Shown: piece after piece, positions 1-34,920 of the stretch | How the letters are laid out: each line of letters starts with the position of its first letter | How positions within the stretch are numbered: position 1 is the first letter of the stretch | Virus record (IMG/VR): IMGVR_UViG_3300032282_003330 | Span: 1-34,920 of that record | DNA length: 34,920 nucleotides | Source: a virus | Reading direction: 5' to 3' (one strand) | Translations under genes and position numbers: made by a program | The notes under the pieces: generated by a model | The model's input: the letters and a program-made list of their open reading frames with translations, nothing else | What the model was told of the DNA's origin: nothing | Database searches by the model: none

Positions 1-1
1 A

Positions 2-1291
2 TCTGTCTTAACAGATACAGAAAGCAACAATATTTATAAAAATGATTTGATTTCATTACAATTATTTAATTCTGCAAGTTGTTTATGGGCAGAAATTGAT
101 GCTCCAGCGGCAAATAATGATTATTATAGATTAATTCTTGTTAATCACGGCTCATTCCCAATTAATAGCGGCAACACATCCGCAGGTGGTGGTTCTGGTG
201 GAGGAAGTGGAGGAGGTGGAGGTTCGGACCTATATTTATTAGTTCCCTATATTCTAAATCCAACAGGTAATTTACAAACAACTCTAAATAATCCAAGTAG
301 CCGTCAAGGATTTTATGGTTATCCAGATTATAACGGTAATATAAAATTTACATTAAATAATTTTTCTTCATCCGTTGATACGGGAGGAATAACATTCTAT
401 ATAATACCAAATATTTATTCTGGTAGTTTAACATACGACCCAACTACCAATTTAATTAATACCGCAGGCGTTGGAAGAGTAATTACGTTACAAGGTCCAA
501 ATCTAGCAAATCTTACTTTGTCTGGTGATAATATAGGTGGTGTTGAAGGTGGTGGTTATCCAACTGATTACACAAGAAATATAAACAATAATAACACTAA
601 CACTAACTTGCACGTGCACGATGGAGTGGTGGATATAACCATCCCAGTAGGTACCGGTTCAACAGTGTATGTTGATACAGCAGGCCCTGTAGCTTACGAT
701 ATAAACTGGACAGGCGGTGCATATTATAATCCTTCAGCTGAACAAATGACTTTTGTACCAACAAATATAGGTGGTTATTATGTACCGCCTATAAATGATT
801 TTAATACAAACTATAAAGATACTTATATTTCCGCTTCTGGTACTCCAACTAGAATATATATTCCACTAATAAATTCTAATGGTACCTATAAGCCTACTTT
901 AACACCAGTAAGCGTAGAAACACCAACTGGCTTATATGTAAGAATTAATAGTTATATTCATAGTTTAAGATTCTTCTCAGCCTATAATCCAACTGCTAAT
1001 ATAAATGATTTTTCACCGGGAACAAATGCGTTTGGAGAACCTACAGTGCCGGGAGTTGGTTTTAATGAATATGGTAATTTTGATTCTATGAGTTTTATTA
1101 ATTACATGAGTGTATATTCTTTTGATGACTCAATGTATTATACACCACAATCTCCATATCCAATAGTAATTTTTGTGCCTTCTCGTAGCGGAGTTGCTAA
1201 ATTATGGATTGTAAGTTATCCACAAACAAATCCTCCACCAGAACCGGGTCATACTAACGGAATAGGTAATATAGAAGTCTGGACAGCATAA
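2..1291 (+). CDS. Tail fibre/adhesin-like structural protein, 5' end missing
   Basis: The reading frame is open to the window edge, so the TTG at 47 is not a convincing start and the gene begins upstream. The visible first residues (KNDLISLQLF, then EIDAP and YYRLILV) match a module found in the two fibre genes at 1824 and 2981 (ND[LV]..V, then I.[AS]..., then YR.I). It is followed by a Gly/Ser linker (GGGSGGGSGGGGGS, about residues 45-60 from the TTG) and then about 350 residues rich in Asn, Tyr, Thr and Gly with no Cys-rich or enzymatic motif, typical of beta-structured phage surface proteins. It lies at the head of a fibre cluster, and a terminator-like hairpin follows directly. I infer a fibre or adhesin tip; I cannot name a family. 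Confidence 0.6.
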   Translation, partial: SVLTDTESNNIYKNDLISLQLFNSASCLWAEIDAPAANNDYYRLILVNHGSFPINSGNTSAGGGSGGGSGGGGGSDLYLLVPYILNPTGNLQTTLNNPSSRQGFYGYPDYNGNIKFTLNNFSSSVDTGGITFYIIPNIYSGSLTYDPTTNLINTAGVGRVITLQGPNLANLTLSGDNIGGVEGGGYPTDYTRNINNNNTNTNLHVHDGVVDITIPVGTGSTVYVDTAGPVAYDINWTGGAYYNPSAEQMTFVPTNIGGYYVPPINDFNTNYKDTYISASGTPTRIYIPLINSNGTYKPTLTPVSVETPTGLYVRINSYIHSLRFFSAYNPTANINDFSPGTNAFGEPTVPGVGFNEYGNFDSMSFINYMSVYSFDDSMYYTPQSPYPIVIFVPSRSGVAKLWIVSYPQTNPPPEPGHTNGIGNIEVWTA

Positions 1292-1307
1292 AGTATAATT
1301 TAAACTT

Positions 1308-1344
1308 GGGAAGGGGTGCAGAAGTATTGCATCCCTTTCTTTTA
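1308..1344 (+). terminator. Rho-independent terminator after the first fibre gene
   Basis: Left arm 1308-1320 (ending GGGGTGCA), 7-nt loop GAAGTAT, right arm 1328-1340 (starting TGCATCCC), about 12 pairs including G-U pairs, running into a T-rich tract. It lies 17 nt after the stop codon. Confidence 0.75.
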
Positions 1345-1349
1345 TCTAA

Positions 1350-1360
1350 AACTATTTATT
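1350..1360 (+). promoter_or_regulatory. AACTATTTAT(A/T) motif, candidate late promoter
   Basis: AACTATTTATT directly follows a terminator and precedes the gene at 1364. The same motif recurs at 2943, 18121, 26878 and 29746. Only 3 nt separate it from the ATG, so if it is a promoter the transcript would be nearly leaderless here; this copy is the least certain. Confidence 0.3.
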
Positions 1361-1363
1361 ACT

Positions 1364-1567
1364 ATGAAACGTAAAATAACTTATCTTATTAAGGACTTTG
1401 ACAAGATAATGCGTGAAATATTACCACATACTGGCGATTTTCGCAAAGAAGTTATGTTGCTTAAACGCAAAGAAGAATTTGAAGAAATTATAGATAAAAT
1501 GGCTGAAAAATACGATAAAATCATTGAACTAATAGAACAAGAAAAGGAACTGCCAGATGAAATATAA
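1364..1567 (+). CDS. Small charged helical protein, unknown function
   Basis: 67 residues starting MKRKITYLIKDFDK. The upstream in-frame GTG at 1316 lies inside the terminator hairpin, so the ATG at 1364 is preferred although no Shine-Dalgarno sequence is seen. The protein is rich in Lys, Glu and Ile with heptad-like spacing in the second half (EEFEEIIDKMAEKYDKIIEL), suggesting a helical or coiled-coil protein. It overlaps the next gene by 11 nt, so the two are probably co-translated. No family recognised. Fibre-operon position suggests an assembly or chaperone role, but this is inference only. Confidence 0.6.
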   Translation: MKRKITYLIKDFDKIMREILPHTGDFRKEVMLLKRKEEFEEIIDKMAEKYDKIIELIEQEKELPDEI

Positions 1568-1811
1568 ATTTTCATTTATTCAAGTAACTAACTGGTTAAT
1601 GATTTGCCGCGATAATCTTAAAAAAATTCGTGAAGAAGCAAATGAAGGTTTCCAAGATAAGGAGAAAGTTATAGAAAAATTAAAAAAACAAAAGCGCGAT
1701 CTTTTGTTGGTTAAAGATATTTTAAATAGAAAAATTAAACTACATGGTATTAGCCCAGATTTCTTGAAGAATTTAAAAAGTATAAAGAAAGAATACGGCT
1801 TAGAAGATTAA
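1557..1811 (+). CDS. Small basic helical protein, unknown function
   Basis: 84 residues, strongly Lys/Glu rich (for example EKVIEKLKKQKRDLLLVKD), predicted mostly helical, without signal peptide or Cys motif. The start overlaps the end of the 1364 gene by 11 nt and the stop is 12 nt before the fibre gene at 1824, so it is part of the same transcription unit. Two consecutive small coiled-coil-like genes just ahead of fibre genes could be fibre-assembly helpers, but no homology is visible to me. Confidence 0.6.
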   Translation: MKYKFSFIQVTNWLMICRDNLKKIREEANEGFQDKEKVIEKLKKQKRDLLLVKDILNRKIKLHGISPDFLKNLKSIKKEYGLED

Positions 1812-1823
1812 GGAAACTAAAAG

Positions 1824-2939
1824 ATGGCAGTTAAGCCAGCAAAAGCGATTGCGGATTTACTTGCGCGAAAGCAGATATTAAAAGTTGATAAAGAAAACAA
1901 TATTCTTTTTAAAGTTTCTGGTTCATTAGGTACTGGTTCTGTCAGTTCCTCATTGCCTGTAACGGCATCTGGATATTTTTCAGCTTTTGATTCTTTTATT
2001 TCTGGAACACTAACTACTAAAAACTTAGCAATTTCTGATGAAAAAAGTTATGTAAATATTAATCAATTAAGTAATGTATCGGCTTCTGATGCACAAGAAG
2101 GCGAGTATTTAGTATTTAGTGGCTCTAATTGGGTTCCTTCTAGTGTTCGTGGCGTTGGTATTACAAAAGAAACCTATAATCGTGTTAGATATACCGTCTC
2201 TGGGACTTTTGATGGAAAAGATGTTATAGAAATTGCTCTACCGCTATCATCTTCTATTCGTGGTCCAGCGTTTACTCCACAATCAATAAATCAAATTAAT
2301 TTTACTTTATTGGTTCAAGAAACTAGCGAATCAAACTGGAAGAATGATTTAGCCTCTGTTGAATTTAAACTATCTGGCGTTGTTGAACAACAAATATATG
2401 CCCTGATATCTGCACCTTCATTACCATATGCTTATAGTTTTAATGCCGTAAACTTAAATCCTGAAGTTGTAAATTCATCAATAATGCTTGGTGAGTATTC
2501 TACTCTGATAGTTGAAGATGACGCTTATGTTTCTGGCTCTTTATATACCAGTGCGTCATCTAATTTACCAAATATTGGAAATATAAATTTACTTTCTGGT
2601 TCATTTTATAACGTAGATAATGTTTTTACATCAATTGATAATAGATTTGCACAATTAGTTACAAATTTTAATAATTTGCGTGAAATAGTAACAGGTAGTT
2701 TTGATTTTAATGGCGACAAAATAGTTACATTAAATAATTTTATAGCATTAGATATTGATTATTTATCACTTGATGTAATGGTTAAATATAGTGGTAGCAC
2801 ACAATATGTTAATGATTTAATAAGCGTAAGGATGTCGGGAACATTATCGAATCAAATAAACGTTGAAATTAGTGCTCCAAGCGTAACCCATGAAGATTTT
2901 TATAGAATTATTGCAGTAAAAGAGACAGGAAGCATTTAA
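1824..2939 (+). CDS. Tail fibre-like structural protein (paralogue 1)
   Basis: 371 residues. The N-terminus MAVKPAKAIADLLARKQILK is paralogous to that of the gene at 2981 (MAVKPVKVLTDLQTNKQITK), which suggests a common attachment domain. The body is Ser/Gly/Thr rich (for example SSSLPVTASGYF), as in phage fibres. Two copies of a module of about 95 residues follow. Copy 1 runs from about residue 116 (YNRVRYTVSGTFDGKD ... WKNDLASVEFKLSG ... ISAPSLPYAYSFNAV). Copy 2 is C-terminal (VNDLISVRMSGTL ... EISAPS ... FYRIIAV). GGAA lies upstream of the ATG. It probably forms a trimeric or oligomeric fibre segment; the exact position in the virion is unknown. Confidence 0.65.
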   Translation: MAVKPAKAIADLLARKQILKVDKENNILFKVSGSLGTGSVSSSLPVTASGYFSAFDSFISGTLTTKNLAISDEKSYVNINQLSNVSASDAQEGEYLVFSGSNWVPSSVRGVGITKETYNRVRYTVSGTFDGKDVIEIALPLSSSIRGPAFTPQSINQINFTLLVQETSESNWKNDLASVEFKLSGVVEQQIYALISAPSLPYAYSFNAVNLNPEVVNSSIMLGEYSTLIVEDDAYVSGSLYTSASSNLPNIGNINLLSGSFYNVDNVFTSIDNRFAQLVTNFNNLREIVTGSFDFNGDKIVTLNNFIALDIDYLSLDVMVKYSGSTQYVNDLISVRMSGTLSNQINVEISAPSVTHEDFYRIIAVKETGSI

Positions 2940-2942
2940 ACA

Positions 2943-2953
2943 AACTATTTATT
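2943..2953 (+). promoter_or_regulatory. AACTATTTATT motif, candidate late promoter
   Basis: Sits between two fibre genes, 27 nt upstream of the ATG at 2981, with an AAAGGAG ribosome binding site between. Identical core to copies upstream of the gp21 leader (18121) and the tube gene (29746). Confidence 0.45.
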
Positions 2954-2980
2954 ACAAATTGTAAAAAGGAGATTAAATAA

Positions 2981-4075
2981 ATGGCTGTTAAACCAGTAAA
3001 AGTATTAACTGATCTGCAAACAAATAAGCAGATTACTAAAGTAGATAGAGCAGCAGGCAACGCAGTATTATTCAATGTTTCAGGTACAGTTGCTGGTGGT
3101 GGTCATGTAAGTTCTTCTCTTCCTTATACTGGTTCTGGCCTCTATATTGATGGTGACGCATTAATTAACGGTACATTAACTGTTAAAACCTATCATTCTA
3201 TAGATGTTACTGCATCAGTTTTATATGAAAGCGGTTCTTCAAAGTTTGGTAATAGCGCAGACGATACTCACCAATTTACTGGTAGCGTATCAATTAGTGG
3301 TTCATTTGTTGCTGATTATCTAACCGCATCATATGGACTTTACTCAGGGGGTCCATCTAATTTATCAGGCGCTGTCACAGCAAGAAATGGTTTAACAGTT
3401 CTTGGTGCTCCCTTAAATGCAATTACCGTTCCAGTAAGTGCAAGCAGTTTATTTGTAACAGATGGAGGCACTTTTGGCGGCAAAGTAACAGCAGCAGGTC
3501 TTACTTCTTCTGCTGGCTTATCTGTTGTTGGTCAAGCAAATGTTATCGGCACTATTAGTGCTACAACTTCTGCTTATGCTCCATTAGTAGCTGGTATTAA
3601 TGGAAGATTTGCAACAAGTTCTGTAGCGGCTCAAACGCCATTTAATAATCTTTCCGTAATAACAAGCTCACAAACAATTAATGGCGTTCCTTATGATTTG
3701 TATAGTATTGATCAAGCATTCCACGCAATTGATTCCGCTATCGCAGATTCCAGTAAGACACAAAATGCATACAAGCGTTTACGTTATCAAACAAGCGGCA
3801 CTTTTGACGTTAGTGGTATTCAATTAGTTGCTCTACCATTAACACAATTTAGCGGTTCCGCTTTCTCAACTTCATCATTAGATTTTATTACCGTTGATGT
3901 AATGATTAAATTAGAAAGTGGTGATAACTGGATGAATGACGTTGTAGCTGTAGAAACATATATTACTGGCTCTCCCGGTAGTGAATATGTTGAAGTAGCA
4001 ATTCACAGCGCCGATATTCCATATGCATACCGTTTAATCGCACTAAATGAAGATCCAACTAAATATGTGATATAA
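2981..4075 (+). CDS. Tail fibre-like structural protein (paralogue 2)
   Basis: 364 residues. Shares the MAVKP.K...DL...KQI.KVD N-terminal segment with the 1824 product and carries one C-terminal copy of the shared module (YKRLRYQTSGTFDVSG ... WMNDVVAVETYITGS ... SADIPYAYRLIALNEDP). The middle has a segment (KFGNSADDTHQFTGSVSISG) that I recall as common in structural proteins of T4-like environmental phages; it is followed by Ala/Gly/Ser/Thr-rich beta-type sequence. Strong AAAGGAG ribosome binding site. Probably a virion-exposed fibre; function by composition and context. Confidence 0.65.
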   Translation: MAVKPVKVLTDLQTNKQITKVDRAAGNAVLFNVSGTVAGGGHVSSSLPYTGSGLYIDGDALINGTLTVKTYHSIDVTASVLYESGSSKFGNSADDTHQFTGSVSISGSFVADYLTASYGLYSGGPSNLSGAVTARNGLTVLGAPLNAITVPVSASSLFVTDGGTFGGKVTAAGLTSSAGLSVVGQANVIGTISATTSAYAPLVAGINGRFATSSVAAQTPFNNLSVITSSQTINGVPYDLYSIDQAFHAIDSAIADSSKTQNAYKRLRYQTSGTFDVSGIQLVALPLTQFSGSAFSTSSLDFITVDVMIKLESGDNWMNDVVAVETYITGSPGSEYVEVAIHSADIPYAYRLIALNEDPTKYVI

Positions 4076-4084
4076 TAGTCACAT

Positions 4085-4615
4085 ATGATTCTTGGTTTAG
4101 ATATTTCAACTTCGATTACAGGAATAACCGTCCTTGATGATACAGGGGCGGTTGTTCTTTTTGATATGATTGATACTCATTCCAAGAAATTTACTAGCTT
4201 TTTTATGAAAGCAGACGCAGTTGAACGGCGGCTGGTACAGCTGAAAAATGACTATAAAATAGATAAAATCTTTATAGAACAAAGCTTACAAGCATTTAGG
4301 CCGGGATTATCCTCTGCAAAAGTAATTTTGACACTAGGAAAGTTCAATGGTATAGTTAGTTGGATTTGTTACAAGATTTTTGGGATTCAACCAGATTATA
4401 TTGGTGCTTCTACCGCCAGAAAAGCACTTGGGATTAAGGTAGAGCGTGGTGAAAACGCAAAAGAAATCGTATTAAAGCGTGTTTTAGAGCTTGAAAAAGG
4501 CTTTGTAGTCAAGTATACTCCTAAAGGTAATCCAGTAGCAGGCACTTATGATAGAGCCGATAGCTATGTTATTGCCAAAGCGGGGTATTTGTCTTGTCAG
4601 ACACCAAAAAAGTAG
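4085..4615 (+). CDS. RuvC-like Holliday junction resolvase
   Basis: 176 residues of the RNase H-fold RuvC type. Acidic residues sit where the family's catalytic carboxylates are expected: D6 in ILGLDIS at the end of strand 1, E65 in IFIEQ, and D156/D159 in the C-terminal YDRADSYVIA helix. By family knowledge these bind Mg2+ and cut four-way DNA junctions. In a phage this would resolve recombination or replication branches before packaging, the role played by the unrelated gp49 endonuclease VII in T4. It overlaps the primase gene by 22 nt and is close to the Mre11-Rad50 gene, consistent with recombination-dependent replication. Confidence 0.8.
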   Translation: MILGLDISTSITGITVLDDTGAVVLFDMIDTHSKKFTSFFMKADAVERRLVQLKNDYKIDKIFIEQSLQAFRPGLSSAKVILTLGKFNGIVSWICYKIFGIQPDYIGASTARKALGIKVERGENAKEIVLKRVLELEKGFVVKYTPKGNPVAGTYDRADSYVIAKAGYLSCQTPKK

Positions 4616-5535
4616 AGATTCTTAAGCAAATTCTTGGTGATTATTACACTTCTGGTCATGAAAAGCTATTTTTCTGTCCAAAATGTAAGCATCACAAGAA
4701 GAAATTGTCTGTTAATTTAGATAAAGATGCCTTTAAATGCTGGATTTGTGATTTTTCTGGTAAATCTGTTCGTCGCTTGGTGCTAAGGTATGGTAACTAT
4801 GTCCAACAAAAGACGTGGAATGAGCTTTCTGGTATCGTTGAGATCACGGAATATGAAAAAATCTTCCTTGCAGAAGGAAATGTTGAAGAAAAGATTGAAC
4901 CAATCAATCTTCCGCCAGAATTCCAGACGCTTTGCAACAGGGATTTAGGTCTTTCTTCACTTCCAGCACGTAGATATCTTAAAGATCGCGGTGTAAATAA
5001 GGAAGATATCCTATTTTGGAAGATTGGTTATGCTGTTTCTGGTGAATATGCTGGTAGGATCATCGTTCCATCATTTAATCTTGATGGAAAGGTAGATTAT
5101 TTCATTTGCAGAACATATGAAAACGATTGGAAGCGTTATTTAAATCCTCCAACTCCAAAAGATATCATTTTTAATGAACTTTATGTTGATTGGTCATCTG
5201 ATATTACAATCGTTGAAGGTGTTTTTGATGCTATTAAGGCAAAAAATGCTATTCCTATTCTTGGTTCAACGCTAAGAGAAGGATCACGACTATTTCGTGA
5301 GTTAATTCGCAATGATCCGCGTATTTTTATTGCTCTTGATCCCGATGCAGAGAAAAAAGCAGATAAACTAATCAATACATTGTTGACGTATGATGCAGAG
5401 GTCTATAAAATAGATATCCCAGTAGGAAAAGATGTTGGTGATATAACACATGAAGAGTTTTTAGAGCGTAAAAAAGCTGCTGTGCCTATGAAAAATGGCG
5501 ACTATATGTTGCTTAGAAAGATAATGAGTCTATAA
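4594..5535 (+). CDS. DNA primase (zinc finger plus TOPRIM; gp61-like)
   Basis: 313 residues starting at a TTG inside the resolvase gene; no better start lies between it and the zinc-binding motif. A CHC2-type zinc ribbon is seen at C28-P-K-C31 and C49-W-I-C52. The TOPRIM core follows: E208 in TIVEGVFDAIKA and the DxD pair D249/D251 in FIALDPDAEKKA, which bind catalytic metal. It should synthesise RNA primers for lagging-strand replication. The length is close to T4 gp61 (about 340 residues) and no helicase domain is fused, so a separate helicase must lie outside the window. Short overlaps join it to the resolvase upstream and the small secreted protein downstream. Confidence 0.85.
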   Translation: MSDTKKVEILKQILGDYYTSGHEKLFFCPKCKHHKKKLSVNLDKDAFKCWICDFSGKSVRRLVLRYGNYVQQKTWNELSGIVEITEYEKIFLAEGNVEEKIEPINLPPEFQTLCNRDLGLSSLPARRYLKDRGVNKEDILFWKIGYAVSGEYAGRIIVPSFNLDGKVDYFICRTYENDWKRYLNPPTPKDIIFNELYVDWSSDITIVEGVFDAIKAKNAIPILGSTLREGSRLFRELIRNDPRIFIALDPDAEKKADKLINTLLTYDAEVYKIDIPVGKDVGDITHEEFLERKKAAVPMKNGDYMLLRKIMSL

Positions 5536-5536
5536 A

Positions 5537-5830
5537 ATGAGAAATTTACTTTTTTCGCTAGTAATTTTATTTTCTACAAGTGTTTATGCTATTCCTGATA
5601 CATATGATTCAGATGTAAAACAATTTATTTATAATAATTTAAAAGATATCAACTATAAAGATCATATTTTAAATAAAATGCGCTCGTTTCATAATTATTT
5701 TATACAAAAAGGCGATAATTATGTTTCTAACAAATTAAAGCTTACTATTTATTATATTGAAATGTTTGATATTGAAAACATGCCTGATGAACAAGAACAA
5801 GTAATATTATTTTTTATAAAAAATGTCTAA
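5537..5830 (+). CDS. Small exported protein with signal peptide, unknown function
   Basis: 97 residues. The N-terminus MRNLLFSLVILFSTSVYA is a classic Sec signal peptide with a probable signal peptidase I site after V-Y-A (residue 18). The mature part of about 79 residues is Asn/Tyr/Lys rich with no Cys and no second membrane segment. The ATG follows the primase stop by one base. Export to the periplasm suggests a role in host envelope modification or superinfection effects, but no family is recognised. It is an oddity among replication genes. Confidence 0.6.
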   Translation: MRNLLFSLVILFSTSVYAIPDTYDSDVKQFIYNNLKDINYKDHILNKMRSFHNYFIQKGDNYVSNKLKLTIYYIEMFDIENMPDEQEQVILFFIKNV

Positions 5831-6020
5831 TGACAAAAAGCACAATCCAAAAACAATAATGGCATTATTAAAATTAATGCTAGCAATGCGTAACGATTTG
5901 TCAAAAGAAGAAAAAGAAAGTGTTATAAAATTAGCAGAACAAATGATTTCAAAAGGCAAAAAAAAAGACCATGAAGATAAACAAATCTTTCCTATCCAAG
6001 ATTATAAAAGAAGAAATTAA
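5823..6020 (+). CDS. Small charged protein, unknown function
   Basis: 65 residues, Lys/Glu rich and probably helical (for example NDLSKEEKESVIKLAEQM). It overlaps the upstream signal-peptide gene by 8 nt and the downstream gene at 5971 by 50 nt in another frame, so its last 16 codons also encode the N-terminal leader of the next protein. No signal peptide, Cys or known motif. Confidence 0.5.
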   Translation: MSNDKKHNPKTIMALLKLMLAMRNDLSKEEKESVIKLAEQMISKGKKKDHEDKQIFPIQDYKRRN

Positions 6021-6447
6021 ACGAGTTCTTTATGAAGATGAACCTTCTTGGACAACGGATGCCATTAAACTCTTTATAGACATAAGAGATAACTCTAGAG
6101 CTACAAATCCAGATCATGACACAAAAGAAAATTTTATAAAACAAATAGAAGCTTTAACAGGACGTAATACAGGTGAGGTTTTTTCTTATCTACGTGGAAA
6201 AATAGATAAAGATTTATATGTTCATGTTGCACAATTATTAAATAACGTAGTAGATATTGATTTATTGGGCGATGAAGATTTAATGTCTCCATCATATAAA
6301 TCTAAAAATCCAACTAGAAGCGAAATAGACGACTTCAGAAGCCCTTATAAAACAGATGCCCCTTCTACATATAATAGAAAACCACAACCTATTTCTCCAC
6401 AAGATCAAGAAGATACTCGGGATAAAAAGAAAAATTGGGTACACTAA
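5971..6447 (+). CDS. Putative internal virion protein with capsid-targeting-like leader
   Basis: 158 residues. The N-terminus MKINKSFLSKIIKEEIKRVL aligns position by position with the starts of the proteins at 6715 and 17247 (MK..K.[FY]L.K[IL]I.E[EA][IL]), which fixes this ATG as the start despite the 50-nt overlap with the 5823 gene and a weak ribosome binding site. I-K-E14 followed by E15 fits the (I/L)-x-E rule of T4-type prohead proteases. The rest is hydrophilic, with a charged and Pro-rich C-terminus and no enzymatic motif. Inference: a protein packaged into the prohead, trimmed by gp21 and possibly ejected with DNA. Confidence 0.55.
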   Translation: MKINKSFLSKIIKEEIKRVLYEDEPSWTTDAIKLFIDIRDNSRATNPDHDTKENFIKQIEALTGRNTGEVFSYLRGKIDKDLYVHVAQLLNNVVDIDLLGDEDLMSPSYKSKNPTRSEIDDFRSPYKTDAPSTYNRKPQPISPQDQEDTRDKKKNWVH

Positions 6448-6448
6448 C

Positions 6449-6643
6449 ATGAGCGAAAGACCAGAAATCGGTGGAAAAAGCGAAGGTAAAAGATGCGGCG
6501 GTGCATGCAAACATAGCAGCACATATCACCAAGTAAAATGGTTTGATAAATTTACAAGCATGTATTATTATGGTTGTGCATACGTAGATTGTAAATGCAT
6601 GAATTATGTAGCAACTGATATTAATAATACAGATATACGCTAA
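6449..6643 (+). CDS. Small cysteine-rich protein, unknown
   Basis: 64 residues starting MSERPEIGGKSEGKRCGGAC one base after the previous stop; the longer frame from 6356 is mostly out-of-frame overlap with the 5971 gene and is rejected. Five Cys in two clusters (C-x3-C near residue 14, then GC....CKC) plus His could form a small zinc site, or disulfides if oxidised. No family is recognised. An AT-only T7G/CA7 inverted repeat follows (6644-6668). Confidence 0.5.
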   Translation: MSERPEIGGKSEGKRCGGACKHSSTYHQVKWFDKFTSMYYYGCAYVDCKCMNYVATDINNTDIR

Positions 6644-6714
6644 TTTTTTTGTCTTATTGGCAAAAAAAAATACCATTTACTATAATTTTGTAGTTTTTTA
6701 AAAAGGAGAAAGTT

Positions 6715-6984
6715 ATGAAAGTTACAAAGCAATATTTAAAGAAGTTGATTATGGAAGAATTGACAAAAGAAATGTCTGCACCAGTTTCAACAGAGGAAAA
6801 GTCTGGACAAATTCCATCACAAGAGGTTCCATTAAGTGAAAAAAGCTGTTTAAGAGCTGCTGGTGTTATTAATAAGATTTTAAAGTATCATGCACCTACA
6901 GTAGAAAAACATTTTGGTCGTGATACCGTAGATGCGCTTAAAAAGGCAGCCGCGTATTTGCCAGAAATATGGCCTGCTATATAA
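6715..6984 (+). CDS. Putative internal virion protein with capsid-targeting-like leader
   Basis: 89 residues with a strong AAAGGAG ribosome binding site. The N-terminus MKVTKQYLKKLIMEELTKEM matches the leaders at 5971 and 17247, with I-M-E14 then E15 as the expected gp21 cut site. After cleavage a protein of about 75 residues would remain: a Pro/Ser/Glu-rich linker followed by a compact, partly hydrophobic domain with one Cys, ending in PEIWPAI. The gene is followed by a strong terminator and is apparently the last gene of its unit. Its role after packaging is unknown. Confidence 0.6.
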   Translation: MKVTKQYLKKLIMEELTKEMSAPVSTEEKSGQIPSQEVPLSEKSCLRAAGVINKILKYHAPTVEKHFGRDTVDALKKAAAYLPEIWPAI

Positions 6985-7021
6985 TATATCTGTAGACATA
7001 CAACAAAACTTGTAGTAACAT

Positions 7022-7053
7022 GACCGTTAAGAATACCACTTAACGGTCTTTTT
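7022..7053 (+). terminator. Rho-independent terminator
   Basis: Perfect 10-bp stem GACCGTTAAG / CTTAACGGTC with a 7-nt loop, followed by TTTTT. It separates the small-protein group from the Mre11-Rad50 gene. Confidence 0.9.
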
Positions 7054-7086
7054 GTATCGTGATAGTGTGTAGTTACTGGAGGAAGA

Positions 7087-10000
7087 ATGAAATTTGCACA
7101 TCTGTCAGACACCCACATTAAGCTACTAAAAGAGCACGATAGTTATAGAATTGTTTTTGATGAAATTTATAAAATTTTAAAAGAAGAAAAAGTTGATGCC
7201 GTTATTCATACAGGCGACCTTTTTCATACAAAAATTCAATTAACTCCAGAAGCAATTTCAATGGCTACAGATTTTTTGCGTTCATTGGCAGAAATTGCAC
7301 CATTGTATATTATTCCCGGCAACCACGACACCAACTTAAAAAATAATTCAAGAATGGATTCTATTACTCCAATTATTCAAGCAATAAATCACAATAATAT
7401 CTTCTATCTAAAAGATAGCGGAGAAATGGCTATTAGTGACGATTTTACGCTAAATGCTTTTAGCTTGCTTGACCAACAAAATTGGTCTAAACCATCTAAT
7501 CCAGAAAAAATCAATATCGCTCTTTTTCACGGTTCTGTTGCAGGAGTAAAAACGGATATTGGCTACGTCATGGAACACGGTGAATTTGACGTAAATATAT
7601 TTGACGGTCATGATTATGCATTTTGTGGCGACATACATATGTCTAATCAAATCCTTGATACAGAAGGAAAAGTTAGATATTGCGGCTCTACCGTTCAGCA
7701 AAACTTTGGCGAAACAGACGATAAGGGTTTCCTAATTTGGGATATCCAAAGCAAGGAAAGCTTCAGCTGCAAGCACTATGCCATTCCAAATCCTCGTCCA
7801 TTTGTCACTTTGACATTGGATGAAAACGGCGTATTGCCCGAGATTGACGTTAAGAAAGGTGCAAGAGTTCGCATCGTTGCTGACAAGAACGTAACGCTAG
7901 AAAAGGTTAAAAAGGCCACAGAGGTCGTTAAAAGCCGTTTCCAGCCTGAGAGTGTAACCTTCGTTAACAAAGCGGTTATCTCAAAGGCATCACAAGATGA
8001 AATTAATAGTATTGGTCATGCAGATAATTTGCGTGACCTTGGTGTACAAGAACGTCTTATCCGCGATTATCTAAAAGATTTCAAGGCAGAAGAAGAGGTA
8101 GTAAACAAAGTTGTTGACCTAAACAAGAAGCTTTCTTCTGCTATTGAAGAAGGTGAAGAAATTAATCGTAATGTTCGCTGGTCCCTTAAAGAATTAGAGT
8201 GGGATAACCTATTTAATTATGGCGAGGGCAATCGTGTCAATTTCGGAGACCTATCAGGAATCGTTGGTATTTTCGGCAAGAATTATTCTGGCAAATCTTC
8301 TATTGTTGACAGCATGCTTTATACTTTGTTTAATACCACTGCCAAAAACAACAGAAAAAACCTAAACGTCATCAACCAAAACAGAGAAAAAGGTCGTGGC
8401 AAAGTCAAGATTGAAATTGACGATGGTGAATACGTCGTTGAACGCAAGTCTGAAAAGTATATTAAGAAACTAAAGGGCGTCGAAACAATCGAAGCTAAGA
8501 CGGATGTAGAATTTACTTCATCTAATGAATCGTTGAATGGTCTTGCTCGTAATGATACGGACAAGAATATTCGTCGTTTCCTTGGAACGGTTGATGACTT
8601 TTTCTTGACAAGTATGGCTAGTCAGTTTGGTTATCTTTCATTTATTTCTGAAGGCTCAACCAAGCGTAAAGAAATTCTTGCGAAGTTCCTTGATTTGGAA
8701 AACTTTGACAAGAAGTTCAAGCTTGCAAAAGATGAAAGCGCAGAATTAAAGGGCTTGCTCAAAAAGCTTGAAGGCGTAGATTACAAGCGTGATATTGCTA
8801 ACGCTGAAACACAATTATCTGTTCTTGATAGCACGTTAGCTGAACAAAAGAGCCTTGTAGAACAACTACGTGGAAAAGTTATGGATGCAAATGAAACACT
8901 TTGTCAGTTACAAAAGAGTATTGCTAACGTTCCAAACCTTGTTCTTAATTGGGACGATATCAACAGTCAATTAAATTCATATCGTGCGGATAGAAAGAGA
9001 ATCGGTGAAGAAAATGTTTCTCTAGAAAGCGAAATTGCAAAGCTAGAAACTCTTTCACTAAAGATTGATGAATTCCTTTCTAATCTTGATGAAAAGGAAT
9101 TGATGTTAAAAGACCAACAGCTTAAGTTTATTAACGATCAAGTAAGAATTTTGGAACGAGATTATGGTCTTGCTACAAATGAAATTGCTGCGTCTGATAA
9201 AAAGATTAAGCTACTTGACCAAGTTCCATGCGGCGATAAATTCCCAACATGTAAATTCATCAAAGATGCGTTTGCTGCAAAAGAATCCTATGATGATTTG
9301 GTAAAAAACCAATCATTGATGAGTGGTACTTTGCGTGAAACAAAAGAAAAGTTTAATGTTCTTGATGCCGAAGTATCTGATGGTTTGAAAAAGCTTTCTG
9401 ATATCAAGAAGAAGCGTCTAGAAACAACCACAAAACTATCTTCTTGTCAGCTAAAATTAGAAAAGAACAAGAATACAGTTATCAATCTTGATAAAAAGAT
9501 TGAAGAGGCAGAAGAAAAGCTAAAACTTTACAACGATAATCGTGAAGCTATTGAGAATTATGAAAAGCTTTTAGCTGATCGTGAAGATGCAAAGCGTAAT
9601 GTTGCATTTTATACAAAAAAACTAACAGACGTAGAACATGAAATTGTAGAACTCTACAAAAATCACGGTTCTGTTTCTGCTAAAATCGATATATTCCGTA
9701 AGCAAGAAGCTGAATTACAAGATTTGCGGAAACAATATAGCGCATATGATTTGTTTTTAACATGTATGCATCCTAGTGGTATATCTTATGAGATCATCAA
9801 GAGCAAACTTCCTGAGATTAATCAGGAAATTGCTAAGATATTGGCAAATGTTGTTGAGTTTTCTATTTATCTTGAGAACGATGATGATAAATTAGATATT
9901 ATGATTAAACATCCTAAATATGATGCACGTCCACTTGAAATGGGAAGCGGCGCAGAAAAGACCTTAGCTTCTACAGCTATTCGTCTTGCCTTATTAAATG

Positions 10001-10215
10001 TTACTACGCTTCCAAAAGGTGATATTTTTATCATGGATGAGCCGGGAACTGCACTAGACGCAGAAAATCTAGACGGCTTTGTAAGAATTTTAGAACTAAT
10101 TAAGGGATATTTCAAAACTGTAATCTTGATTTCACATCTAGATAGCTTAAAAGACTGTGTAGATATGCAAATCGTTATCGATAGAAAAGAAGGTTTTGCA
10201 TACGTCAATCAATAG
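7087..10215 (+). CDS. Single-chain Mre11-Rad50 (gp47-gp46) recombination nuclease/ATPase
   Basis: 1042 residues joining two proteins that T4 encodes separately (gp47 and gp46). Residues 1 to about 260 are an Mre11/SbcD phosphoesterase: D8-T-H10, G43-D44, G78-N-H80-D81, H148 and G181-D-x-H184 are the metal-binding motifs. Residues from about 370 are Rad50/SbcC: Walker A near 397 (GKNYSGKSS), long coiled coils, a hook-like C715-x6-C722, a signature GSGAEKT near 952, Walker B FIMDE with D984/E985, and an H-loop (LISHLD). The complex resects DNA ends for recombination-dependent replication. It has a GGAGGA ribosome binding site and its own start after a terminator. Odd features: the fusion itself and a hook spacing wider than the usual C-x2-C. 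Confidence 0.93.
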   Translation: MKFAHLSDTHIKLLKEHDSYRIVFDEIYKILKEEKVDAVIHTGDLFHTKIQLTPEAISMATDFLRSLAEIAPLYIIPGNHDTNLKNNSRMDSITPIIQAINHNNIFYLKDSGEMAISDDFTLNAFSLLDQQNWSKPSNPEKINIALFHGSVAGVKTDIGYVMEHGEFDVNIFDGHDYAFCGDIHMSNQILDTEGKVRYCGSTVQQNFGETDDKGFLIWDIQSKESFSCKHYAIPNPRPFVTLTLDENGVLPEIDVKKGARVRIVADKNVTLEKVKKATEVVKSRFQPESVTFVNKAVISKASQDEINSIGHADNLRDLGVQERLIRDYLKDFKAEEEVVNKVVDLNKKLSSAIEEGEEINRNVRWSLKELEWDNLFNYGEGNRVNFGDLSGIVGIFGKNYSGKSSIVDSMLYTLFNTTAKNNRKNLNVINQNREKGRGKVKIEIDDGEYVVERKSEKYIKKLKGVETIEAKTDVEFTSSNESLNGLARNDTDKNIRRFLGTVDDFFLTSMASQFGYLSFISEGSTKRKEILAKFLDLENFDKKFKLAKDESAELKGLLKKLEGVDYKRDIANAETQLSVLDSTLAEQKSLVEQLRGKVMDANETLCQLQKSIANVPNLVLNWDDINSQLNSYRADRKRIGEENVSLESEIAKLETLSLKIDEFLSNLDEKELMLKDQQLKFINDQVRILERDYGLATNEIAASDKKIKLLDQVPCGDKFPTCKFIKDAFAAKESYDDLVKNQSLMSGTLRETKEKFNVLDAEVSDGLKKLSDIKKKRLETTTKLSSCQLKLEKNKNTVINLDKKIEEAEEKLKLYNDNREAIENYEKLLADREDAKRNVAFYTKKLTDVEHEIVELYKNHGSVSAKIDIFRKQEAELQDLRKQYSAYDLFLTCMHPSGISYEIIKSKLPEINQEIAKILANVVEFSIYLENDDDKLDIMIKHPKYDARPLEMGSGAEKTLASTAIRLALLNVTTLPKGDIFIMDEPGTALDAENLDGFVRILELIKGYFKTVILISHLDSLKDCVDMQIVIDRKEGFAYVNQ

Positions 10216-10222
10216 GAGAAAA

Positions 10223-10513
10223 ATGATGGCTAATATGGGACTAAAAGAAGAAGTAAAAGAAGAAATAAGTGATTTAGATAAAAGAATGGAAGTAGAACGT
10301 AAAAAATTAGATGGTTCACGTCTAGGATTGGTTGATTTGGTGACTGAGAAGTTTGTTTCTCGTAAATTAATGGTATGGGGAATAGCTACAGTGCTCTTAT
10401 GGACAACTAAAATCACCCCAGATGAATGGACAGCTATTACTTTGGGCTATGTAGGTATAGAAGGCATGGCAGATTTAGCAGTAAAATGGAAATCCGCAGG
10501 AAAAAAGGAATAA
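10223..10513 (+). CDS. Holin-like small membrane protein
   Basis: 96 residues from the ATG at 10223; the next codon-aligned ATG at 10226 is equally possible. AGGAG lies 4-7 nt upstream, and the longer frame from 10196 would overlap the previous gene. It has a charged helical N-terminal half, then SRKLMVWGIATVLLWTTKIT, probably one membrane segment, followed by a second moderately hydrophobic stretch (WTAITLGYVGIEGMADLAVK) and a basic tail. Similar one- or two-segment proteins are often phage holins. The next two genes look spanin-like, which supports a lysis cassette. The assignment rests on topology and context. Confidence 0.5.
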   Translation: MMANMGLKEEVKEEISDLDKRMEVERKKLDGSRLGLVDLVTEKFVSRKLMVWGIATVLLWTTKITPDEWTAITLGYVGIEGMADLAVKWKSAGKKE

Positions 10514-10517
10514 TATA

Positions 10518-10916
10518 ATGATTAAATTAAAACAATACTGGAATAAGTTTAAAGTTTGGATTGGACTTTTTGTTGCTGGAGTGGCTTTAAGTTTTCTAGT
10601 ACTTAGAAAATACGTAGGCGATGGTTTAGAACAACAACGAGAACAATACAAAAAAGAAGAAGAAGCAAAAATAGCAGCAGAACAAAAATTAGCTAAAGAA
10701 ACAAAGAAGCTAGAAGAAAAGAAACAAGAAGAAATAAAGGTAGTAGATGAAGATAAGAAACAAAAACTAAAAGAAGTGGTAGCAAAAGCAAAGGAAGAAA
10801 AAAGAAGATTAGTAGAAGAAGCTAAACGTGACCCACAAGGCTTTAAAGTAGAGCTAAAGAAAGAACTTGGTGTAACTGAAAAGAAAAAGAAAGGCTCTCG
10901 CAAGAAAAATGGCTAA
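10518..10916 (+). CDS. N-anchored coiled-coil membrane protein (i-spanin-like)
   Basis: 132 residues. There is one N-terminal membrane segment (about residues 12-30, VWIGLFVAGVALSFLVL), then an almost purely Lys/Glu/Ala coiled coil (about 40-110) and a basic tail. This is the architecture of inner-membrane spanin subunits (Rz type), but it also fits generic membrane-anchored coiled coils. It overlaps the next gene by 8 nt, and that gene encodes a signal-peptide protein, recalling nested Rz/Rz1 pairs although the overlap is small. No endolysin is seen in the window. Confidence 0.45.
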   Translation: MIKLKQYWNKFKVWIGLFVAGVALSFLVLRKYVGDGLEQQREQYKKEEEAKIAAEQKLAKETKKLEEKKQEEIKVVDEDKKQKLKEVVAKAKEEKRRLVEEAKRDPQGFKVELKKELGVTEKKKKGSRKKNG

Positions 10917-11412
10917 TTTAAAATCTTTAGTATCACTTATTACGCTGCTAGCGTTCCTAGCGGTGCGGATTCCTATTGCCTATGCCCTACCTCCAGCACC
11001 TGCAGCTGGAGTAGAAGCTATAGCAGAGGATGAATATGAAGATGGCGATTATGTTGTAGTTAAACAGGGCGAAGAAGCGCCTTATGACGGTTTTCTTTTT
11101 GATTCTGAGGGGTTATCTAAGGTAATTGCTAATAAAACGTTTCAATTAGATAAACTAAGAATAGAAAAAGATAGTGAAATAGCTAAACTAAATTTAGATA
11201 TTAAGTATCTTAAAGAACAACAAGCTTTAGAACTTAAAATAAGTAAAGAATTAAGTGATAATATAGTAGTTATTAAAGATAAAAGAATACAGCAATTAGA
11301 AGATAGTAAAAAATGGGATGATGTTAAGCTATTTGGTTCTATGTTACTAGGAATGGCTTTGTCAGTAACAATATTTTATGCAGCGGTGAAAATAACCAAT
11401 GTCAATCAATAA
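10909..11412 (+). CDS. Exported, C-terminally anchored coiled-coil protein (lysis/spanin-like)
   Basis: 167 residues. Signal peptide at residues 1-26 (SLITLLAFLAVRIPIAYA, cut probably after A-Y-A), acidic segment, then GEEAPYDGFLFDSEGLSKVI, a Pro-Tyr/Phe-Asp-Gly motif I associate with small phage lysis/spanin-like proteins. A coiled coil follows (about 70-135), then a C-terminal membrane segment (about 142-162, GSMLLGMALSVTIFYAAV). A periplasmic coiled coil tethered at the C-terminus recalls unimolecular spanins, but there is no lipobox Cys in the leader. It overlaps its neighbours by 8 and 14 nt. Function is inferred. Confidence 0.5.
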   Translation: MANLKSLVSLITLLAFLAVRIPIAYALPPAPAAGVEAIAEDEYEDGDYVVVKQGEEAPYDGFLFDSEGLSKVIANKTFQLDKLRIEKDSEIAKLNLDIKYLKEQQALELKISKELSDNIVVIKDKRIQQLEDSKKWDDVKLFGSMLLGMALSVTIFYAAVKITNVNQ

Positions 11413-11791
11413 AAAAGATCCTAACTATATCGCAGCACTAGAAAAAGCAGTAAAAGAAAAATACGGAGAACTAGCTACAATGCATCCAAAGTATTTCTGG
11501 AATCAAGAAAAAGAAAGAGAGTACGTTGCTGACACTAAAGAAACAGTGAAAAAGCAGCTAACTAATGAACAATCCAGAGAAAAAGTGGATTTAGGCGGGA
11601 TTTTAATACCAAAGAAACTAATTAGTAAAAATGACAATAAGGACTGTACTGTTTGTAAACAATATAGTTTCAGTAAAGAAGATGATGTATATTTAAATAA
11701 ATTCAGTACCTGTAAGAAATGTTATGTTCAACATATAGAAGACAGGGAAGAAAGATGGATGTCTGGTTGGCGTCCAAATGGAGATAAATAA
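11399..11791 (+). CDS. Zinc-ribbon protein upstream of the terminase, unknown
   Basis: 130 residues: a charged N-terminal helical region (NPNY...EKAVKEKYGELATMH type), then a treble-clef or ribbon-like C-terminal part with CTVC and, about 25 residues later, CKKC, four likely zinc ligands, ending RWMSGWRPNGDK. It overlaps the lysis-like gene by 14 nt and abuts the next ATG. Position close to the large terminase makes a DNA-binding packaging or late-regulatory role possible, but it does not look like T4 gp16. No family recognised. Confidence 0.55.
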   Translation: MSINKKDPNYIAALEKAVKEKYGELATMHPKYFWNQEKEREYVADTKETVKKQLTNEQSREKVDLGGILIPKKLISKNDNKDCTVCKQYSFSKEDDVYLNKFSTCKKCYVQHIEDREERWMSGWRPNGDK

Positions 11792-12304
11792 ATGGCTAGT
11801 ATCCTAGATGTAGTAAACGGAATTTCACAAGCTCTTCACGCTAAGCATCACGGTGGATCAGAAATTGGTTTAAAGCGCGAAACAGAAGATTTATTACAAG
11901 GATGCTCTATTTATGACCCCAGAATGATGGATGGTTTTGGTGTTCAATACCAAGGTGATATGTTAATTCTTAAATATCACAGTGAAATGCCATTAACAAA
12001 AGTGCATGATAAAAACTTTGAAACTGATATCCGTCAAACAATGAAGGATATTAAAAAGTTTCTTGAAAAAGAATATAAAAAAGTAACTAAAAAATCTCTA
12101 GACTTAACTGAATTTGGCGATACTAACATTTTAGTTCAAAGCGCAAATCGCAGAACATCATATATTAATGCAGTACAAACATATAAAATTGGTGGAATAG
12201 ATGGTAATAATTTTGAAGCCAAAGCACCAGAACATGAAAATTATAGCGATATTGCCAAGCGTTGGTTAATGAATTGCCGTCAATCAAAAACATATCTTAA
12301 ATAG
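11792..12304 (+). CDS. Conserved-looking phage protein before the terminase, unknown
   Basis: 170 residues starting MASILDVVNGISQALHAKHH, mixed alpha/beta in character, with a central charged helix (KDIKKFLEKEYKKVTKKSL) and no Cys-pair motif. It starts directly at the previous stop and ends 17 nt before gp17. The small terminase gene normally lies here, so it is a candidate for that role or for another head-packaging factor. The sequence does not show the typical N-terminal DNA-binding helices plus oligomerisation core clearly, so I leave it unnamed. Confidence 0.55.
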   Translation: MASILDVVNGISQALHAKHHGGSEIGLKRETEDLLQGCSIYDPRMMDGFGVQYQGDMLILKYHSEMPLTKVHDKNFETDIRQTMKDIKKFLEKEYKKVTKKSLDLTEFGDTNILVQSANRRTSYINAVQTYKIGGIDGNNFEAKAPEHENYSDIAKRWLMNCRQSKTYLK

Positions 12305-12321
12305 GAAATAAAGGTGATGGC

Positions 12322-13899
12322 ATGGCGTATAATTTATCTAAAGAGGAAATTAAAAGCGAAATAATAAAGTGTGGCAAAAATCCTGCTTACTTCTTAGATA
12401 ATTACGCCAAAATAGTTCATCAAAGCAAAGGTGTAATACCTTTTAGAACTTTTAAGTTTCAAAAAGAGTTATTAAACGATTTCCACGATCACCGCTTCAA
12501 TATAATATTGAAATCCCGTCAAATGGGTATTTCTACAATTGTTGCTGGTTATGTAGCATGGATGTTACTCTTTTACAAGGAGCGCAATGTTCTTGTAATG
12601 GCAACAAAACTAAATACTGCTATTGAAATTGTAGAAAAAGTTAAAGACATGCTAGATTCAGTACCAGCATGGCTAAAAATAGCCGAAGTTACTGTTAATA
12701 ATAAAACTAAACTTGAATTAAGTAATGGCTCTAAAATTCACGGTGTTCCTACTTCAAAAGATGCTGGCCGTTCTCAGGCACTATCGTTATTAATTCTCGA
12801 CGAAGCCGGACACGTTGAAGATATGGATGATTTGTGGACAGGTCTTTTACCTACTATATCAACTGGTGGTCGTTGTATCGCTCTTTCGACTCCAAATGGC
12901 GTTGGTAATTGGTTTCATAAGACTTATGTAGACAGTGAAAGCGGCCAAAACAATTTCAAACCAACTAAACTTCCTTGGCATTTACATCCAGAATATACAC
13001 AAGAATGGTTTGATAATATGACACGCAACATGAGCAAGCGTCAAATTGCTCAAGAATTTGAATGTAATTTCAATGCATCTGGCGAAACGGTAATGCACGC
13101 TGATGACATTAATAAAGTTAAAAAAGATATTATTGAACCAAAATATCGTACATGGATAGATAGAAATTATCACTTATGGAAAGAATTTGAGCAGGATGGT
13201 TCTTATCTTTTAACTGCTGACGTTGCCCGTGGTGATGGAAAAGACTATTCTGTATTTCATGTACTTGATATCAAAAACATGGAACAAGTAGCAGAATATC
13301 AAGGCAAAACAGACCTTGATAATTTTGCACGATTATTGTTTGATGCTGGTAAAGAATACGGTAATTGTATGATAGTAGTAGAAAATAACAACGTTGGATT
13401 TGCAGTAATAACTAAATTAATAGAAATGCGTTATCCAAACGTTTATTATTCACAAAAAGGCACGCAAGATTTTATTGATAGTACAAGCGCTCAATATTCA
13501 TCAAATTCTGTTCCCGGCTTTACAACAACAATGAAAACACGTCCATTGATTGTTGCTAAGTTAGAAGAATTCATTCGTAATAAAAGTATAAAAATTAATT
13601 CTCAAAGATTAGCTAACGAATTAGACACTTTCGTTTGGGTAAATGGCCGGCCAGAAGCACAAAAAGGTTATAACGACGATTTAGTAATGTCTATGGCTAT
13701 TGGTTGTTGGGTTCGTGATACAGCTATTATTAACAACGAACGAAATCTAGAGTATTCTAAGGTATTGCTCAATACAATTATGAAAAGTGGTAATTATTTA
13801 GATACTACAGTTCGCGGTTTTCAAAACGAAGAAAAAAATAGACGTGTTCAACAAACGCAACAGTTATATAAAGATTTTAGTTGGATAATAAAGGGTTAA
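12322..13899 (+). CDS. gp17: Terminase large subunit (gp17-like DNA packaging motor)
   Basis: 525 residues. ATPase: Walker A-type S65-R-Q-M-G-I-S-T72 (the SRQ.G.ST form seen in T4-type terminases), Walker B LLILD160-E161, and coupling motif LSTPNG near 189-193. RNase H-like nuclease: D300 in LLTADVARGDG, E354 in IVVENNN and D452/D453 in YNDDLVM, the expected three acidic metal ligands. It pumps DNA into the prohead through the portal and makes the headful cut. It is somewhat shorter than T4 gp17 (610 residues). It is followed after 4 nt by the portal gene, its docking partner. Confidence 0.95.
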   Translation: MAYNLSKEEIKSEIIKCGKNPAYFLDNYAKIVHQSKGVIPFRTFKFQKELLNDFHDHRFNIILKSRQMGISTIVAGYVAWMLLFYKERNVLVMATKLNTAIEIVEKVKDMLDSVPAWLKIAEVTVNNKTKLELSNGSKIHGVPTSKDAGRSQALSLLILDEAGHVEDMDDLWTGLLPTISTGGRCIALSTPNGVGNWFHKTYVDSESGQNNFKPTKLPWHLHPEYTQEWFDNMTRNMSKRQIAQEFECNFNASGETVMHADDINKVKKDIIEPKYRTWIDRNYHLWKEFEQDGSYLLTADVARGDGKDYSVFHVLDIKNMEQVAEYQGKTDLDNFARLLFDAGKEYGNCMIVVENNNVGFAVITKLIEMRYPNVYYSQKGTQDFIDSTSAQYSSNSVPGFTTTMKTRPLIVAKLEEFIRNKSIKINSQRLANELDTFVWVNGRPEAQKGYNDDLVMSMAIGCWVRDTAIINNERNLEYSKVLLNTIMKSGNYLDTTVRGFQNEEKNRRVQQTQQLYKDFSWIIKG

Positions 13900-13903
13900 A
13901 TAA

Positions 13904-15907
13904 ATGGCTAATGATAATAACGGTTTTAAAAGCGGCAATCCATTAAATAATAAACGTGATGATGGAGATCCATCACAAAAGAATCCTAGAAATCGTCAAT
14001 CTCCATTATATGTTGGATTAACAAGATTATTTTCTGGTCCATTAGCTAATTTTCGTTCTCAATCACAAATACGTTATAAGCGCCGTGATTTAGATCGTTA
14101 TAAGTTTACCAGTACTAGCGGTCAGAGTTTTAAACGTAAAAGTTATAATCCATTTGAAGCCATACAAAGTAATATTATGGCAAATCAAACCCGTGCAGAA
14201 CGTTATAGTGACTTTGATCAAATGGAATTCATGCCAGAAATAGCTTCTGCTATGGATATTTATGCAGATGAAATGACTACTAGCAATCAATATCGTCAAG
14301 TAGTTATTATTGACAGCAAGAACGAAGAAATAAAAAACTTATTACATAATTTATATTTTAATATTCTTAATGTCGAAAGCAATCTTTTCTCTTGGTGCCG
14401 AACAATGTGTAAGTTTGGCGATTTCTTTTTATATCTAGATATCGATGAAAAAATAGGTGTTAAAAGCGTTCTAGGCTTACCTTCTCCAGAAGTAGAACGT
14501 CTAGAAGGAGAAGATGAAAGCAATCCTAACTATGTTCAATTTCAATGGAACAGTGCTGGTTTAACTTTTGAAAATTGGCAGATAGCACATTTTAGAATTG
14601 GCGGTCAAGATAAGTATATGCCATATGGCACTTCAATTTTAGAACCAGCCAGACGTATTTGGCGTCAATTACAGTTAATGGAAGACGCAATGATGGCTTA
14701 TCGTATTGTTCGCTCACCAGAGCGCAGAGTATTTTATATTGATGTAGGCAATATTGCTCCACAAGAAATGGAACAATATATGCAAAAAGTTATTACTCAA
14801 ATGAAACGTAATCAAATCGTTGATCCAACAACTGGTCGTGTAGATTTACGTTATAACCCAATGAGTATTGATGAAGATTATTTCTTGCCTGTTCGTGGTA
14901 CACAAAGCGCAACAAAAATTGATACTTTAAAAGGCGGTGAATTTACTGGTGATATTGATGACGTTCAGTATCTTCGTGATAAATTATTTTCCGCATTGAA
15001 GATCCCACAAGCATATCTTGCCCGTGGAAAAGACGCTCCAGAAGATAAAACCACATTAGCACAAAAAGATATACGTTTTGCAAGAACTATTCAAAGATTA
15101 CAAAGAGTATTAATCGAAGAATTAGAAAAAATTGGCATTATTCATCTTTATACACTTGGATATCGTAATGAAGATTTATTAAAGTTTAGACTTCGCCTTA
15201 ATAATCCATCAAAAATTAGCGAATTACAGGAAATTGAACACTTTAAGGCACAATTAGAAGTAGCCGCAGCTGCTAAAGAAAACGGCTTTTCAAAACGTTG
15301 GGTATTTGAAAACCTATTTAAGATTAACGATAGTGACTTTACACGTATTCAGCGTGATTTGTTTTACGATAAACAATTTGAAAAGGCTGTTGAAGCTGGA
15401 GAAGCAACAGATACTGGTACAGTTGGTGGTTCTACGTTAAATACCGATTTAGGTGCCGCACCAGCTGGTGCTGAAACTCCAACTCCCAGTGGTGAAACTC
15501 CAACTCCGGGTGGTGAAGGGGAAACAACAGGCACAGAAAGTACCGCTGGTGGAACAGAAGCTTCTGAAACATCGTTATTAGCTGCTCCTGCTCGTCGTGA
15601 AGATGGTTCTTATATGACCAAAGGTGCTAATGGAAAATGGTATAAGCCTGTTACACATGATGGCCGTGGTTCAGGTGCAAGAACAAGACACATTTCTTCT
15701 CAACATACACCAGAATCTGTAAAATCTACTTATAGAAATATATTTGCAGGATCAAAAAGTCTCTCTCAAGCAGGAAAAGGTATATTCAATGAAAATACAG
15801 AAGAAGTATTTGAGAAAGAGGAAAAAATGTTGTTAGAAATGGAAAATAAATTAAATTCACTTTCTGAAAAACTACTTAAAGAAGAAAAAGACACGGAGAA
15901 TAAGTAA
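13904..15907 (+). CDS. gp20: Portal vertex protein (gp20-like) with low-complexity C-terminal extension
   Basis: 667 residues, longer than T4 gp20 (524). Residues 1 to about 500 show T4-type portal features: MPEIASAMDIYADEM, FRIGGQDKYMPYGTSILEPA, WRQLQLMEDAMMAYRIVRSP, LRDKLFSALKIPQAYL. The dodecameric ring initiates head assembly, docks gp17 and binds the neck. After about residue 500 comes a Gly/Thr/Pro/Glu-rich linker with a TPTPSGE/TPTPGGE repeat, then a basic segment (WYKPVTHDGRGSGARTRH) and an acidic coiled-coil end (about 635-667). The extension may contact the scaffold or interior proteins; this is inference. Confidence 0.93.
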   Translation: MANDNNGFKSGNPLNNKRDDGDPSQKNPRNRQSPLYVGLTRLFSGPLANFRSQSQIRYKRRDLDRYKFTSTSGQSFKRKSYNPFEAIQSNIMANQTRAERYSDFDQMEFMPEIASAMDIYADEMTTSNQYRQVVIIDSKNEEIKNLLHNLYFNILNVESNLFSWCRTMCKFGDFFLYLDIDEKIGVKSVLGLPSPEVERLEGEDESNPNYVQFQWNSAGLTFENWQIAHFRIGGQDKYMPYGTSILEPARRIWRQLQLMEDAMMAYRIVRSPERRVFYIDVGNIAPQEMEQYMQKVITQMKRNQIVDPTTGRVDLRYNPMSIDEDYFLPVRGTQSATKIDTLKGGEFTGDIDDVQYLRDKLFSALKIPQAYLARGKDAPEDKTTLAQKDIRFARTIQRLQRVLIEELEKIGIIHLYTLGYRNEDLLKFRLRLNNPSKISELQEIEHFKAQLEVAAAAKENGFSKRWVFENLFKINDSDFTRIQRDLFYDKQFEKAVEAGEATDTGTVGGSTLNTDLGAAPAGAETPTPSGETPTPGGEGETTGTESTAGGTEASETSLLAAPARREDGSYMTKGANGKWYKPVTHDGRGSGARTRHISSQHTPESVKSTYRNIFAGSKSLSQAGKGIFNENTEEVFEKEEKMLLEMENKLNSLSEKLLKEEKDTENK

Positions 15908-15908
15908 T

Positions 15909-16721
15909 ATGAAACATAATAAGAAAAGAAATACCGCTTTTCTTTATGAAGTATTAGTTAGAGAAGGCACAAAAGCGACCTTAAATAAAGACATTAATAA
16001 ATTATCTATTATTAAATCTATTTTATTAGAGTATTTTAATCCTAATTCAATCCTTTCTGAAGAATTAAAGCTTTACAATAATTTAAGAACTCCAGAAGTA
16101 AGTCAAGAATTAAGTGATAAATATTTAACAGAAGTTAAAAATAGATATGATCGCCTTAATAAACAATATCTCTTTAACGAACAAACCAAATTAATTAATA
16201 CAATTAATAAAAAACTTGGAATGGATATTTATAATAATTTTATTCCATACTATAAAGATTTAGCTACTATTTCTCAAATATTTAATAATTCCACTACAGT
16301 TAAAGAAAAACTTTTACTTGAAGAAGAAATATTAACGAAATTTGAAAAAATAAATGAAGATAAACAATTAAAACCTATTGATAGCATTGTTTATAACAGC
16401 TTCGTTAAGAAATTTAATGAGAAATATTCTAATTTACTTTCTGAACAAAAAGATTTATTAACAAAATATATTAATTCTTTTGCCGATGATGGTTTAGAAT
16501 TAAAAATTCATTTAAATGAAGAAATACAAAAATTAAATGAAAAAGTAAATAAAGCATTAGAATTTACAGAAATAAAAAATGATGATTTTATGTACAATAA
16601 AACTAAAAAAGTTTTAGACGTATTAAAAGAATTTAGACAAAATAAAAATATATCACAAGAGATGTTAGAAAGTCTTTTAAAAATTCAACAGTTTGTTCAT
16701 GAGGTAGAAACTAATGATTAA
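15909..16721 (+). CDS. Head-operon helical protein, unknown (possible prohead core component)
   Basis: 270 residues, Lys/Asn/Leu rich and largely alpha-helical, starting MKHNKKRNTAFLYEVLVREG. I recall this N-terminal pattern from T4-like environmental phages, always near the portal, but know no function. It starts one base after the portal stop and overlaps the next gene by 8 nt. In T4 the small core genes 67 and 68 occupy the interval between 20 and 21, so a core or scaffold role is a reasonable positional guess. No catalytic or metal motif is seen. Confidence 0.6.
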   Translation: MKHNKKRNTAFLYEVLVREGTKATLNKDINKLSIIKSILLEYFNPNSILSEELKLYNNLRTPEVSQELSDKYLTEVKNRYDRLNKQYLFNEQTKLINTINKKLGMDIYNNFIPYYKDLATISQIFNNSTTVKEKLLLEEEILTKFEKINEDKQLKPIDSIVYNSFVKKFNEKYSNLLSEQKDLLTKYINSFADDGLELKIHLNEEIQKLNEKVNKALEFTEIKNDDFMYNKTKKVLDVLKEFRQNKNISQEMLESLLKIQQFVHEVETND

Positions 16722-17235
16722 AGTTGTTATTAAAGATAAAAAGGGCGAAGAAAAACAAATAGATATCCGTAAAACACTTTCTGGAGATTTAATGTTACGT
16801 GAACATCCAGATATCGATATTATTGTAATGCCACAAAAACAAAAAGTATTAGTTCTTCCTAAAGACGAACAAACTGATTCTATTTATAAACTTCAAGAAC
16901 GTCTTTTTAAATACATGGTTCAAAAAGGTGTTATTTTACCTGAAAGCGTTTTTTCTGGCAATGTATATGGCTCTTTGCAGGGCAATTATCCACAACAAGG
17001 ACCAGAAGGCGTAGATCCTTTACAAGTTGTTGTATATAATCTTGCTAATTTTATTGAAGATGAACGTCCAGCTTTTGAATATGAAAAAGCTTATGCTGAT
17101 GCTATTGAAAGAGAATTACTTGCACCAGACGCAGAAGATTCTACAGAACTTGGCGAAGTACCACAAGAGCCATACAAAGGTTCTATTCCAAAATACGGTT
17201 TCCCAACCCGTGGTATTTATCGTTATAATTATTAG
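16714..17235 (+). CDS. Head-operon protein, unknown
   Basis: 173 residues. The N-terminal half looks like a small beta-rich domain (MIKVVIKDKKGEEKQIDIRK, then DIDIIVMPQKQKVLVLPKDE), the middle is helical (TDSIYKLQERLFKYMVQKG), and the C-terminal part is acidic and Pro-rich, ending GFPTRGIYRYNY. It lies between the 270-residue head-operon protein and a protein with a capsid-targeting-like leader, so it is probably a head-assembly component. No family name can be given. Confidence 0.6.
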   Translation: MIKVVIKDKKGEEKQIDIRKTLSGDLMLREHPDIDIIVMPQKQKVLVLPKDEQTDSIYKLQERLFKYMVQKGVILPESVFSGNVYGSLQGNYPQQGPEGVDPLQVVVYNLANFIEDERPAFEYEKAYADAIERELLAPDAEDSTELGEVPQEPYKGSIPKYGFPTRGIYRYNY

Positions 17236-17246
17236 GAAACAAATAG

Positions 17247-17864
17247 ATGAAATTATTAAAAAATTATTTAAGAAAATTAATTTTAGAAGCAATAGAAGAA
17301 GTTTACGTTCCTGACAATGATGGTTTTGGAGGAGGAAAGTTTGTAGATGACAAAGGAAATGTTAAAGCTTCTCTTCCTGTTATTACAAAATATCCAAGAG
17401 CAAAAAATCCTTTAAAAGATGATCAATTATTTATTGATACTTTTAAACCAATTATAACTTTTTCTTTTAATATGCCTGATTTTCCTAAAAGATCAACGCA
17501 TGATTTATCAAGTATGGAACCTGTTCATTCTTTAACTACTATATTATCTAGCATAAATTATAGAAGAAATAAAGATAAAAAAAGTAACGTCACTACTGCT
17601 GAATATGTAAATGCAGATTTTGGAAGTTCTTTTTCTCCAGAAGAAGTAAAAAAAATTGCAGATGCTATTGAAATATATGGTAATTTTGTAAATGGAGAAA
17701 GAGTAGAAGAAATATACAGAAATTTAGGTGGTCCAATTACATCTTATACTCCTTCCGTTAAGCCATCAGAAAAATCAGGTCCAAAAACTGTTAGCATGAA
17801 ACCTCCCGGTGTTTTTGAAGAAGCGTCAAAAAATAAAAAAGTAAAAATAAAATGCAATTATTAA
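17247..17864 (+). CDS. Putative internal virion protein with capsid-targeting-like leader
   Basis: 205 residues. MKLLKNYLRKLILEAIEEVY aligns with the leaders at 5971 and 6715, with I-L-E14 then A15, the closest of the set to the T4 internal protein site (I-x-E then A). The mature part has a Gly-rich start (DGFGGGKF), a central Ser/Thr/Asn-rich region, a short helical segment (SPEEVKKIADAIEIYGNF) and a Lys-rich tail. It lies in the head operon just upstream of the gp21 protease. Ribosome binding site GGAAAC. Function after packaging is unknown. Confidence 0.6.
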   Translation: MKLLKNYLRKLILEAIEEVYVPDNDGFGGGKFVDDKGNVKASLPVITKYPRAKNPLKDDQLFIDTFKPIITFSFNMPDFPKRSTHDLSSMEPVHSLTTILSSINYRRNKDKKSNVTTAEYVNADFGSSFSPEEVKKIADAIEIYGNFVNGERVEEIYRNLGGPITSYTPSVKPSEKSGPKTVSMKPPGVFEEASKNKKVKIKCNY

Positions 17865-18118
17865 CTTTTTTATTAGCTTCTTATGGTATGACAATGATTT
17901 TAGTATATGGAAAGATTTTTGATTCCATAAGGCCGAATTATCATTTTTTTAAATGTTGTCTTTGTATGGGTTGGTGGGTTGGAGTTTTTAATTGGTTTAT
18001 ATTATCAACACAATTTAATTGGTTTTCAGCAGGATGCATAAGTGCTGGTACTTCTTATTTATTAAGTCGTTTAGTTGATGATGATGGAATATTAATTAAA
18101 TTGAAAAAACAAAATTAG
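17852..18118 (+). CDS. Small membrane protein with CxxC-type motif in the head operon
   Basis: 88 residues: a hydrophobic N-terminus (LLTFLLASYGMTMILVYGKI), a loop FDSIRPNYHFFKCCLCMGWW with clustered Cys, a second hydrophobic stretch (WWVGVFNWFILS) and a third (FSAGCISAGTSYLLS), then a charged tail. It probably has two or three membrane segments. The FKC.LCMG.W.G pattern resembles small membrane proteins I have seen in other T4-like phages, but no function is known to me. It overlaps the previous gene by 13 nt. A membrane protein here might help head-membrane assembly or host-envelope effects. Confidence 0.55.
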   Translation: MQLLTFLLASYGMTMILVYGKIFDSIRPNYHFFKCCLCMGWWVGVFNWFILSTQFNWFSAGCISAGTSYLLSRLVDDDGILIKLKKQN

Positions 18119-18120
18119 GT

Positions 18121-18131
18121 AACTATTTATA
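18121..18131 (+). promoter_or_regulatory. AACTATTTATA motif, candidate late promoter for the gp21-gp23 block
   Basis: Immediately follows the stop of the membrane protein gene and precedes a 23-codon ORF with a strong ribosome binding site. Same motif as at 2943, 26878 and 29746. Confidence 0.5.
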
Positions 18132-18152
18132 AATGATTGGAGGTGTTTACCT

Positions 18153-18224
18153 ATGAAGCAAGAAATCACCTATATTAGACGTTATTTACTCCAGCCAGTG
18201 CGCCGTTGCTGTAATGGTAGCTGA
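18153..18224 (+). CDS. 23-residue mini-ORF, possible leader peptide upstream of gp21
   Basis: ATG-to-TGA ORF of 23 codons beginning MKQEITYIRRY and ending PVRRCCNGS, basic (four Arg) with a Cys pair. A strong TTGGAGGT ribosome binding site sits 9 nt upstream, partly inside a small AGGT-GTTT-ACCT hairpin. It lies between a candidate promoter and a GC-rich hairpin, with gp21 starting 48 nt after its stop. It could be a regulatory leader peptide, a tiny structural protein, or part of a non-coding RNA. No homologue recognised. Confidence 0.45.
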   Translation: MKQEITYIRRYLLQPVRRCCNGS

Positions 18225-18228
18225 ATTT

Positions 18229-18254
18229 AGCCCCGATGAAATACTCGGGGCTTT
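18229..18254 (+). terminator. GC-rich hairpin with short U tract, possible leaky terminator or attenuator before gp21
   Basis: 8-bp perfect stem AGCCCCGA / TCGGGGCT with an 8-nt loop, followed by only TTTAACCTTT rather than a long T run. It ends about 18 nt before the gp21 start, leaving no room for a promoter in between, so gp21 must be transcribed through it. Confidence 0.6.
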
Positions 18255-18272
18255 AACCTTTAAAAGAAAATT

Positions 18273-18884
18273 ATGTCAAAAGAATTATTAAGAGAATGGT
18301 ATGAACTTTGTGATGGAGGAACTTGTCAAGATTTATTGACAGAGCAAGAGAAATCTTTTGTCAAAAGCGGTGGTTTGATTTTAACTGGTGTCATGCAACG
18401 CGCTGATAAAGAAAACGGCAACGGTCGTGTTTATGGTCGTCGTGTTTTAGAACGGGAAGTCAATAATTATATAAAGATTGTTGAAGATCGTCGTGCATTA
18501 GGCGAGTTAGACCATCCAGAAGATTCCGTAGTTAATTTAAAAAATGTTTCCCATATGGTATTAAAAGTTTGGTGGGATACTGATGCAGTAATGGGAAAAG
18601 TAAAAGTATTAGATACTCCATCTGGTAAAATTTTACGTTCTCTTGTAGAGAGTGGAGTTAAATTAGGTATTTCAAGTCGTGGTCTTGGTAGTACAAGAAA
18701 AGAAGGCGGCAAAACAATTGTAGAAGATGATTTTCAGCTTATTTGTTTTGATTTCGTTCAAGAGCCAAGCACTCCCGGCGCTTTCATGATGAGTGAGAAT
18801 AAAAAGCGTACTATTGATCCAAATAAAATTTGGACAAAAGCAGACCGCTTGAACAGATTATTAAATGATATTGTAAAAGGATAA
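18273..18884 (+). CDS. gp21: Prohead protease (gp21-like)
   Basis: 203 residues, similar in length to T4 gp21 (212). The serine protease residues are visible: H81 in LGELDHPED, S134/S135 in LGISSRGLG, and D160 in LICFDFVQEPS, the pattern of the T4 prohead/herpesvirus-assemblin-like fold. GNGRVYGRRVLEREV is also typical. It cleaves capsid, scaffold and core proteins inside the prohead after (I/L)-x-E. Its own N-terminus carries L-T-E24, a possible self-cleavage site. No good Shine-Dalgarno sequence precedes the ATG, and a hairpin sits just upstream, so expression may be kept low relative to its neighbours. Confidence 0.93.
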   Translation: MSKELLREWYELCDGGTCQDLLTEQEKSFVKSGGLILTGVMQRADKENGNGRVYGRRVLEREVNNYIKIVEDRRALGELDHPEDSVVNLKNVSHMVLKVWWDTDAVMGKVKVLDTPSGKILRSLVESGVKLGISSRGLGSTRKEGGKTIVEDDFQLICFDFVQEPSTPGAFMMSENKKRTIDPNKIWTKADRLNRLLNDIVKG

Positions 18885-18891
18885 AACTAAA

Positions 18892-19281
18892 ATGTCGGAA
18901 TTTCAATATAAAGCAGGTTTAAGTAATGTTGGTAGTTATCAAGTAAGCGGTATACCGTTCGTAACTAGCTCTTTAGCTCCTGTTGTAAGCGACCCACCTG
19001 TAAAAATTAGTTTTCCAACAGTAACAAAGTTTATCATTGTTAAAAACGTTAATGCAAGTAATAAAAAAGTAAGAGTCGGATTTAGCAGTAATGGCGTTGT
19101 TGGAACAAATTATTTTTTACTTTCACAAAATGAAAGTTTTACTGCCGATGTAAAAGTATCTAGTATATTTATTGTTGGGAACGGAGCAGACACAGTAGAT
19201 GTTTCTATAGTAGCAGGTTTAACTGGAATTGACTCTTTGCAATTACCTAATAATTGGTCTGGTTCAGCAGGAGTGGGATAA
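18892..19281 (+). CDS. Small beta-rich structural protein, probable virion decoration or fibre base
   Basis: 129 residues, beta-type: MSEFQYKAGLSNVGSYQVSG opens it, then TVTKFIIVKNVNASNKKVRV and FLLSQNESFTADVKVSSIFI. There are no Cys and no signal peptide. I recall similar YK.GL.NVGSYQVSG proteins in other T4-like phages near capsid genes, but have no proven role to cite. It lies between the protease and a fibre-like gene in the capsid block, so a surface decoration or fibre-base role is inferred. It is one base from the next ATG, implying linked expression. Confidence 0.55.
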   Translation: MSEFQYKAGLSNVGSYQVSGIPFVTSSLAPVVSDPPVKISFPTVTKFIIVKNVNASNKKVRVGFSSNGVVGTNYFLLSQNESFTADVKVSSIFIVGNGADTVDVSIVAGLTGIDSLQLPNNWSGSAGVG

Positions 19282-19282
19282 A

Positions 19283-20500
19283 ATGTCATTTAATGACGGA
19301 TTTTCCAATTACAGCATTCCATTTGTATCGCCTCTTCCAAACACTTCTTCTATATTGATATCAACGCCAGATGGAACTGGATGGGAAGCCGCAGGGATTG
19401 TAGACCAAGCCATAAGTTCATCTGTCTATGTTATTGAGACAGTTGAAACTTCTGGAAACATTGAAGGTAATGGAGCGCCAGCAGACAAGGTTAGATTAAA
19501 AAATAATATTTCTTTAAGTTCTGTAACCGCATCGTTTAGTGGCAATGGTTCGCAAGTTACTAATATAACAGCTTCTAATATTACCAACTTTACAAGCGAT
19601 GTAAGAAACCAATTTAGCGCCGGAACAAATATTGATATAACAAATGGTAATGTTTCAACAGTTAATGTGCCAACAAGAAGCGAACTGAGTGGCGCTTTTA
19701 CAACTCCAGCACAAGTAACTGGCGCATTTGCCGTTGTTACTGCTGCTAACGCAACAAATGCTGCAACCGCATCTTACGTAGCAACAGGTTCCGCGATTCC
19801 AACATTTACAAGCGATGTAAGAAACCAGTTCTCCGCTGGTGCTAATTTAACCTATTCTGCGGGGCAATTCGCTCTTAATGCTAATGTCAACACAACTAGC
19901 GTAACCGCATCGTTTAGTGGCAATGGTTCGCAAGTTACTAATATAACAGCTTCTAATATTACAAACTTTACAACAGATGTACGCAATCAAATAAGTGGTA
20001 GCCAATATGTAAATTATAATACGGCATCTGGCGTTGTTTCACTACCATATACCGGCTCTACTCTTGGAACAACGGCATTAATTCTTGGGCAAACAGCGAC
20101 AAATATATCTGGTATTAATTCTATAAACGCTATAAGTATTACTGGTTCTCTACTCAGTAATAGATTGGTATTGTCGCAATCTGGCGTTCAAACAATCTCT
20201 AACACAACAACTGCTGTTGCTCCAACGGGTCCATTTCATAAAATTACTTTAACTTCTAATATAACTTTATCAACAGCTATAGCACAAATAGTTTGGCCGG
20301 GAGCGGTTTCTGGCGATATGCTAATAATTTATAACGTTCCAACAAGCACTGGTGATTTAAAATTTACTAGAGGTGCTACAACTAAGGTTGCTCTTGCTGG
20401 TGCAACGGTAAATTTATCTCAAGGCGGAAATATTTCATTTATTTATGATGGCACAAATTGGGTTGAATTTGGTGCTATAGGTGGTACTTCTGCACCGTAA
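19283..20500 (+). CDS. Fibre-like protein with internal repeats (head or tail fibre)
   Basis: 405 residues from the ATG MSFNDGFSNYSIPF; the longer frame from 19229 overlaps the previous gene and is not preferred. Low-complexity Ser/Thr/Asn/Ala sequence with repeats: SVTASFSGNGSQVTNITASN occurs twice and FTSDVRNQFSAG twice, with a diverged FTTDVRNQISGS. The C-terminal region (about 310-405) looks like a distinct beta domain (KITLTSNITLSTAI..., MLIIYNVPTSTG, IFFIYDGTNWVEF type), as in fibre tip domains. Placed in the capsid operon rather than beside the other fibres, it may be a head fibre or whisker. Two 73-bp direct DNA repeats underlie the protein repeats. Confidence 0.6.
   Translation: MSFNDGFSNYSIPFVSPLPNTSSILISTPDGTGWEAAGIVDQAISSSVYVIETVETSGNIEGNGAPADKVRLKNNISLSSVTASFSGNGSQVTNITASNITNFTSDVRNQFSAGTNIDITNGNVSTVNVPTRSELSGAFTTPAQVTGAFAVVTAANATNAATASYVATGSAIPTFTSDVRNQFSAGANLTYSAGQFALNANVNTTSVTASFSGNGSQVTNITASNITNFTTDVRNQISGSQYVNYNTASGVVSLPYTGSTLGTTALILGQTATNISGINSINAISITGSLLSNRLVLSQSGVQTISNTTTAVAPTGPFHKITLTSNITLSTAIAQIVWPGAVSGDMLIIYNVPTSTGDLKFTRGATTKVALAGATVNLSQGGNISFIYDGTNWVEFGAIGGTSAP
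19523..19595 (+). repeat. 73-bp direct repeat, copy 1, in the fibre-like gene
   Basis: Begins GTAACCGCATCGTTTAGTGG and ends AACTTTACAA; identical to copy 2 at 19901 except one base near the 3' end (ACCAAC versus ACAAAC). Spacing of 378 bp is a multiple of three, so recombination between copies keeps the frame. Confidence 0.95.
19901..19973 (+). repeat. 73-bp direct repeat, copy 2, in the fibre-like gene
   Basis: Second copy of the repeat at 19523, with one mismatch. A third, partial related segment (ACAAGCGATGTAAGAAACCA) at about 19807 also matches the sequence following copy 1. Confidence 0.95.
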
Positions 20501-20516
20501 TTTTAAGGATATATAA

Positions 20517-20588
20517 ATGGCTACTTTTACAGATTGTGCAGAAAATTTAACATGCGCCACCTTATCGGGAAGTAATGGCATAGGATAA
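20517..20588 (+). CDS. 23-residue mini-ORF, unknown or remnant
   Basis: ATG-to-TAA ORF starting MATFTDCAENLTCATLSG with a good AAGGA ribosome binding site 7 nt upstream, in the gap between the fibre-like gene and the internal-protein candidate. Two Cys, no charged core. It could be a tiny real gene or the truncated start of a lost structural gene; no homologue recognised. Confidence 0.35.
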   Translation: MATFTDCAENLTCATLSGSNGIG

Positions 20589-20643
20589 AAAAATTAACAA
20601 TCTAATATTTATATTATATTATATGTATTGATTGTGAGGGTAT

Positions 20644-21042
20644 ATGAAAAAAGAAGAATTAAAACAAATCATCAAGCCTTTAATAAAAGAATGTTTAAAG
20701 GAAGTATTAATAGAAGAAGGTTTTTCAAAAATGTTAAGCGAAAGTGCAAGAAGTTCTGCACAAGTGCCGACAATAAATAATATTCAATCTACAAAATCAA
20801 AAAATAATTTACAAGAAATTTCTCTTAATAAACAAAATCAATTACAAGAAAATAAAAAGAAAATGTTAGATTCTATTGGTACTGCCGGTTTTGATCCTTT
20901 TGCTGGAAGCCAACCGTTAAAAGAAGATAAAGAGGTTATTGCATCAGATCCCGGTATAGATATTAGCAAATTATTAGGTGAAAATAAACAAGTTTGGAAA
21001 CAAACATTAAATGCCCTTAATGGCAAGAAAGAAAAAGAGTAA
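20644..21042 (+). CDS. Putative core or internal protein with a related N-terminal leader
   Basis: 132 residues. The N-terminus MKKEELKQIIKPLIKECLKE is an amphipathic Lys/Ile/Leu/Glu helix related in style, though not position by position, to the leaders at 5971, 6715 and 17247. It contains I-K-E then C and I-E-E then G, possible gp21 sites. The rest is hydrophilic, Ser/Asn/Gln rich and likely disordered, ending DISKLLGENKQVWKQTLNAL. The GTGAGGG ribosome binding site lies after an AT-rich imperfect inverted repeat (ACAATC...GATTGT). Position before the scaffold gene fits a prohead core role. Confidence 0.5.
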   Translation: MKKEELKQIIKPLIKECLKEVLIEEGFSKMLSESARSSAQVPTINNIQSTKSKNNLQEISLNKQNQLQENKKKMLDSIGTAGFDPFAGSQPLKEDKEVIASDPGIDISKLLGENKQVWKQTLNALNGKKEKE

Positions 21043-21045
21043 AGT

Positions 21046-21354
21046 ATGAGTAAGCGTCCTGTAAATTTAGAAACAAGATTACCAAGAGGTCTACAACCAT
21101 CATTAGAAAATAACGAATTATTAATTAATCGTTTTTTAAAAGCATGCAGTAAGGAATCTTTAACACAGTATTTATATGATAATTGTTCTTATACAAAAAG
21201 ATTTGATAAGCCAAGTGTTTTAGAGCGTCAAAGAAAACAACAATATAAACGTAATGCCCAAAAAGCTAATTTAGAATTACAAGCAGAAATTAATAGCGAA
21301 TCTCCAAAAAAGAAAAAGAAAAAGTTAGCTAAACGTGCGGAAACAGCACAATAA
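21046..21354 (+). CDS. Ribosomal protein bS21-like protein in the head operon
   Basis: 102 residues. The segment from about residue 22 to 80 follows the bS21 pattern: NNELLINRFLKACSKESL (family: E....+.RF...C.K), a short insertion, then FDKPSVLERQRKQQYKRNAQ (family: FYEKP...RKR.....KR.A), ending in a Lys-rich tail. bS21 is a small basic protein near the anti-Shine-Dalgarno region of the 30S subunit, and phage-encoded homologues are known from environmental tailed phages. It starts 3 nt after the previous stop and precedes the scaffold gene. It might bias late translation or, given its place, be a basic core protein. Assignment is by eye. Confidence 0.55.
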   Translation: MSKRPVNLETRLPRGLQPSLENNELLINRFLKACSKESLTQYLYDNCSYTKRFDKPSVLERQRKQQYKRNAQKANLELQAEINSESPKKKKKKLAKRAETAQ

Positions 21355-21375
21355 TTGTCATTTCGTTTCAATTAA

Positions 21376-21386
21376 TACTATTTAAG
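21376..21386 (+). promoter_or_regulatory. TACTATTTAAG, weak variant of the late-promoter-like motif
   Basis: In the 74-nt gap before the scaffold gene, 42 nt upstream of its ATG. Differs from the AACTATTTATA consensus at the 5' base and the last bases. The gap also holds CCTG-CAAA-CAGG, a small hairpin whose right arm touches the AGGAG ribosome binding site. Confidence 0.3.
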
Positions 21387-21428
21387 AGAAAGTAATTCTA
21401 TTTTTTCCTGCAAACAGGAGATTCATTA

Positions 21429-23141
21429 ATGTCAGATTTGTTACAACAAGCAATGATTGATGCTGCCGCTTTAAAAGAAGCAGCTATGAAAAATGCACAA
21501 AATGCACTAATTGAAAAATATAGCGCAGAGTTTAATCAAACAGTGCAAAAATTATTAGAACAAGAGGATTTAACAGCTCAACCTGCACAACAAAATGCAG
21601 CACCTCCTCCTGTAGATTCTAAAACTCAACAAGATTTAAATGTTGACGCCACTACACAAGCTAGTGATACTACTGATTTGTCTGCTGCTTCTGCTGATCC
21701 TTTAACCGGTAATGATTTAACTGGTGATATGCTTGATCAAAAAGATGCATTTTCAAAAGTTCCCGGTTCTTTTTCCGGTGACGATGAAGAAATGATCACT
21801 ATCAATTTTGATCAAATCCGTTCAGCACTAAATGAAATGTTAGGCGAAGCACATGACACTAAACAACAACATCCAGATAGTGATGCTCTTGGAAAAGGCG
21901 GAAATCCATCAATGACCAGTAAAGTTAAATCTAAAAATTCTGTAACAGAAAAGTGGCATGAAGAAGAATTAGAAGAAATGACTGTTAGTGACGAACAAAA
22001 TGAAGGCGAATTAGAAGAAATGGATTTAATGGATGAAGCACCACAACAAGCGCCAGCACAACCTACTTCTCAAATACCAACACAACCCGATGTGCAACAG
22101 CAAAGTGTTGCCGCTGGTCAAAAAACTGCTGATTCTAAAGAAAAAAACCTAATTGATAAACTCAAAAAGTTAAATCCAGATAAATCACAAGAATTATTAA
22201 AAGACATGAGAGCTGCTGGATTATTAAAAACACCACTAGAAAAAGCAACTGCTTTTGGTGTTGCACTTACCAAAGCTTCACCGTTTATTGCTGGCGGTAT
22301 TGCAGGAGCATTAGGTATGCAAGGTTTAGTAAATTTTGCCCTTAAAATGGCTTCAGACCCACAATTTTCTAATATGGTTATGAGTTCTTTTGGTTTAAGA
22401 GAACAAGAACTACAAGAAGATGAAGCCGCCGCAGCCAATCTTGAAGCGCAAGGTTATAATCAAATTGCTCAAGCAAAAAAAATTAGGGGAGCTGATGCTA
22501 ACAAGGAAAATAGTGTAACTCCTAAGCAATCTACTATGGAAGAAGAAATTGAATTAACCGAAGAAGAATTACAAGAATTAGCAGAAGAACTTCGTGTTGA
22601 TTTAAAGGTTGGTAATTTAAGCGACGGTTATATGGGTTCTACAGAAACACAAAAACGTGAACAACGTGCTGTAGAATTAGCAGCCGCCCGTGATAATAAA
22701 GCAGCCGAAGAACGTGAAGCGGAATTAGAAAAGATGAAAGATTTAATGCAAGAAAATAAAAGATTGAATGCATTATACAAAGAAACAGTAAAAACTTTAT
22801 CTGTATTAAAAGAGCAATTTGAAAAAATGAATCTTATTAATGCAAAACTTTTGTACACTAATAAGGCGTTAGGAAATATCTCCTTGAATGAGCGACAAAA
22901 AAACCAAATTGTCGAATCTATTTCTAAAGCAGATAGTGTATTAGCGGCAAAGACAATTTATGAAATGGTTCAAAATGCTGTAGAGAATAATATTAAAGAA
23001 AAAGAAGCTCCTCAATCTCTACGCGAAACGTTAAATAGAGCGCCTTCGCCATATGCAGTAAAAAAGACTGCCTCAAATTCATTAAACGATTTAATGGCAG
23101 ATCGTATGAAAGCATTAGCTGGCATTAAAGCTAAAAAATAA
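21429..23141 (+). CDS. gp22: Prohead scaffolding protein (gp22-like), enlarged
   Basis: 570 residues, about twice T4 gp22 (269). It lies directly before the capsid gene, is Glu/Gln/Lys/Ala rich and mostly helical or disordered. The conserved C-terminal region (about 440-525) has LYTNKALGNISLNERQKNQI and ADSVLAAKTIYEMVQ, a pattern I recall from scaffold proteins of T4-like environmental phages. Possible gp21 sites include LLE near residue 45 and LGE then A. Residues about 270-325 form an unusual hydrophobic Gly/Ala stretch (PFIAGGIAGALGMQGLVNFA). It should form the inner core that shapes the prohead and is then proteolysed. AGGAG ribosome binding site. Confidence 0.8.
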   Translation: MSDLLQQAMIDAAALKEAAMKNAQNALIEKYSAEFNQTVQKLLEQEDLTAQPAQQNAAPPPVDSKTQQDLNVDATTQASDTTDLSAASADPLTGNDLTGDMLDQKDAFSKVPGSFSGDDEEMITINFDQIRSALNEMLGEAHDTKQQHPDSDALGKGGNPSMTSKVKSKNSVTEKWHEEELEEMTVSDEQNEGELEEMDLMDEAPQQAPAQPTSQIPTQPDVQQQSVAAGQKTADSKEKNLIDKLKKLNPDKSQELLKDMRAAGLLKTPLEKATAFGVALTKASPFIAGGIAGALGMQGLVNFALKMASDPQFSNMVMSSFGLREQELQEDEAAAANLEAQGYNQIAQAKKIRGADANKENSVTPKQSTMEEEIELTEEELQELAEELRVDLKVGNLSDGYMGSTETQKREQRAVELAAARDNKAAEEREAELEKMKDLMQENKRLNALYKETVKTLSVLKEQFEKMNLINAKLLYTNKALGNISLNERQKNQIVESISKADSVLAAKTIYEMVQNAVENNIKEKEAPQSLRETLNRAPSPYAVKKTASNSLNDLMADRMKALAGIKAKK

Positions 23142-23163
23142 CTATCTTAAGGAGATATAAAAA

Positions 23164-24912
23164 ATGAGTAACGTATTAGAACGTTTAACAGAAGGCGTAG
23201 TAGAACGCAACATGTTAGTAGAAACACAAGCAGTAGTAAGCAAGTGGGAAAAGTCTGGTCTTTTGGAAGGATTAAAGACTGAACGTGAAAAGTCAACAAT
23301 GGCCGTATTATTAGAAAACCAAGCCAAGGAATTACTACGCGAAGCTAACACAATGTCAAGCGGTGACGTACAAGGTTTCGCAGCAGTAGCATTTCCTATC
23401 GTTCGTCGCGTATTCGCTGGTTTAATTGCTAACGATCTCGTAAGCGTACAACCAATGAGCTTGCCAAGCGGCCTTGTATTCTTCATGGATTTCAAGCGCG
23501 GCACAGCAGTAGGTAACAGCGCAGATCGCGTATTCCAAACTGGTTCTTCTTTCTTCGGTGATCGTTTGGGCGTAGAAATCACTGGTGGCGTTCGTGTAGA
23601 AGGTACCGATTATGCTGAAACAGGTTTCTTGAACTTAACAAATGGTTATAACACCTCACGTTATCATGATTCAGTTGCTACAGCAAGCGTAACAGTATCT
23701 ACATTTGATCTTTCCAACTTAACCGATGCTAACAAGGCAGCATTACGTTGGGATCCAGACGTATTGGCTGAAGTTGGTGCAGGCACTTATGTATCAGGCG
23801 CAGTAATTACAATTCCTGTTACACAAACTGGCTTATTGGCAGAAAAAGACGTATTTGCAACATCATTAGTTGCATTAACGGCTTCTGCTGGTGCAGGTGC
23901 TGGTGATTTATCAATGGGTTCTGCATTGGCAGGCGCAAAGGTAATTCGTCGTTTGTCAACTGTTGCTAGTGGTACATTAAGCGTAGTTGTATTAACAACT
24001 GGCAGCTCTGCAAAAGCAACTATTTTAGCTGGCGCAACACACTTGGGCGTTTCTTATCCAATCAAGGATAATTTGCAAAACGTAGGTGATAATGCTCTTG
24101 GCGCTCTTAAGGGTCAATCTCCTTGGACATTTGAAAACTCTTCTGAAATTCCAGAAGTAGAATTAAAGGTTGACAGCTTCTCTATCACTGCCCGTACCCG
24201 TAAGCTCAAGGCAGCTTGGACCCCAGAATTAGGTCAAGACTTGAATGCTTATCACAACTTGGATGCAGAAGTAGAATTAACCAGCATTCTTTCTGAACAA
24301 ATCGGTCTTGAAATTGATCAAGAAATCTTGAACGACTTGGTAAAAGGTGCAACAGCAGGTGTTAAGTATTGGTCCCGTCGTCCCGGTAAGTTCGTAAACC
24401 GTAAGACCGGTGCAGATATCGGCTTAGGTAATTATACTGCTCCTCCAGACTTCACTGGTAACGTATCAATGTGGTACGAAACACTCGTTGAAACAATCAA
24501 CGATGTATCCGCACTCATTCACCGTAAGACACTTCGTGGTGGTGCAAACTTCCTTGTTTGCTCCCCAGAAGTAGCTAACATTCTTGAATTCACCAGCGGC
24601 TTCCGCGCATCTGTAACAAACGATGCAGAAAAGGGTACCGTAGGTGCAGTAAAGGTAGGTGATATGAATAAAAAGTGGGATATCATTGTTCACCCATACT
24701 TCCTCCGCAACGTAATTCTCGTTGGCCGTAAAGGTGGCAGCTTCTTAGAAAGCGGTTATGTATATGCTCCATACGTACCACTACAATCTACACCAACCAT
24801 CTTCGATCCAAATACCTTCTCACCACGTAAGGCTGTATTAACACGTTATGGTAAGGCTATGGTTCGCCCAGACATGTACGGCTTGGTTGTAGTAGAAGAC
24901 TTAGAAGGCTAA
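23164..24912 (+). CDS. gp23: Major capsid protein (gp23-like)
   Basis: 582 residues (T4 gp23: 521). The hydrophilic helical propeptide ends at L58-L-R-E60 then A61, a fitting gp21 site; the mature chain would start ANTMSSGDVQGF. Next come AFPIVRRVFAGLIANDLVSV and QPMSLPSGLVFFMDF, which match the T4 pattern (MVRRAIPNLIAFDICGVQPM, then SPTG.VF). The C-terminal half has LGQDLNAYHNLDAEVELTSI and the capsid end YGLVVVEDL. Codons are visibly richer in C-ending forms than in neighbouring genes, consistent with very high expression. Strong AAGGAG ribosome binding site and a strong terminator follow the demands of the most abundant virion protein. Confidence 0.95.
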   Translation: MSNVLERLTEGVVERNMLVETQAVVSKWEKSGLLEGLKTEREKSTMAVLLENQAKELLREANTMSSGDVQGFAAVAFPIVRRVFAGLIANDLVSVQPMSLPSGLVFFMDFKRGTAVGNSADRVFQTGSSFFGDRLGVEITGGVRVEGTDYAETGFLNLTNGYNTSRYHDSVATASVTVSTFDLSNLTDANKAALRWDPDVLAEVGAGTYVSGAVITIPVTQTGLLAEKDVFATSLVALTASAGAGAGDLSMGSALAGAKVIRRLSTVASGTLSVVVLTTGSSAKATILAGATHLGVSYPIKDNLQNVGDNALGALKGQSPWTFENSSEIPEVELKVDSFSITARTRKLKAAWTPELGQDLNAYHNLDAEVELTSILSEQIGLEIDQEILNDLVKGATAGVKYWSRRPGKFVNRKTGADIGLGNYTAPPDFTGNVSMWYETLVETINDVSALIHRKTLRGGANFLVCSPEVANILEFTSGFRASVTNDAEKGTVGAVKVGDMNKKWDIIVHPYFLRNVILVGRKGGSFLESGYVYAPYVPLQSTPTIFDPNTFSPRKAVLTRYGKAMVRPDMYGLVVVEDLEG

Positions 24913-24937
24913 TAATTAAAAGAGGTTAAAATCTCTG

Positions 24938-24967
24938 CCCCGCTATCGAAAGATAGCGGGGTTTTTT
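24938..24967 (+). terminator. Strong Rho-independent terminator after gp23
   Basis: Perfect 10-bp stem CCCCGCTATC / GATAGCGGGG closed by a GAAA tetraloop and followed by TTTTTT. It isolates the capsid block from the neck and tail genes. Confidence 0.95.
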
Positions 24968-25027
24968 ATTTGTGAAGAAAGAAGATAATAATAACTAATT
25001 ACTATACTATTTCCCGAGGAATAAATA

Positions 25028-26320
25028 ATGGCGATTCCTAATTTTTCACCTGTTTCACAAATGAGCAAAGTTATATTACCACCAACTGGTAATACTGCTA
25101 ATGTTACAAATTCTACATTACCTTTTGGTGTTTATGTATCACAAGAATATTGGACAGAAGAGCAAATAAATGCTTATAAAACAGGATCTGTAGAACAAGT
25201 TACTTTTACTTACAAAAAACTTGGTGGTGACGTATTAGATATAGAATTAGTAGAAAGTCAAGTCCATGCAGCTTATGAAGAAGCCTGCTTAGAATATTCT
25301 TCTATTATTAATATTCATCAAGCAAAAAATGCATTACCATTTATGCTTGGGCAAGAAACAGGTTCTTTTAATAGCGACGGTCAATTAACAGGCGCTAATG
25401 CACAAGATTTAGCAAATGCCTCTTTAGCATTTCCAAAAATGCAATTTACATATGCTAAAAACGTTTCATTAGCGGTTAATAATATGGTTGGTATAAATGG
25501 CGATGAACCAGTATATTCAGCTTCTTTTGATATTGTTGCTGGAACTCAAGATTATGATTTACAAAATATAGTTTCTTCTTCTGCTGCCACATATGGCTGG
25601 AATGTAGACGGTAAAAGAATAAACATAATGAAAGTTTATTATAAGACTGCTGCTGCATCTTGGAACTTTTATGGCTATTTTGGTGGCCTTAACGTAGTAG
25701 GCAATATGTCAACTTATGGTCAATATGCTGATGACAGTACGTTTGAAATTATTCCAGCTTGGCAAAATAAATTACAAGCAATGGCCTATGAAGATGCTAT
25801 TAAAACCCGTGTTAGTCACTGGTCTTATCAACTTCGTAATAACATTTTAAGATTATTTCCAGTTCCAAACTCCTCTTCACCATTAAAGTTTTGGTTTGAT
25901 TTTACTGTTTCTTCAAATGCTTGGGAACAAACAACTCTTTCTGGTAGCACAAATAATCCTTCCACATCAGTTGGTGGTGTAAATAATATGAATTCACTTC
26001 CATTTCAAAATTTACCATATAATAAAATAAATAGTATTGGTAAACAATGGATTCGTCGTTATGCCTTAGCAACTGCTAAAGAAATGTTGGGTCACATTCG
26101 TAGTAAGTTTGATAAAATTCCTATTCCCGGCGATAGTGTTACATTAAATGGCGATAAGTTAATCAGTGAAGGAAAAGAAGAAAAAGACAAACTTCGTGAA
26201 GAGTTAAAAACTCAATTAGCAGAAATGACATACACTAAAGTTGGCGAAGATAGCGCTAAGATAATGGAAGATACTTCTAAAACACAGCAATTTGTTCCTA
26301 ACCTAATTTTCGTAGGATAA
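25028..26320 (+). CDS. Neck/head-completion protein (gp13-like by position)
   Basis: 430 residues, directly after the capsid gene, where T4-related phages often carry neck genes. Features: an N-terminal segment GVYVSQEYWTEEQINAYKTG, an aromatic-rich central beta region (WNFYGYFGGLNVVGNMSTYG), and a basic/hydrophobic helix with KQWIRRYALATAKEMLGHIR followed by KIPIPGDSVTLNG and a Lys/Glu helix (EGKEEKDKLREELKTQL). The GDS...NGD..ISEG.EE layout resembles other phage neck or connector proteins. Assignment to gp13 is positional and by general pattern, not a firm homology. The GAGGA ribosome binding site is preceded by ACTATTTCCC, a weak copy of the late motif at 25005. Confidence 0.6.
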   Translation: MAIPNFSPVSQMSKVILPPTGNTANVTNSTLPFGVYVSQEYWTEEQINAYKTGSVEQVTFTYKKLGGDVLDIELVESQVHAAYEEACLEYSSIINIHQAKNALPFMLGQETGSFNSDGQLTGANAQDLANASLAFPKMQFTYAKNVSLAVNNMVGINGDEPVYSASFDIVAGTQDYDLQNIVSSSAATYGWNVDGKRINIMKVYYKTAAASWNFYGYFGGLNVVGNMSTYGQYADDSTFEIIPAWQNKLQAMAYEDAIKTRVSHWSYQLRNNILRLFPVPNSSSPLKFWFDFTVSSNAWEQTTLSGSTNNPSTSVGGVNNMNSLPFQNLPYNKINSIGKQWIRRYALATAKEMLGHIRSKFDKIPIPGDSVTLNGDKLISEGKEEKDKLREELKTQLAEMTYTKVGEDSAKIMEDTSKTQQFVPNLIFVG

Positions 26321-26325
26321 TATAA

Positions 26326-26844
26326 ATGGCACGTAAAAAGAAAACAAAAGATAGTTTAGCAGAAAATATCGCTAAACAACCTGATGCGCCACCACCGCCA
26401 TTATTTCTTGGTGAAAAAGAGCGTAATCTTGTTAAGCAAATAAATGATGAAATTATTGAACGTGTTATTGGACAAACGGTAACCTATTATCCAATGAGTC
26501 GTGAACATACAAATTACCATCCAATATATGGCGAAGCAGTTCAAAAAACTTTTCTTTCTCCTATTAAAGTTCAAGCAATGGTTGAATGGGAAGGAAGCAA
26601 AACAGAAACAAAAGTTTTTGGTATTGATCGTGTAACTAATGTTACTGTTAAATTTCATCGTAGGCGATTAACGGAAGACCAAGATTTATATGTTCGTGAA
26701 GGCGATTTCATAGCTTATGGCGATACGTTTTATGAAATTGTTACCATTGCAGAAACAAAAAATTTATTTGGTCAAGTAGATTATAAATTTGAAATTGTTG
26801 CAAAGTGTATTAAGGCACGCGAAAGTGTGTTTAATGCTAAATAA
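26326..26844 (+). CDS. Neck or head-closure protein (gp14-like by position)
   Basis: 172 residues, 5 nt after the preceding neck gene. A Lys/Pro-rich N-terminus (PDAPPPPLFLG) is followed by a helix and a beta-rich domain: PMSREHTNYHPIYGEAVQKT, FGIDRVTNVTVKFHRRRLTE, YVREGDFIAYGDTFYEIVTI. The motif of an entry 'REGD...YGD..YEI' beta-sandwich is typical of phage connector or stopper-type proteins by my recollection. Located between neck and sheath genes, it most likely closes the head or joins it to the tail. The exact T4 equivalent (gp14 or gp15) is uncertain. Confidence 0.55.
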   Translation: MARKKKTKDSLAENIAKQPDAPPPPLFLGEKERNLVKQINDEIIERVIGQTVTYYPMSREHTNYHPIYGEAVQKTFLSPIKVQAMVEWEGSKTETKVFGIDRVTNVTVKFHRRRLTEDQDLYVREGDFIAYGDTFYEIVTIAETKNLFGQVDYKFEIVAKCIKARESVFNAK

Positions 26845-26877
26845 AAGAAATAATTATAGTATTTTCAAAAATAGAAC

Positions 26878-26888
26878 TACTATTTATA
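26878..26888 (+). promoter_or_regulatory. TACTATTTATA motif, candidate late promoter for tail genes
   Basis: In the 99-nt gap ahead of the tail sheath gene, 55 nt upstream of its ATG. Same core as at 2943, 18121 and 29746. Confidence 0.45.
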
Positions 26889-26943
26889 TTAAGTCAAAAT
26901 GACTAAAAATTCTAAGTTTTAACTCCCAAAGGAGAATCAGATA

Positions 26944-29733
26944 ATGTCAGTTTCCAAGTTTAGATTTGTATCCCCCGGCGTATTCGTTAATGAAATAGAT
27001 AATTCATTACTTCCTAGAGTACCTGCTCAAATGGGACCAGTAGTTATTGGTCGTTCTTTACGTGGTCCCTCTATGCGTCCTGTACAGGTTCAAAGTTTTT
27101 CAGATTTCGTTGAAGTATTTGGAGAGCCAGTACCGGGTGGAAAGGGTGGCGATGTTTGGCGCGATGGAAACAAAACAGCTCCGACATATGGTTCATATGC
27201 TGCACAAGCATATTTAAGAAATTCTAATCCTGTAACATTTATTCGTTTAGCAGGTTATGAAAATCCCGACGCTGATCCAAATGGTTATGCAGGTTGGAAA
27301 ACAGACAAAGCTTATGGTTTGTTTGTAGCACCAATAGTCAGCAGCTCAACAGATATTTATAACTTAAATGCTACTGCTTCTTTGGCAGCAGTAATATATT
27401 CTGATAATTCTCTTTCTTCTTTTGGCTTAGTAGGTAAAGAATTGTCTGGTTCTACAATTGGTGGTGGAAAGTTTGCCACTTGGATTCGTTCTTCTGGCAC
27501 TAATTTAGAATTTAAAATTGTAACTGCCGGTGTAACTTCCAGTGTTAATTTTGATGAAAATTCTAAAAAATATATTCGTAATGTTTTAAATACAAATCCA
27601 ATTATGACAAATTCAAACATTATTGAATCTACTGAATTGGAAGGATACTTTTTAGGTGAAACATATAAAACTTGGGTTGAAGAAAATGCGGGTTCTATTG
27701 GTACGCCAAACTTTGCCGGCATTTTATTACCACTAGTAACTGGTTCACTAAGCTTCAGCGATTATCAACTTGAAGCCCGTGATGCAGAAACAGGTTGGAT
27801 TATTTCTCAACACTTAGAAGAATCTTCTAGTTTCACACCAAATGCTGTAACTGGCGAATATTCTGTAACTAAGTTGTTTAAATTAATTTCTCTTTCTGAA
27901 GGAGAATGGAATAGCCAAAACTTAAAGATTTCTGTTGAAGATATTAAAGAACCACCAAATCAATATGTTAAATTTGGTACATTTACTGTTTCTATTCGTA
28001 AAATGGATGATACAGATTCTAATCCACAATACGTTGAAAGATTTAGTGGTCTTACTTTAGATCCTTCTTCCGAAAACTTTATTGCTAAAAAAATAGGTGA
28101 TAAATATAGCGAATGGGATTATACCAAGAAAGCATTCGTAGAGTATGGTTTATATAATAATCAATCTAAGTACATTCGCGTAGAAATGAATCCAGATGTA
28201 GAAAATGGTTTAACAGATCCCGGTCTATTACCATTTGGTTTCTATGGTCCTAAAGTTTATACAATGAATGTAGTAAACTTTGAAAGTGGCTCTAATGCTC
28301 TTTCTTCTGGCTTTGTTGGAACAAATATAACAAGCGCTAGCCCATTTACTGCTAGCTTCGCTTTACCACAAATGCCTTTGTTAGAAACAAGTGCCGATGC
28401 TAACGTTGCAACATTAAATTCAATATATTGGGGTTTAAAAACTAACATAAGCAATACAAAGAAAACCAATAAAGATTTAGTTGATTATGTTAGACCACAA
28501 TTTAATGGTTATGCAGCAACAAAATATCAATTCATGTTCTCACTTGATGATGTTAGCGGTTCTATAACTGGTTCTTCAACAATTGGTTGGAGTATTCAAA
28601 ATGGTGTAACCGGCTCATGGTCATTGGGAAATAGAGCAGCAGGTAGATCTTTAACTTCTACAGGATTAAGTGGCAGTAACGGTCAATCATTATTATTAAC
28701 AAAGTTTAATAAATTCACTCTCCCAATATTAAACGGCTTTAACGGTTTAGATATTACTGAAAAAGATCCATTTAACAGAAGAATATTAGATGGTAAAGAT
28801 GAAACAACAAGCTATGCATATAATAGCATTAAAGTAGCAATTGAAAGCATTGCAGATCCAGAAGTAGTTGAAATGAATTTAGCGGCTGTTCCCGGCGTAG
28901 AAAATGAAAGCTTAACATCATTATTGATTGAAAAATGTGAACAACGTGGTGATTCACTCGCCGTAATTGATTTGAAAGGTGATTATGTACCCGAAGAAGG
29001 TAAACCGTCTGCTGATACAACAATTGCACAACGCAAACCAAACGTGGACAATGCAATTCTTAATTTAAGAAATCGCGCCTTGAACACAAGTTATGGTTGT
29101 GCTTACTTCCCTTGGGTATTAATCCGTGATACTTTAAACAATAATACAGTATGGGTTCCACCCTCTGTAGCAGCATTAGGTACTTTCTCCAGCTCACAAC
29201 GTAGAACAGAATTATGGTTCGCCCCAGCTGGATTTAATCGCGGTGGATTGAGTGATGGAGCAGCAGGTTTGCCAGTTATTCAAACTTCATTACGTCTTTC
29301 TTCTAAAGACCGTGATGCTCTATATGAATCAAATATTAACCCAATCGCTACCTTCCCATCAGAAGGTATAGTAATCTTTGGTCAAAAGACTTTACAAGTA
29401 ACACCAAGCGCTCTTGATCGTATTAACGTTCGTCGTTTAATGATTTATGTTAAGAAAGAAATTAGCCGCTTTGCAACTACTGTATTGTTTGATCCAAACG
29501 TTGAAGTAACTTGGAAGCGTTTCACCAATTTGGTCGATCCATTCCTTGGAAGCGTACAATCAAGATTTGGTTTAACAGAATATAAAGTAGTATTAGATTC
29601 TACAACTACTACTCCTGATTTAATAGATCGTAACATTGTATATGCTAAGATTTTCTTGAAACCAGCCCGTGCAATTGAATTTATTGCAATTGATTTCGTA
29701 ATTACAAATACTGGCGCATCATTCAACGATTAA
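26944..29733 (+). CDS. gp18: Tail sheath protein (gp18-like)
   Basis: 929 residues, much longer than T4 gp18 (659). The N-terminus FRFVSPGVFVNEIDNSLLPR is the usual sheath start, followed by GPVVIGRSLRGPSMRPVQV and FVEVFGEPVPGG, then YAAQAYLRNSNPVTFIRLAG. The C-terminal core is also typical: INVRRLMIYVKKEISRFATT, FDPNVEVTWKRF and KPARAIEFIAIDFVITNTG. The middle (about 200-560) holds large variable, Ser/Thr/Asn-rich insertions likely exposed on the sheath surface. It contracts around the tube during injection. Strong AAAGGAG ribosome binding site, own candidate promoter. Confidence 0.95.
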   Translation: MSVSKFRFVSPGVFVNEIDNSLLPRVPAQMGPVVIGRSLRGPSMRPVQVQSFSDFVEVFGEPVPGGKGGDVWRDGNKTAPTYGSYAAQAYLRNSNPVTFIRLAGYENPDADPNGYAGWKTDKAYGLFVAPIVSSSTDIYNLNATASLAAVIYSDNSLSSFGLVGKELSGSTIGGGKFATWIRSSGTNLEFKIVTAGVTSSVNFDENSKKYIRNVLNTNPIMTNSNIIESTELEGYFLGETYKTWVEENAGSIGTPNFAGILLPLVTGSLSFSDYQLEARDAETGWIISQHLEESSSFTPNAVTGEYSVTKLFKLISLSEGEWNSQNLKISVEDIKEPPNQYVKFGTFTVSIRKMDDTDSNPQYVERFSGLTLDPSSENFIAKKIGDKYSEWDYTKKAFVEYGLYNNQSKYIRVEMNPDVENGLTDPGLLPFGFYGPKVYTMNVVNFESGSNALSSGFVGTNITSASPFTASFALPQMPLLETSADANVATLNSIYWGLKTNISNTKKTNKDLVDYVRPQFNGYAATKYQFMFSLDDVSGSITGSSTIGWSIQNGVTGSWSLGNRAAGRSLTSTGLSGSNGQSLLLTKFNKFTLPILNGFNGLDITEKDPFNRRILDGKDETTSYAYNSIKVAIESIADPEVVEMNLAAVPGVENESLTSLLIEKCEQRGDSLAVIDLKGDYVPEEGKPSADTTIAQRKPNVDNAILNLRNRALNTSYGCAYFPWVLIRDTLNNNTVWVPPSVAALGTFSSSQRRTELWFAPAGFNRGGLSDGAAGLPVIQTSLRLSSKDRDALYESNINPIATFPSEGIVIFGQKTLQVTPSALDRINVRRLMIYVKKEISRFATTVLFDPNVEVTWKRFTNLVDPFLGSVQSRFGLTEYKVVLDSTTTTPDLIDRNIVYAKIFLKPARAIEFIAIDFVITNTGASFND

Positions 29734-29745
29734 AAATAAATTAGG

Positions 29746-29756
29746 AACTATTTATA
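29746..29756 (+). promoter_or_regulatory. AACTATTTATA motif, candidate late promoter for the tube gene
   Basis: Between sheath and tube genes, 23 nt upstream of the tube ATG, with AGGAG between. Perfect match to the copy at 18121. Confidence 0.5.
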
Positions 29757-29779
29757 AGAGAACTTAGGAGAATAAAAAA

Positions 29780-30319
29780 ATGGCATTTTGGAGCAATATG
29801 GATGTTGAACCAAAGAGACAACATAGATGGTATGTAACATTTGATAGCAATAACAATATCTTGAATCAAATAAGATATGCCGTTAAAAAGGTTTCTAAAC
29901 CATCGGCAAAAATCGGTTCAGTACAACATAAATACTTAAATCACTTTTTTAATTTTCCCGGTCGTTTAGAGTGGCAAGATGTTACCATTTCTTTTGCTTC
30001 TATATCTCAGCCAGACGCTACACAGTTATTAGATATCATTACTTCCCGCGCTGGCTATAAAGTACCAACCACACCTGATGAATATGAAACAATAGGAAAA
30101 ACAAAGTTTAATGCTTCTATTGGTTCTGTTACTATTACTCAAGTAAATCCAAATGGTGATAATATTGAAGAATGGAAATTATTTAAACCGTTTTTCACAG
30201 ATATTAAATATGGCGACTTAGATTATTCAAATGAAGAAATTGTTGAAATTCAATGCACTATTAAATATGATTGGGCATCATTAAACGGCAATCGTTCTGG
30301 CGGCGCACCAACACCTTAA
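29780..30319 (+). CDS. gp19: Tail tube protein (gp19-like)
   Basis: 179 residues, near the size of T4 gp19 (163). MAFWSNMDVEPKRQHRWYVT opens it; then KKVSKPSAKIGSVQHKYLNH, FNFPGRLEWQDVTISFASIS and FTDIKYGDLDYSNEEIVEIQ, the usual contractile-tail tube pattern of a beta barrel that stacks in hexameric rings. It forms the inner conduit for DNA. It is followed after 15 nt by a second tube-domain gene. AGGAG ribosome binding site and own candidate promoter suggest high expression. Confidence 0.92.
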   Translation: MAFWSNMDVEPKRQHRWYVTFDSNNNILNQIRYAVKKVSKPSAKIGSVQHKYLNHFFNFPGRLEWQDVTISFASISQPDATQLLDIITSRAGYKVPTTPDEYETIGKTKFNASIGSVTITQVNPNGDNIEEWKLFKPFFTDIKYGDLDYSNEEIVEIQCTIKYDWASLNGNRSGGAPTP

Positions 30320-30334
30320 TATTGATGAGGACAA

Positions 30335-32797
30335 ATGGCTTTTTGGAATGATCAAAATACTCCTGAACCATTACGTTCACACCGTTGGTATGTAGAATTT
30401 ACTGGTGAATTAAAAAATATTAAATTTGCTTTAAAAGAGTGTAAAAAACCAGAATATGAAGTAAATATTACAGAACACAAACTTTTAAATCATTACATAC
30501 GTTTACCCGGAATATTAAAATGGAAGCCAATTACAATTAAATTTGCTTCCATTCGTGATAATTCTAACTATAATAAAAACGCGAGTTCTTTGATTTATGC
30601 TGCTACTAAAAAAGGCGGTTATTCTAATCCCGGCTCTTTTTTATATGGCGCTTTGTCAAAATATTCAATGCACGACGCCCTTGAAAAAGGAACGCTGAAT
30701 ATTTTACAAGTAGACGCAGAAGGTAAATCTATAGAAATTTGGTCTTTATATAATGCTATCATTACATCAGTTAATTTTGGATCTTTAAATTATGAAAATG
30801 AAGATATAGTAAACATAGAATGTACTATAAATTATGATCATGCCGATTTAAATGCTACAAGTAAGTTATCAAAATCTGGTCTTAATACAGATAATTCAAG
30901 CGGTACCTCTAACGAAATTGATATGGGTAACGTAAAAGCAAAGGTAGTTTACGGCGCGGGCGGCAAAGATACAACACAAGGCGGTGATTTAAAACCATTA
31001 AAGTTTTATTATCCAAAAGATCCAAATTGGTATGTTAATAAAAAAAATCCAGTAGTTGTTACGTCACCAGTTATACCAGATAAAGAATATGACAGAATTC
31101 CACCTGATAGATTTGATAAAGCAATAAAATTAGTTACTGCTAAAGATGCTAATGATTTAAATAGATTAATTAAAATTTCTAGAGCAGATAATAGAGCATC
31201 GTCAAGAAACTTATCTGGCGAATATAACGAATTTTCAGATAAAACGGATGGCGATGCTGGAATGGTATTTTCGGATACTATAACTGATACTAAAGGTAAT
31301 CCCATCTCTACAGAAAAACAAATAAGAGATGAACAGTTTACTAAAGAAAGATTAGAACGAGAAGCAGCTATTAGCGCCGCCGAAGAAGAAAGAAGAAAAG
31401 AACAAGAAGCGGCCATTCTTGCTGAAGCAGAAAAAAGAGAAAAAGAAGCTAAATGGAAAGAATTAACAGCTCAACAAGATGCTAAAGATGCAGCTTCTAA
31501 TAAAGATAATCTTGCCTCTAATATTTTACAGGCAAGAAATGCTGAAGATCAAAGAGCAGATAGAGTAGAGTATAATTTAACATCTGATTTGCAAGCGGAA
31601 CAAACTACCTCTGCTGGCTCTGATTTTGATGTTGATGAAATGATGTCATCCGAAGCAGAGGCACAAAGAAAAGATTTAGAAGCTGCGGATGCTGCCAAAA
31701 AAGCAGCTGAACAAGAACGACAAGCAAAATATGAAGAATCGATGAGTAAGTTAGGTACTCTATTTGGACTTGCAGAGCAATCCGAAAATGATAAAACCGA
31801 ACAAGAAGAAACTAGAAAAGAAATGCAAGATGAATCTGCTAGATTATACGCCGAAGAAGAAATTGCGAATGACGACTTAGGAACAATAAAAGCAAATGAG
31901 ACTTTATCCTCTATGCAACAAATTCCAGCAGAAGAAGAAAGTTCTTTTTCTGGTGAAACTGCTACAGAAGATAATGAAACTCCTGTTCCCGAAACAGAAA
32001 GTGATTACAGTGATACAATTTCTGGCAATAATTCTAGTGAACAAGCAGTAGAAAATCAATCTATCGCTGAAGAATCTGGTTATGACTTATACGCTGGTAC
32101 TTCTTTAACAAGAGAAGATTATGTTTCTATGACTCAAGAAGATGTTGAGACAACGCAACAACCTAAAGATGAAGTAGAATATGGTCCCGCTACTCCTAAC
32201 GAAGAAGAATGGGAGCAAATGCGCGCCGATGAGAAAAAAAGTAATACCCCTAATCTTCTTGGTGATATAGATACTGGAATTAATGCGACTGATGCGTTTA
32301 AAGACGTAGTAGTAGCTCCTAACGAAGATATAACCGATACTGGTCCAAAAGGCAAAGAAGCCGAATCGGTATCTATTGGTAAAATAAAATCATCCAGTGC
32401 CACAGATGTTTATGCAGATGATTTTATAGGGTCTTCTGCTCCTAAAACAGTAAATTTTGATGATGCTTCTAGCGCTCAAAGCCAACAAAAAAAGCCATCT
32501 AATACTTATGAACAAACCTTTGAATCAGAATATTTCTTTGATACACGTTCTTCCAATTCAGCAGGCTATAACAGCTGGCTTTCCGACAGAGAAAAATCTA
32601 CCGCAGAAGATTTAGAAGCGTATTTAAAAGGACAAAAAGATTTACAAAATAAATTATTAAAAGAAAAATATTCTGAAATGTCTAAAGCAGGAAGAAATGG
32701 AGAAGCGGTTGACGAAAAATATAAATATCCATTAAAAACCATAAAAGAAGAAATTAAAACAGTTGAGAATTTATTAGAAAAAAAGAAAGAAGATTAA
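30335..32797 (+). CDS. Tube-domain paralogue with very long acidic coiled-coil/disordered tail
   Basis: 820 residues. About residues 1-180 are a second tube fold paralogous to gp19 (MAFWNDQNTPEPLRSHRWYV, LNHYIRLPGILKWKPITIKF, SVNFGSLNYENEDIVNIECT). The remaining 640 or so residues are hydrophilic: a linker, a Glu/Arg/Ala coiled coil (about 328-390, ERLEREAAISAAEEERRKEQ), a second helix (about 450-475), a long acidic Glu/Asp/Ser/Thr-rich region (about 480-720) and a helical C-terminus (about 750-820, ending EKKKED). Like T4 gp54 and gp48 it could be a tube initiator or terminator, but such a tail is not in those proteins. The tail might act as a chaperone-like or tape-measure-associated element. 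Role unproven. Confidence 0.75.
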   Translation: MAFWNDQNTPEPLRSHRWYVEFTGELKNIKFALKECKKPEYEVNITEHKLLNHYIRLPGILKWKPITIKFASIRDNSNYNKNASSLIYAATKKGGYSNPGSFLYGALSKYSMHDALEKGTLNILQVDAEGKSIEIWSLYNAIITSVNFGSLNYENEDIVNIECTINYDHADLNATSKLSKSGLNTDNSSGTSNEIDMGNVKAKVVYGAGGKDTTQGGDLKPLKFYYPKDPNWYVNKKNPVVVTSPVIPDKEYDRIPPDRFDKAIKLVTAKDANDLNRLIKISRADNRASSRNLSGEYNEFSDKTDGDAGMVFSDTITDTKGNPISTEKQIRDEQFTKERLEREAAISAAEEERRKEQEAAILAEAEKREKEAKWKELTAQQDAKDAASNKDNLASNILQARNAEDQRADRVEYNLTSDLQAEQTTSAGSDFDVDEMMSSEAEAQRKDLEAADAAKKAAEQERQAKYEESMSKLGTLFGLAEQSENDKTEQEETRKEMQDESARLYAEEEIANDDLGTIKANETLSSMQQIPAEEESSFSGETATEDNETPVPETESDYSDTISGNNSSEQAVENQSIAEESGYDLYAGTSLTREDYVSMTQEDVETTQQPKDEVEYGPATPNEEEWEQMRADEKKSNTPNLLGDIDTGINATDAFKDVVVAPNEDITDTGPKGKEAESVSIGKIKSSSATDVYADDFIGSSAPKTVNFDDASSAQSQQKKPSNTYEQTFESEYFFDTRSSNSAGYNSWLSDREKSTAEDLEAYLKGQKDLQNKLLKEKYSEMSKAGRNGEAVDEKYKYPLKTIKEEIKTVENLLEKKKED

Positions 32798-32865
32798 TAT
32801 TAAAATAAAATATATTTAATGTTAAAATATTAGAAGTATTTTTACCAAGAAAGAGTAGGTTTTAA

Positions 32866-33747
32866 ATGCGTAACAATGAAGAACGTTTGGGTGCTCCAAT
32901 GCAACGTCAAGACGCTGTTCCTGCACCACAACAATTAGTACAGCAAATGCAACAAGTAGCACAATCACCAAATTTGAATACAGCACAGCTTAATTTCGTA
33001 ACTCCAACAGAATTTGTTACTTTACCATCAAAAGGTAAATTTTATCCTCAACACCACCCTTTATACGGTAAAGATGTTATTGAAATTAAACAGATGACTG
33101 CAAAAGAAGAAGATATTCTTACTTCACGAAGCCTATTAAAAAAGGGGGTGGCATTAGATAGGCTAATTCAATCTCTAGTAGTAGATAAAAATATAAATCC
33201 AGATACATTAACAATTGAAGATCGTAGTGCAATTATAATTGCTGCTCGTATATCTGCTTATGGTGCTGATTATGCGACTACCGTTACTTGTCCAGATTGC
33301 GGTGAAAAACATAAAGCAAGTTTTAACTTATTAGAAAAGTTAGAGCCAACTGATGAACAAGAAGAATCATCAGAAGTATTATTAAATGATAATGGAACAT
33401 TTTCTTTAATATTGCCATCTACTAAATGGGTTGTTGTATGTAGAGTATTAAATGGTTATGACGAAAAGAATCTTTCTAAATCAGCCGATAAGAAAAAAGA
33501 AGGTGGCGATGCTTTATTATTAGAACAATTAAAAGCAACCGTTGTATCAGTTCAACAAGTTGAACAGCGTGATATGCTTGAAAAAGCATTAACTGTTCTT
33601 CCTGCTGCTGATTCTAGATTTTTACGTAAAGTTTATTCACAAGTAGTTAAGGGTGTTGATATGCGTCATACTTTTAACTGCAAGTCTTGCGATTTCTCAA
33701 CAGAAATGGAGGTGCCATTGACCGCAGACTTTTTTTGGTTTAAGTAA
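32866..33747 (+). CDS. gp26: gp26-like zinc protein, likely tail assembly chaperone/baseplate hub factor (short form)
   Basis: 293 residues. A Gln/Pro-rich N-terminus is followed by the T4 gp26-family core: TLPSKGKFYPQHHPLYGKDV, IKQMTAKEEDILTSRSLLKK, and a zinc-ribbon pair CPDC (about residue 144) and CKSC (about residue 274). In T4, gp26 is classed as a baseplate hub component. Its place here, between tube genes and the tape-measure gene, is that of tail assembly chaperones in other long-tailed phages. The last codons read through a T7 run, and an in-phase continuation exists only in another frame (see the extension feature). I infer a chaperone pair made by frameshifting. Confidence 0.85.
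   Translation: MRNNEERLGAPMQRQDAVPAPQQLVQQMQQVAQSPNLNTAQLNFVTPTEFVTLPSKGKFYPQHHPLYGKDVIEIKQMTAKEEDILTSRSLLKKGVALDRLIQSLVVDKNINPDTLTIEDRSAIIIAARISAYGADYATTVTCPDCGEKHKASFNLLEKLEPTDEQEESSEVLLNDNGTFSLILPSTKWVVVCRVLNGYDEKNLSKSADKKKEGGDALLLEQLKATVVSVQQVEQRDMLEKALTVLPAADSRFLRKVYSQVVKGVDMRHTFNCKSCDFSTEMEVPLTADFFWFK
33728..33739 (+). promoter_or_regulatory. Probable programmed frameshift site (T7 run)
   Basis: GAC-TTT-TTT-TGG near the end of the gp26-like gene, with GGAGG about 20 nt upstream that could pair with 16S rRNA and stimulate slippage. Shifting by +1 (or -2) on the T7 run at 33730-33736 leads into GGT-TTA-AGT, the frame of a conserved-looking 59-residue extension that has no start codon of its own. 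Confidence 0.6.
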
Positions 33748-33916
33748 CGAATACCAAGAAAATAGTTATGAAACATTCTTTTATCTTAAATATTATGGCG
33801 GATTTTCAATCTTTGAAAGTTACAATTTGCCAATAGCTTTAAGACAATGGTTTGTTAAAAAATTGATAGATCAATTAAAAGCGGAAAGTGACGCTGTAAA
33901 ACGTGCAGGTAAGTAA
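33737..33916 (+). CDS. Frameshift extension of the gp26-like protein (long form C-terminus)
   Basis: Open frame of 59 codons from GGT at 33737 to TAA at 33916, in +1 phase to the gp26-like gene. Upstream in this frame a TGA lies 18 nt before 33737, and no ATG, GTG, TTG or ATT occurs until a TTG deep inside, so normal initiation is unlikely. The peptide is protein-like: YETFFYLKYYGGFSIFESYN, LPIALRQWFVKKLIDQLKAE. I recall a similar YGGFS.FE.Y.LPI.LR.WF pattern encoded downstream of gp26 in other T4-like phages. The product would be about 349 residues, parallel to G/GT chaperone pairs. A terminator follows. Confidence 0.65.
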   Translation, partial: GLSNEYQENSYETFFYLKYYGGFSIFESYNLPIALRQWFVKKLIDQLKAESDAVKRAGK

Positions 33917-33918
33917 TT

Positions 33919-33954
33919 AAAACGACAGGGGTTTTTATCCTTGTCGTTTTTTTA
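33919..33954 (+). terminator. Rho-independent terminator before the tape-measure gene
   Basis: Stem AAAACGACA / TGTCGTTTT extended by GGG/CCT pairing, followed by a run of T. It ends the gp26 unit; the tape-measure-like gene then has its own start 41 nt further on. Confidence 0.85.
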
Positions 33955-33994
33955 TTTATGTTCTAATTAAGATATAACTTTGAGGTTTTAAATT

Positions 33995-34920
33995 ATGGCC
34001 AATGGACAAGGTGGAAATCAAGGTGGTTCTGGTGGAGGAAATATTCCTCCCGTTCCTAATCCAATGCCAAATCCTGCCGATATGCAAGCAGTTGTAGATA
34101 AATTAGAAGCTATTTTAAGATTAACAAATGATATTACGGTTCAATCCCAAAGAAATGTTAATTCTGCTGAAGCAGAATTACAGGCTTTAGAAAAAAGAAA
34201 AATTCTTTTAGAATCTCAACAACAAACAGCTGAAAGAGATTTAGAACTTTTACGTTTACAAAGACAGGAAAGAGAAACGCGATTAGAGCTTTTAAAAAAT
34301 GAATTAAATTTAGTAAATGATAATTTAGTAAAAGAAAGAGAAAAATTAGAAAAATTACAAATAGGTACACAAGCTTATACAGATCAAAAAAAAATAGTTG
34401 ATGATCTTACGGAAACTATGGAATTCGGTGTTTCTTTTATAAGAGAGGGACAAATAGAATTACAAAGATTTAATGAAGCTAATAAGTTAAGAAACGAATT
34501 AGCCGAACAAGCTGTAGCAATAGAGAGAAGATTTGGTAATTTAGTAGAAAACTCCTTTAATCAAACGATTAAACAAATTGGAGCAACTACTGGCTTAGGA
34601 GAAATTCTAACTGCTTTTATGTCTGGTCCTGCTGCTGGTTTTATGGCAATCGTTGAAAGAACCGTTGCTGAATCTATTAAATTAATAGACGTAGTGGCAA
34701 AAGGAAATCAGCAATTTGCTGCTACAACTGGTCAAATTGCTCAAAGAAGTTTAGGCTTTGGTTATGGAATGAGCCAATTTGGCGTCGGTTTTCAGCAAAT
34801 GAATGAAGCAATGATGGGTCTTTTTACCAGCATGTCAGGTTTTACAGATCAATCTCAAGAAGTACAAGAACAATTAGCTGGTGCAGCTGCAAAAATGAAA
34901 AATCTTGGAGTTGATATAGC
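33995..34920 (+). CDS. Tape-measure-like tail protein, 3' end outside the window
   Basis: 309 codons are visible and open to the window edge. MANGQGGNQGGSGGGNIPPV, a Gly/Pro-rich start, is followed by a long coiled coil (about residues 45-125, Glu/Gln/Arg/Leu heptads such as AERDLELLRLQRQERETRLE), a second helical region, then a hydrophobic Gly/Ala segment (about 205-235, GEILTAFMSGPAAGFMAIVE) and further helices. This order (coiled coil plus membrane-active segment) and its place after the chaperone-like frameshift gene fit a tape-measure protein that sets tail length. GAGG ribosome binding site 9 nt upstream. The T4 counterpart would be gp29; no sequence match to it is claimed. Confidence 0.75.
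   Translation, partial: MANGQGGNQGGSGGGNIPPVPNPMPNPADMQAVVDKLEAILRLTNDITVQSQRNVNSAEAELQALEKRKILLESQQQTAERDLELLRLQRQERETRLELLKNELNLVNDNLVKEREKLEKLQIGTQAYTDQKKIVDDLTETMEFGVSFIREGQIELQRFNEANKLRNELAEQAVAIERRFGNLVENSFNQTIKQIGATTGLGEILTAFMSGPAAGFMAIVERTVAESIKLIDVVAKGNQQFAATTGQIAQRSLGFGYGMSQFGVGFQQMNEAMMGLFTSMSGFTDQSQEVQEQLAGAAAKMKNLGVDI

Follow-up and report, generated by a model that had tools for sequence, protein, structure and literature searches.

A shared N-terminal leader on unrelated proteins of an uncultured T4-like phage as a candidate capsid-targeting tag

Results

The analysed stretch of DNA (hereafter the window; 34,920 nt, IMG/VR record IMGVR_UViG_3300032282_003330, GC 34%) derives from an uncultured T4-like phage. 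Three genes on its plus strand open with the same leader: leader protein 1 (5971..6447, 158 aa), in which MKINKSFLSKIIKEEIKRVLYE is succeeded by a helical body with no assigned function, leader protein 2 (6715..6984, 89 aa; MKVTKQYLKKLIMEEL) and leader protein 3 (17247..17864, 205 aa; MKLLKNYLRKLILE followed by A), the last being situated ~0.4 kb upstream of a protease gene. A recheck of the window recovered these three open reading frames, together with the one at 20644, with N-termini matching their earlier description. The sequence-only reading had proposed that otherwise unrelated genes share this start, and this holds: the trio has 16-22 residues in common, far above chance, and each of the three bodies forms a singleton cluster. 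By means of a score matrix built from 27 leaders of gp23-related loci (L005-L084, which take in parts of the records G002, G004, G007 and G009; window left out), the genes at 5971, 6715 and 17247 were found to reach 27.9, 42.8 and 20.8 bits, respectively, and the remaining 35 genes all stayed at or below 0 bits, so that the genome-wide pattern search proposed earlier picks out the trio and no other gene of the window. At a threshold of at least 8 bits, 3/38 window genes passed, as compared to 0/142 internal methionines and 0/760 shuffled N-termini; over all 15 records the threshold was reached by only 2/9,961 internal methionines and 2/66,500 shuffles. A leader HMM yielded E-values of 1.6e-10 (5971), 7e-10 (6715) and 7.4e-7 (17247), the matrix representing the cleaner test since the 293 training rows of the HMM contain the window's own leaders. 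When N-termini were compared blind, with homologous bodies left out, the window yielded the trio only.

Such a pattern might be mimicked by chance K/I-rich N-termini in an AT-rich genome, or by a DNA-level element at gene starts, and both the GC content of the window and the recovery of other shared starts by the blind search (in phage immuto, G009 and G002) speak for this explanation. It is nonetheless contradicted by the shuffles and internal methionines, by four control records (31-44% GC) in which 0/599 genes pass, and by the equal presence of leaders at 43% GC (G021 and G046), while the synonymous variation of the leader codons rules out conservation at the DNA level. We give this explanation practically no credence.

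The leader of 5971 is common to five distant relatives (28-36% overall identity), with I11-I16 and L20 invariant in 6/6 sequences. Its structure model (mean pLDDT 67.7) comprises a leader helix (residues 5-21), a linker and a helical body; the best Foldseek match of the model had an E-value of 2.0. The model of 17247 reached a mean pLDDT of 45.9, and the single relative found for this protein is 92% identical.

The window also harbors a head cassette on the plus strand, composed of a gp20-like portal protein (13904..15907; PF07230, E 1e-77), a gp21-like S77 prohead protease (18273..18884; PF03420, E 1e-30) which has GEL-HP and SSRG motifs in common with T4 gp21 and bears out the reported presence of a gp21 gene, a small protein at 20644..21042, a 570-aa protein (21429..23141) encoded between protease and gp23, at the place of the scaffold (gp22), and a gp23-like major capsid protein with a T4-like pro-region (23164..24912; PF07068, E 6.2e-70). 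The 570-aa protein matched 0 families and carries the motifs LKE↓A17, LGE↓A140 and IVE↓S496 (arrows, putative cut points). The gp23-like pro-region is characterized by LL[RK]E60↓[AS] (E60 in 77/78 relatives), reading LRE60↓A in the window at the same place as LTE65↓A of T4 gp23; as judged from sequence, the T4-type gp23 cut site is retained in this lineage. The protein at 20644 opens with the leader-like LIKECLKEVLIEEG and had been put forward as a fourth leader gene. Its resemblance to the leader is weak (leader HMM 7.6 bits, E 0.01; at least 8 bits in 4/46 family members vs 0/920 shuffles), and its membership of a conserved head-cassette family present in 50/86 loci speaks against a cargo role; it is probably a core protein. 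It is akin to T4 gp67/gp68 in lying within the head cassette, being small and having (L/I)xE sites near its start, and differs from them in position, since the T4 proteins are encoded between portal and protease and 20644 between protease and scaffold.

Among the sequences fetched, 383 distinct complete proteins (median length of tagged proteins 119 aa) open with the leader, whose consensus is MK[IL]TKxxLKxIIKEELxxVLxE; it is conserved at the protein level and fades past residue 22. Among 389 occurrences the tag was internal in 11 and C-terminal in 3. The bodies fell into 294 clusters at E 1e-3 (296 with low-complexity masking) and 270 at E 0.05, which is an upper figure, as 5971 is counted apart from L257:1622 and L319:12007, which are probably remote relatives; at E 1 there were 107, including one cluster of 230 that probably joins chance matches. 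Singletons made up 262 of the 294 clusters, and the largest cluster (38 members) was chained through mixed bodies. A single gene family with a conserved start is thereby ruled out, and the suggestion of a modular tag on unrelated bodies (~270-296 clusters) is borne out, as is its use as a finder of further cargo candidates, hundreds of which were recovered in relatives. Few bodies are recognisable (TseH-like, FliG_C, GNAT, pentapeptide), and these look effector-like. With respect to sampling, G002, G004, G007 and G009 were selected for their length and their resemblance in gp23, G021 and G046 were retrieved via the leader pattern and must therefore each contain a leader, and G055 came from a pattern that likewise opens MKxTK, is shorter than the leader pattern and is not an exact scramble.

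The leader is largely confined to viruses: 257 Gb of prokaryote genomes contained 3 stretches, all in metagenome-assembled genomes (MAGs), which supports the sequence-only reading. For two MAGs with leaders, a check for phage contigs gave one shared contig only. A tblastn search of named phages with a 39-residue leader peptide gave no match. Literature searched by words for such leaders gave none by title or abstract start; text searches found no paper for KIIKEEL and ENWRKFL and, with five leader strings, IIKEEL only in three papers unrelated by title, and as string searching also missed the T4 string MKTYQEFIAEA it is insensitive and tells little on priority.

Among the matches listed, the S77 protease was present in 27 of the 40 records of 18 kb or more that contain the leader pattern (drawn from 80 rows, i.e. 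79 contigs, of 120 stretches) and in 4/36 control-pattern records (of 47 rows; p 5e-7), a contrast for which record size accounts in part, as the listed records of at least 100 kb gave 8/8 and 4/7. The 13/40 listed leader records without S77 included two with a T4 portal and one with gp23. Tagged genes were enriched within 15 kb of the protease (24/210 vs 17/1,169 elsewhere with records treated as circular, p 1e-10; 21/194 vs 20/1,185 as linear) and all lay on its strand (41/41 vs 1,258/1,379 of all genes). In five of six long records, as in the window, a tagged gene was located at most ~2 kb from the protease. This proximity, the resemblance of the conserved cassette protein 20644 to the leader and the effect of T4 IPIII on head assembly (PMC9026906) would fit tagged proteins that are parts of the prohead core or scaffold, which after cleavage remain in the head or are lost and do not serve as effectors. 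A core part would be expected to be conserved, whereas from one relative to the next the bodies are almost wholly replaced; moreover, many tagged genes lie >30 kb from the head genes, and a few bodies carry enzyme-like domains. We consider a core or scaffold role unlikely.

The (I/L)xE cleavage rule, described earlier for all four leaders, applies loosely. Strict (L/I)xE↓(A/G/S) sites occur in 17247 (ILE↓A at 14) and in 20644 (IEE↓G and LSE↓S); 5971 offers IKE↓E and LYE↓D, with an acidic P1' only, and 6715 has no canonical (L/I)xE↓(A/G/S) site, merely IME↓E. Across the family, T4-type motifs peak after residue 22, at the leader end: the per-site frequency of [LIVM]xE[GA] is 0.028 at positions 21-26 vs 0.0018 at 61-100, the variants with D, K or Q replacing E ([LIVM]x[DKQ][GA]) are absent at 21-26, and 81/294 sequences have [LIVM]xE[GA] with E at 17-40, as compared to 25.2 +/- 4.5 shuffled.

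The spacing of L8/I11/I12/E14 in the leader equals that of Y4/F7/I8/E10 in T4 IPIII, an agreement also expected from a generic amphipathic helix. A second leader (MENWRKFLTE) has the same four-position spacing, and homologous GNAT bodies bear one or the other: that of L106 has the first leader, those of L187, L093 and L201 have the second (E 6e-19 to 1e-12). This swap with a leader of T4 capsid-targeting geometry, the tie to S77 and the head cassette and the motif peak at the leader end all weigh against a leader that addresses a place or partner other than the head (a membrane, a polymerase or another phage complex). A K/I/E-rich amphipathic helix could bind many partners, some leader records are without S77, and in a few S77 phages (RM378, G077 and G091) a blind search gave no leader group; we nevertheless hold an address outside the head to be quite improbable.

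Blind searches revealed further groups with the geometry: MKxxIKxLLRE in a 362-kb phage (8/10 of those shown), MxLKDLLFE in a 484-kb phage (9/10 of those shown), RLTESDLHxIVKE in a 412-kb phage (6/6 chosen from 8) and LKKFLVEN in the cultured Flavobacterium phage immuto (4/4). Phage immuto (vB_FspM_immuto, MW353176; host Flavobacterium sp. LMO8) carries leaders of the same kind, with leader genes at 102250, 102836, 113144 and 123311 and the LKKFLVEN group at 1803, 103762, 117587 and 118588; a literature search did not find proteomics of this phage. In two further groups the geometry was mostly absent (1/5 and 1/4), and the geometry rule does not class as address tags the signal-peptide-like MKKLFLLL of immuto, VGDI/VGDL of G009 and G002, or MNTEEIDFKFN of Mel-JY01. 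The same search in T4 gave one similar pair only. With leader genes included (and immuto's 8 grouped genes dropped) the geometry was counted in 168/1,593 genes vs 16/599 control genes, and with tagged genes removed in 115/1,539 vs 16/598 (p 1e-5). In the cyanophages S-WAM2 and S-H9-1, homologues of one cargo body open MKTFKQLREE (without a canonical site), a start suggestive of a leader; a CTS-like pattern was found in 0/48 genes of the Pelagibacter phage HTVC008M (40 kb). That large S77 phages use lineage-specific tags, often of one geometry (hydrophobic-x-x-hydrophobic-[LIVM]-x-E), for in-virion delivery of interchangeable effectors is a generalization whose chances we place a little short of even. 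If it holds, a FliG C-terminal-domain mimic would count among the effectors carried, along with a TseH-like hydrolase and acetyltransferases.

Discussion

Taken together, we consider it likely that the leader is a capsid-targeting tag, T4-like in its working and unrelated in sequence. From the sequence patterns we infer the following course: the leader, as an amphipathic helix, would dock the tagged protein on the growing prohead core; during prohead maturation the S77 protease would cut at (L/I)xE within or just after the leader; the cut would free the body inside the head; and the body, thus packaged, would be ejected with the DNA and act as an effector in the new host.

In large uncultured phages most genes still lack an assigned function. 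Should the tag prove to be an address for packaging, sequence alone would predict which small uncharacterized proteins ride in the virion and are the first to act in the host, including candidates for anti-defence and host takeover, and what T4-like phages of water bacteria inject would be turned into a testable list. Furthermore, the capsid-targeting principle of T4 would be general in its geometry, with the sequence turning over between lineages.

The closest parallel is found in the internal proteins of T4. IP1-3 have the leader alone in common and each inhibits different GmrSD enzymes (PMC12373910); in the capsid-targeting sequence (CTS) of IPIII, positions 4 and 7 serve targeting and 8 and 10 processing (PMC9026906). 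As with IPI, IPII and IPIII, a short N-terminal leader is met here on unrelated bodies, in a phage with an S77 protease and with (L/I)xE motifs. The sequences differ (MKTYQEFIAE in T4, MKITKxxLKxIIKEEL here), as do the lengths (10-19 vs ~22 residues), the bodies are far more numerous here, and packaging and cleavage are predicted. Homology to the T4 sequence (MKTYQEFIAEA) was not found, the agreement being limited to the four-position spacing, and because the sequences differ we do not class the leader with the T4 CTS internal proteins. In giant phages of the SPN3US type, many head proteins are processed by a prohead protease and ejected (PMC5694885, PMC7411985 and PMC10052503); the openings of those abstracts mention no shared modular leader.

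A common N-terminal leader in a window with a T4-type head cassette

The window (a viral record, 34,920 bases) harbors a T4-type head cassette composed of portal (PF07230), S77 prohead protease (PF03420, E 1e-30) and gp23 (PF07068), in which the protease has in common with T4 gp21 the motifs GEL-HP and SSRG (presumably those holding the catalytic residues). The leader that the sequence-only reading had described on genes 5971, 6715 and 17247 was borne out, with the ORFs as stated there: a leader score matrix (trained on 27 leaders of gp23-related loci, the window being left out) gave 27.9, 42.8 and 20.8 bits, respectively, and none of the other 35 window genes exceeded 0 bits. Across all matrix-scored records, the controls that reached 8 bits were two internal Mets (out of 9,961) and two shuffled N-termini (out of 66,500). 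Moreover, a blind all-against-all comparison of N-termini (pairs with homologous bodies, i.e. the parts after the leader, being left out) recovered this trio as the sole group in the window, and three control draws of internal Mets yielded 0 pairs. In the structure model of 5971 (mean pLDDT 67.7, 6 sequences), a linker separates the leader helix (residues 5-21) from the helical body; the bodies of all three proteins matched no Pfam or PHROGs family.

For the fourth gene, 20644, the proposed related leader was recovered as a weak match (E 0.01; leader HMM at 8 bits or more in 4/46 family members vs 0/920 shuffles), but a cargo role is unlikely, since its family is a head-cassette protein present in 50/86 loci. 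The window also contains (7087-10215) a single 1,042-aa ORF with nuclease (Metallophos) and ATPase (AAA_23) parts, which in T4 are the separate genes 47 and 46.

Distribution among phages and association with the S77 protease

The search of related genomes, suggested on the basis of the sequence alone, recovered from gp23-related loci, pattern-found loci and long records 394 distinct proteins with the leader, of which 383 are closed by a stop codon. Once the first 20 residues were cut off, they fell into 294 clusters at E 1e-3, of which 262 hold a single protein, and into 270 at E 0.05; the median length is 119 aa. The leader HMM scored 14 bits or higher 389 times in 9,262 ORFs. Of these matches, 322 stand at the start, 53 lie internally but close to a Met, where the start was probably miscalled, and the rest are internal (11) or C-terminal (3). 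A 395-aa protein (L341:1723-2910) has two internal copies (residues 165-186 and 257-278) and is perhaps a fused multi-cargo protein; a C-terminal copy accompanies the N-terminal one in L172:7142-7825, L112:4972-5514 and L111:11263-12036.

The degenerate leader pattern matched at least 120 stretches in IMG/VR, against 3 in prokaryote genomes totalling 257 Gb (a related but shorter comparison pattern with reordered residues matched 2 in IMG/VR). The three prokaryote matches are all in MAGs: one MAG contig holds leaders, S77 and gp23, a second bin has S77 and gp23 on a different contig from the leaders, and the third bin yielded neither. The alternative that non-phage proteins commonly carry the pattern is therefore not sustained, although two of the three contigs may be of phage or of host origin.

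S77 was present in 27/40 leader-pattern records and the T4 portal in 28/40 (2 further records, found by the shorter reordered pattern and outside the 40, carry both), vs S77 in 4/36 control-pattern records (both sets 18 kb or longer; Fisher p 5e-7). This contrast is partly due to record size: at 100 kb or more, S77 occurs in 8/8 leader records and 4/7 controls, and the 13 leader records without S77 are all below 100 kb (portal in two, gp23 in one). Each of six long relatives has 3 to 8 tagged genes and a 484-kb phage (480 kb covered) has 17, vs none among 599 genes in four control records lacking S77. Within six long records, tagged genes made up 24/210 genes at most 15 kb from the protease vs 17/1,169 elsewhere (records taken as circular; 21/194 vs 20/1,185 as linear), and 41/41 lie on the protease strand (all genes: 1,258/1,379). 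In LR756508.1 (156507-158102) the S77 match is broken into two segments with about 1 kb between them inside a single 576-aa ORF, and the portal match is likewise split in two; insertions such as inteins are possible.

Leader anatomy and putative cargo

The consensus over 294 representatives is MK[IL]TKxxL[KR]x[IL]I[KR]EE[LI]xx[VL]LxE, with information high through position 16, rising slightly again at 19-22 and about zero from 24 (residues from 17 on lie outside both search pattern and matrix). The motif [LIVM]xE[GA] reached 0.028 per site at residues 21-26 vs 0.0018 at 61-100, [LIVM]x[DKQ]G being absent from 21-26, and with its E at 17-40 it occurred in 81/294 representatives vs 25.2 +/- 4.5 when shuffled. 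The gp23 of the lineage has LL[RK]E60/[AS] (E60 in 77/78) at the same place as T4 LTE65/A, and LLE/G35 as in T4.

Most bodies had no domain match. A Pfam scan (1e-3) of the longest 125 of the 294 representatives matched about 7, including a TseH-like protein (L092:10031-10849, minus strand; E 9.3e-15, a family of type VI secretion effectors), a GNAT (L106:4679-5431), a pentapeptide-repeat protein (L106:3609-4229) and a DUF5824 protein (L209:7167-7910); an MPM1 protein (L200:4907-5434) fell below the cut-off. FliG_C (Pfam E 1.8e-8, the member not being named there) was assigned to L104:117-494 because this protein matches E. coli FliG best (E 0.005), and it may be a phage-delivered flagellar motor mimic. 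PHROGs gave 15 families (none with a function except one 'hol-like chemotaxis'), NCBIfam 23 (chiefly pentapeptide) and PADLOC one methyltransferase. The recognised domains fit effectors.

Comparison with T4 and other leader groups

In T4 IPIII, targeting depends most on residues 4 and 7 and processing on 8 and 10 (PMC9026906). The spacing of Y4, F7, I8 and E10 is that of leader L8, I11, I12 and E14. For calibration, T4 itself (220 ORFs in 149 kb) was scanned for N-termini with the IPIII geometry and A, G or S as the next residue, which picked five ORFs: ipII, ipIII, gp2 (DNA-end protector), gp24 (vertex protein, cleaved by gp21) and pseT.1; ipI was missed. Without the last residue, this geometry occurred within the first 28 residues of 168/1,593 genes in seven S77 phages vs 16/599 in four controls (115/1,539 vs 16/598 after removal of tagged genes, p 1e-5), with little difference at residues 41-68 (55/1,264 vs 18/449).

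A second leader type in some related phages, MKLIMENWRKFLTE, has IPIII spacing too (45 N-terminal-Met matches vs 4/16,074 internal Mets). Homologous GNAT bodies differ in their leader, which is of the first type in L106 but of the second in L187, L093 and L201 (E 6e-19, 9e-15 and 1e-12), and a 570-aa body (55% identity) has the second in L152 and a weak first leader (below 8 bits by HMM) in L127. This exchange is, in our view, the strongest indication that the two leaders share one job.

Blind tests in further S77 phages revealed leader groups that share the IPIII geometry. One of these phages, G088 (362 kb), had been chosen by the control pattern; it has ten unrelated proteins that start with MKxxIKxLLRE, and a second group that starts with KKLIITEEQYxRL (L420-L437). 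Starts of IIRLTESDLHNIVKESVNKILSE on unrelated proteins of a 412-kb record (G055, L438-L457) are a candidate further address tag. Two blind-found groups did not fit the geometry, and RM378, G077 and G091 gave no group. The leader matrix found no tagged genes in RM378, Mel-JY01 or the cultured Flavobacterium phage immuto (MW353176.1); immuto has shorter variants (e.g. MKKSQLRQIIKEAL) and two blind-found groups, MKKSQLRxIIKEAL and NFDLKKFLVENKLTxNSKLL (genes 1803, 102250, 102836, 103762, 113144, 117587, 118588 and 123311), which makes it a handy test system.

Taken together, we consider it likely that the leader targets proteins to the head, are less confident that every leader is cleaved, and regard the delivery of these proteins into the host as effectors as evenly balanced. 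As its sequence is unrelated and packaging is only predicted, we do not class the leader as a member of the T4 capsid-targeting sequences; by analogy, it would work like one.

Follow-up and report, generated by a model that had tools for sequence, protein, structure and literature searches.

A gp26-like gene of T4-related phages very probably yields two tail assembly chaperone forms through a +1 frameshift at UUU_U

Many tailed phages make a short and a long tail chaperone by -1, -2 or +1 ribosomal frameshifting, and T4 is the named exception in a 2016 review (PMC5009743). The question raised here is whether a gp26-like gene in a T4-related virus is nevertheless read into two forms. The gene lies in a 34.9-kb piece (positions 1 to 34,920, hereafter the window) of a virus record, with T4-type portal, terminase, capsid, prohead protease, sheath and tail tube genes. 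An earlier note made from the letters of this DNA proposed a "+1/-2" frameshift close to the end of the gene and placed the site between tail-tube and tape-measure genes, a placement borne out by the gene order:

29780-30319, + strand: tail tube gene 1 (phrog_4542 match)
30335-32797, + strand: tail tube gene 2 (phrog_4542 match; E values of the two tube genes, 6.5e-20 and 1.2e-20)
32866..33747, + strand: TAC-N, the predicted short form (293 aa) of a gp26-like tail assembly chaperone (PF12322, E 8.7e-16; AlphaFold2 model)
33995..34920, + strand: probable tape measure protein gene, leaving the window (weak phrog_167 match, E 0.031)

The gene at 33995 sits where Flavobacterium phage immuto and Listeria phage LIS04 have their annotated tape measure genes, and annotated phages share the order of tail tube, gp26-like and tape measure genes. 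The two tail tube genes are paralogues, the second with about 640 additional residues, largely acidic and of low complexity.

Several other genes of the window merit record. In a single 1042-aa frame (7087-10215), an SbcD-like metallophosphoesterase (residues 1-184) is fused to an SbcC/SMC-like ATPase, a pair encoded in T4 by the separate genes 47 and 46. Genes starting at 5971, 6715, 17247 and 20644 encode unrelated small proteins with a common basic-amphipathic start (MKINKSFLSKIIKEEI, MKVTKQYLKKLIMEEL, MKLLKNYLRKLILEAI, MKKEELKQIIKPLIKECL), perhaps a capsid-targeting sequence like that of T4. The adjacent paralogues at 1824-2939 and 2981-4075, which also have the same start (MAVKPAKAIADLLARKQ, MAVKPVKVLTDLQTNKQ), are probably structural.

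The gp26-like gene ends with the codons GTG CCA TTG ACC GCA GAC TTT TTT TGG TTT AAG TAA, placing GAC TTTTTTT GG at 33727-33738 and the stop at 33745-33747. The +1 frame opens past a TGA, closes at TAA 33914-33916, and from GGT at 33737 encodes 59 residues, namely GLSNEYQENSYETFFYLKYYGGFSIFESYNLPIALRQWFVKKLIDQLKAESDAVKRAGK. Because the TGA closes the extension frame upstream, a shift must fall 3' of it. The relevant features are these:

33708..33712, + strand: GGAGG, Shine-Dalgarno-like, 22 nt before the T run (conserved offset, codon constraint)
33719..33721, + strand: TGA closing the extension frame upstream (sequence)
33727..33729, + strand: GAC codon adjoining the shift site, third base constrained (codon counts)
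33730..33738, + strand: candidate shift site TTT TTT TGG, with the +1 slip at TTT 33733-33735 (UUU_U) and 0-frame UGG in the A site (codon conservation)
33737..33916, + strand: TAC-C, predicted 59-aa C-terminal domain in the +1 frame, including the stop (frame in relatives, pN/pS, model)
32866..33916, + strand: TAC-NC, predicted 349-aa fusion via +1 frameshift (translation with one base skipped; alignment of 24 fusions)

The run of seven Ts just before the gp26-like stop and the 59-codon open frame had been pointed out in the earlier note; their coordinates are confirmed, and the arrangement is far beyond chance. Its further claim, that the extension frame lacks a start after its own TGA, also stands: the first ATG, GTG or TTG is a TTG 30 codons past the shift, within the conserved domain. 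The 31-nt DNA pattern of the site occurred once in the window and in none of the shuffles; the T run by itself is not unusual in AT-rich DNA.

Relatives came from an IMG/VR search (80 at 46-70% identity) and a profile search (80 more loci, overlapping in part). All untruncated members of the first set had the same gp26 end and the same +1-frame extension, and the 24 aligned fusions were 43-67% identical to that of the window. The extension lay in the +1 frame in 158 of the 159 loci where it was recognisable, with the site TTYTTTTGG in 154 of the 158 and related sites in 4. We also scanned viral contigs with the DNA pattern, which covers the gp26 side only and does not require the extension, although some loci so recovered are contigs found earlier. 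This returned 80 loci, each where a long open frame ends; the extension was in the +1 frame in 78, the other two ran off the contig within 10 codons, and the -1 frame was shut immediately in most. Alignment of relatives across the junction, proposed in the earlier note as a check, showed that relatives keep the T run and, in the same frame, the extension. Two arrangements that the note had set against a frameshift were an extension in frame with gp26, found in none of the +1 group, and an extension with its own start, found only in one distant phage, LR756511. Related records of 187-196 kb each contained exactly one PF12322 gene and one extension, with no separate long-form gene found in them; therefore the long form apparently comes only from this gene.

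Codon counts and pN/pS were taken from 106 non-redundant sequences. The shift codon was TTT in 104 and CTT in 2, and in none the synonymous TTC, a codon that makes up 22% of Phe codons elsewhere in the gp26-like gene. It was followed by TGG in all 106, and in all 106 the P-site codon could re-pair one base forward (TTT_T or CTT_T). The Phe codon preceding it was TTC in 9 of the 106. On the gp26 tree this preceding codon switched between TTT and TTC six or more times, and the shift codon never to TTC. The shift codon changed only twice, both times to CTT, altering the amino acid and keeping a CUU_U shift site. For the extension, the +1 frame had a pN/pS of 0.25 and the other two frames had 1.8 and 1.0; by this measure the extension is under purifying selection in the +1 frame only.

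A -2 shift, of the kind used by phage Mu (PMC5009743), might give the same fusion; it would reach the same frame with one additional phenylalanine (ADFFFGLS, +147 Da), and in most sequences the seven Ts would let it re-pair perfectly. Nine of the non-redundant sequences, however, read TTC TTT TGG, and there a -2 shift would leave tRNA-Phe paired with UCU, a middle-base mismatch; +1 is favoured because re-pairing there stays perfect, and for distant +1-frame phages whose sites are TTTC or CTTT a +1 shift is likewise the simpler fit. We consider -2 improbable, so that of the "+1/-2" shift first claimed the +1 half is retained and the -2 half given up. A different source of the second frame would be RNA polymerase rather than the ribosome, slipping on the T run to give mRNAs in the other frame. 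Homopolymer runs do slip readily, and T7 is borderline, but relatives with TTCTTTTGG or TTTCTTTGG keep the frame with runs of only four or three Ts, and polymerase slippage would need neither the invariant TGG nor the constrained upstream codons that are seen; we rate it very improbable.

Those upstream codons may bear on how a +1 shift would be stimulated. Among 121 testable gp26 columns the strongest codon constraint fell on GAG, GAC and CCG, all lying 5' of the shift site among the final 12 codons, with GAG (part of GGAGG) the most constrained of all. The GAC adjoining the shift site accounted for 42 of 42 Asp codons and was present in 85 of the 106 non-redundant sequences (gene-wide GAC, 28%). 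GGAGG stood at -22 from the T run in 85 of the 106 and at -28 in 9, and was all but absent from the rest of the final 300 nt. Its gap of 20 nt to the shift codon (17 nt to the T run), or of 26 nt, matches neither known range for frameshift-stimulating Shine-Dalgarno elements, 3 nt for +1 and 9-14 nt for -1 (PMC5009743). Since genes of the window use Shine-Dalgarno starts (23 of 31 versus an 11% background), the host ribosome can probably see GGAGG. A search for conserved RNA structure on either side of the shift site found none. Tentatively, and as a possibility somewhat short of probable, the conserved block GGAGGTnCCG...GCnGAC at its fixed distance of 22 nt upstream of the T run, or GGAGG at a distance of 28 nt, might be a +1 frameshift stimulator of a new kind, working via rRNA at a spacing of 20-26 nt or via the E site, in a T4-related clade that uses +1 where its cousins use -1 at the same place.

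GGAGG could instead aid initiation at an unrecognised or non-AUG start, the extension then being a separate gene. It is a good Shine-Dalgarno match of the sort used by those 23 starts, and the extension in LR756511 has its own ATG. Nonetheless, in many sequences, including the window, a stop closes the extension frame 5 codons before the shift and no ATG, GTG or TTG follows until well inside or beyond the domain, and the codon that GGAGG would serve at initiation spacing belongs to the gp26 frame and is not conserved as a start; a separate gene seems hardly credible. Homopolymers are prone to error, but a sequencing or assembly indel, with gp26 and the extension truly one frame, is already refuted by the relatives and can be given next to no weight, as the frame relation is the same at 158 loci from many samples and in sequenced isolates such as Microcystis phage Mel-JY01 and Flavobacterium phage immuto, and TTC variants have no long run.

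The case for a programmed +1 frameshift is thus a comparative one, built on the frame of the extension, its missing start, the conserved site, selection and the single-copy genes, and the comparative support is very strong. The gene very probably yields two tail assembly chaperone forms, the long one by a +1 frameshift at UUU_U, a site that RF2 of some bacteria also uses for its +1 shift (PMC5009743). The shift itself, its rate and its role in assembly we infer as follows. Most ribosomes would terminate at 33745-33747 and release TAC-N. In a minority, with UUU 33733-33735 occupied by tRNA-Phe and the A site awaiting decoding of UGG, the only codon for Trp, the tRNA-Phe would move one base forward on UUU_U and re-pair with UUU, and GGU would be read next. 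These ribosomes would produce TAC-NC with its three-helix C-domain, reading ...ADFFGLS... across the junction (predicted junction peptide, VPLTADFFGLSNEYQENSYETFFYLK). By analogy with lambda G/GT, TAC-N would coat the product of the tape measure gene that comes next, tail tube subunits would be recruited by the C-domain of the minor form, TAC-NC, and neither form would stay in the virion.

Identification of the product as a chaperone draws on family membership and modelled structure. The PF12322 (T4_baseplate) match of the gp26-like protein scored 58.7 bits against a Pfam cut-off of 24.5. The short form and the extension were modelled separately, each as read from the DNA. The AlphaFold2 model of the former (pLDDT 86.7) gave no significant Foldseek match. 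VIA-align of this model gave three top matches of modest Z value, followed by a fourth row at Z 2.8: 3fgx (Z 6.0) over model residues 19-141, YqbN 3klu (Z 5.8) over 175-261, and 2ob9, the tail assembly chaperone of HK97 (Z 5.2), over 34-137. By their PDB titles 2ob9 is a chaperone and 3fgx is uncharacterised; YqbN we take to be a tail assembly chaperone. Because 3fgx and 2ob9 match residues of the N-terminal half and 3klu matches residues 175-261, each half of gp26 may resemble a chaperone domain.

The extension was modelled as three helices (pLDDT 93.6), and among its best viral matches was 'Gp51' of Prochlorococcus phage P-HM1 (probability 0.99, TM 0.71/0.78, E 0.26). T4 gp51 has PF12322 across residues 1-201 followed by a tail of about 48 aa, and so shares the architecture of the predicted fusion. 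No homology between the extension and the T4 gp51 tail was detected by hhalign, hmmsearch or a column-permutation profile test. PHROGs gave no match for the extension and Pfam nothing better than a weak DUF592 hit below threshold, and sequence searches found no solved structures related to the fusion. The modelling supports a chaperone-like fold for the gp26-like protein, chaperone function is well supported, and the product pair is most likely a short and a long tail assembly chaperone (TAC-N/TAC-NC, compare lambda G/GT). The chaperone class suggested in the earlier note also gains support from structure, but the link of gp26 to chaperones is not new, having been published in 2022.

The title of that 2022 work of Vladimirov, Gautam and Davidson reportedly argues for a non-frameshifting mechanism in T4-like chaperones. 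As cited in PMC10885494 and PMC12846349, the work identified T4-like chaperone genes; that these are gp26 and gp51 in T4 is our reading of what is cited, taken with the Pfam result. A passage of PMC10885494 describes separate short and long chaperone genes in some T4-like phages, and one of PMC12846349 poly-T -1 signals in T4-like TAC-N genes. The window gene belongs with T4 gp26 and gp51 in PF12322, but T4 has two genes on opposite strands where the window has one gene and a predicted frameshift; separate genes for the two forms are absent from the 187-196 kb relatives. Lambda G/GT is alike in plan, with one gene for a short and a long chaperone, a shift just before the stop, a small C-domain and a place between tail tube and tape measure genes (PMC5009743). 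Its shift, however, is -1 and that proposed here is +1 at UUU_UGG; the window gene, a PF12322 member with zinc-ribbon motifs, differs from G/GT, and no sequence relation is expected.

Further comparisons lie within the family. In cyanophages S-RS29 and Bellamy and in jumbo phages CBB, Callisto, SCTP-2, Vibrio 2.275 and Atu_ph07 the downstream domain is in the -1 frame at T_TTT_TTC (gp26 genes ending TTTTTTC at our loci L302, L303, L298-L301 and L087), and the small 'baseplate hub assembly' genes of S-RS29 and Bellamy are probably not independent genes. The gene, its place, the downstream domain and a T-rich shift site are the same as in the window, where by contrast the shift would be +1 at TTT TGG with GGAGG upstream. 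The downstream domain is in the +1 frame in Bacillus phage SP-15, Listeria LIS04 and Streptococcus GXN1. Because the PF12322 phages examined show -1, +1 or, in LR756511, an own ATG, members of a single family seem to differ in which way they shift at this one position. Outside the family, RF2 (prfB, CUU_UGA) resembles the proposed site in the +1 slip of one peptidyl-tRNA on a run ending in U and in a Shine-Dalgarno-like element upstream, and CTT_T, with CTT the RF2 shift codon, occurs in two relatives; yet RF2 has a stop in the A site and its Shine-Dalgarno 3 nt away (PMC5009743), versus UGG and GGAGG 20 nt away in the window. A +1 direction has likewise been inferred for a tail chaperone among the tail genes of the haloarchaeal myovirus HSTV-2 (PMC5009743), which differs in being an archaeal virus.

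What published work already covers, then, is T4-like gp26 and gp51 as chaperones, with -1 poly-T sites in some; new here is the +1 version with its conserved upstream GGAGG, the kind of shift itself being known in phages. For annotation, the long form is absent or misdrawn in sequenced phages and databases mostly miss the +1 form. The C-domain is drawn as a small, odd-looking gene whose start is unlikely in Mel-JY01 (L081, 3255-3491) and immuto (L083, 3333-3443) and is left without annotation in gaps past gp26 at loci L085 and L086. The 'baseplate hub' protein gp26 is probably better named a tail assembly chaperone. A large, mostly uncultivated T4-related group seems to frameshift forward at the gp26-like gene, T4 being the named exception to such shifting, and forward shifting in this group, apparently backward shifting in cyanophages and jumbo phages, and two genes in T4 would form a natural series for the evolution of shift direction.
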